Position numbers and translations under genes: made by a program. The notes under the pieces are model-generated. The model worked only from the letters and a program-made list of their open reading frames with translations. It had not been told where the DNA came from and did no database searches. From assembly GCF_900129615.1 (NCBI RefSeq), contig NZ_FQWI01000003.1, positions 248,001-312,000 of the forward strand: 64,000 bases of DNA, written 5' to 3'. This DNA comes from Pectobacterium carotovorum (lineage in GTDB: Bacteria; Pseudomonadota; Gammaproteobacteria; Enterobacterales; Enterobacteriaceae). Of this stretch, positions 1-64,000 are shown in pieces. The number at the start of each line of letters is the position of its first letter. Position 1 is the stretch's first letter.

Positions 1-2
1 AT

Positions 3-266
3 CAGTCGCGTTCCGTCGTGTTGTATGCCTACAGCGAGCGTGCGGCACATGTTTGGTGGAGTGCAATATCGGGCAAGGTTTCTGGGTACAAGAATCTGGC
101 TATCCGTTTTCTGGATGATAATCAGCTGGCTCAGCTTGCCGGACTGGTTCAACGCACCATGGCATTGCAGGCAACGATACAGGAAGGCACGATCTGGTTG
201 TCTGACGATAAGAATAGTCTGGAAATAGCATTTTCTGAGTGGAAAATTCCTCAGACTCAGGGATGA
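3..266 (+). CDS. yaeQ: YaeQ family protein, C-terminal part (5' end outside window)
   Basis: The reading frame is open from the window edge and ends at 266, so only about the last 87 residues are seen. The segment RAAHVWW, then LDDNQLAQLAGL, RTMALQATIQ and IWLSDDKN closely follows the C-terminus of E. coli YaeQ, a protein of about 180 residues with a nuclease-like fold and no settled biochemical role. A GTG at 18 opens an internal frame, but the homology continues upstream of it, so it is not the true start. The next gene is nlpE, 70 bp away. In E. coli arfB (yaeJ) sits between these two, and it is absent here. Confidence 0.9.
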   Translation, partial: QSRSVVLYAYSERAAHVWWSAISGKVSGYKNLAIRFLDDNQLAQLAGLVQRTMALQATIQEGTIWLSDDKNSLEIAFSEWKIPQTQG

Positions 267-336
267 TAACGGATTGGATATATTCCAGATCGTTGAGTAA
301 GAACGATAAAAACAGGGCAGAGACGGCAGGAAAATA

Positions 337-1038
337 ATGATGAAAAAACTGGCTATCGGTGTGCTGTTGATTGCAGGGGTTTCTGGGTTGATTGGGTGTC
401 ATACCCGCTCGCAAGTTCAGGAAGAACCTCTTAAACCAATGGCGCAAAGTTATCGTGGCGTTTTACCCTGTGCGGACTGCGGAGGGATTGATACGTCACT
501 GTTTTTGGAAAAAGACGGGACTTTTGTTCTGCGTGAACAGTATCAAACGACGCGAAAAGGCAACAACACGTTTGCTTCCTATGGGCAATGGCGACGCACC
601 GCAGACAAGCTGGTGTTGACGGATAGCGCGGGCGAAAAACGTTACTTCCGCCCAGTTGATAACTCCCTTGAAATGCTGGATCAACAAGGGTTGCCTATCA
701 ATTCTTCTCTCCCTCGCCAACTGACGGCGACCGAGCAGGCATTGCCGGATACGCCGATGTTGATGAAGGGTATATATCGTTACATGGCAGATGTCGCGAC
801 GTTTTCTGACTGTGCTACGGGAAAAACATTTGTCATGGAGGATAGCGTTGCGCTAGAAAGACAATATTTTCAGGTGAGAACTAGCGCGGGTGAGCCCGTA
901 TTGTTGGTTTTAACCGCCCATTTTGCCATTATTCCATCAATGGAAGAAGGGGAAATGGTCAAAGCTGTCATTCCCAACGAGGGCGGCGATAAGATGATTA
1001 TGAGAGCGCGAGAAAATTGTAATTCTAAAATAAACTGA
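337..1038 (+). CDS. nlpE: NlpE/CutF outer-membrane lipoprotein
   Basis: 233 residues, close to the roughly 236 of E. coli NlpE. A lipoprotein signal peptide ends at the lipobox-like GLIGC (Cys21). The mature N-terminal domain carries the family's CADC motif, followed by SLFLEKDGTF and ASYGQW; the C-terminal OB-like domain has MADVATFSDCATGK and a second Cys near the end. In E. coli NlpE is a sensor of surface contact and lipoprotein-trafficking stress that activates the Cpx system, and it was first linked to copper tolerance. A GGCAGGA stretch sits 7-8 bp before ATG 337; the ATG at 340 is an equally possible start. The gene ends just before a strong hairpin shared with convergent mutS. Confidence 0.95.
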   Translation: MMKKLAIGVLLIAGVSGLIGCHTRSQVQEEPLKPMAQSYRGVLPCADCGGIDTSLFLEKDGTFVLREQYQTTRKGNNTFASYGQWRRTADKLVLTDSAGEKRYFRPVDNSLEMLDQQGLPINSSLPRQLTATEQALPDTPMLMKGIYRYMADVATFSDCATGKTFVMEDSVALERQYFQVRTSAGEPVLLVLTAHFAIIPSMEEGEMVKAVIPNEGGDKMIMRARENCNSKIN

Positions 1039-1053
1039 CGCAGCGTAAAAAAG

Positions 1054-1082
1054 AAAAGGCACTGATTTTCAGTGCCTTTTTT
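1054..1082. terminator. Bidirectional intrinsic terminator between nlpE and mutS
   Basis: A 12-bp perfect stem (aaaaggcactga / tcagtgcctttt) with a 3-nt loop is flanked by an A-run on one side and a T-run on the other. It can therefore stop transcription from both nlpE and convergent mutS, whose stop codon is at 1100. Confidence 0.9.
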
Positions 1083-1099
1083 GCATCCATCATTACACG

Positions 1100-3664
1100 T
1101 TAGAGCATTTTCTTTAGCTGATACAGCCAGTCTAGCGCCTGACGTGGCGTGAGTGCATCAGGATCGATGGCTTCCAGCGCTTCAATCGCCGGAGACGGCT
1201 CATCATTGCTTAGCAGCGCCAGCTGCGCGCCGTCAATATGACTGGATGACGCATTATTCGATAACGTTTCCAGCTCTTTCAGTTTCTGGCGTGCGCGCTT
1301 AATCACTTCTTTCGGGACACCAGCCAGTGCGGCGACGGCAAGGCCATAACTTTTGCTGGCTGCGCCATCTTGTACGCTGTGCATGAAGGCGATGGTATCG
1401 CCGTGTTCGCGCGCATCTAAATGGACATTCACCACCCCTTCCATTTTTTCTGGCAGGGTAGTCAGTTCAAAGTAGTGCGTTGCAAACAGCGTCATCGCTT
1501 TGATGCGGTTCGCCAGATTCTCGGCGCAGGCCCATGCCAGCGACAGGCCGTCATAGGTGGAGGTTCCGCGGCCGATTTCGTCCATCAGTACCAGACTATT
1601 TTCCGTGGCGTTGTGCAGGATATTCGCCGTTTCCGTCATTTCTACCATGAAGGTAGAGCGGCCAGAGGCCAGATCGTCTGCGGCACCCACACGAGTGAAA
1701 ATACGGTCGACGGGGCCAATGACAGCCTGATCCGCAGGCACAAAGCAGCCGATATGCGCCATCAGCACAATCAGTGCGGCCTGACGCATATAAGTACTTT
1801 TACCGCCCATATTGGGGCCGGTGATAATCAGCATACGACGCTGTGGTGCCAGCGACAGCGGGTTCGAAATAAACGGTTCACGAAGCACCTGCTCGACGAC
1901 AGGGTGACGACCGCCCGTAATTTTGATGCCGGGCTTATCACTCAGCGTCGGGCAGACGTAATTCAGCGTATCGGCACGTTCGGCCAGATTCGTCAGGACA
2001 TCCAGTTCGGCCAACGCGGCTGCACTTTGCTGAAGCTCGGCCAGATGAGGCAGCAGCAGGTCGAAAAGCTCATCGTAGAGCGCTTTTTCCAGCGCCAGCG
2101 CCTTGCCCTTCGAGGTCAAAACCTTGTCCTCGTACTCTTTTAGCTCGGGAATGATATAGCGTTCGGCATTTTTCAGCGTCTGGCGGCGCACATAGTGAAT
2201 CGGCACCAGATGGCTTTGACCACGGCTAACCTGAATGTAGTAGCCGTGTACGCCATTGAAGCCGACTTTCAGCGTATCAAGCCCCAGCTTTTCGCGTTCG
2301 CGAATTTCCAGACGGTCCAGATAATCGCTGGCACCGTCAGCCAGTGCACGCCACTCATCCAGCTCTGCATGGTAGCCCGGTGCGATAACGCCGCCGTCAC
2401 GTACCAGCACGGGCGGTGCTTCGACAACCGCGCGTTCCAGCAAATCACGTAGCTCATCAAATTGCCCAATCAGGCTGACCAGACGACGTACGGAATCGGT
2501 ATCCAGTGGCGCAAGCTGCTCACGAATATCGGGAAACTGTTGGAACGCATGGCGCATACGTGCCAGATCGCGCGGGCGTGCCGTGCGCAACGCGAGCCGT
2601 GCCAGAATACGCTCCAGATCGCCGACCTGTCGCAGAGAGGGTTGCAGATCGGGCGTGATGTCCTGCAACGCGCTGATAGCCTGCTGACGCTGTTTGAGCG
2701 CCTCAATATCGCGGCTGGGCATATGGATCCAGCGCTTCAGCATCCGGCTGCCCATTGCCGTCACGGTGCAGTCCAGCACCGCGGCCAGCGTATTTTCCAT
2801 TCCGCCAGATAGATTCTGCGTCAGTTCAAGGTTACGGCGGGTGGCTGCATCCATGATGATGCCGTCTTGCTGGCGTTCCATCGTAATGCCGCGAATGTGC
2901 GGCAGTGAGGTGCGCTGGGTGTCTTTCGCGTATTGCAGCAAACACCCGGCGGCTCGCAGTGCGAGTTTTGCCTGCTCTACGCCAAAACCAGTCAGATCGC
3001 GGGTGCCAAATTGCAGGTTGAGCTGCTGGCGGGCCGTATCAGGTTCAAATTCCCACAGCGGACGACGGCGAAGCCCATGGCGATTTTCGATCAAATCCAT
3101 GGACTCAAAGGATTCAGGGTAGAGTAATTCCGCTGGGTTAGTGCGCTGCAGTTCGGCCGCCATGGTTTCACAATCGGCAGGTTCACTGACGCGAAAGCGT
3201 CCAGAACTGATGTCCAGAGTGGCATAACCGAATCCCCGTCCGTCCTGCCAGATCGCTGCCAGCAGGTTATCCTGCTTTTCCTGCAATAGCGCTTCGTCGC
3301 TGATGGTTCCTGGCGTGACGATACGTACAACTTTGCGTTCTACCGGACCCTTGCTGGTGGCGGGATCGCCAATCTGTTCGCAGATAGCGACGGATTCGCC
3401 CATTTGCACCAGTCTGGCAAGGTAGTTTTCAACGGCATGGTGAGGAACGCCAGCCATCGGTATCGGTTCACCAGCGGAGGCACCGCGCTTCGTCAGCGAA
3501 ATATCCAGCAGTTGAGAAGCCCGCTTGGCATCGTCATAGAACAGCTCGTAAAAATCGCCCATGCGGTAAAACAGCAGGATTTCCGGATGTTCAGCCTTTA
3601 ACCTAAAGTACTGCTGCATCATCGGGGTGTGGGCAGTGAAATCCTTGTCGGTAGAATCTTTCAT
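1100..3664 (-). CDS. mutS: DNA mismatch repair protein MutS
   Basis: 854 residues against 853 in E. coli. The N-terminal mismatch-binding domain has the Phe-X-Glu motif in [13 protein letters not shown] (about residues 34-46). The connector, lever and clamp domains follow, then the ABC-type ATPase with Walker [14 protein letters not shown], Walker [13 protein letters not shown] and FATHYFELT; the C-terminus ends in the dimerisation tail. MutS recognises base mismatches and small loops and recruits MutL. The chosen start gives [16 protein letters not shown], which aligns with the family N-terminus. There is no sign of damage, so mismatch repair should be intact at this step. A long imperfect inverted repeat lies just upstream (3699-3752). 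Confidence 0.98.
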
Positions 3665-3698
3665 ATTGATTTTACTCAGTCTTAACGCTTTTGTTCGT

Positions 3699-3752
3699 TC
3701 AGGTGATGGCGCTGGGTTTGATGAAAAACCTTACTGATGGCGCGTCACCTGA
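3699..3752. other. Long imperfect inverted repeat upstream of mutS
   Basis: The arms tcaggtga (3699-3706) and tcacctga (3745-3752) are perfect complements. They are extended by gcgc on both sides, and a smaller inner hairpin (ggttt/aaaacc) lies in the loop. It begins about 35 bp before the mutS start, so it could lie in the mutS leader or be a cruciform-forming repeat. No T-run follows, so a terminator is not indicated. Confidence 0.55.
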
Positions 3753-3909
3753 GCATTGAAATGGAATGCCAGAAGTATACTGGCTGGCAGATGAAAAACA
3801 TCACCTGCGAGTGCGCTATCTTACCATTGATGGCTGCGATTTGACGTCAGAGCGACGTTACCAGACTGAGACAGGGATACGTATCCGATTTTTCCACTAT
3901 TGCTCGAAC

Positions 3910-3929
3910 GCGCGAGGCGGCTCGCAAGT
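3910..3929 (+). repeat. Left copy of a 20-bp direct repeat bounding the hcp island
   Basis: The sequence gcgcgaggcggctcgcaagt recurs without a mismatch at 6549-6568 in the same orientation. Inside it gcgag-gcgg-ctcgc is an inverted repeat. The two copies enclose exactly the AT-rich island of four genes, which suggests insertion or excision at this sequence, though a short dispersed hairpin repeat is also possible. Confidence 0.7.
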
Positions 3930-4229
3930 TTGCCTGGAAAAGGTATAGGGTCAATAAGATGAGGATTAAGTAAAATCGGGGAACAATCAACGTTATTGGG
4001 CTGATAATGGGTGATATTTCTGCTTAATGCCGCTGTCAACCATAGGGTAAGATTGGAGTAGCAAAATAAGGTGTTAGTCTCGGCAATGGGTTCGAACAAC
4101 TGGCTTGTCAGGAATTGAGAAAGCAACGGATTGAGCCGAAGGGCTGAAAGTTAGCTGATTAGCAGAACAGATAACCAAGGGAATGGTATTAATGGTTATC
4201 AATGTTCTTTAACGTCAAGGATGCGAAAT

Positions 4230-5024
4230 ATGGACAACTACCTAAATAGAAATAGTGTTAATAATCAATATTTTTTGGCTATGGCTCAGGCCGCCGCGTT
4301 TGATCTAATGAAAACGGCCAGAATTGTATCATCCCGCCATATTAACGATCTTTTTCTTAAAGCAAAATTTGAGGATGAAATTCGGCGTTTTTCTAATGGG
4401 AATCTGGACATTGTTAGAAATGCCAGTAGTTCATCAGAATGTCAGGTTGCGATTAATAACATCAAGGAAGAATGTGCTAATATTGAAAAACAGGGAACAA
4501 TGCTTTCTCTTGAAAAAGCCAAGGTATTTATTACCATCAACATGGAGAAAAGAGAGAAGGAAATTGGTTATACAATAAATGCAATCGGTGTGATGGTTGG
4601 TGGTGCTCAGTTTGTTTCTGGAGTGGGAATAGCTTATGCTGCGACTGGTTATTTAGGTCGATTTATTGGGGCACATATTGCTCTAAATGGAGCAAGTTCA
4701 CTTAGTGAGAATATTTTCCATCTTACTGGGCGTGAGGATTCAGTAGGATTTATGAAGTCTGGCTATATACGTACGGCAGAATTTTTGGGGTTCGATAAAA
4801 AATCAGGTTTGCTGGCTTACCATTCAGTCGATCTTGTTACCTCATTCTATGGTATTGTTAAATTAACGCTGAAACCTGATGCCTGGCGGCTTTTTAGATA
4901 TATCCCCAGTGATTATTATAGAAAAATAAATACGATGAGCAGAGCATCACTGATGTTGAAGATGGTTGGGGCTGGGAATAAGATACGTATAATGTCTGAT
5001 ATATACAAAGATGATTCTCTTTAA
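4230..5024 (+). CDS. DUF4225-like protein, possible T6SS-associated effector
   Basis: About 264 residues, with no enzymatic motif that I recognise. The C-terminal half (GGAQFVSGVGIAYA, then GAHIALNGASSLSEN, GYIRTAEFLGFDKKSG and LKPDAWRLFRY) matches my memory of the DUF4225 family, found in enterobacteria and pseudomonads, often near secretion or toxin loci. Two stretches around residues 120-155 are hydrophobic enough to be membrane segments. The start is placed at ATG 4230 because AAGGA lies 8 bp upstream; the ATG at 4221 abuts that motif and could not use it. It converges with the small membrane-protein genes, with 14 bp between stops, and lies in an AT-rich patch with a nearby orphan hcp. 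An effector role is inference. Confidence 0.65.
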   Translation: MDNYLNRNSVNNQYFLAMAQAAAFDLMKTARIVSSRHINDLFLKAKFEDEIRRFSNGNLDIVRNASSSSECQVAINNIKEECANIEKQGTMLSLEKAKVFITINMEKREKEIGYTINAIGVMVGGAQFVSGVGIAYAATGYLGRFIGAHIALNGASSLSENIFHLTGREDSVGFMKSGYIRTAEFLGFDKKSGLLAYHSVDLVTSFYGIVKLTLKPDAWRLFRYIPSDYYRKINTMSRASLMLKMVGAGNKIRIMSDIYKDDSL

Positions 5025-5028
5025 TTTA

Positions 5029-5047
5029 ATGGGCTGAGTCAGCCCAT
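5029..5047. terminator. Palindromic hairpin between convergent island genes
   Basis: atgggctga and tcagcccat form an almost perfect palindrome with one central base. It overlaps the TGA of the minus-strand gene ending at 5039 and lies 5 bp after the plus-strand stop. Pyrimidine-rich sequence follows on the plus strand, so it may serve as a weak shared terminator. Confidence 0.5.
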
Positions 5048-5377
5048 CTTACTCTTTCTCTTTAGGTAGGAATATGATTTATATGCCAATTTCATTGGGG
5101 TAATATAATAGACGAGAAAAACAAAAATAAGTGTGAATGAAAAATATACCGAGATGACAATAATGTCATATTTTATAATCAGGGTTGTTATAAGTATAGT
5201 GATTAGAACGACACATAAAAAACATCCAGTGTGAAATCTGCTTTTTAACGTGTGTGTTAACATCAATAATGTCTCTTCACTATTTTCACCACGAGAGATT
5301 ATTTTCCTCATGAAATTAACATCCCCCTGAGTGAAACCATTCTCTAAGAGTTCCTTTTCTGTCTCTTGGTCATTCAT
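5039..5377 (-). CDS. Small two-helix membrane protein, paralogue 2 (possible immunity protein)
   Basis: 112 residues. The soluble N-terminus MNDQETEKELLENGFTQ resembles a short helical regulatory segment. Two hydrophobic segments follow (about residues 53-70 and 77-94), then a basic tail. It is a close paralogue of the upstream gene at 5370-5711: the first 35 residues are nearly identical while the membrane segments have diverged. Its ATG overlaps the end of that gene by 8 bp, so the two are probably translationally coupled. I do not know the family. Duplicated small membrane proteins next to an orphan hcp and a DUF4225-like gene suggest immunity proteins, but this is inference from context. 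Confidence 0.6.
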   Translation of the reverse strand: MNDQETEKELLENGFTQGDVNFMRKIISRGENSEETLLMLTHTLKSRFHTGCFLCVVLITILITTLIIKYDIIVISVYFSFTLIFVFLVYYITPMKLAYKSYSYLKRKSKMG

Positions 5378-5711
5378 GTTCCTTCTCCTTTATTAATCTA
5401 TATGATTTATATGCCAGTTTCATTGGTCCTATGTGATAAACTAAGAAAAGAGAAAGCATCATGACAAAAAAATAAACAAAGAATTCAACTGAATCAACCG
5501 GTGTATTAAAAATAAAATTAATGATAAATGCAGAGATTATAACAATAAACAAAAAACATCCGTTATAAAACCGTGCTCGTAATGTATGAGTCAGGTTTTG
5601 TAGTGTCTCTTCACTATCCTCACCACGAGAGATTATTTTTCTCATGAAGTTAATATCACTCTGAGTGAAACCATTCTCTAAAAGTTCTTTTTCCATTTCC
5701 TGATCATTCAT
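5370..5711 (-). CDS. Small two-helix membrane protein, paralogue 1 (possible immunity protein)
   Basis: 113 residues with the same plan as its downstream paralogue: an acidic N-terminus with MNDQEMEKELLENGFTQ, the shared RKIISRGEDSEETL motif, two membrane segments (about 52-70 and 77-94), the conserved PMKLAYKSY exit motif, and a charged tail. The conserved ends with diverged membrane segments point to duplication followed by change in the part that might meet a partner. It follows hcp on the same strand after about 70 bp and overlaps the next gene by 8 bp. Function unknown; immunity is a context-based guess. Confidence 0.6.
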   Translation of the reverse strand: MNDQEMEKELLENGFTQSDINFMRKIISRGEDSEETLQNLTHTLRARFYNGCFLFIVIISAFIINFIFNTPVDSVEFFVYFFVMMLSLFLVYHIGPMKLAYKSYRLIKEKEHE

Positions 5712-5783
5712 TTTTTATCCCGATTTTATTGTGTTTGATAGGGCGTAGAGACATTTTAACACTATCGCCCATCAGTTCTTTAT

Positions 5784-6263
5784 TTAATAAGTCGAATCAG
5801 TCCATAAGAGGAAAGAACTGGTTCTTGCTACCACATGCTCCCATTCGATTGATGCAAATTTGAACGAAATGCTTTCCTGTGGCTGGGTTTCATTATGTGT
5901 CAATGAGTTAGGATAGAAAAATTGAATATCGTTGATAATAGCGTCTCTCAGCACCATTTTAAAATAGAGTTCGTTGCCACCGGATTGTGATGTCCTGTAA
6001 AACAGAAATTCACAGGTTAGTTTTTCGTTATCGCCTAATGCCTGAGCAATAAGTGGGGTGGCTTTATCTATCGGCTTTCTTATTTCTACGGGATTGAGAG
6101 CAACATTATCCTGTCGAGTTATTCTATTCATTAACTCATAAACAAAAATCTCATCTTCATGAGCGATCTGATACTTGTTACCAATCGAGTCTGCACTTGA
6201 ACAGCCCGCAGAGATTAGACCTTGTTTGATGCCGGTGAGTTTCAGATAGATCAAATTTGCCAT
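5784..6263 (-). CDS. hcp: Type VI secretion tube protein Hcp (orphan)
   Basis: 159 residues, typical of the Hcp family that stacks as hexameric rings inside the T6SS sheath. Family landmarks are MANLIYLKLTGIKQG at the start, ISAGCSSADSIGN, HEDEIFVYELMN, NPVEIRKPIDKATP, CEFLFYRTSQ and a final SIEWEHVVARTSSFLLW. AAGGAG lies 8 bp before the ATG, so the start is secure. No other T6SS structural gene is in the window, making this an orphan hcp as often found with effector/immunity cargo. There is no C-terminal toxin extension. The gene heads a minus-strand run with the two small membrane proteins. Confidence 0.9.
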   Translation of the reverse strand: MANLIYLKLTGIKQGLISAGCSSADSIGNKYQIAHEDEIFVYELMNRITRQDNVALNPVEIRKPIDKATPLIAQALGDNEKLTCEFLFYRTSQSGGNELYFKMVLRDAIINDIQFFYPNSLTHNETQPQESISFKFASIEWEHVVARTSSFLLWTDSTY

Positions 6264-6603
6264 TATTCACTCCTTAATGTTGTCCATAATCCTGCCCCAT
6301 AAATCCTTTTTCCTTATGGGAAGGGTAATTTCTGCATTTTTTAGTCAACGAGTCAATAGCGGTTATCGTATGATGTATATCACTTATTATGCTTGATTCT
6401 TGAAGTGATTAATATGCTAATTATTTTTAATTAAACTAATGATGATGAGAGGAGGACAGGGGGACTATACCACTCTTTATATTGATTTTGGGCTGATTTG
6501 TCAGTGTGAAAAAGATAAGTGGGGCCGGTTTCCCACAGTAGTCTGGGTGCGCGAGGCGGCTCGCAAGTCTATCATTAAATAAGCGATGCCTCGCACTGAG
6601 TAT
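6264..6603. other. AT-rich intergenic region upstream of hcp, with right direct repeat
   Basis: It should contain the hcp promoter (the minus strand reads away from 6264) and carries the right copy of the 20-bp repeat at 6549-6568. I see no convincing coding frame. Base composition returns to normal at the repeat, next to the glutathione S-transferase gene. Confidence 0.5.
6549..6568 (+). repeat. Right copy of the 20-bp direct repeat
   Basis: Identical to 3910-3929 in sequence and orientation, 2639 bp away. Sequence outside the 20 bp differs on both sides, so the repeat edge is sharp. Confidence 0.7.
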
Positions 6604-7233
6604 TTATTCTACGCGTGATTCAATGGCCTGAGCTTTTTGCCAGCTAGGCAGGTTTTTCAGCCGCTGAGAATAGCGCTGAATATTCGGGAAGCGCTCACTG
6701 GGAACGAGTCTCTCCACGACGGTATTAATAACAAAGCCCAGCATAATATCTGCGCCGGTCAATGTATCGCCCACGATAAATTCTCTTGAAGATAATGAGT
6801 CGTCTAAAAATGAAAAAACTTTCTCGAATTCGTTGTCAGCGTAACCTTCGAGGAAATTTAATGTGGTGCCGGTATTCTTTTCAAACTCGCCAAAGATCTT
6901 CAATAAAACCGGGAGCATGGCGGAGCTTTCCGCAAAGTGTATCCATTGCAGATAATCAATGTATTCGGCCGTGCTTGCATCCGGGGCTAGGTGCCTTGCA
7001 TGGCGACTAATCAGGTATTCAACAATCGCACCGGATTCGGCGATGATTTTTCCATCCTCTTCAATCAACGGCGATTTACCCAAAGGATGTATCGCTCTCA
7101 AGGAGGCTGGTGCCAGATGCGTTTTTTCATCCCGCTGATATCTGACAAGCTCATAAGGTATCCCCGCTTCCTCAAGCAGCCAGAGGATACGAACAGACCG
7201 TGAATCATTAAGATGATGCAATTTTAATCCCAT
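6604..7233 (-). CDS. Glutathione S-transferase family protein
   Basis: 209 residues with the GST plan. A thioredoxin-like N-terminal domain has SRSVRILWLLEEAGIPYE and the cis-proline region HPLGKSPLIEEDG, then ESGAIVEYL for glutathione gamma-Glu binding. The C-terminal helical domain has DYLQWIHFAESS and LTGADIMLG, the usual N-capping box. It most likely conjugates or reduces small electrophiles in the cytosol; the substrate cannot be read from the sequence. AAGGAAG before ATG 7233 supports the start. It is a single gene just outside the right repeat of the hcp island. Confidence 0.9.
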   Translation of the reverse strand: MGLKLHHLNDSRSVRILWLLEEAGIPYELVRYQRDEKTHLAPASLRAIHPLGKSPLIEEDGKIIAESGAIVEYLISRHARHLAPDASTAEYIDYLQWIHFAESSAMLPVLLKIFGEFEKNTGTTLNFLEGYADNEFEKVFSFLDDSLSSREFIVGDTLTGADIMLGFVINTVVERLVPSERFPNIQRYSQRLKNLPSWQKAQAIESRVE

Positions 7234-7437
7234 ATCACGCTTCCTTAAATTCTGATGGTTTGAGCTAATCGCTATGATGTTGTTTCCATTACGCGTATTG
7301 ATCCCATGTCACACAGGCAGAGTAGCGGTTCTGGTGGTTCGCGGCTAACAAGGCTATTTTTGAAGGGGCATAAATATTTTTATGAGGTGGTTATGCCCAC
7401 GAATGTTGGATAAAAAATATGACCCGCTATCACCGCA

Positions 7438-7620
7438 CTACACACATCGGCTGGCCTGATTCAGATCGTGCAGGACGACGGGCGTATCCTGTGCCAGCCG
7501 CGTTGATTTGCCACAGCCGTTGGGGCTGAGCAGGACGGTAATTTTTCCAGCGGGTCGTGACAGCGACAATCCGTCAAGAATGCGCTTGTCGCCTTTGCCT
7601 GAGAGGCGCTGCGGAATCCG
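7438..7620 (-). pseudogene. Remnant of an iron-siderophore ABC transporter ATPase
   Basis: Reading the minus strand from 7620 gives about 60 in-frame codons to a TAG at 7438. The peptide starts inside a FecE/FepC-type ATPase (GDKRILDGLSLS, then PAGKIT), continues through a Walker A-like SPNGCGKST, and jumps after two or three residues to the D-loop/H-loop region VVLHDLNQASR. The Q-loop, signature motif and Walker B between them are missing, so an internal deletion removed about 100 residues. There is no usable start, and no partner permease or binding protein nearby. It marks a lost ferric-siderophore uptake locus. Confidence 0.8.
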
Positions 7621-7724
7621 ACGGTTATGGGGGCTTAAAATCAGAATTATTTGAGATATCGATACATTGTCGGAAGGGGTTGTGTGCTATGTTGGATTTC
7701 TCATAATGATGATGCGTCGCTCCT

Positions 7725-9347
7725 ATGAAAAAAAGCCTGCTAGCCTATTTTCAAGCGCTCTATTTTAAGAAAAGCTTTTTCTTATTGTCCTCCAGCCTGT
7801 TTTTTACTTTGGTTGCGCTTTTTGCGTTAGTGCTTGCAGTTTATTCGACATTTTCGCTCAGACAATTTGAAAGGGAAGTAGATGATTTTTCTGATGTTAC
7901 GGTTGAACATGCCGGGAAAATTATTCAGCAGGCGACATCCGCACTCGATATTTTAGAACAAAAGTTTCCGCCTTATTGTGATAATCCGCATCTGGATTTA
8001 TTGCGTAAAATTGCTTACGACAATGATTATATCCAGGATGTGGTCTATATCGATGGGAATCGGCCTCGCTGTTCTTCGATGCTGAGTGAAATTAATACAA
8101 TGTTTCTTCCAGCCCCCGATTTTCATTATAAAGACGTCTATGACATCTGGTATAAAATTGAAAGTCCGCTGAATAAAAATAAGCCGATGATTTATGTCGG
8201 CGCAACGCGTCATCTTGTGGTGCTAAATCCACGTTCATTTCTGGATGTTCCCTCCTATAGCTATAATATCCAATACGCATTACTGGAGAAAAATAAGCAG
8301 GATGGGCGGGTTATTCTGTCCGATTTGATGAGTGGCAATATCTATTCCCGTTTGACTGCAGGGGGAAATAATCCCGATAGATTTTATATTGACGATAAAT
8401 ATTACGTCCTGAAACCACTACCGGATAGCGATCTTGCTTTGGTGGTCAGGGCGGATAAACCTGCGAGTTTTTCATTTTACCTAACGATTTTTTTCTCTGC
8501 GTTGCCTGTTTTTATGCTGATTTCCCTGATGCTGTCAGAGATTATCTCCAGAAAATCTCTGACCATTCAAAGCCCGCGCTATGTTCTCAATCAGGCGCTG
8601 AGGCAAAAAGAGTTTGAATTACATTATCAGCCGATTATTAAATTGGATACCGCTCAGGTTGTGGGGTGTGAAGCGCTGATTCGCTGGCGTCATTCGGACG
8701 GTCACCTGATTACACCAGACTCTTTTATTCCCATGATTCGTCAGGTTGGGTTGATGAAAGCGTTAACGTTATTCATCATTAATGAAGCGCTACAAACGGC
8801 TAGCGTACTGAAGAAAAGTTACCCTGACATGTTTGTCTCTATCAATCTTGAGGCGGCCGAATTTGAGGATATGTCTGTTTTCAATTATCTCGTGGAGCAG
8901 GTTGCCGTATATGAACTGAAGGGTGCCAATGTTAATGTCGAATTAACCGAATCATCCATGATTGAACCCCAGAAAGCGGCACCGATGGTGGAGCTGTATC
9001 AACAACAAGGCATTGATGTCGCCATTGATGATTTTGGTACCGGCTATTCTGGGCTGTCGTATCTTGAACGGGTAAAAGCCAATAAGCTTAAAATCGACAA
9101 GTCCTTTGTTGGGAATATTAGTGACCATTCACCGACTGATATTGTGCTGTCTCATATTGTCAGCATGGCGCACTGCCTTAATCTGCATATCGTTGCCGAA
9201 GGGATTGAGACTCCTGCTCAGGAAGCCTATCTGAAAAGCCTTGGCGTCGCTTATGCGCAGGGTTGGCTGTATTCCAAAGCGCTAACGCAAGAAGCACTGA
9301 TTACGTTTCTGGCGGAAAAAGGTGAAACCGCGTCGGATGAGTCGTAA
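7725..9347 (+). CDS. CSS-motif EAL-domain c-di-GMP phosphodiesterase
   Basis: 540 residues. Membrane segment 1 is at about 20-40; a periplasmic CSS-motif domain follows, with its first Cys in PPYCDNPHLDL and the CSS triplet in RPRCSSML; membrane segment 2 is at about 245-265. A full EAL domain covers 285-535, with GCEALIRW for the EAL motif, VNVELTESSM, the loop-6 IDDFGTGYSGLSYL, KLKIDKSFV and AEGIET. All expected metal-binding residues appear present, so it should hydrolyse c-di-GMP to pGpG. In E. coli relatives such as PdeC, the redox state of the CSS cysteines (DsbA/DsbB) controls activity and proteolysis. It probably lowers c-di-GMP and opposes the cyclase at 13224. Confidence 0.93.
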   Translation: MKKSLLAYFQALYFKKSFFLLSSSLFFTLVALFALVLAVYSTFSLRQFEREVDDFSDVTVEHAGKIIQQATSALDILEQKFPPYCDNPHLDLLRKIAYDNDYIQDVVYIDGNRPRCSSMLSEINTMFLPAPDFHYKDVYDIWYKIESPLNKNKPMIYVGATRHLVVLNPRSFLDVPSYSYNIQYALLEKNKQDGRVILSDLMSGNIYSRLTAGGNNPDRFYIDDKYYVLKPLPDSDLALVVRADKPASFSFYLTIFFSALPVFMLISLMLSEIISRKSLTIQSPRYVLNQALRQKEFELHYQPIIKLDTAQVVGCEALIRWRHSDGHLITPDSFIPMIRQVGLMKALTLFIINEALQTASVLKKSYPDMFVSINLEAAEFEDMSVFNYLVEQVAVYELKGANVNVELTESSMIEPQKAAPMVELYQQQGIDVAIDDFGTGYSGLSYLERVKANKLKIDKSFVGNISDHSPTDIVLSHIVSMAHCLNLHIVAEGIETPAQEAYLKSLGVAYAQGWLYSKALTQEALITFLAEKGETASDES

Positions 9348-9467
9348 AGTCACGATAAACACGGCTTCACTATTAAAAATGCACATAAAAGGGTAAAATA
9401 TCGAAAATATGGTAGTTACCTAATGATATTTATTACTTTTTTATTGTGAATTTTTCAGGAGTTTATC

Positions 9468-9809
9468 ATGCAACAGTTACCTCATTGTCCAAAGTGCAGT
9501 TCTGAATATACCTGGCAAGAGGGCGAAATGCTTAACTGCCCTGAATGCGGAAATGAGTGGTCGGCGGCAGGCGATGCGCCAGCGCAGGATGACGCTTTAG
9601 TGGTGAAAGATGCCAACGGCAACCTGCTGGCGGATGGCGATACAGTAACGGTCATTAAAGACCTGAAAGTAAAAGGCAGTTCGACGCCGCTGAAAATCGG
9701 TACCCGCGTGAAGGGCATTCGTCTGGTCGAAGGCGATCACAACATTGATTGTAAAATCGACGGTTTCGGCCCGATGAAGCTGAAGTCCGAGTTTGTGAAG
9801 AAAAACTGA
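9468..9809 (+). CDS. yjdM: YjdM/PhnA-type zinc-ribbon protein
   Basis: 113 residues. The N-terminal zinc ribbon has two Cys pairs (CPKCSSEY and CPECGNEW), followed by the conserved beta domain with [25 protein letters not shown] and a closing [13 protein letters not shown]. The family was once called PhnA after the E. coli phosphonate locus, but it is not the phosphonoacetate hydrolase and its role is unsettled. CAGGAG lies about 8 bp before ATG 9468. It is a single-gene unit closed by the hairpin at 9825-9866. Confidence 0.93.
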
Positions 9810-9824
9810 TTCGGATGTGATAAC

Positions 9825-9866
9825 GCGCGCGCCGGTCTTCTATTTGGTTGGCGCGCTGCATTTTTT
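9825..9866 (+). terminator. Intrinsic terminator after yjdM
   Basis: The GC-rich stem gcgcgcc/ggcgcgc (9827-9833 and 9850-9856) is followed after tgca by a run of six T at 9861-9866. Confidence 0.75.
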
Positions 9867-9947
9867 CACCTCTGGCTGGTTTTTTCACATCAGACAATCC
9901 TTTACCATAGCCTGTATTGATTTCTTACCTGGCTATACGGATATCTG

Positions 9948-11018
9948 ATGCGTCATTTGGTTCGTTTTCTCCCTCTGCTCGTTTTGCTCTCGGCCTGTAG
10001 CAGTCAGCCGGCCCCTCCTCCCGCAGAAGCGCCTTCAGGTAATCCTTTTAAAGGTGGCTTCCTGCTTGAACCCGCACACAATGTTCATCCGCTAGGCGGT
10101 GATTTTGCGACTAACCCGGCTACCGCGCGGTTTGTCGATAAAATGGTGCTGGAGCACGGCTTTAACCGCCAGCAACTGCATGATGTGCTGGTTCAGGCGA
10201 AAAGTCTGGATTGGGTAATCCGTCTGATGGATAAACAAGCCCCGACATCGCGCCCGCCGTCAGGGCCGAACGGTGCCTGGAACCGCTACCGCAATCAGTT
10301 TATTACGCCAGACAACGTGCAGAACGGTGTGGCGTTCTGGAATCAATATCAGGATGCGCTACAGCGCGCCCAGAACATTTACGGCGTCCCACCTGAGATC
10401 ATCGTTGGCATTATTGGCGTGGAAACCCGCTGGGGTAGAGTGATGGGGAAAACGCGCATCATTGATGCCCTGGCAACGCTGGCGTTTGATTACCCGCGAC
10501 GTGCCGATTACTTTGCGGGCGAGCTGGAAACCTTCCTGTTGATGGCGCGTAAAGAAGGCAACGATCCGCTTAGCCTGCGCGGCTCTTACGCGGGCGCGAT
10601 GGGCTATGGGCAGTTTATGCCGTCATCCTTCAAGAACTATGCGGTGGATTTCGACGGTAACGGACATACCAACCTGTGGGATCCGGTGGATGCGATTGGC
10701 AGCGTAGCCAATTATTTCAAAGCACACGGATGGGTGAAAGGCGCACCTGTCGCGGTGCAGGCAAACGGTCAGGCTCCGCTGCTCCCGAACGGTTTTAATA
10801 CCCGCTACTCGCTCACGGAACTACAGGCTGCGGGTCTGACGCCACAGCATTCTCTGGCGGGATACAGTGAAGCCAGCCTGCTGCGGCTGGATATCGGTAC
10901 GGGGTATCAATACTGGTACGGCTTGCCGAACTTCTACACCATCACGCGCTACAACCACAGCACGCACTACGCGATGGCCGTGTGGCAACTGGGTGAGGCT
11001 GTAGGCCGCGCGCGCTAA
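9948..11018 (+). CDS. mltB: Membrane-bound lytic murein transglycosylase B
   Basis: 356 residues against 361 in E. coli. A lipoprotein signal ends at LLSAC (Cys17). The catalytic domain shows GVPPEIIVGIIGVETRWGRVMGKTRI with the catalytic Glu, SLRGSYAGAMGYGQFMPSS and DFDGNGHTNLWDPVDAIGSVANYF. It cleaves the MurNAc-GlcNAc bond of peptidoglycan with formation of 1,6-anhydro ends and is anchored to the outer membrane. No close operon partner is visible. The 3' side carries dispersed mosaic repeat copy A about 95 bp after the stop, in the same orientation as the gene. Confidence 0.96.
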   Translation: MRHLVRFLPLLVLLSACSSQPAPPPAEAPSGNPFKGGFLLEPAHNVHPLGGDFATNPATARFVDKMVLEHGFNRQQLHDVLVQAKSLDWVIRLMDKQAPTSRPPSGPNGAWNRYRNQFITPDNVQNGVAFWNQYQDALQRAQNIYGVPPEIIVGIIGVETRWGRVMGKTRIIDALATLAFDYPRRADYFAGELETFLLMARKEGNDPLSLRGSYAGAMGYGQFMPSSFKNYAVDFDGNGHTNLWDPVDAIGSVANYFKAHGWVKGAPVAVQANGQAPLLPNGFNTRYSLTELQAAGLTPQHSLAGYSEASLLRLDIGTGYQYWYGLPNFYTITRYNHSTHYAMAVWQLGEAVGRAR

Positions 11019-11114
11019 GATATTTGCGGGTACTGTTTATGCTGTATCCGTCTTCTCTTTCGCAAGGGAAGCTCCTTATACACAATGTAAGGATGTCATC
11101 GGGTCTGGCCGTTA

Positions 11115-11364
11115 TCTGGCGTAAAAAATTATGCAGCGGTGGGCGTGACCGCCGAGTGAGCGGCATGGATGCCGCGAAAGCCAGTGCCGCGTCGGGAACG
11201 CGTCACTGGTGGCTCGATTAGCGGTCATGAACACCGATGGCATCGCGTAGCGACATAATTTAGCCAAAAGCCGGGGTTCATAGGGGGCTGGTGTTTGAGC
11301 CCCCTATGTCGGGCGCGTGCGACGAAGTAGCATGAGAATAACGGTATTGTTGCGCACGAAACGG
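11115..11364 (+). repeat. Dispersed structured repeat, copy A (short form)
   Basis: About 250 bp that align along their length with the reverse complement of 28170-28493. Shared blocks include aaattatgcagcggtgggc, gagtgagcggcatgga, acgcgtcact, tcatgaacaccgatggca and the closing cgcacgaaacgg. Stems visible here are an outer pair aaattatg/cataattt, the long-range pair tgaccgc/gcggtca, gcggcat/atgccgc, and catagggggct/agccccctatg. Several of these stems differ in sequence but remain paired in copy B. It sits 3' of mltB in sense orientation. No coding frame is credible across it. Confidence 0.8.
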
Positions 11365-11529
11365 TCTCTGGACCTGCATAAAGATGTGACCCAGAGAATC
11401 CTAATCCTCCCTTTGCCTCCAATTTTCCCTTAATCACCCTCAATACAATCCGCATAGACACCAGCAGTTACCTTATTGGACTATTCCTGCATAGGGTTCT
11501 TCCTATGGTGCAGCAAACCGAGGCGATGA

Positions 11530-12255
11530 ATGACAACGATGATGGTGGTGTTCCTGCTGGCTGGCGTGGTGAAAGGCGTGATTGGCCTGGGATTACCGAC
11601 GATCGCGATGGGATTGTTAACGCTGGCGATGCCCGCAGCCAGCGCGGCCGGGCTCCTGCTTGTTCCGTCGCTAGTGACGAACATCTGGCAGCTCGCCTGC
11701 GGCCCCGCTTTTCTCAGCCTGATTAAACGGTTTTGGACGCTGTTTGCCGGGATCACTATTGGGACGTTCTGGAATGGTTTGCCAGCGCTCACCTCGTCAT
11801 CGTCATGGACGAGCGCGGCACTTGGTGGCATTTTGGTGGTTTACGGCCTGTGGGGAATCATGGCGACGACGTTGCCGCAGCCGGGCCGTCATGAAATCTG
11901 GCTGTCGCCGCTGGTGGGTTACATCACCGGAGCTATCACGGCGGCAACGGGCGTCTTCGTGATTCCCGCAGTGCCTTACCTGCAATGCCTGCGGCTCAAT
12001 AAAAACGATCTGGTGCAGGCGCTGGGGCTGGCGTTTACCGTTTCTACGTTGGGGTTGGCGCTACAGCTGATGCAGGGGATTGGACTACAGGGCATCGATC
12101 TCTGGCAGTCGATGCTGGCGCTGATTCCCGCGCTGCTGGGTATGATGATGGGGCAACGCCTGCGTCACGCGATTAGCGAACCGGTTTTCCGGCGCTGCTT
12201 CTTCATCGGGCTGGTGGCGCTGGGCGGATACATGGCTGCACGCGGGCTGCTTTAA
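11530..12255 (+). CDS. TauE/SafE-family membrane exporter
   Basis: 241 residues and very hydrophobic, with about seven to eight predicted membrane segments. Family features are VVKGVIGLGLPTIAMGLL near the N-terminus and the internal repeat GYITGAITAATGVFVIP after the middle loop. Members export sulfite, sulfoacetate or related organic anions. The actual substrate is not evident. The start is the first ATG of MTTMM; no strong ribosome-binding site is seen. It converges with a LysR gene and overlaps its end by 4 bp. LysR regulators commonly control neighbouring TauE genes, but these two are convergent, so regulation here is uncertain. Confidence 0.88.
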   Translation: MTTMMVVFLLAGVVKGVIGLGLPTIAMGLLTLAMPAASAAGLLLVPSLVTNIWQLACGPAFLSLIKRFWTLFAGITIGTFWNGLPALTSSSSWTSAALGGILVVYGLWGIMATTLPQPGRHEIWLSPLVGYITGAITAATGVFVIPAVPYLQCLRLNKNDLVQALGLAFTVSTLGLALQLMQGIGLQGIDLWQSMLALIPALLGMMMGQRLRHAISEPVFRRCFFIGLVALGGYMAARGLL

Positions 12256-13145
12256 GCCGCATTCTCTTCTGTAATAAAAGCCACGAAATCCTGAACATAG
12301 CCGGGCAGTGCGGAAAACTGGCGGGCGCAGACCACCAGATTACGCGTCGCCCAGTCGTCTGACAGCGGGATCGTGCGAATCGCCAGCCGTTCCATCATGC
12401 GCTGTGCGGCATGTCGCGGAAGAATGCCAATGCCGATACCGCTGTGAATCACCTGCGTGACGGCATCGAAGCTGGCAAGACGCACGCGGTAATTCAGGCG
12501 TTTTCCCAGCCTTTTGGCGTGCTCGTCGATGTGTTCCTGCAAGGCCGCGCCTTCGCTAAGCCCGATAAATTCGGCGTCGGCAATGGCGGAAAAGGTGAGC
12601 TGCTGTGCATCAGACCACATGCTGTCACGGGGAACCACAACGACCAGCTCGTCCTGACGGAACGGACGCGTTTCCAGTCCGTCGAGCGGCACGGAATCGG
12701 CGACAATACCAATATCGGCGGTTTGATTACGGATAGCGCTGACGATATCACGGCTGAGTTTTTCATTCACCGCGACGGATATCTGCGGGAAAATCACTAG
12801 ATAGCGACCCAGCAGGGCAGGCAAATATTCATTCAGCGCCGCCGAGTTGCACAGCAGCGGAATATGGCCGCGCAGCCCTTTGCTGTACTGGTGTAATTCG
12901 CTGCGCATATGTTCGACCTGACGCAGGATAATGTGGGCATGGTGCGCCAGCGAAAAGCCCGCGTCGGTGAGCGAGACACCTGCCTTTGAGCGCAGCAGCA
13001 GTGGTACGCCAAGTTCATCTTCCATTCCCCGGATTCGTTCGCTGGCAGCCTGCACGGTCAGGCTGGACGCCGCTGCGCCACCGGTAATGCTGCCTGCTTT
13101 CTGAATATTGAGAAACAGCCGGAGATCGGTTAAATCGAATCGCAT
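12252..13145 (-). CDS. LysR-family transcriptional regulator
   Basis: 297 residues. The N-terminal winged helix-turn-helix covers about residues 1-60, with LTDLRLFLNIQKAGSITGGAAASSLTVQAASERIRGMEDELGVPLLLR. The C-terminal periplasmic-binding-like effector domain includes ADIGIVADSV, VVVVPRDS and GIGIGILPRHAA. The ligand is unknown. It is convergent with the TauE-family exporter gene (4-bp overlap). About 80 bp separate its start from the sia cassette's last gene on the same strand, so it may be transcribed separately. Confidence 0.93.
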   Translation of the reverse strand: MRFDLTDLRLFLNIQKAGSITGGAAASSLTVQAASERIRGMEDELGVPLLLRSKAGVSLTDAGFSLAHHAHIILRQVEHMRSELHQYSKGLRGHIPLLCNSAALNEYLPALLGRYLVIFPQISVAVNEKLSRDIVSAIRNQTADIGIVADSVPLDGLETRPFRQDELVVVVPRDSMWSDAQQLTFSAIADAEFIGLSEGAALQEHIDEHAKRLGKRLNYRVRLASFDAVTQVIHSGIGIGILPRHAAQRMMERLAIRTIPLSDDWATRNLVVCARQFSALPGYVQDFVAFITEENAA

Positions 13146-13223
13146 AGGGGATCTGTCTCGGAGGAGCTGATACCCACTATTATGGTTGTGAGTCTGGGCG
13201 ACGGCAATCGCCCGGCCTGAGAC

Positions 13224-13931
13224 TTACTGAAATTCCACTCGATTTCTGCCTTTTTCCTTTGCCTGATAGAGCGCGGCATCCGCGGCACCGTAGAGCGCAT
13301 CAAAGCGGGTTTTCTGCGGTGCCCAACTGACGCCGAAGCTGGCGGTGACGCGCTGTTGTGGCAACACGCTGAGCGGCATTCTGTTGAGATCCTGATGAAG
13401 ACGGCTGGCGAGCGAGACGGCCTGCATGAGCGTATGCCCTTCCAGCAGGATGGTGAACTCTTCACCGCCGACGCGGCCAATGCTGCTCGTGGTATTCAGA
13501 ATCTGTTGCACGCGTGAAACCAGATCGCAGATCACGGCATCGCCGGTAGGGTGACCATAGGTATCATTCACCTGCTTGAAATGATCGATATCCAGCACGA
13601 TGAGCGCGGCCTGATTACGCTCCAGCGCGTGGTTAATGTGTTCAATAATCGCGCCACGGTTATACACGCTGGTTAACGGATCGTGGCTGGCTTTGTACTC
13701 CAGCTCGACTGCCAACTGATTGAGCTGTGCGTTCAGACGGTTCAGCTCTTTCTCCGCCCGGTCGCTGCGTGAAATCAGACGGTGCGACTCGCGTACCAGC
13801 CGCTGATAGTGGTCGGTTAACGCCAGCAGCGTGTCGCGATAGACTTCGGCTGGCCTTTCCTGCTGGTTAGCGATGTTGCGCGCGGCGAGCAGAATGTCGT
13901 ATTCCGGTGTAAACAATTCAATTGTGCTCAT
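13224..13931 (-). CDS. siaD: SiaD-like GGDEF diguanylate cyclase
   Basis: About 235 residues. An N-terminal helical/coiled-coil segment (to about residue 80, ending KELNRLNAQLNQLAVELE) leads into a GGDEF domain with DPLTSVYNRGAI, LIVLDIDHFKQVNDTYGH and the active-site motif RVGGEEF. It should make c-di-GMP from GTP. No RxxD inhibitory site appears at the usual place just before GGEEF. I chose ATG 13931 over the upstream GTG 13940. Its start overlaps the end of siaC, so the genes are probably translationally coupled. In the Pseudomonas Sia system SiaD is switched on by dephosphorylated SiaC binding to the coiled coil, which matches this layout. Confidence 0.88.
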   Translation of the reverse strand: MSTIELFTPEYDILLAARNIANQQERPAEVYRDTLLALTDHYQRLVRESHRLISRSDRAEKELNRLNAQLNQLAVELEYKASHDPLTSVYNRGAIIEHINHALERNQAALIVLDIDHFKQVNDTYGHPTGDAVICDLVSRVQQILNTTSSIGRVGGEEFTILLEGHTLMQAVSLASRLHQDLNRMPLSVLPQQRVTASFGVSWAPQKTRFDALYGAADAALYQAKEKGRNRVEFQ

Positions 13932-14370
13932 GATTATCACTCAAAATTGTGCTGTGAAAGGTCAGGGCAGGGAAATCGATGTGAAGCTCTTCACCAAATT
14001 CTTCCGCAATGTCGTCGTCTTTGTCGTAATACCAATACAGTGCAATCGAGAGCGTCTGTTCAGCCGCCTGATTAAGCAGGTTGAATAAACTGAACAGCAT
14101 CTTGGTGCTGGAACTGTTGAAATAAATCAGGGAGACGTGAATGTCGATGCTCGGCAGCGCTTCATCCGGCGGCATCGTTTCCGCGTAGGTTGTTAACGCG
14201 TGCAGATACGCCTGAATCTCGGTGAGCAGCGGGCGATAAAACGCCGCGGCATTCTCAGGGTAAGATTCGCCGGAAAGATAAAGACGGTGTGTGTCAAAGT
14301 GAAAATCAACCGTCGGGGTACAGGATGTCCCCGAAATATGGAGGTTGCTTAGGGTTGTTATATTTTTCAT
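13918..14370 (-). CDS. siaC: SiaC-like switch protein (DUF1987 family)
   Basis: 150 residues. The core holds the pattern SIDIHVSLIYFNSSSTKMLF, in which the NSSSTK stretch (about residues 85-90) matches the phosphorylation-site region of SiaC. A conserved beta strand with LSIALYWYYDKDDDIAEEFGEEL follows. In Pseudomonas aeruginosa SiaC is phosphorylated on a Thr by the SiaB kinase and dephosphorylated by SiaA, and the unphosphorylated form activates the SiaD cyclase. It follows siaB with one base between stop and start and overlaps siaD by 14 bp. Confidence 0.87.
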   Translation of the reverse strand: MKNITTLSNLHISGTSCTPTVDFHFDTHRLYLSGESYPENAAAFYRPLLTEIQAYLHALTTYAETMPPDEALPSIDIHVSLIYFNSSSTKMLFSLFNLLNQAAEQTLSIALYWYYDKDDDIAEEFGEELHIDFPALTFHSTILSDNHEHN

Positions 14371-14371
14371 G

Positions 14372-14926
14372 TTAAATGATTGCCTTCAGATAAAACGTAG
14401 ATAGCCCCGTTGATGCATCGGCCCGAAACGTAAACTGGAGTGGCTCACTGGCATCACGCGCGACGGTCAATAACCCCATATCCGCGCCTTTGCTTGATGA
14501 CGGGGTTTCATCACGCAGAGAGACTTTGTAGGCGAGTCGGATTTCATCAAGCGTCATACCGCGCAGTGGCTCAAGACGCCCTCGCAACGTCTCGACATCG
14601 TCGGGGTGTATCGGATTGGCACACAACAGGAAGTATTTCCCATTTTCGTAACCCAAACACACGGAGCCATGGCGGACTTCGACGGGCTGATCGAGTGCGG
14701 TTAACGGGGCTGCGGAATAGCGAGTAATGTTCTGCACCATTTCGACGAACGTAGAGAACAGTCGGCGGCGAATGCCAGCAGGAAGCTGCTTTTTCTCCAG
14801 CTGTAGCCGCATAGTTTCGGCCAGTGAACTGATGATGTTTTGTGAAAAATAGCCCACGTAATACAGCGTGATGTCATGCTGATGTGAGGGTAAAAAAAAC
14901 TCGGTGTATTTGATGTTTGGCATCAT
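14372..14926 (-). CDS. siaB: SiaB-like anti-sigma/protein kinase family protein
   Basis: About 184 residues. The N-box-like stretch FVEMVQNITRYSA, with Glu and Asn placed as in GHKL ATPases, and the later GADMGLLTVARDAS, resembling a degenerate G-box, indicate a SiaB-type kinase. In P. aeruginosa SiaB phosphorylates SiaC. The frame opens at a TTG (14947) that overlaps siaA, but the ATG at 14926, preceded by CAGGCAG, is the better start; this leaves 13 bp to the siaA stop. It is the second gene of the four-gene cassette. Confidence 0.83.
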   Translation of the reverse strand: MMPNIKYTEFFLPSHQHDITLYYVGYFSQNIISSLAETMRLQLEKKQLPAGIRRRLFSTFVEMVQNITRYSAAPLTALDQPVEVRHGSVCLGYENGKYFLLCANPIHPDDVETLRGRLEPLRGMTLDEIRLAYKVSLRDETPSSSKGADMGLLTVARDASEPLQFTFRADASTGLSTFYLKAII

Positions 14927-14939
14927 TCTGTCTGCCTGA

Positions 14940-16184
14940 TTAAACAAAAGTCGAACAATGTCGGAAGCCCCAAAATGTTAAATCGTCTCGCCGGGTCTGA
15001 TCGCCCTGGTAGATCTTGTGTGCCGACAGGAGCTGGTTAGCCAGTTCGCGCATCGGCTGGTGTTGATGGTGCTGGAGGTACTCCTGTAGGCGACGTTTAC
15101 CAAACATAATCCGGCGTTCCCCGCCGATTTGATCCGTCAAGCCATCCGTGGTGGTGAAAAACATATCGTTGTCATGAAGCGGCAATTCATAGCTCGACCA
15201 CTGATAGTCATAAGGCGTTTCGGTGTAGCCGACTCCCATACGATCGCACTGGAGTGGCGTCAGCTGTCCGGTCTGGCGTTGCAGCATGAAGGCGGGCATG
15301 CGCGCACCGGAAAACGTCAGCGTGTTTCGCGTCATATCGCAGAACACCAGCATCGCGTCACAGCCGTCGTTAGAGGTGGAAAGCTGACGCGCTTCGTCAC
15401 GCTGCCCCAGCGTATCTTTGATGTGACGGTTGATTGCCTGTAATAACTGGGCTGGCAGCATCGGGCCGTGCTGTGTCAGCGCCTGTTCCAGCGCGGAAGA
15501 GAAAATCAGCGTCATAAATGCGCCGGGTACGCCGTGCCCGGTACAGTCCGCGACAGCGGCAAGCCAGCCGTTCTGATAGGTTTTAAAGGCATAACAGTCG
15601 CCGCCGACACAGTCTCGCGGTTCCCAGGCTAAACACCAGTCGGCCAGCGTGCGGGACATCGCCTGTGTTGACGTCGTCAGCATCGCCGTCTGAATCACGC
15701 TGGCATATTCGATGCTTTGCATAATTTGCTGATGCTGGCGCAGGTGCATATCGGAGACGGCCTTGATCAGATCGATGCCGAGTCCGATACCGATATAACG
15801 CCCGTTCTCGGTGATCATAAAGCCGTCCGTCAGCGATTTATCACCGGTAATCACCGTTTGATCGGCAACGTCGTTCAACGACGCCAGCGCATCGACAATC
15901 AGCGGGTTTTTATCCATAAACGCGATGCAGCTCTTTTTGTCGTACAGTTCGCGATAAAAAGGCCGGGACATTTGCGAGAGAAAAATATGGCGGTTGATGA
16001 GGCCGAAAGGGCGTCCATCCTCAACGACAGGCAGGCTGACCCACTCTTTATTCTTACTGAACAGCTGCAATACGGTGGCATTGTCGGTGTCAGGAGAAAC
16101 GTCCGGCAGATGAATGCAAAGATCTCGCGCCACCGGTGTACCCCGGAGGAGTGGTCGGGCGCAAGGAACGGGCATGGCGGTCAT
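14940..16184 (-). CDS. siaA: SiaA-like SpoIIE-type phosphatase with CBS-like N-terminus
   Basis: 414 residues. The C-terminal 240 residues are a PP2C/SpoIIE phosphatase: WEPRDCVGGDCYAF, VADCTGHGVPGAFMTLIFS, DAMLVFCDM, and TTDGLTDQIGG with the metal-binding Asp residues. The N-terminal 160 residues lack membrane segments and look like a CBS pair or related sensor (SLPVVEDGRPFGLINRH, DGFMITENGRYIGIG). This differs from the membrane-anchored Pseudomonas SiaA, whose sensor domain is extracytoplasmic. It probably dephosphorylates SiaC and so raises c-di-GMP synthesis by SiaD. It is the first gene of the cassette. Confidence 0.87.
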   Translation of the reverse strand: MTAMPVPCARPLLRGTPVARDLCIHLPDVSPDTDNATVLQLFSKNKEWVSLPVVEDGRPFGLINRHIFLSQMSRPFYRELYDKKSCIAFMDKNPLIVDALASLNDVADQTVITGDKSLTDGFMITENGRYIGIGLGIDLIKAVSDMHLRQHQQIMQSIEYASVIQTAMLTTSTQAMSRTLADWCLAWEPRDCVGGDCYAFKTYQNGWLAAVADCTGHGVPGAFMTLIFSSALEQALTQHGPMLPAQLLQAINRHIKDTLGQRDEARQLSTSNDGCDAMLVFCDMTRNTLTFSGARMPAFMLQRQTGQLTPLQCDRMGVGYTETPYDYQWSSYELPLHDNDMFFTTTDGLTDQIGGERRIMFGKRRLQEYLQHHQHQPMRELANQLLSAHKIYQGDQTRRDDLTFWGFRHCSTFV

Positions 16185-16250
16185 GGTTAATCTTTGGGCG
16201 TATTTATCTTTAAGTCAAAATACCTGCCCTTGATGACCAAATGATGACAG

Positions 16251-16373
16251 CCCCCGTCATACTTCAAGCCGCAGATGCGTTGGCTTCCCTTACTCACCCC
16301 AGTCACTTACCGGTGTAAGCTCCTGGGGATTCGCGCGGTTGCCGCCTTCCTGCAACTCGAATTATTTAGGGGG
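16251..16373. repeat. Dispersed enterobacterial repeat, long copy (MITE-like)
   Basis: Ends are cgtcatacttcaag and aactcgaattatttaggg, the same ends found at 55743-55803 and, reversed, at 46932-46992. The middle is about 60 bp longer than in the other copies. It lies between siaA and the lipoprotein hydrolase gene. Confidence 0.75.
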
Positions 16374-16379
16374 CTCGTG

Positions 16380-17573
16380 CTATTGCGTGTGCAGGACGTT
16401 GGCCATGATCTGATTTTGCCAGTCGAAATACGGGTTAAAGGTCAGGCGCACATGGGTTTTGCCATTTTCCACGTATCCCCAATCGGAATACCACAGCGTG
16501 CTGCGATCCTGACAGATTTTCAGGTCGTTCAGAGGTTGGCCGTTGGCGCAGATGACGATTGCCCCTGTTTTGCCGTATTCCTTATTGTCTGGCGAAAACA
16601 GGAGCGACATGTGCGAGAACTGGCTGATGCGCCAGTCGGGCAGCGAGCCTGTCCGCACCAACACGCGTGAGGAATGGATACCGGCAGGGCGATCGCCATA
16701 CCAGATCAGACGGCTGCGCGGGTTGGTAAACTGCTTATCGAACGCGTTGACAACATAAGCCGTATCAACGACGGAATCATGCTCTGCCAGCACGATTAAC
16801 ACTGGTTTGTCATAAGGCTTTTTGGCGAGCTGTGAGCGCACGCCGCTGCTGGAATAATAATATTGGGCGAAGCCGTTGGTCGGCACTCGCATATAGCGGG
16901 TTGCCAACTGCTGGGGATAGCCGGGGCGCGGCGGCATCAGCCAGTCGGTAAACACGGACAGCACTGGGGCCATGAAGTCGTATTTTTCGTTGGACTTAAT
17001 CGCGGGGGAGAACAGCACCAGTCCTTTGATTTCAGGGTGCTGTAAGGCGTATTCCAGTACCAGATTACCGCCGGTGGAAAAGCCGCCTAGGTAAACTTCA
17101 TCGACCTCTTTGCTGAGGATAGCAGCCTGCTCTGCGACCACCCTGCGCCAGTCATCGACGGTAACGTGCAGCAGATCGGAGGGGCGGGTGCCATGACCCG
17201 GTAGCAACACGGTTCTGACCAGAAAACCTTGTTCGACCAATTGCGGTGTCACGTCGGTGAATGAACCCGGCGAGTCACCCAGCCCGTGCACCAGCAAAAT
17301 GGCTTTATGCGGTTGGCCGATGGGGCGGGTTTCACTGGGCGTATTCCAACGTAATTCCAGCTGTTTATCTGTGGTCTGGAAGGCGCGATGCTGTTCTACC
17401 CAGCGCGTGGTGTCTTGCTGGTAACGCTCGAATGATGTTTGTCCTAATGGCGTGATGTCGCGCGGGCTGCTATTGCATCCCACCATGAAAAGTACGCCAG
17501 TGAGGGTGAACAAACCTGACATCACCCGTTTCCAGACTACCCACGAAACGAACCGGAATACGTCTATTGTCAT
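16380..17573 (-). CDS. Alpha/beta-hydrolase lipoprotein (lysophospholipase-like)
   Basis: 397 residues. A basic N-terminus and hydrophobic stretch end at a lipobox-like FMVGC (about Cys33), so it is probably a lipoprotein. The hydrolase core has the oxyanion region ILLVHGLGDSPGS, LLPGHGTRPSDLL, the nucleophile elbow GFSTGGNL with catalytic Ser, an acid near VLAEHDSVVD, and a late His (IHSS or FSHMSLLF). The fold is that of monoglyceride lipases and lysophospholipases; the substrate is unknown. GGAG at 6 bp supports start 17573, though Met18 would give a more usual signal length. It is a single gene. Confidence 0.83.
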   Translation of the reverse strand: MTIDVFRFVSWVVWKRVMSGLFTLTGVLFMVGCNSSPRDITPLGQTSFERYQQDTTRWVEQHRAFQTTDKQLELRWNTPSETRPIGQPHKAILLVHGLGDSPGSFTDVTPQLVEQGFLVRTVLLPGHGTRPSDLLHVTVDDWRRVVAEQAAILSKEVDEVYLGGFSTGGNLVLEYALQHPEIKGLVLFSPAIKSNEKYDFMAPVLSVFTDWLMPPRPGYPQQLATRYMRVPTNGFAQYYYSSSGVRSQLAKKPYDKPVLIVLAEHDSVVDTAYVVNAFDKQFTNPRSRLIWYGDRPAGIHSSRVLVRTGSLPDWRISQFSHMSLLFSPDNKEYGKTGAIVICANGQPLNDLKICQDRSTLWYSDWGYVENGKTHVRLTFNPYFDWQNQIMANVLHTQ

Positions 17574-17733
17574 TTATGCTCCTTGCCTTTTGGCAATATC
17601 AATCTGTTCGCTAACGGGATATGGCGTTTCGACAACACTATATCTGAAATTATTTATCATGCAGATTGCTCAACGTGCTGCGCTATAAGGCTTCATGTTA
17701 TACTTCAGACAAATTGGGCGTTTTTTCTGTCTT

Positions 17734-17746
17734 TTGGTCAGGCCAA
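17734..17746. promoter_or_regulatory. UxuR-type operator upstream of uxuR (autoregulation)
   Basis: ttggtcaggccaa has the TTGG...CCAA arms of the UxuR/ExuR consensus (AAATTGGTATACCAATTT). It lies about 40 bp before the uxuR start, which fits autorepression. Confidence 0.6.
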
Positions 17747-17783
17747 TATTACGATGGCCGATGTTGAATAAAGGGATGGCGGT

Positions 17784-18518
17784 ATGCGTTTATATCAGCA
17801 GATTGGCGACAATCTTCGCGCGGAAATTCTGAAGGGAAACTATCAGATTGGCGACCGCTTGCCTCCCGAACGTGATATTGCTGAAACCTACAACGTCAGC
17901 CGCAGCGTAGTGCGTGAAGCCCTGATCATGCTGGAGCTGGAAAAGCTGATTGAGGTGCGCAAAGGCTCTGGCGTTTATGTCATGCAGTTGCCGAGCGCGC
18001 AGGGAAAAGACAGCGTGGTGGACAGCGGCTATGGCCCCTTCGAGCTGATGCAGGCGCGTCAACTGCTGGAAGGCGAAGTCGCGGCGTTTGCCGCGATGCA
18101 GGCGACCAAGAGCGACATCGTGAAAATGCGGCAGGCCATTGAACAAGAACGGGCGTCGCTTGAGAACGGCAGCGTGGATGAAAGCGCCGATGAACAATTC
18201 CATTGCCTGCTGGCGCAGTCTACCCAAAACAGCGTTTTAGCCAATATGGTGTATGAGGTGTGGCAGGCGCGTAAACGCAGCCCCATGTGGCAGGGCATTC
18301 ACTCCCATACCGATGATTTCAGCTATCAGCGCCAGTGGCTGGACGATCATGAACAAATCCTGCGTGCCGTGTCTCGTCGTGATGTGAACATGGCGCGTCA
18401 GGCAATGTGGCAGCATCTGGAAAACGTAAAAATTAAACTGCTGGAAATCTCAAATGTGGACGATCCGGCCTTCGACGGCTACCTGTTCGAGTCCGTTCCT
18501 TCGCGTCTGGAATCCTGA
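17784..18518 (+). CDS. uxuR: GntR-family (FadR subfamily) hexuronate repressor UxuR
   Basis: 244 residues. The N-terminal winged helix spans about residues 5-70 (GDRLPPERDIAETYNVSRSVVREALIMLELEKLIEVRKGSGVYV). The C-terminal FadR-type all-helical domain has ARQLLEGEVAAFAA, DEQFHCLLAQSTQN and DDHEQILRAVSRRD, where the Asp/His metal- and ligand-binding residues lie. The overall sequence and the adjacent uxuA point to UxuR, with the closely related ExuR as the alternative. Such repressors release DNA when bound by fructuronate or related hexuronates. AGGGATGG precedes the ATG. Confidence 0.85.
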   Translation: MRLYQQIGDNLRAEILKGNYQIGDRLPPERDIAETYNVSRSVVREALIMLELEKLIEVRKGSGVYVMQLPSAQGKDSVVDSGYGPFELMQARQLLEGEVAAFAAMQATKSDIVKMRQAIEQERASLENGSVDESADEQFHCLLAQSTQNSVLANMVYEVWQARKRSPMWQGIHSHTDDFSYQRQWLDDHEQILRAVSRRDVNMARQAMWQHLENVKIKLLEISNVDDPAFDGYLFESVPSRLES

Positions 18519-18547
18519 TTCCCCCTGTGTTTCTCTTCCCTGTGTAA

Positions 18548-18587
18548 CTTTTCTCTCCGGCATCGCATTGGTGTACGGAGAGAAAAG
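18548..18587 (+). other. Perfect 12-bp stem-loop between uxuR and uxuA
   Basis: cttttctctccg (18548-18559) and cggagagaaaag (18576-18587) pair without mismatch around a 16-nt loop. No T-run follows, so Rho-independent termination of uxuR is possible but not clear. Confidence 0.55.
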
Positions 18588-18679
18588 ATATCAGACCAAA
18601 TAATCCATTTCTGACTTTTCTCCTCACTATTTCAGCCTGATTACGCATGATGTTAGTCCAAAATGCGAATTTTTTGTGT

Positions 18680-18695
18680 AATTGGTCAATCAATT
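18680..18695. promoter_or_regulatory. UxuR/ExuR operator upstream of uxuA
   Basis: aattggtcaatcaatt matches the enterobacterial UxuR/ExuR palindrome, with 6 of 8 base pairs in each arm complementary. It lies about 110 bp before the uxuA start, just upstream of a TTGACA-like element at 18708. Confidence 0.65.
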
Positions 18696-18805
18696 CGTGA
18701 GTTTCGTTTGACAGCCTGTGTCGGTGAGGTAGGCTTTTCCTTATTTATTGATGAAAGAAAGTGACGAAAACAACTCTCTCACTTGGCGAAAAAAGGTAAC
18801 TCAGT

Positions 18806-20002
18806 ATGGAACAAACCTGGCGTTGGTACGGCCCGAACGATCCTGTCTCACTGGATGATGTGCGGCAAGCCGGTGCGACCGGCGTGGTGACGGCGTTGCA
18901 CCACATCTCGAATGGCGAAATCTGGTCGATTGAAGAGATTGAAAAGCGCAAAGCCGAATTGAAGGCGAAAGGGCTGGTGTGGTCGGTAGTAGAAAGCGTG
19001 CCGGTTCATGAAGAGATCAAAACACAGACGGGGAATTATCAACAGCATATTGCCAATTATCAGCAATCGCTGCGTAACCTGGCGCAGTGCGGCATTGATA
19101 CGGTGTGTTATAACTTCATGCCCGTGCTGGACTGGACGCGAACCGATCTGGAATATGTGCTGCCGGATGGCGCAAAGGCGCTGCGTTTCGATCATATCGC
19201 CTTTGCAGCTTTTGAACTGCATATCTTGAAGCGTCACGATGCTGAAAAAGATTATACGGCGAATGAACAGGCACAGGCTGCCGACTACTTCCGTGCGATG
19301 AGCGAAGAGGATATCGCGCGCCTGACGGGCAACATTATCGCCGGGCTACCGGGGTCCGAAGAGGGCTATACGCTGGAGCAATTCCGTGGCCGTCTGGCGG
19401 AATATGATGGTATCGACCATGCGAAACTCCGTGAGCACCTTGGACATTTCCTCCGTGAGATTGTGCCCGTTGCGGAAGCTGTCGGCCTCCGCCTTGCCAT
19501 TCACCCTGACGATCCACCACGTCCGATCCTTGGGCTGCCGCGCGTGATGTCCACGATTGACGACATGCACTGGCTGAAACAGACGGTCGATAGCCTTCAT
19601 AACGGCTTTACCTTCTGCACAGGATCGTACGGCGTACGTGCCGATAACGATCTGGTGACGATGCTGGAAACGTTCGGCGATCGCGTGCATTTCACCCATC
19701 TGCGTGCCACCTGTCGGGAAGACAATCCCAACTCGTTCCATGAAGGGGCGCATTTGCAGGGGGATGTGGACATGGTGGCGATTATCAAAGCCATTCTGGC
19801 GGAAGAACTGCGGCGTCAGAAGGCGGGCGATCGCCGTCCGATCCCGATGCGGCCAGATCACGGGCATCAGATGCTGGACGATCTGAAAAAGAAAACCAAT
19901 CCTGGCTACTCGGCAATTGGGCGGTTGAAAGGGCTGGCGGAACTGCGTGGCGTCGAGCTGGCGTTGAAACGCATGCTGTTTACCGAATTGCAGCAAGGGT
20001 GA
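18806..20002 (+). CDS. uxuA: D-mannonate dehydratase UxuA
   Basis: 398 residues against 394 in E. coli. The start [16 protein letters not shown] and the stretches [10 protein letters not shown]-like, [37 protein letters not shown] and [12 protein letters not shown] are family landmarks, and [13 protein letters not shown] near the end carries metal-binding residues. It dehydrates mannonate to 2-keto-3-deoxygluconate in the glucuronate branch of hexuronate catabolism. AAGGTAA precedes ATG 18806. uxuB is not adjacent; uxuA appears monocistronic, with the hairpin at 20012-20041 after it. Confidence 0.97.
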
Positions 20003-20011
20003 TGAAATGAA

Positions 20012-20041
20012 ACAGACCGTGCTTGAATAAGCACGGTCTGT
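20012..20041 (+). terminator. Hairpin after uxuA
   Basis: A 13-bp perfect stem acagaccgtgctt/aagcacggtctgt encloses the loop gaat. The T-run is weak, so termination strength is uncertain, but its position just after the stop is typical. Confidence 0.7.
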
Positions 20042-20105
20042 AGGTGACTGATGCGTCAGGACCCCAGAGGGGGTATTAATTTATATGTGAATTCTGCTGG
20101 CAGAA

Positions 20106-21149
20106 TTACAGAGCTTTAACGTTTGAACGGCTGACTTTGCAGTTCTTGGTATCCCACTGCTCGTCATGTTTTGTTGGTGTGCCTTTGCCTTTTTCTACAC
20201 CAGTAAACTCTTCACAGATTTTAGGTTTACCTGCTTTGTAGTTTTTAATACGCAAATCACGGATTTCAGCGACGTCGCCAAAGTTACGGTTTACGCCAGC
20301 GATGCTGTCGATGGTGCCGTTAACGGTTGCGCTGATGATGGTGAGGTTACGTGGGCCACCGTTGTTGGTGCAGTCACCGCAAGAACGCCACAGTTTGCCG
20401 TGCTGACCAGTCAGGGTGAAGTTGCCCTGTACGATCGTGTGGCTGTTTTTGGAATTCTGCTGCAGTACTTTGTCCGGCTTGCCGCCAGGGCCATTGGTGG
20501 TGTTATGTGCCACACCGCCGACGATGGTCATGGTTTTACCCAGGTTGGTTGCCGCATCTTCACAAACGTCTTCCCAGATCACGTTTTCAATACGGCAGTT
20601 GCCTGACTTACAGTGGATACCGTCAGAACCGCCTTTTTCAGAGATGCGCAGGTTCTTAATGGTGGCATTTTCCAGTGTGATAACAGGAGGCTGTTTATCA
20701 CTGTCGCCTTTACAGCTCAGACCCAGAGTAATACCACCGCAGTCGACGGTTTTATCTTTAATTACCGCTCCCGCTTTACATTCTGAACTGGCTGCTTTAA
20801 GCGGCGCTGCACGTAATGGCGCAGGTGCTGTTGAGGCCGCATTAGATTTCAGAACGCTATTATTGCCGCTAACGGTATCCACCCAATACCAATAGTCTGA
20901 CTGTGGATTGGCGGTTAAATCGGTAAAGGTTCTGTCTGTGGAATTGAGCTCTGCGATTTTTTCGCTGCCTGCCTGAGCACTACTGGTGCTGCGATACACA
21001 TCCTGGCGAACAACATTGCCTGCATCGGTAGACCAGCTTAAATAGGTGGCATTATCTTTTTTCAGCAGCATCAGCATGGTGTCATCAGCCTGAGCCTGAA
21101 AAGAAATAGCAGCGGTGCATAAAAATATCGGTGTTAAATACTTAAACAT
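20106..21149 (-). CDS. pel3: Secreted pectate lyase, polysaccharide lyase family 3
   Basis: 347 residues with a Sec signal peptide (cleavage near AQA-DD at about residue 22). Residues 25-105 form a fibronectin-III/Ig-like region (DNATYLSWSTDAGNVVRQDVYRS). The C-terminal 230 residues are the PL3 beta-helix, rich in Cys, with ISEKGGSDGIHCKSGNCRIENVIWEDVCEDAAT and GPGGKPDKVLQQNSKN. Enzymes of this type cleave polygalacturonate by Ca-dependent beta-elimination and are secreted by the type II Out system. The gene is divergent from pehA across 576 bp, an arrangement reported for pel-3/peh-1 of Pectobacterium. Dickeya PelI has a similar layout and is the nearest alternative name. Confidence 0.92.
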   Translation of the reverse strand: MFKYLTPIFLCTAAISFQAQADDTMLMLLKKDNATYLSWSTDAGNVVRQDVYRSTSSAQAGSEKIAELNSTDRTFTDLTANPQSDYWYWVDTVSGNNSVLKSNAASTAPAPLRAAPLKAASSECKAGAVIKDKTVDCGGITLGLSCKGDSDKQPPVITLENATIKNLRISEKGGSDGIHCKSGNCRIENVIWEDVCEDAATNLGKTMTIVGGVAHNTTNGPGGKPDKVLQQNSKNSHTIVQGNFTLTGQHGKLWRSCGDCTNNGGPRNLTIISATVNGTIDSIAGVNRNFGDVAEIRDLRIKNYKAGKPKICEEFTGVEKGKGTPTKHDEQWDTKNCKVSRSNVKAL

Positions 21150-21725
21150 GTGTTTTTCCTTGTAAATTAAACGGATATTTTTCTCTTTATTTATTCCAAA
21201 TAAAGAGGGAGTCCTTGCGCATCGAGAAGGATTATATAGCAGAGAATATGAAATGAATAATGATTCGACGAAATTGTTGAGGTTAATCAGATTATTTAAT
21301 TTAGTCTGTTATTATTTTATATTTAATTTTAATTCTAATTGATTATATTCTATTTAATTATTTTTAGAGAATTAATAATCATTCGGAAGGTTCTTATTAA
21401 AGAATAAGAAAAGTGAATGGTGTGAAGAGGCAAAAATCTTACCACTCACCTACTGCTGCGCGTGACGGGATTCGCTTTGTTTCTACGTTTCATTGATGTG
21501 CCATTTACTTTTCTGGTGATAATTTAATCATGCGTAAAATTGAATGCTTTTATGAATAAGCATTGAAATTTTTTATGTAAATGGACTTTTATTAATCTAC
21601 ATATTCATGTGCGACAACTTTTAGTTTCTATAAAGGCGTTTCATGTTTCTTAATTAAATAAAGAGAATGCGTAATTCCTTTTTAGTCACAATAAAATTGC
21701 GGATATCTATAAGGTAAGGTTTGAC
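21150..21725. promoter_or_regulatory. Divergent pel3-pehA regulatory region
   Basis: 576 bp, strongly AT-rich, with promoters for both pectinases expected. On the minus strand a TATAAT hexamer lies at 21231-21236, about 80 bp before the pel3 start. A sequence with one good KdgR half-site (gtttcattga, about 21490) is present, but I find no full KdgR palindrome by eye. No coding frame is evident. Confidence 0.55.
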
Positions 21726-22934
21726 ATGGAATATCAATCAGGCAAGCGAGTTTTATCATTATCACTAGGGCTTATCGGCCTGTTCAGCACATCGGCATTT
21801 GCTTCTGATTCTCGAACGGTAAGTGAGCCGAAAGCACCGTCTTCCTGTACGGTGCTTAAAGCGGACAGTAGTACGGCAACGAGTACGATTCAAAAAGCGC
21901 TGAATAATTGCGGGCAAGGAAAAGCAGTAAGATTGAGCGCAGGGAGTTCGTCTGTTTTTCTGAGCGGTCCGCTTTCTCTACCTTCTGGCGTGAGCTTATT
22001 AATCGACAAAGGAGTGACTCTACGTGCTGTGAATAATGCTAAGTCTTTTGAGAACGCACCGTCATCCTGTGGCGTGGTGGATACAAACGGTAAAGGCTGT
22101 GATGCGTTTATTACCGCGACGAGTACGACAGGTAGCGGAATCTATGGGCCGGGCACCATTGATGGACAAGGGGGCGTGAAGCTTCAGGATAAAAAGGTGA
22201 GCTGGTGGGATCTGGCTGCCGATGCCAAAGTGAAAAAGTTAAAACAGAATACCCCCCGGCTGATTCAGATTAATAAGAGCAAGAATTTCACGCTGTATAA
22301 CGTCTCTCTCATTAATTCTCCGAACTTCCACGTCGTGTTCAGCGATGGTGACGGTTTCACCGCGTGGAAAACCACGATCAAAACGCCGTCCACTGCCAGA
22401 AACACCGACGGTATCGATCCTATGTCGTCAAAGAACATCACCATTGCCCACAGTAATATTTCGACGGGTGACGATAATGTGGCGATCAAAGCCTATAAAG
22501 GTCGTTCTGAGACACGCAATATTTCCATTTTGCATAATGAATTTGGAACGGGGCATGGCATGTCGATCGGTAGCGAAACGATGGGGGTTTATAACGTGAC
22601 GGTCGATGATCTGGTTATGACTGGCACCACGAATGGCTTACGTATTAAAAGTGACAAATCGGCAGCCGGCGTTGTCAATGGTGTTCGGTATAGCAACGTA
22701 GTCATGAAGAACGTGGCGAAACCGATCGTGATTGACACGGTATATGAGAAAAAAGAGGGAAGTAATGTTCCTGACTGGAGCGACATTACGTTTAAGGATA
22801 TTACGTCTCAAACCAAAGGTGTGGTGGTGTTGAACGGCGAGAATGCGAAAAAGCCGATAGAAGTGACGATGAAGAACGTCAAACTGACGAGCGACAGTAC
22901 ATGGCAAATCAAGAACGTCACCGTTAAGAAGTAG
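21726..22934 (+). CDS. pehA: Secreted endopolygalacturonase PehA (GH28)
   Basis: 402 residues, the length of the characterised Pectobacterium carotovorum enzyme. The signal peptide ends near STSAFA-SDSR (about residue 26). The right-handed beta-helix contains the GH28 catalytic signatures NTDGIDPMSSKN, TGDDNVAIK, GHGMSIGSE and LRIKSD. It hydrolyses polygalacturonic acid in plant cell walls and leaves through the type II pathway. AAGGT lies about 10 bp before ATG 21726. Mosaic repeat copy C is downstream in the same orientation. Confidence 0.96.
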   Translation: MEYQSGKRVLSLSLGLIGLFSTSAFASDSRTVSEPKAPSSCTVLKADSSTATSTIQKALNNCGQGKAVRLSAGSSSVFLSGPLSLPSGVSLLIDKGVTLRAVNNAKSFENAPSSCGVVDTNGKGCDAFITATSTTGSGIYGPGTIDGQGGVKLQDKKVSWWDLAADAKVKKLKQNTPRLIQINKSKNFTLYNVSLINSPNFHVVFSDGDGFTAWKTTIKTPSTARNTDGIDPMSSKNITIAHSNISTGDDNVAIKAYKGRSETRNISILHNEFGTGHGMSIGSETMGVYNVTVDDLVMTGTTNGLRIKSDKSAAGVVNGVRYSNVVMKNVAKPIVIDTVYEKKEGSNVPDWSDITFKDITSQTKGVVVLNGENAKKPIEVTMKNVKLTSDSTWQIKNVTVKK

Positions 22935-23247
22935 TTCGATTAATAAGTTGTTTTGTCATGACAACGTCCAGAGCGTTGACAAATCTACTTGCAGAACGAG
23001 AACGGTGGTAATGGGATAGAAGAGTAAAGCGTCCGCGCCAGGGACAAAAACGTCAGGAACGTTTTTGAACGTCGCTAGCGACGGCCCTGAAAGGGTGAAT
23101 CTCAGTAATGAGATTCATATTTGCGCGGCTCGAGCTTACAGGGAGGTACTCGCAGCGTCTTTACGATCTACCCATTATCACCGCTCGACTCACTTTTTCA
23201 GCAATCACAGCACCGTTATTTATAAAGCGTGCATTGAGTGTACTGAC
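22935..23247. other. Intergenic region between pehA and the T1SS operon end
   Basis: Holds weak inverted repeats just after pehA (ttgtcatgacaa and caacg...cgttg, about 22955-22980) and mosaic repeat copy C at 23031-23133. I see no gene. Confidence 0.5.
23031..23133 (+). repeat. Dispersed structured repeat, copy C (hairpin-array part)
   Basis: Aligns with the central insert of copy B: gacaaaaacgtcaggaacgtttttgaac is nearly identical. Three hairpins follow in the same order but with different stems: cgtcgc/gcgacg (copy B cagcac/gtgctg), gccct/aggg (copy B gccc/gggc), and gaatctca/tgagattc (copy B gagcccca/tggggc). It ends at gcggctcg. It lies about 100 bp after the pehA stop, in sense orientation. 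Confidence 0.75.
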
Positions 23248-24417
23248 TTAACGTTCACGCAGCGCTTCATTGACCTTATTCAGCGGTTTAATCAGATAGT
23301 CCATCACGCTTTTTTGACCGGTTTTTATCTCCACGCTGGCGACCATGCCAGGTACGATGGGGAATTTTTCCCCGGCTTTGTTGGTCAGCTCCGCCTGCGT
23401 GGTGCGCACATAGATCCGATAATAAAACTGATCGCGCCTGACTTCGTCCTGAAGAGTATCGGGTGACACGCTTTCGACTTCGCCCGTTAAATTGCCGTAG
23501 ATGGAAGAATCATAGGCAGTGATTTTTACCGTAGCGGGCAAACCCGGCCGGATATAGGCAATATCGCGCGGGTTGATGCGCGTTTCGATCAGCAACTGAT
23601 CTTCCAGCGGCACGATTTCCATCAGCTTGCCGCCCGGTTGCAGCACGCCGCCCACGGTCGTGACCTGAATATCTTTCACAATCCCTCGCACCGGTGACGT
23701 GATGGTGGCGCGCTTGAGCTGATCGGCTTTCCCGCTGACTACTTCCATCTGCGCTTCCAGATCGGCGTTGTTTTTGACCTGTTCTTCCCGCGCCCGGACG
23801 GCGTATTGGTTGTTGGCTTCGTCGATTTTGCCACGGATTTCGCTAATCTGACGGCGTAACCGGATCACCTCGACGGCGCTGGCGGCACCGCGCTGCACCA
23901 GCGGCTCCGTCATCCGCAGTTCTTGTTCCACCAGCCGCATAGACTGTTGCAGGTTGGCGACGGTTTCATCGCGATTGCGCAAGCGTGATTCATAAAGCTG
24001 ACGTTCGCGTGCGGCCAGCGCGGGTTCCTTCATGGTTTCTGCGCTGAATTTTAGCGGTGCGCCGCTGAGCTCGGCGTGCAGACGTTCGGCGGACGCCCGC
24101 AGCGTCTGCACGCGGGAGAAGGCTTCGCCGTAGACGGACTGGAAGCGGTTGATGTCCAACTGCGCCAGCACCTGACCCTTCTCGACGACGTTACCTTGTT
24201 GCACATAGATCTGGCCGATAATCCCGCCGTCCAGACTTTCAATCACCTGTGCGCGGGTCGACGGCGTCACCTTACCGCTCCCGACGGAAACCTCATCCAG
24301 CACGGCGAAGGTGGCCCAGATAAAAAATACGATCAGCCCCAGCAGGCTGAGCCAGATAATAACGGAGACGCGTCGACCCTGGCGTTTCAGGTCATCATGG
24401 ATCGTGATGCTACTCAT
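23248..24417 (-). CDS. Type I secretion periplasmic adaptor (HlyD/LapC-like)
   Basis: 389 residues. A short cytosolic N-terminus is followed by one membrane helix (about residues 20-42), then the membrane-fusion-protein body: a lipoyl-like half IIGQIYVQQGNVVEKGQVLAQLD, a long coiled-coil hairpin (about 110-235), the second lipoyl half ITSPVRGIVKDIQVTTVGGVLQPG, and the C-terminal beta domain PGLPATVKITAYDSSIYG, then IVPGMVASVEIKTGQKSV, which is typical of type I adaptors. It should join the ABC exporter at 24428 to the TolC-like channel at 26606. It is the last gene of the minus-strand operon that begins with the giant adhesin. Confidence 0.94.
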   Translation of the reverse strand: MSSITIHDDLKRQGRRVSVIIWLSLLGLIVFFIWATFAVLDEVSVGSGKVTPSTRAQVIESLDGGIIGQIYVQQGNVVEKGQVLAQLDINRFQSVYGEAFSRVQTLRASAERLHAELSGAPLKFSAETMKEPALAARERQLYESRLRNRDETVANLQQSMRLVEQELRMTEPLVQRGAASAVEVIRLRRQISEIRGKIDEANNQYAVRAREEQVKNNADLEAQMEVVSGKADQLKRATITSPVRGIVKDIQVTTVGGVLQPGGKLMEIVPLEDQLLIETRINPRDIAYIRPGLPATVKITAYDSSIYGNLTGEVESVSPDTLQDEVRRDQFYYRIYVRTTQAELTNKAGEKFPIVPGMVASVEIKTGQKSVMDYLIKPLNKVNEALRER

Positions 24418-24427
24418 TGTGTTCCCC

Positions 24428-26566
24428 TTACGCCACGCTCTGTGCGGTATCTGCCGGTTTGCTGACCGCTTTCAAAATCTGATCACGCGGGCCATCAGCC
24501 ACGATGCGCCCGCCATCCATGACAACCACGCGGTCAACCAGCTTGAGCAGCGCTGGACGGTGTGTCACCAGTACCAGCGTGCGGCCCGTGAGCCAACTGC
24601 TTAATTGATGGATCACGTGGCTTTCCAGCTGTTCATCCATCGAGGCGGTGGGTTCATCCAGCAGCACAATCTGGGGATTTCGCAACAGCATCCTGCTGAG
24701 CAGAATCATCTGCCGCTGCCCGCCGGATAAACCGCGCCCGCCTTCATGAATGATGCGATCCAGACTGGAAGCATCCTGTTGGATCAGGCTAAGCGCGCCG
24801 CTAATGCGCAGCGCCTGCAACAGTTCCTGCTCGGTAGCGTGCGGGTTGCCGAGCATCAGGTTTTGCCGCAGGCTGCCGAAGAACAGGCGAGATTCCTGTG
24901 ACAGAAAACCCAACTGGCGGCGGACATCCGCCGGATCGATCTGGCTGATATCGACGCCATCAATGATGACCTTGCCGCGCGTCGCGGTCGCCTGATTGGC
25001 AAGCAGCTTGAGCAGGGTGGATTTCCCCGCGCCGACCTTACCCAGCAGCGCCACTTTTTCGCCCGGTTTGATCTCCAGCTTGCCGACCTGCAAGGCGGTA
25101 TCGCCCTTTTCGGGGTCGTAGCTGTATTGCACGTTGTGCAGTTGGAAGTGCCCTTGAAGGATCGGACAGTGTGCCATTTTGCCGTCTTCCGGCCGATCCA
25201 GCGGTTTTTGCAGGAGGTCATCCAGCCCCGTCATAGCGGTTTTCGCATGCTGCCAGCGGGAAAACACCATTGTTAGCTGCATGAGCGGGGCGATGGTGCG
25301 GGAGGAAAGCAGGCTACAGGCCACAAGCGTACCGGTAGTGATATCACCTGCCATCACCAGATAGCAGCCGAAAACCAGCATGCCAGCATAGGTGAGCTGT
25401 TGAACGGTCGATGCCCAGCCGCTGAGCCGTGCCCCCCACACGCGCTGCTTCATCCCGATGGCGGCGCTGACTTCGTGAGTTTGCTCCCACTGGCGCTGGA
25501 AGTAGGGTTCGGCCTGCAACGCCTTGATATCTTCGATCCCTTCGATGGATTCGACCAGTACCGCATTGCGCAATGCGCTTTCACGCATCCCTTCTTTGGC
25601 GAGCTTCGCCATCGGCCATTGCAACAGCAGGCCGGGGATCACAATCAGCGGGATCGCCAGCATGGGAATAAATACCAGCGGGCCGCCGATCATCGCCATG
25701 ATGCCGAGAAACAGCAAGACGAACGGCATATCAGCGGCTGCCCCGACGGTCGTCGAGGTCAGCAGTTCACGCACCTGATCGATTTCCCGCAGCTGCGAAA
25801 TAAACGAGCCGGTGGATTTCGGACGAGCCTCATTTTTTATCGCCAGTGCGCGGGCGAACAGCATACCCGACACGTTCAGATCGATGCTTTTTCCCATCAG
25901 GTCGGAGACGATGGTACGTGATAAACGGATGGCATACTCTAATGCGGCGGCCAGCAGCACACCGAAAAACAGCACCCACAGCGTGGGAATCGACTGCGCC
26001 GGAATCACTCGGTCATACACCTGCATGGAGAACAGAATCCCCGCCAGCGCCAGAACGTTACCCACGATAGAGGCCAGAGAGATTTCCCCGATCTGTCGTT
26101 TTGCGCCGCGAAAGTGTTGCCAGAACCAGTGCTTGCGGTACGGTTTGACGAAATCATCGATACGGGTATCGCGGCCGCGTTCCGCGATGCCGACTAGCAC
26201 GATAATCCCCTGGCTATGTTTGATGAGTTCCGTCAGTTCGGCCTCGCGCTGAAGATCGCCGCCGTCATTCAGCCAGTAGGTGGCGATGCCTTCGTCATTC
26301 AATGATTCGATGACGATAACGCCGCCGTCGTCAGTTTCCGCCAGCACCGGTAAGATCTTGTTGCGCCAGCGGAGCTTCTCCGTGTGTCGCAGGCTGATGC
26401 TCAATCCCATCAGATGGCTGATTTGTTCTAACTGGCGGGCTACCGGCTGCTGTTCGTACCAGCGCATCTGCTGGCGTACCGACTGGGTATCGACCACCTG
26501 TCCATAGTGGGCGGCGGCGCGAGCCATCGCGGCAATCCAGACTTCAGTTTGGGTGACTTTTGTCAT
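24428..26566 (-). CDS. Type I secretion ABC transporter (LapB-like)
   Basis: 712 residues. The N-terminal domain (about 1-130) is C39-peptidase-like but lacks the catalytic Cys, as in exporters of RTX and LapA adhesins that keep their substrates uncut at the N-terminus. The transmembrane domain has six helices (about 160-430). The nucleotide-binding domain has Walker A LLGKVGAGKST, signature GRGLSGGQRQM, Walker B IVLLDEPTASMD and the H-loop VLVTHRPALL. The likely cargo is the adhesin encoded upstream. 10 bp separate it from the adaptor gene. Confidence 0.94.
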   Translation of the reverse strand: MTKVTQTEVWIAAMARAAAHYGQVVDTQSVRQQMRWYEQQPVARQLEQISHLMGLSISLRHTEKLRWRNKILPVLAETDDGGVIVIESLNDEGIATYWLNDGGDLQREAELTELIKHSQGIIVLVGIAERGRDTRIDDFVKPYRKHWFWQHFRGAKRQIGEISLASIVGNVLALAGILFSMQVYDRVIPAQSIPTLWVLFFGVLLAAALEYAIRLSRTIVSDLMGKSIDLNVSGMLFARALAIKNEARPKSTGSFISQLREIDQVRELLTSTTVGAAADMPFVLLFLGIMAMIGGPLVFIPMLAIPLIVIPGLLLQWPMAKLAKEGMRESALRNAVLVESIEGIEDIKALQAEPYFQRQWEQTHEVSAAIGMKQRVWGARLSGWASTVQQLTYAGMLVFGCYLVMAGDITTGTLVACSLLSSRTIAPLMQLTMVFSRWQHAKTAMTGLDDLLQKPLDRPEDGKMAHCPILQGHFQLHNVQYSYDPEKGDTALQVGKLEIKPGEKVALLGKVGAGKSTLLKLLANQATATRGKVIIDGVDISQIDPADVRRQLGFLSQESRLFFGSLRQNLMLGNPHATEQELLQALRISGALSLIQQDASSLDRIIHEGGRGLSGGQRQMILLSRMLLRNPQIVLLDEPTASMDEQLESHVIHQLSSWLTGRTLVLVTHRPALLKLVDRVVVMDGGRIVADGPRDQILKAVSKPADTAQSVA

Positions 26567-26605
26567 TAATATTCCTGCATATTCTTATCCGGCAGGCGAG
26601 CCGGC

Positions 26606-28057
26606 TTACAGCGACGGTAGCGTCTCACCAGTGGTTTCATGGCGCTCAATACCCAGCATATCCAGCAGATTATCGACGGCAGCGGCATAGTTAACCGCCG
26701 CCTCCCAGCCATCGTATAACGCGCCGATGCGTGAGGTTTCAGCCTGCAATACGTCTTGCTCGACGCTGAGCAGATCGTTCAGGCTGCGCTTGCTGAGCTT
26801 GTACTCATCCTGATAGACGTTGCGGGTGTAGGTCGCGCTGGTAATTTGCTGCTGGCTGGCTTTTTCACGCTGCTGCGCACCGATGAGATCGGCATAGGCC
26901 GTTGAGGCTTTCTGGTTCATATCCAGTTTCGCCGCTTCGACTTCGGCCTGCGCCGCTTCGCGCGTGCCTGACGCCGCATCAACACGTGCGCTGACGGCAC
27001 CGCCCTGATAAAGCGGGGCTTCTACTACCAACTGTAGCTGGTCATCCCAGTAATTACGTCTGTCGGTTTCATAGCGGGTGCGACCTGCCTGCACGGCAAT
27101 GGTGGGGAAGTGCTGGGCTTCTGCCTGACGAATCCGGTGGCGCGAGGCCTCTTGCTTGGACTGCGCGCTCAGCACTGCATTACTCTGCTGGTATGGGAGC
27201 GCCTTGAGCGTAATCTTTTGTTGCAGCAGCGCGCGGGGCAGATCGGGCAGGGCGGTGGGGAGAACGCCGGTTAACACGCTGAGCTGTGCCAGTGAGGAAC
27301 GCTCCAGCGCACGGTATTGCTCCAGCGTTGCTCGCATACCCGCGATGCGGGTTTCCGCCTGCAGGATGTCGGATTGCGTACTGAGACCAGCCTCGGCGCG
27401 GAGCGTCGCGGTGTCTTTTACCAGACTGAGCGACGTGATATTGCGCTCGGCCGCCTGACTCAGTTCCTGATAGCGTTTGACTTTCAGGTAGGTGAGCAAG
27501 GTTTGCTGGCCGACCGTGGTCATGGTGCCGTAGAGCTGATAGCGGTAGGCGTCTGACAGGCTGTGCTGCTCATCAATGCTGCCGCCGGTCTTACCGAAAT
27601 CGTACAGGAGCTGTTTCAGCGTAAGACCCGCTGTGGAATTGTTGCTCATCGTGCCGCCGGTATCACTTTGATCTGATCGGCCGACATTGCCGCTCAGGCC
27701 GATTTGCGGGAACCAGGCGCTTTGCGCCACGCGCAGATCGGCTTCGCCGACGCGAATTTGCGCTGAGGCCTGTGCGATTTGTGGGTTACGTGCGAACGCG
27801 CGGAGAATAGCCTGCTTGAGATCCAGGCTATCGACCTGTTGTTCCGTTGGTGCGGCGGACCAGTCAAACGCGACGGCCTGAGCAAACGTCGGCGGGCTGT
27901 AGAGGAAAGGAAGTCCACCGCAGGCCAGCCCAAGCGCCAGCCCGGCCGTCAGCCCGATCTTCAGCACACCGCGCGACGTGTGATGGCGTAATGTACGCGT
28001 TAAAAAAGCGCGATTGCGCGGAAAAAACATGCCCCTGATAAAAAATGGTTTGTGCAT
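26606..28057 (-). CDS. TolC-family outer-membrane channel of the type I system
   Basis: 483 residues from ATG 28057 (the TTG at 28060 extends the frame by one codon; GGGG lies just upstream of the ATG). The N-terminus is unusually long and basic before the hydrophobic export signal (GLTAGLALGLACGG, cleavage near FAQA at about 62). The mature protein has the two OEP repeats: DLKQAILRAFARNPQIAQASAQIRVGEADLRVAQSAWFPQIGLSG and, in the second half, RIRQAEAQHFPTIAVQAG. Late residues include VYQDEYKLSKRSLNDLLSVEQDV. It should form the exit duct for the adhesin. 467 bp, including repeat copy B, separate it from the adhesin gene. Confidence 0.93.
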   Translation of the reverse strand: MHKPFFIRGMFFPRNRAFLTRTLRHHTSRGVLKIGLTAGLALGLACGGLPFLYSPPTFAQAVAFDWSAAPTEQQVDSLDLKQAILRAFARNPQIAQASAQIRVGEADLRVAQSAWFPQIGLSGNVGRSDQSDTGGTMSNNSTAGLTLKQLLYDFGKTGGSIDEQHSLSDAYRYQLYGTMTTVGQQTLLTYLKVKRYQELSQAAERNITSLSLVKDTATLRAEAGLSTQSDILQAETRIAGMRATLEQYRALERSSLAQLSVLTGVLPTALPDLPRALLQQKITLKALPYQQSNAVLSAQSKQEASRHRIRQAEAQHFPTIAVQAGRTRYETDRRNYWDDQLQLVVEAPLYQGGAVSARVDAASGTREAAQAEVEAAKLDMNQKASTAYADLIGAQQREKASQQQITSATYTRNVYQDEYKLSKRSLNDLLSVEQDVLQAETSRIGALYDGWEAAVNYAAAVDNLLDMLGIERHETTGETLPSL

Positions 28058-28060
28058 CAA

Positions 28061-28527
28061 TGACCCCTGTTTTCATCACGCTTTGTTTTAGTTCCTTTAC
28101 ACATATTTGTGCCGCTACCGAGGCAGTTTCGTTCTGTCTCTTGAACACGTATCTATGCCGATGCTGATGCCGTTTCGTGCGCGATAATGGCGCTATTTTT
28201 ATGCCATCTCGTAGCACGCGCCCGACTCGGGACGGCTCAAACGCCGTTCGCCCCGAGACCCCAGGCTTTTGGCGGAAATTATGCCGCTACGCGGTGCCAT
28301 CGGTGTTCATGAGCACGATTCGAGCCGCCAGTGACGCGTTTACTCGCCCCATAAATGGGGCTCGCCCTTCGGGCCAGCACAAGTGCTGTTCAAAAACGTC
28401 TCTGACGTTTTTGTCCTACGCGGCACTGACTTTCGCGGCCTCCATGCCGCTCACTCGGTGCTCATGCCCACCGCTGCATAATTTTTACGCCGGGTAACAG
28501 TAACACCTCATCATAAGGGGACTGTCG
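28061..28527. other. Intercistronic region between adhesin and tolC-like gene
   Basis: Mostly filled by repeat copy B. The remaining about 100 bp next to the tolC-like gene could hold a separate promoter; I see no gene in it. Confidence 0.5.
28170..28493 (-). repeat. Dispersed structured repeat, copy B (long form)
   Basis: About 324 bp. Read on the minus strand it follows copy A block for block, but carries an extra array of four hairpins between gtgccgcgt and aacgcgtcact. Stems that stay paired while changing sequence relative to copy A include tgagcac/gtgctca (A: tgaccgc/gcggtca) and ctcggg...acggc/gccgt...cccgag (A: catagggggct/agccccctatg). It lies in the sense direction of the adhesin-T1SS transcription unit, between the adhesin stop and the tolC-like start. 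Confidence 0.8.
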
Positions 28528-31500
28528 TTACACCATATTGACGAGCAGGCCTTGCTGCACCAGTACATCTCCCAGGTTGTTGGCGCTATCTAACGATGAA
28601 TGGTGGTAGACGTCGAAACGTTGACCATCAATATCGCGCTGTCCTACCGTGCTCCACGCCCCTTCGCCTGGGATGAGGTTCACCTGATTGCCTTCGCCCC
28701 CGACGATCAGCAGGTCATCTTCTGGTCGGTCGGTGACATTCAGGGCGCGGTCGAGATCCAGCGTGATGCTGTTGGTGCCGTTTTGGCCTAAATCGAAGAT
28801 CTCTACATTGTCGATTTTCAGCCCCAGTGCGGTGAGATCCAGATTGAGCTCGGTGCCATCCAGAACCAGCGTATCAATCCCGTTGCCGCCATCGATCTGG
28901 GTGAAGTCGAGCGTTGAGAGCGTAATGAGATCGTCGCCTTCACCGCCTTCGACATCTGTACCTGTTTGCACACTGCCGTCGGCCAGATTGACGACGACCC
29001 CGCCGATGGCGTAAACGCTCTCTTCCACATCGGTACTGGCGCTGTTGTCGATGGTGTGCGTCTCGCTGAGTGCGACCGCCGCCATTTTCGAGCTGACATG
29101 AAGGGGTTGCGCATCGGCGCTTTCCCCAGTGTCGCTCTGTTCGCTGGACAGCGAAGACACCTGAGCGACGCTGCTATCGTCAACATCCAGCGCCATCATG
29201 CTCATCAGCGGTAACCCGAGGGAGATTCCGGAGGTTAATCCCGCAGATACGCCGGTGAAGTTACCCGCCTGATCGGTGACGGAGGCTTCAACCGCCGTTC
29301 CCAGCAGCGCTGCCAAAATCGTGCCCACGTTGAAAACGTTGATACCCAGTAACGAGCTGCTGAATTGCGCACTCCATTTGCCATCGGAGCCGACGGTACC
29401 CTGTAGCGTCTGGCCGAGCAGCGTGACGGTTACCTTGGCCCCTTGCTGCACGTAGCGCGATGTTCCGCTGACGGTGATGCCGTTCGCCAGCAGGCCAACC
29501 GTGTTACCAATCAGCGATCCCACCGCATCAATACCCAACTGCGGCAACTGGTGCGTTTTCACGACCACATTGCTGCTGGTGTTGTTAGTGTTGCCATAGC
29601 GGTCAGTGACTTTGACACCGACGGACAAATTGCCATCGGCGATGTTGAGCAGGTTAGCGCTCGGGACGCTGATGCTCCAGGTACCGTTGCTGGCGACAGC
29701 GGCGTTGAGCACGAGTCCGCCCACGGTCAGCGTGACGCTACCGCCTGCCGCGTTGGTTGTGGTTCCGCTGATGATCTGGTTTATGCCCGCTTCGGCCAGA
29801 TTCAGGTAGCCGTCTCCGCCAAACAGGGAACCGAGGTTGACCGTTGGCAGTGCATGAACGCCCACACCGATTGAGGCGCCCGCGCTGGTCGTTTTCCCTG
29901 CTGCGTTGGTCAGAGAGGCGTTGAGGGAAAGTGTGCCGTCGGTCAGACTGTTGAGATCGAGCGAAGGCAAGCTGACAGACCAGCTACCGTTGCTTTGCAC
30001 CACGGCAGAGTAAGTCTTGGTACCCAGTGAGATCTGGATCGTGGAACCTATCGCATTGGTACTGGTTCCGCTGATGACCTGACCCGCCGCCGCTTCGACG
30101 GCATTGAGCAGGCCGTCACCGCCAAAGAGTGGGCTGATGGTCAGCGTCGGCTGACCGTTAATCGCTACGCTGACGGTACTGGTCTGTGTGCCCACGTTAC
30201 CCGCCGCATCGACCAGACGAACGCCGACGTTAGTGACGCCATCCGCAAGGGCTTTCAGATCGAGGCTAGGAACCGGCAGGCTCCAACTGCCGTTGGCACC
30301 GACCGTTGTGGTGTAGGTTTTACTGCCCAGCGTGACGTTGATCGCAGTGCCCGCCGGTACATTGGCCGTGGTCCCGCCGATGAGTTGCGTACTTAACAGG
30401 CTAGGGAGATCCAGGACACCGTTGTTGAACAATGGGTTAAGGGTGATAGTCGGCGGCAATATGGCGATATTAAGGCCCGTACTGATACCTGTGCTGTTGC
30501 CTGCCGGGTCGGTTACCGTGGCACTGACGGTGAGGTTACCGTTCGCCAAGCCGGACAGTTGCAGCGGCGTGACGCTGGTGCTCCAGGTGCCATCATTGCC
30601 AACGGTCGCATTTAGCGTCAGGGTGCCGATGCGTATCACGACAGACGATCCCGCGACGGCGTTAGTGGTGGTGCCGCTAATCGTCTGCGTCAATGCGGCT
30701 TCTGCGGCATTGAGGAAACCGTCACCGCCAAACAGTGAGCCAAGGCTAATCGTCGGCAGGTTTTTGGCAATAATATTGATAGCGTTATTGACCGTGCCGA
30801 CATTGCCGGAAGTATTCGTAACCGACACATTCAGCGTGGTACTGCCATCGAGCAGCGTGCCGAGATCGGACGGTTGTAGCGTCAGGCTGAACGCGCCTCC
30901 CGCTCCAACCGTAGACAGGAAGGTTTTACCACCAAGGGTAACGGCAACCTGCGATCCGGCGCTGGCATTGGTGACCACGCCACCGATCGTTTGCGCCACC
31001 AGTGCTTCTGCGGCGTTGAGGAAACCATCGTTGCCAAATACCGGGTTGAGCGTAATCACCGGCTGGGCGAAATCGAACTTGATGCCAGCACTGCCGCTGC
31101 TGCTATTGCCTACGCTGTCTGTCGCGGTGGCGCTCACAGTGAAATCACCGCTGCCGAGCCCTTGTAGAATACCCAGTACGCTAGGGGTGACGGCAGCACT
31201 CCACTTGCCATCTGAGCCGACGGTGGCTGTGGCGATTTGTGAGCCTGAAATGCTGAGCGTAATGGTTCTGCCTGCCAGACCGGTGGCCGTGCCGCTAAGC
31301 GTTTGGTTGACCAGCAGGTCGCCCAGATTCAACAGGCTATCGCCAAAGACCGGGTTGAGCGTAATACTCGGCAGATTCTTGATGACGGTTGGAACGTTCA
31401 CGATCTGGCTGGCGGTATTGCCTGCGTGATCGGTGACCGCGACGCCCAGCGCCAGCGTTCCATCTTGCAAGGCTTGTAAATCAAGCGCAGGAACGGACAG

Positions 31501-34500
31501 GCTCCAGGCGCCGCCTGCACCGACGGTAATCCCGGTGTAAACTTTGGTGCCCAACGTCACGGCAACCGTTGCGCCAGCGCCAATATTCACATTGCTGACT
31601 ACACCGCTGATAATCTGGCTGGTCGTAGCATCCGCGGCATTCAGTGCGCCATCCGTGAAGGCCACAACAGAATCAATGACTGGCAGGGTTTTCAATACGT
31701 CAATGTTGACCAACTGATTCTTCACGTTGCCGTGTGAATCGACGATGTCGACATTAACCGCCAGCAGGCCATTGCTTAAGCCAGTGAACACGTTCGAAGG
31801 CAGGGCAACGCTCCAGGCCCCGTTGGCTCCGACGGTGCCTTCCACTGTGGTGCCCAACACGGTGACCTGTACTTTCGCACCCAGATAGTTGCCCGTCGCG
31901 TTACCGCTGATGACCTGCGTCAACAGTGATTCGGCCAGATTCAGGATGCCATCGTTACCGAAGATATCGGTAATGCCTGCGCCGAGCGTTTTGTTCAACG
32001 CAACGTCAAGCGTGACATCAAGGTGTGTGCTATTACCTGAGGTATCGGTCAGCGTCACGCCGATGACCTGCGGCCCGTCGATCAGGTTTTGTAAATTGGC
32101 GGACAGTACCGGAATCGTCCAGTTACCGTCGGAACCGACGGTTGTCGTGCCTGTCAGCGGTCCGGCGGTTAACGTAACCGTGGCACCCACTTCGCCTGTA
32201 CCGGTAATCGCCGCGCCCGCTAACGCTTCAGCCAGCGTCAGGATGTTGTCATCGAACAGCGTCACGCTGAGCAGTGGAATACCCGTATCGACGGTAACGA
32301 CCTGTGTCTCTATGGTGGTATTTCCTGCTGTGTCCGTGAGCGTTGCCGTAATGGTGTGGGAACCATCGGTCAACTGTGCCAGATCGGCGGCAGGGACACT
32401 CACACTCCAGGTGCCGGTGATGGAAACTTGAGCGCTGTAGGTTTTTCCATTCAGCACCACGCTGACGAACTGTCCGGCCTCCGTGGTGGATGCCGTCCCC
32501 GTAATCGTCTGTGCGGTGCTGGCTTCTGTGCCGCCCAGTACGTTATCACCGGCAAAAGCAACGATATCCAGCGTGGGCACGACGGTATCGACCAGCACCG
32601 TTCTCGTGAGGATCGCATCGAGCGATGTCGCGGTGACATTGACGTTGCCTTGCGTGGTGAAATAGAGGTTGGCGGGAATGGTGGTGCTCCAGAAGCCATT
32701 GGCGTCGGTGATGACAACAAGTGGCGTCCCCCCAATGTCAAGCGATACTGCGGTCATCGACGATGACGGGCCGATAGAACGCCCAGAAATGGTGACATTG
32801 CCGCCTATCTCGCTGGCGTTAATGATGTTGTCGTTTGCTATCGGGTCGATCACCATCACCATGGGAGGTTCTGTCAGGTTGACGTTGAATGGCTCGCTGG
32901 CCTGTGTCGCCGGATTACCCGCTTTATCCGTTGCATCGGCGGTGATGGTGTGCGTCGTATTTGCCAGATCCTGCAAATCGGCTGATGGGATGGTTACGCT
33001 CCAGGTGCCGTTATCGAGAATTTTTGCCGTGTACTCGACGTTATTCAGCGTGACGGTCACGGTTTGCCCCACCTCCAAATCGGCGGAGGTACCGCTGACG
33101 GTCTGCGTGGTACGGCTTTCCGCATAGTTGAGGCCATCAAGCCCGGCGAATGCGGTAATCGTAAGCGTCGGTGCGACCTGCACGGCAATGATCGCCTGAG
33201 AATTCAACGTAGCGCTGTTGCCTAGGCTATCCGTTGCCGTGATGACGATGTTATGTGTTCCGTCAGCAAGCTGGCTGAGTTGTGTTGGAGTCAGCGTGGC
33301 TGTCCATACGCCTCCGCTCAGCTGTGTGACAAGCGCCTGTCCGCCAAATGTGACCGTTACGTTCACGGCATCACCCGCGTTACCACTCAGCGTTCTGCCC
33401 AGCAGGGTGCCCGCTTCCACGATACTCAGGTAGCCGTCGTCAAACGGGGTATTTAAAGTGATAGCCGGTGGCGTGAGATCGCTGGTAAAGATGATGGGAG
33501 TCGTGCCAGTGTTGCCTGCGGCATCGACGGCGGTCACTGTGATGGTATGTTGACCGTCGACCAGCGAATTCAATGCGTTAGGAGGGAGTGTAACGGACCA
33601 GTTGCCGTTGCTATCTACCGTTGCGGTGTAGCGAATGCCGTTGAGGTCGATCTCCAGTTTAACGCTTTGCCCGTTGCCGCCAATCTGCGTGCGGCCAGAG
33701 AAGGTCAGCGCGGATGCGGCTTCGGCGCTGCTCAAAATATTATCGAGACCAAACGGCACCACGTCGATAATCGGCGCTGGCAGCGTTTGCGCCGAACTGA
33801 CATCGAGCGCCGTGCTGGTATTGCTATTGCCCACCCAGTCGGTGACCTTGACGCTAATGCTGTAATTGCCTTCGGTAAAGAGCGCCAAATCGGCAGGACT
33901 CAGATCTCTGGACCAGCCGCCTAAGCCGTCTGCGGTGGCGGTAAAGGTGGTGACTGCCAGCGTGGCTTTGTTGGTCACGGTAATCGTGACTTCCTGGCCT
34001 GCGCTGGTAATACCGGTTTTACCCGTTAAGGTTTGGATGGCCTGAATTTCAGTGATGTTAAGGATGCCATCGCCAAACGGCAGGTCCAGCGTTGCCACTG
34101 GCATGGTGGTAGTCAGCACATTTGCCGTGGCCGCTGCGGTACTGGTGTTGCCCGCAGAGTCGGTCACGATGACGGTGAAATTCACTGAGCCATCCGGCAG
34201 GTCGATCAGCGTCTGGCGATCCAGCGATAGCGACCAACTGCCGTCAGCATTTACCGTAGCGGGGAGGCTTGTACCGTTAATGCTGACCGACACGGTTTGC
34301 CCCACGTTGCTGGTTAGCCCCGTTTGCCCGGATAGCGTCGCGCCCGGCTGTGCATCAGCTAGGCTCAGTTTGCCATCGCCGAACGGCGTATCCAGCGAGG
34401 CGACGGGAACCCCCACAATCACGCTGGTGAAGGATCCGCTGCCTGAACCGGTATTGCCTGCATGGTCCGTGGCGGTCACATTGATGGTGTGTGTACCATC

Positions 34501-37500
34501 ACCCAGTGCAGCGAGATCGGCTGCGGGCAGCGTCACACTCCACTGACCGTTTGCTGCCACTGTAGCGCTGTAGGTGGAGGTGATCGTGCCGTTGGTGATC
34601 GAGACAGACACGCTCTGGCTTGGATCGATGAATCCCGTCGTGCCCGTCAGCAGTTGATCCGATGTGCTTTCTACCTGATTGAGTACGCCGTCAACAAACG
34701 GGGTAGCGATACTGATGGTGAAATTGGTGTGGATGACGACATCCAACGTACCGCCCGCGCTGCCGGTATTACCCGCGCTGTCTGTTACCGTCGCGCTGAC
34801 CTGTACGTTGCCATCCGCCAGAATGCTCAGCGCATTGGCTGGAATGGTGGCGCTCCACAGGCCGCCTGCAAGCGTCACGCCTGTCGTGGTGTAAGCCCCG
34901 ATCGTAACCTGAATCACTGTCCCGACAGGCAGGTTGGTGTAAGTGCCGCCAATCGTCGTTGCCGACGCCAGCTCCGCGATAGTCAGGACATTGTTGTCAT
35001 AGAGTGAATCCAACGTCAGTGTCGGGAGCGACTGCGTTTTTAACGTGATATCAATGCTGGCGGCGCTGGCATTGCCTGCGCCGTCGGTCACGCTGGCTTG
35101 CAGCGTTTTCACGCCGTCGCCCAACGCCAGCAGGTCGTTTGCCGCAACGGTGATTTGCCAGACACCGTTGCTATCGGCGACAGCGCTATAGACTGCCGTG
35201 CCGACTTTTATCGTGACCAGAAGACCCGCTTCGCCTTTGCCGCTCAGCGGTAGTCCGGCTAGCGCGTCCGCCAAACCGATGTCGCTGGTGTCAACCAACA
35301 TGTCGATGGACAGCAACGGTGGAACGGTATCGACCGTGAACGGATGGGTGGCCGTAGCCGGGTTCTGTGCGATGTCGTTGACCGTTGCGGTCACATCCTG
35401 ATTGCCCTGCGGCAGATTTTGCACATCGCTGGCGGGAACGGTCGTACTCCAGTTACCGTCAGCGCCAACGGTCGCCAGGTACGTTTTGCTATTCAGCGTC
35501 ACCGTGACGCGCTGTCCCACTTGAACATTCGTCGTTGAACCAGAAATGAGCAGGTCAGACTGCGTATCCTGTGCGCTGACGACATCGTTACCAGATAGGG
35601 TGGCGATGGTGATGGCTGGCAGATTAGTCGCATCGGTGATGACGGTAATGCTATGCGTCGCTGAACCGGGGTTGCCGCTCACGTCTGTTACGCTGGCACT
35701 GACGGTTTGCTTACCGTCAGGCACGTTGCCGACATCCGTTGCAGGAACTTGCACGCTCCAACTGCCATCTGGACCCACGGTGGCGAAGTAATTTTGGCTA
35801 TTGAGGGTGATGGTAACTTGCTGGCCCTGTTCCACATTCTGGCTGCTGCCGCTGATTGTTAACGGCAGGCCCGACTCGGCCAGATTGAGATAATCATCGT
35901 TCGACAGCGTGGCGATGGTCAGCGTTGGCGCTTTGGCCGGATCGGTATCCAGCGTAATAGAATGGCTTACCGTACCCGTGTTACCGGCGGCATCGGTCAA
36001 GCTGGCGGTGATTGCCGTGATGCCGTTCGGCATATTTTGCAGGTCGCCAGCAGGCACGGTGACGCTCCAGGTGCCATCAGCCTGCGCCAGCCCTTGATAG
36101 ATCTGCCCATTGATAGTGACGTTAACAATGATGGGACGGCCGCTGTCGTTGAGGGGCGATGTGCCGGTGATTTCCAGCGGCAGCAGGCTTTCCGCGATGT
36201 TGATGATATCGTCAATGCCAATCGGGTTGATGGTCAGCACCGGTGGCGTCAAGTCAACGAATGCGCTGCCCTGAACGGTGGACGTATTGCCTGCCGCATC
36301 GCTGACGGTCACGGAAATGTTGAGCTGTCCGTCTGCCAGTGGAGTCAGAACGCTCGGTGACAGTTGCAGGCTCCAGTTACCGCTGCCGTCAACCGTACCG
36401 GAATAGACCGTGGTGCCAATGGTGATGCTGACGGTTTGTCCGGCACCGCGCAGGCCCGTCGTGCCGTAAAGTGTCTGTCCGGCCTGGGCGTCACTGAGAT
36501 TCAGGTAACCGTTGCTAAATGGCATATGCAGCGAGGCTACCGGTGGATTATTGATACTGACGCCCAGTTGTTGCGTACCCGATAGCGCATTACCCGCCTG
36601 ATCGACGGCTGTAACATTAACGGTGATGACACCATCCCCCAGCACTCGTAGATCGGCAGGCTGAATAGTGGCGCTCCAGGTGCCGTCTGGCTGCACCTGT
36701 ACGGTGTAGGTTTTCCCGTTGAGGATGACGTTGACATCCGTGCCCGGTGCCACGTTGACGGCACCGCCGTTAATCGTAATGCCGTTTGCCGCTTCCAGCA
36801 CGTTTAGCTGGTTATCCCCGGTGATTGGCGCAATCGACAGCCCGCTCGCGTTAGTGTTAACCGTAACAGTGCTGCTGGATGTCGCGGTATTGCCAGCAAC
36901 ATCACTGACGCTGACGGTAATCGTCTGGCTGCCGTTAACCAGCAGTGCCATGTCGGCATCTGAGATCGTGGTGCTCCAGTTCCCGTTTGACAGAACCTGC
37001 GCGGTATACGGCTTGCCATTGAAGCTAATCGTCACCGTCTGGCCTTGCTCAACGTTTTTACTGGTGCCGCTGATCACCTGACTGACGCGCGCTTCTGCCC
37101 CGTCGATAATGTTGTTGCCAGCGAAAGTACCAATTGTAACGACCGGTGCATTGAGCGGGCTGGCATCGACGCTAATAGTCTGCGTGGTGGTGGCGGTATT
37201 ACCTGCGGCGTCGGTCAGACGTGTCACGATGCTGTAATTGCCATCGGACAGGTTACTCAGATCGGCTGACGGAATGGTGATGTTCCAGGTGCCGTCACTG
37301 CCGACGGTGCCGCTGTAGGTTTTCCCATTCAGCGTGGCGGTCACGGTTTGACCCGCGCTGGACGGTGAGGCGGTACCGGTTAGCAACTGATTGCTCAGAA
37401 CCTCGGTGCTATTCAGGATGTTGTCAGCCGTAACGCTGGTGGTTGTCAACGTAGGCGGCGTACGTGCCACGGTTATGTTGCTGGTTAGGGTGCTGCTGTT

Positions 37501-40500
37501 TCCGGCCGCATCACTGACGCTCACCTGCAATGCGGTGGTGCCATTCGGCAGATTTTGCAGGCCATTTGCAGGCAGAGAAATCGTCCAGTTACCTGCCGCA
37601 TCCACGATCCCGGTGTACGTCACGCCGCCGAGTGTGGCGGTGACGGTTTGCCCTGGTGAGGCGATACCGGTTGTGCCGCTGAGCGTCTGAGTCACGCCCG
37701 CTTCTGCGGCATTGAGTATGCCGTCGCTGAACGGTGTGTTCAGCGTCAGCGTCGGGCTACTGTGGGTGAAGACCTCGATCGTACGGCTGCCGCTTAACAC
37801 ATTCCCTGTACTGTCTACCGTCGTGACGGTCAAGGTTGAGGTGCCGTCGGCCAGCGTGCTGACATCCGCTGCTGATACGGTGATGCTCCAGGTGCCGTTC
37901 GGTTGTACGACGCCAGCATAGCTTTTCCCGTTCAGCGTAATCGTGACGGCGGTGCCTGCTGCCACGTTCTGGCTGCTGCCGTTGACGGTGAGATCTTGAG
38001 AGGCTTCGGCTTGATTCAGTTTGTCATCGCCCGCGACGGTATCGATGGCGATACCGCTCAGGGAGGTGTTCACCGTAATGGTCTGGCTGAGCGTTGCCGG
38101 GTTACCGCTGACGTCGTTGACGCCAATCGTGACGGTATGCGTGCCTTGTGCCAGATGAAGGAGATCGACAGACGGTACGCTGACGCGCCATTGGCCGTTG
38201 CTGTCAACCGTTGCGGTGTAGGTGTTGTCGCCGAGCGTCACGGTAACGCGCTGCCCCGCCTCGACATTCAGGCTGCTGCCGCTGATGATTTGCGCGACGT
38301 TGATTTCCCCCCCGTCGATGATGTTATTTAGCGCGATGGCGTTGACGGTGAGCAGAGGCAGGTTGGCCGGATTGGCATCCAGCGTTAATGATCCGGTGCT
38401 GGTGGCGCTGTTGCCTGAGGCGCCAGTCAATGTTGCTGTCACGGTGTAACTGCCGTCAGCCAAAGCCTGAAGATCGGTGGCGGGAACCGTAGTACTCCAG
38501 CTACCGTCAGCCTGAATCTGGGCCTGATAATTTTTATTGTTGATCGTGACAATGACGGTGCGCCCGGCTTCGGACTGTAGCGCGTTACCGGAGATCACCT
38601 GATCGTTCAGGCTTTCAGCGGCGTTGATGATGCCGTCGCTGGTCAGCGGTTTCAGCGTCAGAAGAGGGCGAACCATATCGACGGTAATATCGCGAATGCC
38701 CTGTATGCTGTTGCCCGCGGTATCCGTCGCTTCTACGCGGATGGTCTGTACGCCGGTTGGCAGAAGTTGCAGGTCGGCGGCGGGAAGCGAGGTACTCCAG
38801 TTCCCCTGATTATCCACGGTTGCCGTATAGGCTTTGCCGTTCAGCGTGACGATGACGCTCTGGCCCCCTCCGGTAATCCCGGTTTTCCCGGTCAGGCTCT
38901 GCCCGCTGGCTGATTCAATGATGTTGAGTATGCCGTCACCGAAAGGCTGGTCAATCGTTGGCTGTGGCAGGTTGTTAATATGGATATCAATATTGCGGCT
39001 GGCGGTGACAGGGACATCACCGGGGTTGGCGACGCTGGCGGTAATAGTCGCTGTGCCATCCGGCAAGGCGAGCATATCGCTGCTCTCGATTGTGACGCTC
39101 CAGCTCCCGTTTGCGGCAATCGTACCAATGTAGGTCTTGCCATTGAGCGTGACGGTAACGCTTTCTCCCGGGGTGACGTTGACCGTCGAACCTGAAATGG
39201 TCAGCGGCTGTGAGGCTTCAAGGCGGTTGATCTGGTTATCAATCGCGACAATGCTGATGGAGATGCTGTCATTATCTATATCAACATTGGACCAGTTCTC
39301 ATGGCTGCCCTCATTTCCCGCCTGATCCGCGACCTGTGCAGTGATGGACACGGTGCCTTCAGAGAGCTGTGCCATGTCTGCAGCGGGGATTTCCACGCTC
39401 CAGTTCCCGCCGCTCTTGATCGCGGCGAAGTAGAATTTTTTGTTGAGAAGAATGGTTGCGATCTGGCCGGTTTCCACGTTCGCGCTGGTGCCTGTTAGCC
39501 ACTGGCTGACTTTGAGATCGGCCGCGGTGATGACGTTATTCTCATTAACGAAAGGGTTAACGAATATCGTTGGCTGGAATGCTGGATCCGCACTGAGCTC
39601 AATGGATTTCTCGACGCTGACGGTATTGCCGACTGCATCGGTTAGCGAGGCAGACAGTTTGTAGCTGCCATCGGCCATGCCGCGCAGGGCGGCTGTAGGT
39701 AAGTTGATGCTCCAGTTGCCATCGCTACCGACAACCCCGGTATAGAATTGCCCATCGAAAGTGATAACGACAGTACGACCCGCTTCGCTGATTGAGGCGG
39801 TGCCGTTGACGGTCTGGTTGCTTTGCGATTCGACCATGTTGATAGTGTCATCGCCTGCAATAGTGCCGATGGTCAGGGTAGGGGCCGTAAAATCGGTTGG
39901 GCTAACAAACGTTTTACCCGCCTGATTGCCCGCGGCATCCTGCGCGGTCACCAACAGCGTGTTGTTGCCTTCCGGTAACTGCTGGAGATCGGCCGCAGGG
40001 ACGGTGACTTTCCAGTTACCTGCGGTATCAACCGTTCCCGTATAAGATTTCCCGCCGAGGGACAAGATGACGGTCTGCCCCGCACCGCTGATGCCGGTGT
40101 GGCCGGTAATCGTCTGGCTGACCAGCGCCTCCGCACCGTTCAGTGAACCGTTGCCGAATGGCGTATCAATCGTCGGTTGCGGCAGGGTGTGAATGTGAAC
40201 GCCGAGTGTGTGATTGTCCGTTACGGCAGCGCTTCCTGTCACATTTACGCTGGCGGTGATGGTGGCATTGCCGTCTGACAGAAGTTGGAGATCGGCACTG
40301 GGGACTTGCAGCGTCCAACTGCCGTCGGCGGCAACGGTCGTGGTGTAGTTCTTTCCGTTCAGCGTCACGGTCACCGTCTGCCCCGCAGGAACATTGGCGG
40401 TATTCCCGCTGATCGCCAGCGGTTGCAGGGATTCTGCTCGGCTTAACAGGTTATCGCTGGCGATAATGTTGATGGCGATGCTGTCGCCAGACTTATCGAC

Positions 40501-43122
40501 GTTGATATTCTGGCTTCCGCTTGCGATGTTGCCCGCTTTGTTACTCACGTTGACGCTAATACTGTGCGCACCGTCCGCCAGCAGCGCGATATCTGCGGTT
40601 GAAACGTTGATGCTCCAGACACCGCCGGATTGCACGGTGGCAAGATAGGTTTTCCCATTCAGGCTAATGATAACAACCTGTCCCGCCTCAACGTTGGTCG
40701 TCGTCCCGCTCAACTGCTGGCTGACTTTTGCCTCCGCGCCATCAACGATGTTATCGCCTGCGAAATTATTGATGGTAATGGTCGGTACGGTGATTGCGCC
40801 GCTGTCAATGGTCAGCGGGCGGGTAACCGTTGTGGTGTTGCCTGCGGCATCGGTCAGTGTAACGGTCAGGTTATGGTTTCCGTCCGCGATAGCCACCAGA
40901 TCGGCCGTTGGTAGCGTGATGCTCCAGTTGCCGTCGCTGCCGACGGTGGTGGTGTAGGGTTTGGCATTCAGCGTAACGGTGACCGTACGACCAGCTTCGC
41001 TAAGCGATGCTGTCCCGCTGACCACCTGATTGACGGCCAGTTCTGCGCCATTGAGGACGTCATCCTGAGCAATCGCGGAGACGGTGAGCGTCGGTGGTGT
41101 CGTATCCACAGTGATATTTTGCGTTATGGTCGCTTCGTTGCCTGCAATATCGCGGACGACGATCTCCAGCGCGCTGATGCTGTTTGATGGCAGATTTTGC
41201 AGCACGCTTTTAGGTACAGTGATTGTCCAGTGCCCGTTGGCATCCACTGTTCCTGTCACATAGTACCCGCCGATCGTCAGGCTGACGGTTTGGCCCCTGC
41301 CGATAATCCCCGTTTCCCCGCGGATGACCTGATCCTGCGCGGCTTCGGCGGCGTTTAATACGCTGTCAGTGAACGGTGGTGTCAGCGTAATGGAAGGGAG
41401 CGTATTGATGTGAACATCCAGCGTGTGGTTAGCTGTGACGGTATTTCCACTGATCCCCTGTACGCTGGCAGTGATGGTGTTACTGCCGTCTGACAGCAGA
41501 AGCAGGTCGGCGCTGGGGATGTTCAAAGACCATTTGCCGTCTGCGCCTGTTGTAGTGGTATAGGGTTTTCCATTCAATGTGACTGTGACGGTTTGGCCAG
41601 CGGCAACGTTGGCCGTTGTGCCATCAATCGTTAGCGGCTGCCCAGCTTCCACGGCATTCAGACGGTCATCTGTCGAGACGATGCTGATGTTGACTGCTTC
41701 GGCGCTGGTATCCACCGTGATGGTTTGTGGCGGCAGCGTGGTGGTGTTGCCTGCTTTATCTGTTAATGACGCCACCAGAGTGTAGGTGCCGTTAGTCAGC
41801 GCCTGGATATCACCGGAAGGAATAAGTACGCTCCAGGCGCCGTCGCTTCCTACTGTCGTCGTGTAGGTTGTGCCGTTAAACGTTATCGTCACGGTCTGGC
41901 CGACATCCGATAAGGAAGCCGTACCGGAGACAACTTGTGAGGACTGGAGCTCGTCGGCGGTGAGCAGGTTGTCTCCGGTAAACGGTAACAGGGACAGCTC
42001 CGGTGGCGTGGTGTCGACAATAATGGTGCGGTTGACCACGGTGATATTGCCAGCATTATCGCTGATCGTGAACGACAAGGCGTGTTCACCTTCGCTCAGT
42101 GCACGAAGGTCTGCGGCGGGCACGGTCAGGGTCCAGTTACCGTCTGCATTAATGGTCGTGGTATAGGTTTTCCCATTGAGCGTGATGGTTACGCGCTGGC
42201 CTACTTCACCGGTTCCGTTGAGGATCTGGCCGTTTGCCAGTTCTCCGACGGTGAGATAATTGTCGCCCGTAAATTTATCAACGGTTAGATTTGGGGGTAG
42301 GGTATCAATGGTGAGGTCGAGGATTTTCTCATGGATAACACCATTAGCACCCGGCACGCTCACTTTTAATGCGTAAATGCCGTCCTGCAGCCCGGTAAAC
42401 GCATCTGCTGGCAGCGTAAAGCGCCAACTACCGTCGGCTGCAATGGTGGTGGTGTAGACCACGCCGTTTAACGTGATGGTGACCGTCTGCCCCTCGCTGA
42501 CGCCGACAGTCTTCCCACTGAGAATGTGGGATTGACCGATCTCCACACGATTCAGGATATTATCCCCAGCGAAAGTATCAATGGTTAAGGATTCTGGCGC
42601 TGTAGGTGTTGTGGGCTTATTGTCGTCGCTTGATGAACCCACGGCGATGGCTGCTCCGCCGATGGCGATTGCACCCAGAATCCCCCCCAACGTGGTTGCT
42701 GATAACGTGCTGGTGGTGGTGCTGCCGATCAGTAGCGACGCCATATCACCCAACGTGGCGTATTCCGGTGTAAGGACAATCGCTTCTCCCGCTAACACGG
42801 CTCCTTCTGCCGCTGCCGCGCCGGAGAACTGTGCATGGATGAGTCGGGTGCCATCGTCAAAAACCAGTTCGCTGTGATAACCGGCGGCATCCAAAGTAAA
42901 GAAGCTTTCATAGCGGACGGTGGTACCGTCTTTCATGTGCAAGATAAGATCGTTGCCAACACGCTCATAGCGAGACACCACGTCTGGTGTGCCAAAGATT
43001 CTGACTGTGCTGCTTTCCAGCAATTCGACATTCGTCGCCCCCTGAGGAACGGCGTTGATGAATTGACCACTATGACGCGACAGGATATTTGCATTTCCCG
43101 CAATAACATTCATATCTGACAT
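28528..43122 (-). CDS. bapA: Giant BapA/LapA-like Ig-repeat adhesin, type I secreted
   Basis: 4864 residues in one unbroken frame. The N-terminal cap (1-140) resembles the BapA prefix domain (NVELLESSTVRIFGTPDVV), followed by a Gly/Ala-rich hydrophobic segment near residue 152 that may be the membrane-retention plug. About 44 Ig-like repeats of 95-105 residues follow (about 176-4590), each with a D-x-L-N-x-x-E start, a SGT/TGTG turn, VTITLNGKTYT-like strands and a final DAAGN. The C-terminal 250 residues hold GGEGDD and GGNGID calcium-type motifs (about 4727-4747) and an uncleaved secretion signal ending in LLVNMV. The ATG follows AAGAGG. Three type I secretion genes lie downstream on the same strand. 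It probably mediates attachment and biofilm; LapD/LapG control genes are not in this window. Confidence 0.93.
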   Translation of the reverse strand: MSDMNVIAGNANILSRHSGQFINAVPQGATNVELLESSTVRIFGTPDVVSRYERVGNDLILHMKDGTTVRYESFFTLDAAGYHSELVFDDGTRLIHAQFSGAAAAEGAVLAGEAIVLTPEYATLGDMASLLIGSTTTSTLSATTLGGILGAIAIGGAAIAVGSSSDDNKPTTPTAPESLTIDTFAGDNILNRVEIGQSHILSGKTVGVSEGQTVTITLNGVVYTTTIAADGSWRFTLPADAFTGLQDGIYALKVSVPGANGVIHEKILDLTIDTLPPNLTVDKFTGDNYLTVGELANGQILNGTGEVGQRVTITLNGKTYTTTINADGNWTLTVPAADLRALSEGEHALSFTISDNAGNITVVNRTIIVDTTPPELSLLPFTGDNLLTADELQSSQVVSGTASLSDVGQTVTITFNGTTYTTTVGSDGAWSVLIPSGDIQALTNGTYTLVASLTDKAGNTTTLPPQTITVDTSAEAVNISIVSTDDRLNAVEAGQPLTIDGTTANVAAGQTVTVTLNGKPYTTTTGADGKWSLNIPSADLLLLSDGSNTITASVQGISGNTVTANHTLDVHINTLPSITLTPPFTDSVLNAAEAAQDQVIRGETGIIGRGQTVSLTIGGYYVTGTVDANGHWTITVPKSVLQNLPSNSISALEIVVRDIAGNEATITQNITVDTTPPTLTVSAIAQDDVLNGAELAVNQVVSGTASLSEAGRTVTVTLNAKPYTTTVGSDGNWSITLPTADLVAIADGNHNLTVTLTDAAGNTTTVTRPLTIDSGAITVPTITINNFAGDNIVDGAEAKVSQQLSGTTTNVEAGQVVIISLNGKTYLATVQSGGVWSINVSTADIALLADGAHSISVNVSNKAGNIASGSQNINVDKSGDSIAINIIASDNLLSRAESLQPLAISGNTANVPAGQTVTVTLNGKNYTTTVAADGSWTLQVPSADLQLLSDGNATITASVNVTGSAAVTDNHTLGVHIHTLPQPTIDTPFGNGSLNGAEALVSQTITGHTGISGAGQTVILSLGGKSYTGTVDTAGNWKVTVPAADLQQLPEGNNTLLVTAQDAAGNQAGKTFVSPTDFTAPTLTIGTIAGDDTINMVESQSNQTVNGTASISEAGRTVVITFDGQFYTGVVGSDGNWSINLPTAALRGMADGSYKLSASLTDAVGNTVSVEKSIELSADPAFQPTIFVNPFVNENNVITAADLKVSQWLTGTSANVETGQIATILLNKKFYFAAIKSGGNWSVEIPAADMAQLSEGTVSITAQVADQAGNEGSHENWSNVDIDNDSISISIVAIDNQINRLEASQPLTISGSTVNVTPGESVTVTLNGKTYIGTIAANGSWSVTIESSDMLALPDGTATITASVANPGDVPVTASRNIDIHINNLPQPTIDQPFGDGILNIIESASGQSLTGKTGITGGGQSVIVTLNGKAYTATVDNQGNWSTSLPAADLQLLPTGVQTIRVEATDTAGNSIQGIRDITVDMVRPLLTLKPLTSDGIINAAESLNDQVISGNALQSEAGRTVIVTINNKNYQAQIQADGSWSTTVPATDLQALADGSYTVTATLTGASGNSATSTGSLTLDANPANLPLLTVNAIALNNIIDGGEINVAQIISGSSLNVEAGQRVTVTLGDNTYTATVDSNGQWRVSVPSVDLLHLAQGTHTVTIGVNDVSGNPATLSQTITVNTSLSGIAIDTVAGDDKLNQAEASQDLTVNGSSQNVAAGTAVTITLNGKSYAGVVQPNGTWSITVSAADVSTLADGTSTLTVTTVDSTGNVLSGSRTIEVFTHSSPTLTLNTPFSDGILNAAEAGVTQTLSGTTGIASPGQTVTATLGGVTYTGIVDAAGNWTISLPANGLQNLPNGTTALQVSVSDAAGNSSTLTSNITVARTPPTLTTTSVTADNILNSTEVLSNQLLTGTASPSSAGQTVTATLNGKTYSGTVGSDGTWNITIPSADLSNLSDGNYSIVTRLTDAAGNTATTTQTISVDASPLNAPVVTIGTFAGNNIIDGAEARVSQVISGTSKNVEQGQTVTISFNGKPYTAQVLSNGNWSTTISDADMALLVNGSQTITVSVSDVAGNTATSSSTVTVNTNASGLSIAPITGDNQLNVLEAANGITINGGAVNVAPGTDVNVILNGKTYTVQVQPDGTWSATIQPADLRVLGDGVITVNVTAVDQAGNALSGTQQLGVSINNPPVASLHMPFSNGYLNLSDAQAGQTLYGTTGLRGAGQTVSITIGTTVYSGTVDGSGNWSLQLSPSVLTPLADGQLNISVTVSDAAGNTSTVQGSAFVDLTPPVLTINPIGIDDIINIAESLLPLEITGTSPLNDSGRPIIVNVTINGQIYQGLAQADGTWSVTVPAGDLQNMPNGITAITASLTDAAGNTGTVSHSITLDTDPAKAPTLTIATLSNDDYLNLAESGLPLTISGSSQNVEQGQQVTITLNSQNYFATVGPDGSWSVQVPATDVGNVPDGKQTVSASVTDVSGNPGSATHSITVITDATNLPAITIATLSGNDVVSAQDTQSDLLISGSTTNVQVGQRVTVTLNSKTYLATVGADGNWSTTVPASDVQNLPQGNQDVTATVNDIAQNPATATHPFTVDTVPPLLSIDMLVDTSDIGLADALAGLPLSGKGEAGLLVTIKVGTAVYSAVADSNGVWQITVAANDLLALGDGVKTLQASVTDGAGNASAASIDITLKTQSLPTLTLDSLYDNNVLTIAELASATTIGGTYTNLPVGTVIQVTIGAYTTTGVTLAGGLWSATIPANALSILADGNVQVSATVTDSAGNTGSAGGTLDVVIHTNFTISIATPFVDGVLNQVESTSDQLLTGTTGFIDPSQSVSVSITNGTITSTYSATVAANGQWSVTLPAADLAALGDGTHTINVTATDHAGNTGSGSGSFTSVIVGVPVASLDTPFGDGKLSLADAQPGATLSGQTGLTSNVGQTVSVSINGTSLPATVNADGSWSLSLDRQTLIDLPDGSVNFTVIVTDSAGNTSTAAATANVLTTTMPVATLDLPFGDGILNITEIQAIQTLTGKTGITSAGQEVTITVTNKATLAVTTFTATADGLGGWSRDLSPADLALFTEGNYSISVKVTDWVGNSNTSTALDVSSAQTLPAPIIDVVPFGLDNILSSAEAASALTFSGRTQIGGNGQSVKLEIDLNGIRYTATVDSNGNWSVTLPPNALNSLVDGQHTITVTAVDAAGNTGTTPIIFTSDLTPPAITLNTPFDDGYLSIVEAGTLLGRTLSGNAGDAVNVTVTFGGQALVTQLSGGVWTATLTPTQLSQLADGTHNIVITATDSLGNSATLNSQAIIAVQVAPTLTITAFAGLDGLNYAESRTTQTVSGTSADLEVGQTVTVTLNNVEYTAKILDNGTWSVTIPSADLQDLANTTHTITADATDKAGNPATQASEPFNVNLTEPPMVMVIDPIANDNIINASEIGGNVTISGRSIGPSSSMTAVSLDIGGTPLVVITDANGFWSTTIPANLYFTTQGNVNVTATSLDAILTRTVLVDTVVPTLDIVAFAGDNVLGGTEASTAQTITGTASTTEAGQFVSVVLNGKTYSAQVSITGTWSVSVPAADLAQLTDGSHTITATLTDTAGNTTIETQVVTVDTGIPLLSVTLFDDNILTLAEALAGAAITGTGEVGATVTLTAGPLTGTTTVGSDGNWTIPVLSANLQNLIDGPQVIGVTLTDTSGNSTHLDVTLDVALNKTLGAGITDIFGNDGILNLAESLLTQVISGNATGNYLGAKVQVTVLGTTVEGTVGANGAWSVALPSNVFTGLSNGLLAVNVDIVDSHGNVKNQLVNIDVLKTLPVIDSVVAFTDGALNAADATTSQIISGVVSNVNIGAGATVAVTLGTKVYTGITVGAGGAWSLSVPALDLQALQDGTLALGVAVTDHAGNTASQIVNVPTVIKNLPSITLNPVFGDSLLNLGDLLVNQTLSGTATGLAGRTITLSISGSQIATATVGSDGKWSAAVTPSVLGILQGLGSGDFTVSATATDSVGNSSSGSAGIKFDFAQPVITLNPVFGNDGFLNAAEALVAQTIGGVVTNASAGSQVAVTLGGKTFLSTVGAGGAFSLTLQPSDLGTLLDGSTTLNVSVTNTSGNVGTVNNAINIIAKNLPTISLGSLFGGDGFLNAAEAALTQTISGTTTNAVAGSSVVIRIGTLTLNATVGNDGTWSTSVTPLQLSGLANGNLTVSATVTDPAGNSTGISTGLNIAILPPTITLNPLFNNGVLDLPSLLSTQLIGGTTANVPAGTAINVTLGSKTYTTTVGANGSWSLPVPSLDLKALADGVTNVGVRLVDAAGNVGTQTSTVSVAINGQPTLTISPLFGGDGLLNAVEAAAGQVISGTSTNAIGSTIQISLGTKTYSAVVQSNGSWSVSLPSLDLNSLTDGTLSLNASLTNAAGKTTSAGASIGVGVHALPTVNLGSLFGGDGYLNLAEAGINQIISGTTTNAAGGSVTLTVGGLVLNAAVASNGTWSISVPSANLLNIADGNLSVGVKVTDRYGNTNNTSSNVVVKTHQLPQLGIDAVGSLIGNTVGLLANGITVSGTSRYVQQGAKVTVTLLGQTLQGTVGSDGKWSAQFSSSLLGINVFNVGTILAALLGTAVEASVTDQAGNFTGVSAGLTSGISLGLPLMSMMALDVDDSSVAQVSSLSSEQSDTGESADAQPLHVSSKMAAVALSETHTIDNSASTDVEESVYAIGGVVVNLADGSVQTGTDVEGGEGDDLITLSTLDFTQIDGGNGIDTLVLDGTELNLDLTALGLKIDNVEIFDLGQNGTNSITLDLDRALNVTDRPEDDLLIVGGEGNQVNLIPGEGAWSTVGQRDIDGQRFDVYHHSSLDSANNLGDVLVQQGLLVNMV

Positions 43123-43841
43123 GAAATAGCCTCTTGCTTATCTGCAACCATTGTCTTAATACCTCTCCCGGCGGATCGTGGCCGTAACGGAAGACGTATG
43201 GGGATAGGCACCACCAACAAAAAGAGGGGTGCTAAAGCCGACCTGGTTCAGAAACAAAAAGCAGTAGTCGTCAAATATGATTAACAATATTGCTGTGTAT
43301 CCCTCTGCTATGGGGATTAGGTTATTGGGATCATATTCACCCAATTCTTGATATTTATAGGTGTGGCTTAACTAAAAATCCAACTTTTTTGAAATGTTTT
43401 GAAAATAAAAATATGACAATATTCTTACGTATTAAATGGCTTAGCGGCATTATCCTCCTTATTTAATTATTACCACACTAATTATAATGTTAAATCACCA
43501 TCTCTTAGCGCATCTGGTGGCTTGGTAATACGCCTTTTGTCCACATTTGAGCTGGGGTTGATGGGGGATACTCACCGTGAAGATCGTATCTTTATCTCTA
43601 TTTATTGTATCAATTTGTGTTTTTTTGTCATGCGTGTCGTTAAGCGAAGTGTGTTGCCAGAAAAGTGATAATGAAGTGTGATAATTCATCATATTTTCTT
43701 ATGCTTCGTGTTGGCGATACCGAGCGTGGGTTTTGAAAAGATGGCATCTGGCGTAGTGCTGGATATGAGAATTATTCTTGATATCACGGTCATCCCGATT
43801 ACACTGCGGGCGATTGTTTTCATCATAGAGACCTGGTTGTT
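43123..43841. promoter_or_regulatory. Long AT-rich divergent control region of the giant adhesin and yojI
   Basis: 719 bp without a credible gene; the small frames at 43156-43344, 43495-43692 and 43678-43905 lack family features and good starts. It must contain the adhesin promoter (minus strand) and the yojI promoter (plus strand). The run from about 43370 to 43500 is very AT-rich, as in H-NS-bound promoters, but no specific operator is recognisable by eye. Confidence 0.55.
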
Positions 43842-45488
43842 ATGGAGTTGCTCCGCATTGTTTACCAGCAGTACCGTTGGCCCTTTCTTGCCGTTATCCT
43901 GCTAAGTTTGTTGAGTGCTGCGCTAGGGATTGGACTTATTGCCTTTATCAACCTGCAATTGATTGAAACGGTCAATCAGTCGTTGAGCGTATTGCCGCAA
44001 TTTCTGGGCTTGCTGCTGCTCTTGATGGGCGTCACGCTGGTGTCGCAACTGGCGCTGACTACGCTGGGGCACCATTTCGTTTACCGCCTGCGTGGGCAAT
44101 TTATCAAGCGTATTCTGGACACTAACATTACCCGTATCGAACAGATCGGCAGTGCGCAGCTGCTTGCCAGCCTGTCCAGCGATATCCGCAATATCACGAT
44201 TGCATTTGTGCGTTTGCCGGAGCTGATTCAGGGCATTGTGCTTACCATCGGTTCGGCCGCTTATCTGGCCTGGCTTTCCCCGAAAATGCTGGTCGTGACG
44301 TCCGTGTGGATTGCGATAACGCTCTGGGGTGGCTTTATGCTGGTTTCCCGTGTATATCGCCACCTGACTCAGGTGCGGGAAGCGGAAGATCGTCTCCAGA
44401 AAGACTACGAAACCGTCATTAACGGGCGTAAAGAGCTGACGCTCAATCGTGAGCGGGCGCAGAAGCTGTATGAAGAGGTTTATCAGGCCAATGCGCAGGA
44501 TTACCGACAGAACGTGATTCGCGCCGACACCTTCCACCTCAGCGCGGTGAACTGGTCGAACATTATGATGCTGGGCGTGATTGGCGCAGTCTTTTTCATG
44601 GCAAACAATCTCGGCTGGGCGGATACCAACGTGGCGGCAACGTATTCACTGACGCTGCTGTTTTTACGCACGCCAATGCTCCAGGCCGTTGGCGCACTGC
44701 CGACGCTGTTGAGCGCGCAAGTCGCGTTTAATAAGCTGAAACTTTTCGATTTGGCGGATTATCAGGAACCGTTCTCCGTTGCGGTTGCCCCTGCCGACTG
44801 GCACACGCTGGAACTGCGTGACGTGGTGTTTCGCTATGACGAGTCCGGCTTTGAAGTCGGACCGATCAATCTGGTGATAAAACGTGGCGAACTGGTGTTT
44901 CTGATTGGTGGGAACGGGAGTGGAAAATCTACGCTGGCGATGCTGCTGACAGGGCTTTATACCCCGGTTTCCGGCGCGCTGCTGCTGGATAACAGCCCTG
45001 TTACGGCGGAAACGCGTGAGGATTACCAAAAGCTATTTTCTGCCATCTTTACTGATTTTCACCTGTTCGGACAGATGATGGGGCCGCACGGAACGGAGCC
45101 GGATACGGCGCTGGTCGATAGCTGGCTGGATCGTCTGAACATGCGGCATAAGTTGACGCTGGAGAATCATCAGGTGATGAACTTACAGCTTTCTCAGGGG
45201 CAGCGTAAGCGTGTGGCGCTGCTGTTGGCCGTCGCCGAACAGCGGGACATCCTGCTGCTGGATGAATGGGCGGCCGATCAGGATCCACAATTCCGCCGCG
45301 TGTTTTATCTTGAGCTGTTACCGCAGCTGCGTGCATTGGGGAAAACGATTGTGGCGATCAGCCATGACGATCACTACTTTGAACATGCCGATCGCCTGCT
45401 TGAAATGCATCAGGGAACGCTGTCAGAACTGACGGGCGACGCGCGTGAACAGGCCTCGCAGGATGCCGTGGCGCAGATTAGCCGATAA
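43842..45488 (+). CDS. yojI: YojI-type ABC peptide/microcin exporter
   Basis: 548 residues against 547 in E. coli YojI. The N-terminal transmembrane domain (about 1-320) has six helices with the highly conserved [15 protein letters not shown] and [18 protein letters not shown]. The ATPase domain has Walker [12 protein letters not shown], signature [10 protein letters not shown] and Walker [13 protein letters not shown], with Trp-Ala-Ala replacing the more usual Pro-Thr after Glu, as in YojI. E. coli YojI exports microcin J25 with TolC. It is divergent from the giant adhesin and probably monocistronic. Confidence 0.95.
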
Positions 45489-45694
45489 CGTAAATCGTCG
45501 CGGCGGAATGCCGCGCTGTGAGGCATCACACACCGTTAGCGTGAAGTCTGACAGGCATATATTAATTCGTTGAATTCTGGGGCATTATAAGCGCCAATGT
45601 TGGCAGGCTGCTAACAGAGTGGGTATTTTTTACTTACAGATCAGGCACCTGACGTATCTGGTCTGCCACTTAACTCAATAAGTTGGTATAGGTT

Positions 45695-46744
45695 ATGAAA
45701 AGGATATTTAACGCATTATTCGTTGTTGTTTTTGTTTGTTTTTCGTCTCTGGCAAATGCGGCAGAAAATCTGCCTAACATTGTCATTCTGGCAACGGGCG
45801 GTACGATTGCAGGCTCCGCTGCGGCCAACACGCAAACCACAGGTTATAAAGCCGGTGCGCTGGGCGTAGAGACGCTGATTCAAGCGGTGCCAGAGCTGAA
45901 AACGCTTGCCAATATTTCAGGCGAGCAGGTTGCCAGCATCGGCAGTGAAAATATGACCAGCGACGTGCTGCTGAAGCTGAGCAAGCGCGTGAACGAGCTG
46001 CTGGCACGCAGCGATGTTGATGGCGTGGTCATTACGCACGGTACGGATACGCTCGACGAATCGCCTTACTTCCTGAACCTGACGGTGAAGAGTGACAAAC
46101 CGGTGGTCTTTGCCGCCGCGATGCGTCCGGCAACGGCAATCAGTGCCGACGGCCCAATGAACCTGTACGGTGCGGTTAAAGTGGCAGCGGATAAAAACTC
46201 TCGCGGTCGCGGTGTTCTCGTTGTGCTGAACGACCGTATTGGCTCTGCCCGTTTCATCAGCAAAACCAACGCCTCTACGCTGGACACCTTTAAAGCGCCA
46301 GAAGAAGGTTATCTGGGCGTGATTATCGGTGACAAAGTTTATTACCAGACGCGTCTGGATAAAGTTCACACCACGCGTTCCGTATTTGACGTGACCAACG
46401 TAGATAAACTGCCAGCTGTCGACATTATTTATGGCTATCAGGACGATCCAGAATATATGTATGACGCCTCTATCAAACACGGTGTAAAAGGCATCGTGTA
46501 TGCGGGGATGGGCGCAGGTAGCGTATCCAAGCGCGGCGACGCCGGTATCCGTAAAGCGGAAAGCAAAGGTATCGTTGTTGTGCGTTCCAGCCGTACCGGC
46601 AGCGGCATCGTGCCACCGGATGCGGGCCAACCGGGTCTGGTTGCCGATTCTCTGAGCCCGGCTAAATCACGCATTCTGCTGATGCTGGCGCTGACGAAAA
46701 CGACGAACCCAGCGGTGATTCAGGATTATTTCCACGCGTATTAA
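45695..46744 (+). CDS. ansB: Periplasmic L-asparaginase II
   Basis: 349 residues with a Sec signal (cleavage near ANA-AE at residue 22). The first catalytic Thr lies in [11 protein letters not shown] and the second in [16 protein letters not shown]; further family blocks are [18 protein letters not shown] and [11 protein letters not shown]. It hydrolyses asparagine, and to some degree glutamine, in the periplasm; Pectobacterium and Erwinia versions are the source of therapeutic asparaginases. It is a single-gene unit with a clear terminator. Confidence 0.97.
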
Positions 46745-46769
46745 TCGCCTGATCGGTTTGTAGTGTGGT

Positions 46770-46797
46770 AGCCCCGCCTTTAAACGCGGGGCTTTTT
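46770..46797 (+). terminator. Intrinsic terminator after ansB
   Basis: The stem agccccgc/gcggggct encloses an 8-nt loop and is followed by a T-run ending at 46797. Confidence 0.9.
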
Positions 46798-46931
46798 ATT
46801 TCCTGTCATCCCATTTTTACTTTTGGTTATTCAACTTTTCGTTTCCACTGAGAAGTCACTTCCCTCTCTGTTGATTTTATCGGTATGATTCAGCCCACGA
46901 CAAAGCAGGTAATCACCCCTATTTATCTTTG

Positions 46932-46992
46932 ATACCCGAAATAATTCGAGTGGCGGGACAGCCTACGTGCGTCCAGCTTGAAGTATGGCGGA
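46932..46992. repeat. Dispersed enterobacterial repeat (MITE-like), reversed copy
   Basis: atacccgaaataattcgag at one end and agcttgaagtatggcgg at the other are the reverse of the ends at 55743-55803. It lies just upstream of aroL and could form a hairpin in its leader. Confidence 0.75.
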
Positions 46993-47025
46993 GTGGGTGA
47001 ATAAAGAAGAAGGATACGTCATTAC

Positions 47026-47547
47026 ATGACACACCCCATTTTTATGGTTGGTGCCAGAGGCTGTGGAAAGACCACCGTTGGGCATCAGCTGGCGCAGGCG
47101 TTAGGATATGACTTTGTCGATACCGACCTGTTTATGCAGCAGACCACCAATATGACGGTGGCTGATGTGGTTGCGCAGGAAGGATGGCATGGGTTCCGCC
47201 AGCGTGAAAGTCTGGCGCTTCAACAGGTGACGTCTAACCGCTGCATCGTCGCGACGGGCGGTGGTATGGTGCTGGCGGAAGCCAATCGGCGCTTTATGCA
47301 TGACAAAGGCACCGTCATTTACCTCCATGCGGATGCCGAACTGCTGGCTCAGCGGCTGGAAGAAAATCCGCAGGATAACCAGCGTCCGACGCTGACGGGT
47401 CGCCCCATCGCAGAGGAAATGGCTGATGTATTGGCCGCGCGCGAGGCGCTTTATCGCGGCGTCGCGCACCACGTCATCGATGCATCACAAACGCCAGAAG
47501 CGATTGTGGCAAGCGTGTTGAAGGCGCTGCGCCTGTCGGCAGCATAG
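47026..47547 (+). CDS. aroL: Shikimate kinase AroL
   Basis: 173 residues. Walker A is GARGCGKTT, followed by the shikimate-binding Asp/Arg residues in VDTDLFMQQ and FRQRES, then ATGGGMVL and the lid RPTLTGRP. It phosphorylates shikimate in the chorismate pathway. The sequence fits the AroL type (KIII), as in Dickeya/Erwinia, rather than AroK. A weak AAGGA precedes ATG 47026. In E. coli yaiA and aroM separate aroL from ppnP; here ppnP follows directly. I find no TyrR box. Confidence 0.95.
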
Positions 47548-47687
47548 GAAGGTGAACCGGACACTGGCAAAATAATCACCAGTCAGTGTTACCGAACACC
47601 AACTTTCAATGAATAGATCGTGACAGTGGCTCGACTCTCCTTTTAAGATGAATTTCCTGAATTTTTTCGATGATAGGGTGCCGCGCT

Positions 47688-47972
47688 ATGCTGAATGTAA
47701 ATGAGTATTTTGCAGGGAAGGTCAAATCAATCGGTTTTGAAGGCGACAGCATTGGCCGCGCCAGTGTCGGCGTCATGGATGCGGGTGAATACACCTTTGG
47801 AACCGGGCAGCCGGAAGAAATGACGGTGATCACCGGAGCATTGAAAGTCCTGCTGCCAGGCTCACCGGATTGGCAGGTTTTCACACCGGGAGAAACCTTT
47901 TTCGTTCCGGGAAAAAGTGAATTCAATTTGCAGGTGGTAGAACCAACCTCTTATCTGTGTAAGTACCTGTAA
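47688..47972 (+). CDS. ppnP: Pyrimidine/purine nucleoside phosphorylase PpnP (YaiE)
   Basis: 94 residues from ATG 47688; an upstream in-frame ATG at 47670 adds six residues not found in the family. Signature blocks are [39 protein letters not shown] and PTSYLCKYL, a single cupin-like fold. It splits a broad range of nucleosides with phosphate. It ends with a strong terminator at 48006-48040. Confidence 0.95.
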
Positions 47973-48005
47973 TCTCTATTCTATCTCTGTAGAGTAGATC
48001 ATTAT

Positions 48006-48040
48006 CGCCGCATTGTGTGCTACATAATGCGGCGTTTTTT
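48006..48040 (+). terminator. Intrinsic terminator after ppnP
   Basis: The stem cgccgcatt/aatgcggcg is followed by six T. Confidence 0.9.
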
Positions 48041-48233
48041 ATGCTCATCCTGCTTCATTCCCCTTGTTCTCCCCAACGTGGTTAACGCCTTTCTCTGCCA
48101 TTCTTCCCCTGATGGGAGTAAATAATGCTGCAAAAATGTTAAGTAGCTCAAGTAACGAACGCAAAGGTATTTAAAAGGTATTATTAATTGGTATTTTAAA
48201 GGTGTACCTTACTCTGTCATGAAGGATGTAAAT

Positions 48234-49514
48234 ATGAAAACTACAGCAAAGCTGTCGTTCATGATGTTCGTTGAATGGTTTATCTGGGGAGCCTGGTTCG
48301 TTCCACTCTGGCTTTATCTGAGCAAAAGCGGATTTACGGCGGGTGAAATCGGCTGGTCGTATGCCTGTACCGCGATTGCCGCGATTCTGTCGCCGATTCT
48401 GGTGGGATCGCTCACCGATCGCTTCTTTGCCGCGCAAAAGGTGCTGGCAGTCCTGATGTTCGCCGGGGCGATACTGATGTACTTCGCGGCGCAGCAAACG
48501 GAATTTATGTATTTCTTCCCGCTGTTGTTGGCCTATTCGTTAACCTACATGCCGACGATTGCACTGACTAACAGTATCGCTTTCTCGCATGTTGCCGATG
48601 TCGAACGGGATTTTCCACGCATCCGGGTATTGGGAACGATTGGCTGGATCGCCTCTGGGATTGTCTGCGGTTTTCTGCCGACGTGGCTTGGGTTTAGCGA
48701 TATTTCCCCCACCAATGTTCCGCTGCTGATTACCGCTGCCAGCTCCGCGTTGCTCGGTTTTTTTGCATTTTTCCTGCCCAATACGCCACCGAAAAGCACC
48801 GGCAAGATGGATGTTAAAGTCATGCTGGGGCTGGACGCGATTGTGTTGCTGAAAGACAAAAATTTTCTGGTGTTTTTTGTCTGCTCCTTCTTATTCGCGA
48901 TGCCGCTGGCGTTTTATTACATTTTTGCCACGGGCTTCCTCACCGAAGTCGGCATGAAGAATGCGACAGGCTGGATGACGCTGGGCCAGTTCTCTGAAAT
49001 TTTCTTTATGCTGGCGCTGCCGTTTTTCACCAAACGCTTTGGTATTAAAAAGGTATTATTGCTGGGGCTGGTGACGGCGGCTATCCGCTATGTCTTCTTC
49101 GTCTACGGCGATGCTTATCATTACTTCACGTACGCACTGCTGTTCCTCGGCATCCTGCTGCACGGCGTGAGTTACGACTTCTACTATGTGACCGCCTATA
49201 TCTATGTTGATAAAAAAGCGCCGGTACATATGCGCACGGCAGCACAGGGGCTGATTACGCTCTGCTGTCAGGGCTTCGGCAGCCTGTTGGGATACCGTTT
49301 GGGTGGCGTGATGATGGAGAAACTTTTCGCCCACGGCGAGCCGGTGAATGGCTTGACCTTTAACTGGACCGGTATGTGGCTGTTTGGTGCGGTGATGATC
49401 GCGATTATAGCACTGATCTTTATCCTGTTTTTCCGTGAATCGGATAAGACGATCTCGACCATTGATGTAGACGGTGCAAAAAACAAGCATTTCAGTACAG
49501 AGGAAAGCAAATGA
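48234..49514 (+). CDS. yegT: NupG-family nucleoside transporter YegT
   Basis: About 426 residues with twelve membrane segments. The N-terminal MMFVEWFIWGAWFVPLW and DFYYVTAYIYVDKKAP are hallmarks of the NupG/XapB nucleoside-proton symporters. AAGGA 9 bp upstream favours ATG 48234 over the in-frame ATG at 48219. It is the first gene of a yegTUV operon; its stop overlaps the yegU start (ATGA). In E. coli this locus is poorly characterised, but the combination suggests uptake of a nucleoside-like compound. Confidence 0.93.
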   Translation: MKTTAKLSFMMFVEWFIWGAWFVPLWLYLSKSGFTAGEIGWSYACTAIAAILSPILVGSLTDRFFAAQKVLAVLMFAGAILMYFAAQQTEFMYFFPLLLAYSLTYMPTIALTNSIAFSHVADVERDFPRIRVLGTIGWIASGIVCGFLPTWLGFSDISPTNVPLLITAASSALLGFFAFFLPNTPPKSTGKMDVKVMLGLDAIVLLKDKNFLVFFVCSFLFAMPLAFYYIFATGFLTEVGMKNATGWMTLGQFSEIFFMLALPFFTKRFGIKKVLLLGLVTAAIRYVFFVYGDAYHYFTYALLFLGILLHGVSYDFYYVTAYIYVDKKAPVHMRTAAQGLITLCCQGFGSLLGYRLGGVMMEKLFAHGEPVNGLTFNWTGMWLFGAVMIAIIALIFILFFRESDKTISTIDVDGAKNKHFSTEESK

Positions 49515-50512
49515 AACAAGAACGTATTCTCGGTGCCTTATACGGCCAGGCTTTAGGGGATGCGATGGGCATGCCATCGGAACTATGGCCCCGAACGCGC
49601 GTGAAAGCGCATTTTGGCTGGATTGATCGCTTTTTACCCGGTCCGGCGGAAAACAATGCGGCTTGCTACTTTGGCCGTGGCGAATTTACGGATGATACCT
49701 CGATGGCGCTGAGTCTGGCCGACGCCATCATTGAATGTGATGGCGAAATCAATGCCGATGCGATTGGCCGTCACATCCTGAAATGGGCGGAATCGTTCGA
49801 TGCATTTAATAAGAATGTACTCGGCCCCACCTCTAAAATTGCGTTGAAGGCTATTCGTCAGGGCACGCCGGTCAGTGAACTGGAAAACAACGGTGTTACG
49901 AACGGCGCTGCGATGCGGGCGTCTCCGCTAGGCTGTCTGCTGCCTGCGCACGATCTTGATGAATTCATCGATCAGGTGGCGCTGGCATCCAGTCCGACGC
50001 ATAAATCCGATTTGGCGATTGCGGGAGCGGTCGTCGTTGCCTGGGCTATTTCCCGGGCGATTGACGGTGCCAGCTGGCAAGAGATCGTCGACGCACTGCC
50101 GTCTGTCGCACGCCACGCGCAAGAAAAGCGTATCACGACGTTTAGCGCCTCCCTTGCCGCGCGTCTGGAACTGGCGCTAAGTATCGTGCGCCGTGCAAAC
50201 GGTACGGAAAGCGCCAGCGAGCAGCTTTATCAACTGATTGGCGCGGGAACGAGCACCATTGAATCCGTCGCTACGGCAATCGCGATGGTGGAACTGGCGC
50301 AGACTGACCCAAATCGCTGTGCGATTCTGTGTGCCAACCTCGGAGGGGATACTGACACTATCGGGGCGATGGCGACCGCAATATGCGGTGCGCTGCACGG
50401 GGTCACGGCGATTGATGCCGCGTTGAAGCAGGAACTGGATGACATTAACCAGCTTGATTTTACCCGCTATGCCAGCCTGCTCCAGCAATACCGCTCAGCA
50501 CGGGAGGCGTGA
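49511..50512 (+). CDS. yegU: ADP-ribosylglycohydrolase-family protein YegU
   Basis: 333 residues. Metal-binding landmarks of the ARH family are present: GALYGQALGDAMGMPSE, the FTDDTSMAL triad and GGDTDTIGAMATAICGALHG near the C-terminus. Such enzymes hydrolyse N-glycosidic bonds of ADP-ribose or of nucleosides. Given the upstream transporter and downstream kinase, a nucleoside-hydrolase-like role is plausible. It starts inside the end of yegT (ATGA overlap) and its TGA overlaps the yegV ATG by one base. Confidence 0.93.
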   Translation: MKQERILGALYGQALGDAMGMPSELWPRTRVKAHFGWIDRFLPGPAENNAACYFGRGEFTDDTSMALSLADAIIECDGEINADAIGRHILKWAESFDAFNKNVLGPTSKIALKAIRQGTPVSELENNGVTNGAAMRASPLGCLLPAHDLDEFIDQVALASSPTHKSDLAIAGAVVVAWAISRAIDGASWQEIVDALPSVARHAQEKRITTFSASLAARLELALSIVRRANGTESASEQLYQLIGAGTSTIESVATAIAMVELAQTDPNRCAILCANLGGDTDTIGAMATAICGALHGVTAIDAALKQELDDINQLDFTRYASLLQQYRSAREA

Positions 50513-51489
50513 TGAAGGCCAGCGAACTTGCTGCAAAACTGGATGAGCTAACGACGCGTCAGCCGCTGACCATCATCGGGGCGGCGGTGATTGACGTGAT
50601 TGCTGATGCTTACGCCCTGCCGTATCGCGGGTGTGATATCGAACTGAAGCAGCAAAGCGTGAATATTGGCGGCTGCGCTTTGAACATTGCCATTGCGCTT
50701 AAACGCCTTGGGATAGCCGCACAAAACGCTTTGCCTGTCGGGCAGGGCGTGTGGGCGGATATCATTCGTCAGAGTCTGGAAAAGCAGGATATCACCACGG
50801 TGGTACAAACCGATGAGGGAGACAACGGCTGGTGTCTGGCGCTGGTTGAACCGGACGGCGAACGGACTTTTATGTCCTTCAGCGGGGTTGAGAACCAGTG
50901 GAGCGACAGTTGGCTGGTGTCGTTATCCGTCGCAGCAGGGAGTTTGGTCTACCTGTCTGGCTATCAACTGGCGGCGCCGTGCGGTGAGCGTCTGGTGAGT
51001 TGGCTGGAAAACTTGCATAACGTCACGCCATTTATCGATTTTGGCCCGCGCATTGCCGATATACCCGCAAGCCTGATGGCGCGCATTATGGCGCTTCACC
51101 CGGTGGTTTCCCTTAATCGTCAGGAAGCGGACGTGGCGGCGGATCTGCTCGGTGTGTCGGCTGATGTGCAAACGCTGGGGCGCGCCTGGCGGGAGATGTA
51201 CCGTGCACCGGTGATTATTCGTCAGGACAAAGCGGGAGCGTGGTATTTCGATGCCGCTTCTGAGGGCCTCGTCGCCCCGTTTCCGGCAACGGTGGTGGAT
51301 ACCATCGGGGCAGGTGACAGCCACGCGGGTGGGACACTGGCTGGTTTGGCCGCTGGGTGGTCGTTGGCTGAGGCCGTCACGCTAGGGAACGCCGTTGCGG
51401 CGTATGTCGTGAGCCACCGCGGCGGAGACTGTGCGCCTACGCTGGCTGAACTTCGTGCTCGGTTACTCCTCGCAGACGAAAACGTATAG
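50512..51489 (+). CDS. yegV: PfkB-family sugar/nucleoside kinase YegV
   Basis: 325 residues from ATG 50512, which follows GGGAGG closely (the GTG at 50509 is less likely). The PfkB fold shows NIGGCALNIAIALKRLG at the N-terminus and the catalytic VVDTIGAGDSHAGG near the C-terminus, with the Asp as base. It probably phosphorylates the sugar or nucleoside freed by YegU. Its 3' end overlaps convergent yegW by 27 bp. Confidence 0.92.
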   Translation: MKASELAAKLDELTTRQPLTIIGAAVIDVIADAYALPYRGCDIELKQQSVNIGGCALNIAIALKRLGIAAQNALPVGQGVWADIIRQSLEKQDITTVVQTDEGDNGWCLALVEPDGERTFMSFSGVENQWSDSWLVSLSVAAGSLVYLSGYQLAAPCGERLVSWLENLHNVTPFIDFGPRIADIPASLMARIMALHPVVSLNRQEADVAADLLGVSADVQTLGRAWREMYRAPVIIRQDKAGAWYFDAASEGLVAPFPATVVDTIGAGDSHAGGTLAGLAAGWSLAEAVTLGNAVAAYVVSHRGGDCAPTLAELRARLLLADENV

Positions 51490-52209
51490 ATCGCTGCGAC
51501 AATAGCTGATGCTGTACTCGATGGGCCGGTTCTGCGGATCGAGCGCAATCTGCTTGATGACCAGAACCGGTACTTTATTATCAAGCTGAATATGTGACTG
51601 AAACTCGGCATCGGGCATACGCGCGCTGACGCGACTGCGTGTACGCTGCGGATTGATGTTCTGGCTACGAAAATAGTCATAAAGCGAGACGCCAATATCG
51701 TCAGCGTCAGCGATCAGATCAACCGGAACATACGACTCTTCAATCGAAACGGCGTCCTCATCCACATAGCGAATACGTTTCAACAGAAAAACGGGGGTGT
51801 CTGGCGCAATAGCCAACTGCTCGGACACTTCCTTGCTGCTTTTTACGATCTGTTTGTTTACCCACAGCGTATTGGGCTTTTTGCCCCGCAGCACGACCTG
51901 CTGTGAAAAGCCGCGCGCCTCTTTCAACGAATATTCGAAAATATTATTGATTTGCGTCCCGTAGCCGCGCACGCGGGTCACCACGCCTTCTTCTTCCAAC
52001 GTCTGCATCGCTTTGCGCACGGTAATGCGGGATATGCCAGCCAACTGGCTCAGGTCACGTTCTCCCGGCAGAATATTGCCATGTTCCAATGTGCCGCTGC
52101 GCACGGCGTTTTTTACCGTTTCGGCAAACTTTAGGTAGAGTGGGGTATTGTCTGTTGCCGCAAAGCGCTGCGTAAGCTGTTCTATTAATCGAGTATGCGC
52201 GTGTTCCAT
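51463..52209 (-). CDS. yegW: GntR-family regulator YegW (HutC subfamily)
   Basis: 248 residues from ATG 52209, the start that matches E. coli YegW (MEHAHTRLIEQL). Upstream in-frame Met codons would add a tail not seen in the family. The DNA-binding domain is at about 15-85 (GNILPGERDLSQLAGISRITVRKAMQTLEEEGVVTRVRGYGT). The C-terminal UTRA ligand-binding domain has VFLLKRIRYVDEDAVSIEES and PVLVIKQIALDPQNRPIEYS. Convergent with yegTUV, it likely controls that operon. Confidence 0.93.
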   Translation of the reverse strand: MEHAHTRLIEQLTQRFAATDNTPLYLKFAETVKNAVRSGTLEHGNILPGERDLSQLAGISRITVRKAMQTLEEEGVVTRVRGYGTQINNIFEYSLKEARGFSQQVVLRGKKPNTLWVNKQIVKSSKEVSEQLAIAPDTPVFLLKRIRYVDEDAVSIEESYVPVDLIADADDIGVSLYDYFRSQNINPQRTRSRVSARMPDAEFQSHIQLDNKVPVLVIKQIALDPQNRPIEYSISYCRSDLYVFVCEE

Positions 52210-52684
52210 TCTTCTCTGATCCTGATCGGCCTGCGTAAACGCCATAATACCACTGGTCTTATTACCTCTATACTGAAAATGGCAACTGCGGATTACCACA
52301 TAAAATAAAATATTTTTATCGATATTTAGAATTTTATTCTGTAATGAAAATGTCATCTACTCTTTGTAATGCTAATCATTAATTCCATATATGAGTTATT
52401 TTATTTAATGATTTTTATTAATTAACAGAGTAAAAGAATGTCACGATTATTAGGAATAATCCCTGAATTGTTAAAATGCAACAGATTACGGTGTTTGCTA
52501 ATAATTTTACATTATGTGATTAAGTAAGTTTTTTATTTTATTTATTTTCTTTAATTTGGCTGTTTATGTTGAATTTCCGATTGGAAATCCATTTGATGTC
52601 TTTTTTTTTATAAGAGTGTGGTTGAACGTAGTAACTATTTTTCAGCGTTTTAAGATAAATGGCGATTGTATAATGTGATCATAT
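52210..52684. other. AT-rich intergenic region upstream of the chemoreceptor gene
   Basis: No gene is evident. A small perfect inverted repeat, atttcc-gatt-ggaaat, lies at 52573-52588 and could be an operator or a weak hairpin. The sigma-28 promoter follows at 52685. Confidence 0.5.
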
Positions 52685-52711
52685 TCAAGTTTTATTTTTC
52701 TCTGCCGTTAT
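52685..52711 (+). promoter_or_regulatory. Sigma-28 (FliA) promoter of the chemoreceptor gene
   Basis: tcaagttt, exactly 11 bp, then gccgttat: this matches the flagellar sigma-28 consensus TAAAGTTT-N11-GCCGATAA with three mismatches in total. It lies about 35 bp before ATG 52746 and excludes the upstream ATG at 52710, which falls in the -10 box. Co-regulation with flagellar class III genes follows. Confidence 0.85.
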
Positions 52712-52745
52712 GGATAGTATAACTATTCTACGCAAAGAGTATTTT

Positions 52746-54536
52746 ATGCTGAAAACGACTCGATCCCGCATCCTTGCGGCCTGTTCTACCATTGTTGTGC
52801 TTTCACTTGTTATCAATACCTTTCTTAACTACACCATCGCCAATAACGCGAATAAGGAATCGATCCAGAATACGCTGAATGCGGTAGCCACTAGCCATAG
52901 TATCGCGATTAGCGACTGGGTTGCTTCTAAAACGCTGATGATCTCTGCGTTGCACGACCGAGTCATAACCGATGAGGATCCGATTCCGCTGTTTAAACAG
53001 ATTGCGGCATCCGGCGGACTCCTGAATGTGTACATGGGCTATGCCAATGGCACGGCCAAGTTTGCCGATTCTGGCGGTATTCCTCCCGATTACAACCCGA
53101 CTGCCCGGCCCTGGTATCAGCAGGCGGTGAAAGAGGGCAAGCCGCTGGTCACTGCTCCTTACGTTGATGCGGTGACGAATACCCTGGTGGTGTCTTTCGT
53201 TGCTTCCGTGGTGGAAGGCGGAACGGTCAGAGGCGTCGTCGGTAGCGACGTCACGATGAACAGCGTGATTGAAAACGTCAAAGCGATTAACCCAGCCAAA
53301 GATAGCTTCGGCGTTCTCATCGAGCGTAGCGGTCTGATCATTGCTCACCCGGATGAAAAACTGACGCTGAAAAATATCAGCGACATTGCCCCTGGGATTG
53401 ATCTGAACGACATTCTTTCAGCCGATAGCGCCCGCGATGTGGACTTTTCTGGCGTGACAAAGCTTGTGGTGGCAAAACCGATTGCTGGCACGAACTGGTT
53501 CATGCTGGTGGCGTTGGACAAAGCTGAAGCGACAGCGGGTATGAATTCTCTGCTGTCTACCTCTGTGATCACGCTAGTTGTTATCGCACTGTTGGGCACG
53601 CTGGTGATTGGTTTCATCATCGCGTCAGCGCTCAAGCGTCTGCTGCAAATCCGCGACGCAATGGATGATATCAGCAACGGTAATAACGATCTGACGCAGC
53701 GTCTGCCGGATGAAGGGCATGATGAAGTGGCGCAAATTGCCCGTTCGTTTAATATCTTTGTCGACAAGATCAGTCAGGTCATGATGCAGATTCGCGATAT
53801 CAGCGCATCGCTTCAGGTCGCGGCGGATGAAATCTCGGCGGGGAACAACGATCTCTCTGCGCGTACTGAATCTGCGGCATCGAGCATTCAGCAAACCGCA
53901 GCCTCGCTGGAAGAAATTTCTGCGGCGGTTACGCAGTCGGCAGGTTCTGCACAGCAGGTTAACGCGAAAGCGCTGCTGCTGTCGAAAGATGCCGGTACAG
54001 GCGGAAAAGTGGTGTCCGATGTGATTGTCACGATGGAAGAGATCGTGGTCGCGTCTGGGAAAATCGGCGATATTATCGGCGTGATCGATGGCATTGCATT
54101 CCAGACTAACATTCTGGCGCTTAACGCTGCAGTAGAAGCGGCGCGTGCGGGTGAACAGGGCCGTGGTTTCGCCGTGGTTGCCGGTGAAGTTCGCAGCCTT
54201 GCACAGCGTAGTGCGCAGGCCGCAAAAGAAATTAAAGAGCTGATTGAATCGACGGTCTCCAGCGTGACTTCTGGCTCCGTGCAGGTTCGTCAGGCCAGCG
54301 ACACGATGAATGAAATTGTCGGCGGCGTCTCTACGGTGAGCTCAGTGATGTCTGAAATCACGCATGCGGCAGATGAGCAAATGCGTGGGATCAACGAGAT
54401 CAACAAAGCGGTCGCACAGTTGGATTCGATGGTGCAGCAAAACGCCGCGCTGGTACAGGAATCTGCTGCTGCGTCGGGTGCGTTGCAGTCACAGGCTGAA
54501 GAACTGAACGCCGTTGTCGGGGCATTCCGGGTCTAA
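52746..54536 (+). CDS. Methyl-accepting chemotaxis protein with dCache sensor
   Basis: About 596 residues from ATG 52746. TM1 is at about 10-30; a periplasmic double-Cache domain covers 35-270, with the amino-acid-recognition pattern [21 protein letters not shown] and VVGSDVTM, which matches the dCache_1AA motif. TM2 is near 278-300; a HAMP domain follows ([27 protein letters not shown]). The signalling tip is intact ([44 protein letters not shown]). There is no NWETF-type CheR tether at the end. It probably senses amino acids; sigma-28 control fits motility. Confidence 0.92.
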
Positions 54537-54558
54537 CGGGTTCCGGCAGTGAAGAAGT

Positions 54559-54585
54559 ATTGCCCGCCGAATATTGGCGGGCAAT
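54559..54585. terminator. Hairpin between convergent chemoreceptor gene and rdgC
   Basis: The stem attgcccgcc/ggcgggcaat encloses a 7-nt loop and sits 22 bp after the chemoreceptor stop. There is no strong T-run on the plus strand. Confidence 0.6.
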
Positions 54586-54598
54586 CACCGACTGTATT

Positions 54599-54662
54599 AG
54601 TAATCGGCAGTATTAATAATCGATGGTATTAACAATCGATAGTATTAAAAATCGACAGCATT
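54599..54662 (+). repeat. Four imperfect 16-bp tandem repeats ending at the rdgC stop codon
   Basis: Units are agtaatcggcagtatt, aataatcgatggtatt, aacaatcgatagtatt and aaaaatcgacagcatt, in register. The last unit enters the rdgC stop codon (54661-54663). Confidence 0.8.
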
Positions 54663-55590
54663 AACGTTGGGCTTCTCCGCCCAGCGCTTCAATCAGATTC
54701 GCAATCAATGCCGCCAGCTCGCTTGTCATCAAAATAAAATCAGCATCAAACCGCTGAGCAAAATCTTCCCGATCGATATCGTCGTTTTGTTCCCGCAGCG
54801 TATCGGAGAACTTCAAGCGTTTTACTGAACCGTCCTCAGACAAGACCAACTGAATCCGTTCCTGCCAGTCCAGCGCCAGCTTGGTGACGAGTTTGCCTGC
54901 TTCAATATGTACGGCGATTTCATCGCAGACCAAATCCTGTTTTTTACAGCGGATAACGCCGCCGTCTTCCAGAATGGCTTTCAGTTCTGCTTCATCCTGT
55001 AGCGCGAAACCTGCCGCCGGCTCACCGGAGCGAACCCACTCGGTCAGCGTCAGCTCGATGGGGTTTTCCATCGTCAGCGGCACAACGGGCAGCGAGCCCA
55101 GCGTTTTGCGCAGCAGTGCCAGCGTATCTTCCGCTTTTTTGGCGCTGGCGGCATCGACCATAATCAGGCCGTTAACCGTATCGATCCATAGCCAAACCTG
55201 GCTGAAACGGCTGAATGCACGCGGCAACAGGCTATGCAGCACTTCATCTTTCAGCGAGTCTTTTTCGGTTTTTTTCAGCTTGCGGTGCTGTTCCGCTTCC
55301 AGACGTTCAATCTTGGCCTGAAGGGTTTGCTTGATGACCGGAGAGGGCAGGATTTTTTCTTCTTTGCGGACGCAAATAACGATTTGCCCATTAACGACGT
55401 GCGTTAAGGCATCGCTATGGGATCCCATCGGCGATACCCAACCCGTTTTCATCATATCTTGACTGCTGCACGGGGTGAACGCGAAAGCGCTGAGCCGTTT
55501 TTCCAGTTCATCCGTAGATAAAACGTTATCTTTGGACAATACGCTGTCCCGGCTTAGGCGGTAAATCATTAAGTTCTTAAACCACAACAT
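54661..55590 (-). CDS. rdgC: Recombination-associated protein RdgC
   Basis: 309 residues from ATG 55590 ([15 protein letters not shown]), close to the 303 of E. coli; an upstream extension to 55761 has no family support and overlaps the dispersed repeat. Typical stretches are [36 protein letters not shown] and [18 protein letters not shown]. RdgC forms a ring that binds DNA and limits RecA filament assembly. Its 3' end runs directly into the 16-bp tandem repeats. It is followed on the genome by mak, as in E. coli. Confidence 0.96.
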
Positions 55591-55742
55591 GGTGTTATCC
55601 CTGACTGGGCGCGCAGGTTTGCACGCGGGTTTGTAATGTTGCGCGCATGATAACGAATTCGAGGCGGTTATGTGGAATAAAAAACTGGGATTCAGAGGAA
55701 TACCTATCACGCTTTGAATGGCAGCGGATTGGTTTCTCTGGT

Positions 55743-55803
<61 letters not shown>

Positions 55804-55876
55804 CTTATCCATATAAGAACGTTTTCAGGTCGGTGAAAAATTTACTCGACCTATTTACAACACGCGGGGAGACATC

Positions 55877-56788
55877 ATGAGAATCGGTATCGATCTAGGC
55901 GGGACGAAAACGGAAGTCATTGCGCTGGATGATGAGGGGCAGGAACGTTTTCGGCAGCGTATGCCGACGCCAAGAAATGACTACCCGGAAACGCTGCGGA
56001 CTATCGCCACGCTGGTGGATATGGCGGAAAAAGCGACAGGCAGCCGTGGCAGCGTTGGCGTGGGGATCCCCGGTACGCTGTCGCCGTTTACCGGTAAGGT
56101 AAAAAATGCCAACTCCACCTGGCTCAACGGCCAAGCGCTGGATCGCGATCTCGCCACGCTGCTGAATCGGCCCGTGCGGGTTGCCAATGACGCGAACTGT
56201 TTCGCGGTTTCAGAGGCGGTTGACGGTGCTGGGGCAGGGAAGCAGACCGTCTTCGCGGTCATCATCGGAACCGGCTGTGGGTCGGGCATTGCGCTGAACG
56301 GTCAGGCTCACGTCGGCGGCAACGGTATTGCAGGCGAGTGGGGACATAACCCGCTGCCTTGGATGGATGACGATGAGCTGCGCTATAGGCAGACGGTTCC
56401 CTGCTACTGCGGTAAATCTGGCTGTATTGAAACGTTTATCTCCGGCACCGGATTTGCCGTGGATTACCAGCGCCTGAGCGGCCAGCCGCACAAGGGCGAG
56501 GCAGTTATTGCCTTAGCGGAGCAGGGCGATCCCATTGCAGAACTGGCGTTACAGCGCTATGAACATCGTCTGGCAAAATCGCTGGCGCATGTGATTAACC
56601 TGCTCGACCCTGATGTCGTGGTGCTGGGGGGAGGAATGAGCAACGTCTCTCGTCTTTATCAGACCGTGCCGGAAAAGATTAAACCGTGGATCTTCGGCGG
56701 TGAGTGCGAAACGCCCGTGCTTCAAGCCATACACGGCGACTCCAGCGGGGTACGCGGCGCCGCCTGGCTCTGGCCGAAGACGGAATAA
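55877..56788 (+). CDS. mak: Fructokinase/mannokinase Mak (ROK family)
   Basis: 303 residues. The ROK fold shows the ATP-binding DLGGTKTE, the catalytic [23 protein letters not shown], the zinc-binding [10 protein letters not shown]...[12 protein letters not shown] and the second phosphate loop VVLGGGMSN. It phosphorylates fructose or mannose. GGGGAGA precedes ATG 55877. It converges with sbcC, with 3 bp between stop codons. Confidence 0.95.
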
Positions 56789-56791
56789 TGG

Positions 56792-59700
56792 CTAAACGGC
56801 GTACTGCGGTGCCAGCCTGCTGACGCCCAGTCCGTTAACCTTCTGCACTTTGATCTGTACTGGGATACGCTCTTTCATCGCTTCGACATGGCTAATGACG
56901 CCGATGGTTTTGCCGGAGGCGTTCAGGTTATCGAGCGCGTCCAGCGCGATATCCAGCGTCTCGGCATCCAGCGTACCGAAGCCCTCATCCAGAAACAGCG
57001 AGTCGATACTGGCTTTATGGCTGACCAGATCGGATAGCGCCAGCGCCAGCGATAAACTCACTAAGAAGCTCTCGCCGCCGGACAGCGTACGCGTATCACG
57101 CTCGGCGTCCGCTTGCCAAGTATCCATCACCAGCAACTCCAGCTCGTCGCCGGGTTTCCGTTTCAGCATATAGCGCCCGTGCAGGCGGGAAAGCTGGAGA
57201 TTGGCGAGATAAACCAGATGATCCAACGTTAGCCCCTGAGCAAACTTACGGAATTTATGCCCGCTTTGTGAGCCGATGAGCGTATTAAGACAGCTCCAGT
57301 CGTCATACATTTGCTGACTTTGGGCGATCTCAGTGAGCAAATCCTGCTGGTTCCGGCGATGTTGTTTATCGTCAGCTAACTGGTGCTGGAACTCACCCTG
57401 CTGCCGCAGGTTAGCTTTCAGCGTTTCATCCAGCGCTGCCAACTGCTGTTGTACCGCTTCCTGCGTGGCGTCTTCCGTCAGGGAGGCGGGGCGCTTTTGC
57501 TGATGAGCGAGCAGCTCCCGCTCAGCCTGTTGGTGAAGGGCCGCCGCCTGCTGCAAGCTTTGGTACAGCTTTTCCTTCCATACCTGCAACGTCTGACGTT
57601 CCTGCTCATCAAGCAGCGCATTGAGGAACGTGGCTTCATCGGCGAAAGTGCTTTGCTGCAAAGCCTGAGTAAAACGTTCGGTCGCACTCTCATGCTGGCG
57701 CGTGCTCTGTTCATACTGCTGTTGCGTGCTCGCTAGCTCCCCCGTCAGGCGGCTCAGCGTCGTTTCGGTTTGCTGCCGAGCTGACAGGGCCAGGCGGAGC
57801 GCATCATCATACTGTTGGCTGGTTCGCTGTAGCTGTACGCGCACAGCCGCGATTTGCCTATCGCCGAAAAGTGTCTGTCGTTCCTGTTGGCTTGTGTTGA
57901 GCAACGCGAGGTGTTGTTCCAACTGCTGTTGCTGCGCCTGTAGTTGCTGCTTTGCCTCAGTCACACTGCGTTTCAGATGCTGAAGATCGCTGTCCAAAGT
58001 GGCTAACAGCGGAATTAAGCGAGACTGCTCCTGCTCTTTGGCTTTCCAGTCTTGCCATTCGCTTTCACGCTGAGCTAGCCAGTCATCCTGTGCGTCAGCT
58101 TCCGGCAGCAGAAGCCCCACATTTGCCAGCGCCTGCGTGATTTCCTGAGTGTGCTGCGTGATCTGCTGGTGCACGTTTTGCAGCGACTGCTCGGTCTCTT
58201 GCTGCGTAACGTTTAGCGAAGTTTGTTGCTGGGTATTCAGCGCGATTTTCTGGTCGAATTCCCGCTGCAATCCCTCTGCGGCAGTCAGTAAATCCTTACT
58301 TTCCTGCCACTGTTTTTGCAATTGCTCGCGTGCAGTAATCTGCTGTCGAATATCCTGTTCTTCGGCTTCATTTTGCGCAAGCCAGGCTGCGAGCTCATCT
58401 GGCTGTTCCAGCGAGTAGTTACCTTGTAAGCGCTCACTGACATCTTGCCACTGTTGCCGCAGGGCATGATGTTCGCTATCTAGCTGAGCGATGTCCTGTT
58501 GCAGCTGTTCCCGCTGTTGCTCTCGTGCGGTCAACTGTGCCGTCATATTCGCCAGCGCTGTCGTTAACTGGTTCACTTCCTGCTGTAGCGCTGTCAGGCG
58601 GCTTTGGGTTTCAGACGGTTGCAGCGCCTGATAGCGTTCGATGGCTGGATGCTCGGTTGAACCACATAGCGGGCATGCTTCTCCGGCCTGTAGCCGCTGG
58701 CGTTCGGCTTCCAGCTTAACGATACGCTCTTCCTGCCGGAGCAGCGTTTCCAGATCTGCCAGATGCTTGCTTCGTTGCTCATACTCAGATTGTTGCTGTT
58801 TCTTTAAGACTTCTGACTGGCTGATATGCTCTTGTACCTCACCCTGTTTGGCGAGGTACTGCTGCTTGCGAACGTGCAGACGCTGGAACTGGTCGCTGAT
58901 TGTCGCGAGCTGTTGGCGTTCAGCGCGCTGGTCAATGTGTTGATTAAACTGCTGTTGCAGGGCGGAAAGCGGCTGGTGCGCTTCCTGCTGTTGCCGTGTC
59001 TCATCGTGTTGCATGAACTGCTGACGGGCTGCATCAACGACCGCTTGTTGTTCACGCTGCTGTGCCGCCAGCGTCACAGTTTCTTGCTGTAATGTTGCTG
59101 ACTGTGCGGTGTGCTGTGCCTGTTTTTGCTTCAGCTTCTGCTGTTCGTCCTGAAGCTGGCGCCGTTGCCGAAACTGGGTGCGCCACAGAGGAAGTTGTTC
59201 TCCCCACTGCTGATGATGCGCGTATTGCTGGCGGTAAAGCTGGATCTGTTCAAGCTGTTGTTTAGCCTGCTGCTGTTCCGTCGCTGTCTGGGTTTGTTTA
59301 CTTTCATCCGCGTGCAGACGAGCCAGCGTTTTTGCCAGTTCGTCCTGTTGCTGCGTTTTTTGCTGCATCAGCGTGGTAATGCGATGGTCAAGTGGCACAA
59401 CCTGTTCGTTGATCACCTGCTCTTGTTGCTGCCGTACCCGTTTGTGCTCACTAACCTCCAGCTCTGCTTTTTCTTCCTGCTGGCGTAGCGCGGTTAATGT
59501 CACCTGCTCGGCGGCCTGCTTCCCGGTCAGCTGTTCAATATGCTGTGCCAGTGCAAGAGATTCCTGTCGATAGCGCTCTCGTTCCTGATGTAGCGGCCTC
59601 AGTTTTTCTGCCGGTTCGCTGTGGGTTAACCTGTCGAGCTGCGGTTTAGCCTGCTGAATGGCGGATTCGGCGCTCGCATGCTGCGCCTGCGTGCTGGTTA

Positions 59701-60475
59701 ACTGCGTGTGCTGCTGCGTCAGTTGCTCAAACCAGCGCAGCGTAGTCAGCGCTTGCTCACGTTCGGCGTTGCCCCGTTGCTCCTGCTGGATCAGCTCGGC
59801 AAGCTGTTCTTCCACCTGCTGACGCTGTTCATCAGTTAACAGTTGAATGCCTGATGCGCGCGCCTGTAGCGTGTTCAGTGCGACGTTTGCCTGTTTGTGC
59901 TTGTCATAGACGCGTTCGGAAATCAGGCCGTAGATGTCCGTGCCGGTCAACTCTTCCAGCAGTTCCGCTCGGTCGTCTGCTTTGGCGTTGAGGAAGGCGG
60001 CAAATTGCCCCTGCGACAGCATCATGGATCGCGTGAAGCGGCCGAAATCCAGTCCGGTGAGCTGTGTGATCATCTCTTTCTTATCATTGAGCTTTTCACA
60101 CAGAATTTTGCCGTCTTCAATGAGCGCGAGTTCGGCCTTGGGGGACTGTAGGTTGCCGTCTGGCGCGTTTCTTGCCCGACGTTGGCTCCAGAAAGCACGA
60201 TATCCGACGCCTTTAACCTCGAACTCAACCTCGGCAAGACATTCTGCGGTATTACGCGTCATCAGGTCATTCTGGCTGGCGGAAAGCAGGCCGAGCCGTG
60301 GCGTTTCGTGATACAGCGCCAGACAGATGGCATCCAGCAGCGTGGTTTTTCCCGCGCCGGTCGGGCCGGTAATGGCAAATAAGCCATTGCTGGAAAACGG
60401 CTCCTGCGTGAAGTCGATTTTCCATTCGCCTTTCAACGCATTGAGGTTCTTTAAGCGCAGACTGAGGATTTTCAT
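56792..60475 (-). CDS. sbcC: Exonuclease subunit SbcC
   Basis: 1227 residues. The N-terminal ATPase half has Walker [26 protein letters not shown]. Two very long coiled coils (about 170-500 and 650-1000) flank the zinc hook at ACPLCGS (about residue 590). The C-terminal half has the signature [23 protein letters not shown] and Walker [18 protein letters not shown]. With SbcD it cleaves DNA hairpins and protein-blocked ends. Its ATG overlaps the sbcD stop by 4 bp. Confidence 0.97.
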
Positions 60476-61698
60476 TGGGCAGGCTCGCTATTTTCCAGTT
60501 CATCAATAACCTGATTAAACAGCGTGCGAACACGCTGTTGGCGACCGTCTTCCATGTCTGTCTCCGTTGCCAGACGACGTTCAAAAACGTCATGCACGCT
60601 TAATTCGTTTAGCGTTTCCTTGTCCTGTCGGGTAATCGCCTGCATACGCTGTTCACGCGTGCGGCGCAGCAGCAACACCTCCACGGGCAGGTGCTCGGTC
60701 ATCGCCTGAATACGTTTTTGCATGTCGCTCAGATAATCCTGCGTGTTGAGCTCAATATCCAACCACACGGGCTTGTCGCCCTGATAGTTCTGGAAGGTGG
60801 CCAGCTGTTTTTCAATATCGCTCAGGCTGCCTTTAATCAGCTGCATCGGCTGAGTCATGGGGATTGGCAGTGTTTCTACTTGTGCTGGCGTGTCTGGTGC
60901 AAAGCTCACCAGGCAGACGGATTTCTCGCTGTTTAGCTCATCAAAACTCAACGGGATGGGCGAACCGCTGTAGCGAATATGCTCGCTTTGGGTCACGCGC
61001 TGTGGGCGGTGAATATGGCCGAGCGCGATATAATCCGCAGGAGGAAAAGCCTGAGCCGGGAAGGCATCGAGCGTACCAATATAGATATCGCGCACGGATT
61101 CCGAGGCGGTTGCACCAATCGTCGTCAGGTGTCCGGTTGCAATAATCGGCAGCGGCAGGCCTAGTTCGTCGCGTTTTTGGCAAGCCAGTTGATAACACTG
61201 CTGGTAGTGCGCGGTAATCGCTTCCTGTAGAGCCAGCTGTTTCTCATCCCCGGATTGCCCGGCTTTGCTGGTTAACACATCACGCGGACGTAAAAAAGGA
61301 ATCGCGCAGAGCAGGGCGCCGGGCTGCCGCTGACGGTCTTCCAGCAGGATTACCTGTTGGGCAGGATCGTCGCTGGCGCAGGCAATTACCCGCGTGTTCA
61401 GGCAGGCCAGTAACTCGCGGGATTCATTCAGCATCGCGACGGAATCGTGGTTGCCGCCGAGAATAACGAGCTGGCAGCCCGTGCGCTGTAGTTCTACCAC
61501 GAAGCTATAATACATTTCCCGTGCATAGCTGGGGGGCGAGCCGTTATCAAAAATATCGCCTGCGACTATAATGGCATCGACCTGATGTTGTTCCACCTGA
61601 GCGATAAGCCAGTGCAGAAAAGCCTGATGCTCAGCAGCGCGGCTTTTGGTATAAAAATATTGCCCTAAATGCCAATCGGCGGTGTGGATAATGCGCAT
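60472..61698 (-). CDS. sbcD: Exonuclease subunit SbcD
   Basis: 408 residues from ATG 61698, which gives the standard N-terminus [16 protein letters not shown]; the upstream ATG at 61746 adds 16 unmatched residues. The five phosphoesterase motifs are [30 protein letters not shown] and LGHIHRPQ. It supplies the Mn-dependent nuclease of SbcCD. GAGAGAA precedes the start. It is divergent from phoB across about 290 bp. Confidence 0.97.
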
Positions 61699-61924
61699 CG
61701 TGTTCTCTCGATATTCATGCCGCGTGGCGATGGACGACGTTGTCATTATTTATTATGTGAAAGGGTGTGTCGTCGCCATCGTACTTTGTCATCGTAATGC
61801 CATGATTATATATAGCAGGCATGGCGGCTGTCGCGGTGGAATCAGACGTTTGGAAAGCGGCTCGAAAAATCGGATGTACGCGTTGTAACAATCGTGCAGA
61901 GAGGTCCGTGTGTTTTTCATAAAT

Positions 61925-61942
61925 CTGTCATAAAACTGACGC
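61925..61942 (+). promoter_or_regulatory. Pho box upstream of phoB
   Basis: ctgtcataaaactgacgc matches the PhoB-binding consensus CTGTCATAWAWCTGTCAY, with the first half perfect. It lies about 50 bp before the phoB start, so the operon should be autoregulated under phosphate limitation. Confidence 0.9.
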
Positions 61943-61992
61943 ATAATGCCTCCGCCTGCTAACAGCGACGATGATTAACGACAGGATTAACA

Positions 61993-62682
61993 ATGGCAAA
62001 ACGCATATTAGTCGTGGAAGATGAAGCACCAATTCGTGAAATGGTCTGCTTTGTACTGGAACAAAATGGTTATCAACCTGTTGAAGCTGAAGACTATGAC
62101 AGCGCGGTCACGCAACTGTCGGAGCCATTCCCGGAACTGGTGTTATTGGACTGGATGCTGCCAGGCGGGTCGGGCCTGCAATTCATCAAGCATATGAAGC
62201 GCGAGGCGCTGACGCGTGATATTCCGGTGATGATGTTGACCGCGCGTGGCGAAGAAGAAGACCGCGTGCGCGGGCTTGAAGTGGGGGCGGATGATTACAT
62301 TACCAAACCGTTCTCACCCAAAGAACTGGTGGCGCGTATCAAAGCCGTGATGCGCCGAATTTCACCGATGGCGGTGGAAGAAGTGATTGAAATGCGTGGC
62401 CTGAGCCTCGATCCTTCCTCACATCGCGTGACGACCGAAGAGCACGCGTTGGACATGGGGCCGACGGAATTTAAACTGCTGCATTTCTTTATGACGCATC
62501 CTGAACGTGTTTATAGCCGGGAACAGTTGCTGAATCACGTTTGGGGCACTAACGTTTATGTTGAAGATCGTACTGTCGACGTCCATATTCGTCGCCTGCG
62601 TAAAGCGCTGGAAACCAGCGGACATGACAAAATGGTGCAAACCGTTCGGGGAACGGGCTACCGTTTTTCAACGCGTTACTGA
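61993..62682 (+). CDS. phoB: Phosphate regulon response regulator PhoB
   Basis: 229 residues. The receiver domain has acidic residues [10 protein letters not shown], the phospho-acceptor Asp in [13 protein letters not shown] (about residue 53), [10 protein letters not shown] and the Lys of [17 protein letters not shown]. The C-terminal OmpR-type winged helix has [30 protein letters not shown] and [15 protein letters not shown]. It activates phosphate-starvation genes. It is followed after 27 bp by phoR. Confidence 0.98.
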
Positions 62683-62709
62683 GGTGATCGTAACCGGAGA
62701 AATATTAAC

Positions 62710-64000
62710 GTGCTAGAACGTTTATCCTGGAAAAGGCTGGCATTGGAGCTAGCTTTTTTTTGTTTGCCCGCTTTACTGCTGGGGCTGATTTTTGGCTATC
62801 TGCCCTGGTTTCTGCTGGTCGCGGTATTAGGCCTACTGTGCTGGAATTTTTATAACCAGCTAAAACTCTCTTACTGGCTGTGGGTTGACCGCAGCATGAC
62901 GCCACCGCCCGGTCGTTGGAGCTGGGAGCCGCTGTTCTACGGACTCTATCAGATGCAGTTGCGTAACCGACGCCGACGCCGTGAGCTGGCGCTCCTGATC
63001 AAACGGTTTCGCAGCGGTGCCGAGTCTTTGCCCGATGCCGTGGTGATCACTACCGAAGAAGGAACGATCTTCTGGTGTAATCATCTGGCGCAGCACCTGC
63101 TGAGTTTTCGCTGGCCGGAAGATAACGGTCAGAATATCCTCAACTTATTGCGCTATCCCGAATTCACGAATTACATGAAAGGACAGGATTTTAGCCGTCC
63201 TCTCACGTTGCAGTTGAATAATTCCCACCATGTTGAATTCCGCGTGATGCCCTATTCCGAAGGGCAGCTACTGATGGTGGTGCGTGATATTACGCAAATG
63301 CACCAGCTTGAAGGCGCCAGACGTAACTTTTTTGCCAACGTGAGCCATGAACTGCGTACGCCGCTGACGGTGTTGCAGGGTTATCTGGAAATGATGCAGG
63401 AAGAAACGCTGGATGCAGCCTTGCGAGGGAAGGCGCTGAATACCATGCAGGAGCAGACCCGACGCATGGACGGGCTGGTCAAACAGCTGCTGACCCTGTC
63501 CCGTATTGAGGCAGCGACGGCAATCGATCTGAATGAAAAAGTCGATATCCCATTGATGCTGCGCGTATTGCAGCGTGAAGCGCAGACCCTGAGCCAGGGG
63601 CGTCATGAGATCGTCTTTCGTGTGAACGAAAGCCTCCGCGTGTTTGGTAATGAAGAACAGCTGCGCAGTGCGGTATCCAATCTGGTGTATAACGCGGTCA
63701 ACCATACGCCAGCGGGAACGCGTATCGAAGTCTGCTGGCAGAAGATCCCGCAGGGTGCGCAATTTCAGGTCAGCGATAACGGGCCGGGCATTGCGGCTGA
63801 GCATTTGCCGCGCCTGACGGAACGCTTTTATCGGGTGGATAAGGCGCGTTCACGACAGACGGGCGGCAGCGGACTCGGGCTGGCGATTGTTAAGCATGCG
63901 CTCAGCCATCATGATTCCCGTCTGGAGATCATGAGTGAGGATGGTCTGGGCTCGCGTTTCGTCTTTACGTTGCCGAATCGGTTGATTGTCCCTGCCTCTC
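62710..64000 (+). CDS. phoR: Phosphate regulon sensor kinase PhoR (3' end outside window)
   Basis: About 430 residues are present from a GTG at 62710; AACCGGAG lies upstream. Two membrane segments near the N-terminus (about 12-55) lack a periplasmic domain, as in E. coli PhoR. A PAS domain follows (about 95-190, [19 protein letters not shown]), then the DHp helix with the phosphorylated His in [22 protein letters not shown]. The HATPase domain has N-box [23 protein letters not shown], the F-box and [15 protein letters not shown]. The reading frame is open at the window end. It responds to phosphate through the Pst transporter and PhoU. Confidence 0.97.

What the first reader, a model, noticed from the sequence alone, without database searches (positions are those of the whole stretch)
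11115..28493. Dispersed structured element with paired (compensatory) stem changes, three copies
Copy A (11115-11364), copy B (28170-28493, minus) and a partial copy C (23031-23133) align block by block. Several stems change sequence on both arms while staying paired: tgaccgc/gcggtca in A against tgagcac/gtgctca in B, and catagggggct/agccccctatg in A against ctcggg...acggc/gccgt...cccgag in B. The hairpin array in C and B shows the same: cgtcgc/gcgacg against cagcac/gtgctg, and gaatctca/tgagattc against gagcccca/tggggc. Such covariation suggests selection on folding of RNA or single-stranded DNA rather than simple repeat spread. I do not recognise it as ERIC, REP or BIME. The alignment is by eye.
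Basis: seen in the sequence. Interest (0 to 1): 0.75.

Follow-up and report, generated by a model that had tools for sequence, protein, structure and literature searches.

The report
Dispersed folded RNA repeat, likely CsrA-binding
Two places in this stretch carry a repeat found about thirty times in this genome and throughout its genus, whose mutations keep one RNA fold intact; it is related to a little-known RNA whose looped GGA hairpins resemble docking sites of the global regulator CsrA, so it may be a spreading sponge for that regulator.

Summary
A and B are copies of one element (E1; core about 246 nt, 30 places in this genome, 25 of 25 genomes of the genus). C is a hairpin module (E2) inside an unrelated palindromic repeat (E3); E2 also sits inside B. 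Compensatory change is real: a structure learned from 24 own-genome copies pairs in 93.6% of cells of 58 cores, 57 of them from other genomes, with 493 two-sided changes against 150 by shuffling. No Rfam family passes its cut-off in the window, but an E1 covariance model finds Rfam's TwoAYGGAY RNA across Gammaproteobacteria, so E1 is a diverged branch of that superfamily. TwoAYGGAY is itself mostly multi-copy (24 of 34 positive genomes have three or more), partly in head-to-head pairs, partly with a 3' stem ending CGAAAC as in E1. E1 hairpin 1 carries A(N)GGA in 94 of 94 cores, hairpin 2 GGA in 92 of 94: CsrA/RsmA-type sites. All 34 TwoAYGGAY-positive genomes of 398 have csrA; 178 of 398 show none. 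Best reading: a dispersed, once or slowly mobile RNA element that binds RsmA. Fold and kinship are shown; expression, binding and the mover are inferred.

The parts
11119..11362 (+). Copy A: E1 core (244 nt), GCGTAAAAAATTATGC...GCGCACGAAAC
11072..11089 (+). Copy A: left end resembling the Tn5/IS50 end (CTCCTTATACACAATGTA); the resemblance is recalled, not looked up
11383..11398 (+). Copy A: degenerate right end (GATGTGACCCAGAGAA; ATGTGACTAAGAGACAG in better-kept copies)
11160..11175 (+). Copy A hairpin 1, loop AUGGAU (CANGGANG, CsrA/RsmA-type site)
11180..11213 (+). Copy A hairpin 2, loop UCGGGAA (GGA at 11195-11197)
28172..28490 (-). Copy B: E1 core with E2 nested in the hairpin 2 loop
28340..28414 (-). 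E2 hairpin module inside copy B
28134..28150 (-). Copy B: outer end on its 3' side (ACGTGTTCAAGAGACAG on the - strand), Tn5-like
22998..23184 (+). E3, a different palindromic repeat (GGTGATAATGG...CCATTATCACC type) that holds copy C
23045..23130 (+). Copy C proper: E2 hairpin module in the loop of E3

Best explanation
E1 is a non-autonomous dispersed element whose core is a folded RNA of about 246 nt: a long closing stem, a junction carrying two GGA-loop hairpins, and a 3' domain of one long hairpin plus a terminal stem ending CGAAAC. It belongs to the same superfamily as Rfam's TwoAYGGAY RNA, which the searches here show to be a mostly multi-copy intergenic element in many Gammaproteobacteria, partly in head-to-head pairs. 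Most likely mechanism: the RNA, made by read-through from neighbouring genes or from a promoter of its own, presents its GGA loops to CsrA/RsmA, so that each copy titrates or docks a dimer; many copies together act as a distributed sponge or as 3'-end control elements. Shown: the fold under selection, kinship with TwoAYGGAY, dispersal, GGA-loop invariance, co-occurrence with csrA. Inferred: transcription, CsrA binding, benefit to host or element, and movement by Tn5-like ends in one subset.
For: Fold. Kinship: an E1-only model hits TwoAYGGAY loci with E down to 6.7e-12; 33 of 42 sources (some overlapping) at E <= 0.001. In reverse, RF01731 scores E1 copies at 21-37 bits, below its 43-bit cut-off. 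Genomes of the same family (G492, G684) carry RF01731 copies over the cut-off; in G492, 3 of the 4 E1-model hits lie on RF01731 hits. Shared 3' end: a six-base stem ending CGAAA or CGGAAC downstream in 17 of 45 related loci, 3 of 45 upstream, 0.44 expected from shuffles. GGA loops: hairpin 1 A(N)GGA 94 of 94, hairpin 2 GGA 92 of 94 in E1; in related loci two or more GGA-loop hairpins in 41 of 44 against 9.4 in shuffles, two or more A(N)GGA hairpins in 35 of 44 against 1.7. CsrB element CAGGA(U/A/C)G and SELEX site RUACARGGAUGU: PMC7652899, passages read. Earlier motif-based proposal that TwoAYGGAY binds CsrA: PMC4333381, passages read. csrA in all 34 RF01731-positive genomes, 220 of 398 overall. 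Dispersal.
Against: No transcript or binding data were available. Hairpin 2 of E1 is usually UCGGGAA, not ANGGAN, and in several TwoAYGGAY copies it reads CACGAC without GGA. Stems of five or more pairs are stronger than most SELEX CsrA hairpins, which the same review calls a possible disadvantage. The csrA association may be confounded by phylogeny: 33 of the 34 positives are of one class, and of the 178 csrA-free genomes only 20 were listed, all of that class. 9 of 42 TwoAYGGAY sources were not found by the E1 model at E <= 0.001. Most related loci (28 of 45) did not pass the strict 3'-stem test. For mobility: 1 of 21 end pairs shows a convincing 9-bp repeat (L160, 8 of 9), no Tn5-type DNA-binding domain was found in 25 genus genomes, and no clean empty site was found.
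Confidence: 0.55

Rival explanations
1. The fold acts in single-stranded DNA: the element moves or rearranges through a folded strand, and RNA is incidental.
For: Dispersed, intergenic, with inverted ends. At one orthologous site the unit is inverted in another species, with breakpoints near the inverted tail TTTCGTGCGC/GCGCACGAAA (L027 against L256, core 96.7% identical). At another a different E1 lies the other way round (L034 against L251, L252, L253: the syntenic own copy ranks 19th to 21st of 21 to 23). 21 of 96 cores have an inverted 3' tail motif within 450 bp upstream.
Against: The whole interior is kept, not only the ends; the hairpin 1 loop keeps A and GGA while its other positions vary, as in a protein-binding RNA loop. 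By eye no transposase recurs next to copies in 84 named loci.
Confidence: 0.2
2. A 3'-end element (RNA stabiliser or attenuator) used mainly between convergent genes, without CsrA.
For: Of 41 loci that could be scored with a simple ORF caller, 25 lie between convergent genes, 16 between tandem genes, 0 between divergent genes. Predicted folds of -96 to -119 kcal/mol for the 21 copies folded (no shuffle control there).
Against: Does not explain the invariant GGA loops or the kinship with TwoAYGGAY. Tandem cases show no clear orientation bias (10 against 6). The gene layout is also what selection against promoter damage would give.
Confidence: 0.15
3. RNA of an RNA-guided mobile system (IscB/TnpB omega RNA or IS110 bridge RNA type), left without its protein.
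For: Structured RNA with a conserved terminal CGAAAC followed by variable sequence.
Against: HEARO, the Rfam family that I recall as IscB omega RNA, has no match in the genome at E <= 10. No nuclease or transposase was seen to recur beside copies (by eye). The one IS found in E1 (IS110-like transposase by eye, L112 and L119) is inserted in a hairpin loop and is absent from most copies.
Confidence: 0.05
4. Relics of a dead MITE family with no present function.
For: No Tn5-type DNA-binding domain in 25 genus genomes, mostly decayed ends.
Against: Compensatory changes across species and genera.
Confidence: 0.05

Closest known systems
TwoAYGGAY RNA (Rfam RF01731)
   Same: Junction with two adjacent GGA-loop hairpins in the same order, with the CGG..CG bases after hairpin 2; matches in both directions.
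   Different: E1 stays below the 43-bit cut-off (best 37), its hairpin 2 loop is not AYGGAY, and it has a defined 3' domain outside the Rfam model; the passages I read do not describe dispersal or pairing.
CsrB/CsrC/RsmB-type CsrA sponges
   Same: GGA in hairpin loops, CAGGACG and CANGGANG elements (CsrB element).
   Different: Two GGA hairpins per RNA in many dispersed copies, instead of about 20 GGA sites in one RNA.
Intergenic repeat families of Pseudomonas fluorescens (R26, R200 and others, PMC2718517, passages) and MITEs
   Same: Intergenic families of tens of copies up to about 350 bp; a bias to sites between gene tails is reported there.
   Different: No link of those families to TwoAYGGAY was tested here; E1 shows a conserved fold.
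Tn5/IS50 ends (recalled)
   Same: CTGTCTCTTATACACA-like left end and TGACTAAGAGACAG-like right end in a subset, at nearly fixed offsets.
   Different: No Tn5-type DNA-binding domain in 25 genomes of the genus; target repeats almost never seen.

Membership tests
TwoAYGGAY (RF01731) | Score at or above the Rfam gathering score (43 bits) | tested here: not met
   Best 37 bits among 8 own-genome loci; 31 bits at best in the whole-genome search; no gathering hit in the window
TwoAYGGAY (RF01731) | Two adjacent hairpins with AYGGAY loops | tested here: not met
   Hairpin 1 is exactly AYGGAY in 46 of 94 and A(N)GGA in 94 of 94; hairpin 2 has GGA in 92 of 94 but mostly UCGGGAA
TwoAYGGAY superfamily (homology, wider than the Rfam entry) | Covariance-model match in both directions | tested here: met
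   E1-only model finds RF01731 loci, 33 of 42 sources at E <= 0.001; 9 of 148 genomes of the order, 2 of them of the own genus; RF01731 to E1 only below its cut-off
CsrA-binding RNA | Binds CsrA/RsmA | not testable with these tools
   Only motif, loop invariance and csrA co-occurrence
MITE (Tn5-like ends) | Terminal inverted repeats | tested here: met
   For a subset: 21 distinct end pairs within 4 mismatches of the motifs at nearly fixed offsets; many other copies lack them; no chance control was run for the motifs
MITE (Tn5-like ends) | Target-site duplication | tested here: not met
   1 of 21 end pairs at 8 of 9 bases; the rest 0 to 5 of 9, as in mispaired controls
MITE (Tn5-like ends) | Autonomous partner in the genome | tested here: not met
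   PF14706: 0 of 25 genus genomes; other transposase families not searched
HEARO (RF02033) | Covariance-model match | tested here: not met
   No match at E <= 10 in the own genome
ERIC, REP, BIME | Sequence identity with the named repeat | tested here: inconclusive
   No reference sequence was aligned; copy A has no blastn match at E <= 1e-5 in the E. coli collection, where these three would be expected

The most novel reading that the evidence does not exclude
TwoAYGGAY-type RNAs, E1 included, are a superfamily of transposable RNA elements of Gammaproteobacteria that spread as intergenic repeats, often as head-to-head pairs, and carry CsrA/RsmA-binding hairpins as their conserved cargo, so that genomes hold tens of mobile CsrA sponges whose number and orientation change between species.
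Probability: 0.35. Interest if true: 0.85.

Novelty: new variant of a known kind. Interest (0 to 1): 0.6.

Why it matters
It ties an unexplained Rfam family to a class of intergenic repeats and gives both a testable job. If the copies bind RsmA, the dose of a global regulator of plant-pathogen behaviour would depend on a dispersed repeat. It would also make the function of TwoAYGGAY, listed without a function in 2010, directly testable with existing CsrA assays and CLIP data.

Tried and rejected
Rfam at permissive thresholds: only sub-threshold TwoAYGGAY, AaHKsRNA22 (over E2) and P11 (beside E1); the last two dropped as probable chance. HEARO: none. Plasmids, phages and E. coli genomes with copy A, blastn at E <= 1e-5: no match. 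Group I/II intron and hammerhead-like readings: considered from conserved bases by eye and dropped, no search. A linked transposase or nuclease: the families that recur in three or more locus groups were, by eye, open frames through E1 itself or ordinary genes. Tn5-type DNA-binding domain: none. Empty sites: the sites of own copies were mostly occupied in the genus; at one site two species carry E3 instead of E1 (L245, L246); the B site lacks E1 in two species, but the spacer differs too much to read a junction (L259, L260); a try between two relatives of another family gave rearranged flanks. IMG/VR pattern scan: 8 loci, not followed up; none is among the nhmmer matches printed. Literature: TwoAYGGAY (7 papers hold it, 5 listed), Pectobacterium repeats and sRNAs, Xanthomonas repeats, mobile RNA motifs, CsrA with repeats or MITEs, SBW25 repeats. 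Five papers were seen in passages (PMC2864571, PMC4333381, PMC2718517, PMC4383904, PMC7652899; the first two hold the term TwoAYGGAY), the rest as titles and abstract starts only; nothing seen describes E1 or says that TwoAYGGAY is a dispersed repeat. Only open-licence PMC was searched.

One search used 58 sequences: the window copy plus 57 of the 70 other-genome cores (12 dropped as over 95% identical or gappy; L075 left out by me because it holds an insert). In one search I passed 47 of the 49 matches (L208 and one L212 match left out), 2 of which fell out as duplicates; the repeat with a shuffle control took 44. The GGA-hairpin counts count any such hairpin in the match, not only the two of the model.
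Full report
What is there. Copy A (core 11119-11362, +) and copy B (core 28172-28490, -) are one element, here called E1. Blastn with B in the own genome gives 50 pieces, which I assemble into 30 E1 places and 7 places of a nested hairpin module, E2 (40 of 59 first-look candidates were scored, so this is a lower bound). Copy C is E2 lodged in a third, unrelated palindromic repeat, E3. The genome has 12 unbroken E3 copies and 4 split at the same place, all 4 by E2. In B, E2 sits in the loop of E1 hairpin 2; in C it sits in the GGA loop of E3.

Distribution. Blastn with A finds E1 in 25 of 25 genomes of the genus and in 0 of 34 other genomes, with 11 to 14 matches in each positive genome, only part of the candidates being scored. 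Two main E1 forms are seen by eye in the alignment.

Fold. 94 unique full-length cores give a consensus of nested stems. In my tree-aware test on 77 sequences, 10 column pairs are significant at E < 0.05; 8 lie in the consensus fold, in four helices, and 2 conflict with it. A structure derived from 24 own-genome cores, laid on an alignment of the window copy plus 57 cores from other genomes, pairs in 93.6% of cells; 46 of 76 pairs have two-sided changes; there are 493 two-sided cells against 150.1 +- 13.4 in 500 shuffles and 47 to 70 in slid controls. The closing stem itself changes in step: C-G replaces U-A at columns 15-143 in 14 of 58 sequences. G-U and U-G cells total 277, A-C and C-A cells 81; 73 of the U-G cells come from one fixed pair. 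This points to the + strand as the folding strand, as RNA or as single-stranded DNA.

Kinship. Rfam gives no match over cut-off in the window. At lax thresholds several copies match TwoAYGGAY, up to 37 bits against a cut-off of 43. In the whole own genome the three RF01731 matches at E <= 10 are two E1 copies and one E3 copy (places compared). A covariance model from 33 E1 5' domains, which contains no TwoAYGGAY sequence, hits TwoAYGGAY loci of other Gammaproteobacteria with E down to 6.7e-12; 33 of 42 sources, some overlapping, have a match at E <= 0.001. In the window the model finds A and B and nothing else below E = 0.1. Genus g258 of the same family bridges the two: its copies have the E1 layout, both loops of the A(N)GGA type, and a 3' end GTCGGTCGCC..GGCGAGCGAAAC.

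TwoAYGGAY is itself mostly a repeat. RF01731 is found in 17 of 274 genomes of the class and 34 of 398 of the phylum at E <= 0.001. At most 9 and 6 candidates were scored per genome; 5 of the 17 and 13 of the 34 reached that ceiling. In one search, 24 of the 34 have three or more matches and 10 have one. At least eight pairs in six genomes lie head to head within about 0.3 to 0.7 kb. Beyond the Rfam model several of these loci carry a long hairpin and a terminal stem that ends CGAAAC: a six-base stem with this end is present downstream in 17 of 45 loci, upstream in 3 of 45, and in 0.44 by shuffling. E1 shows the same layout: UCGGGCGCGUG...GCGCACGAAAC.

Likely function. Hairpin 1 of E1 reads A(N)GGA in 94 of 94 cores (AGGAC 31, AUGGAU 25, AUGGAC 18, others 20), and hairpin 2 has GGA in 92 of 94. 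In related loci two or more GGA-loop hairpins occur in 41 of 44 against 9.4 in shuffled sequence, and two or more of the A(N)GGA kind in 35 of 44 against 1.7. CsrB repeats CAGGA(U/A/C)G, and the selected CsrA site is RUACARGGAUGU (PMC7652899, passages). Gardner and Eldai proposed CsrA binding for TwoAYGGAY on motif grounds (PMC4333381, passages). In the 398 genomes, csrA is found in 220, and all 34 RF01731-positive genomes are among them (handles compared by eye); phylogeny may explain this. RsmA controls plant cell wall degrading enzymes in Pectobacterium (PMC3553148, search listing with abstract start). The best reading is therefore an RsmA-binding RNA carried by a dispersed element. Against it: hairpin 2 departs from the ideal loop in E1, and some relatives lack GGA in it.

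Mobility. 21 distinct end pairs keep both Tn5-like ends at nearly fixed distances; one of them (L160) shows 8 of 9 matching flanking bases, the rest 0 to 5. No Tn5-type DNA-binding domain is found in 25 genomes. Of 41 named loci that could be scored, 25 lie between convergent and 16 between tandem genes, none between divergent genes. Orthologous sites differ between species: at the L027 site the unit is inverted in G010 (core 96.7% identical); at the L034 site G024, G020 and G009 carry a different E1 the other way round; at the L016 site G009 and G006 carry E3 instead. So at these sites the place is kept while its content turns over. The mover is unknown.

Verdict. E1 is a new, diverged branch of the TwoAYGGAY superfamily, not a member by Rfam's own cut-off. 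CsrA/RsmA binding is the best-supported but unproven job.

Noticed in passing
window 22998-23184; L047, L245, L265-L272, L313-L315: E3, a palindromic repeat of about 100 nt with loops such as CCAUGGAUGG or CCAGGGAUGG and UUACAGGGAUGUA, the latter close to the selected CsrA site; 12 unbroken and 4 E2-split copies in the genome, and about 85% identical single copies on 15 of 17 matching plasmids.
   Followed up: partly
window 28340-28414 and 23045-23130; L010-L014, L039-L045, L313-L315: E2 hairpin module (GGACAAAAACG..) lies in the GGA loop of two different repeats and, in diverged form, in other composite repeats, three of which run into an ERIC-like stretch (ERIC recalled). Three E2 copies in E3 have an AGGGAU loop of their own.
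   Followed up: partly
L112:1165-2383, L119:4018-5238; own L011 and L036: An IS with an IS110-like transposase (by eye) is inserted in the loop of the E1 3' hairpin in two P. aroidearum copies; two own copies break off at contig ends with the same junction.
   Followed up: partly
L027 against L256; L034 against L251-L253: Orthologous E1 sites hold the element in opposite orientation, or hold a different E1, between species.
   Followed up: partly
window 23248-28060 and 28528-43122: ABC transporter, HlyD-type and outer-membrane efflux ORFs beside a 4864-aa ORF that was not identified: looks like a type I secretion cluster; copy B lies just after the large ORF.
   Followed up: partly
window 21726-22934: Glycosyl hydrolase family 28 ORF just upstream of E3.
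   Followed up: partly
L023:780-927: Sub-threshold match to Pseudomonas sRNA P11 (32 bits, E = 0.0005, cut-off 70) beside a head-to-head E1 pair.
   Followed up: no
L059, L067, L069, L073, L078, L111, L137 (JADMXW): An assembly labelled Serratia marcescens carries many E1 copies, some resembling the Symbiopectobacterium ones; possibly mislabelled or mixed.
   Followed up: no
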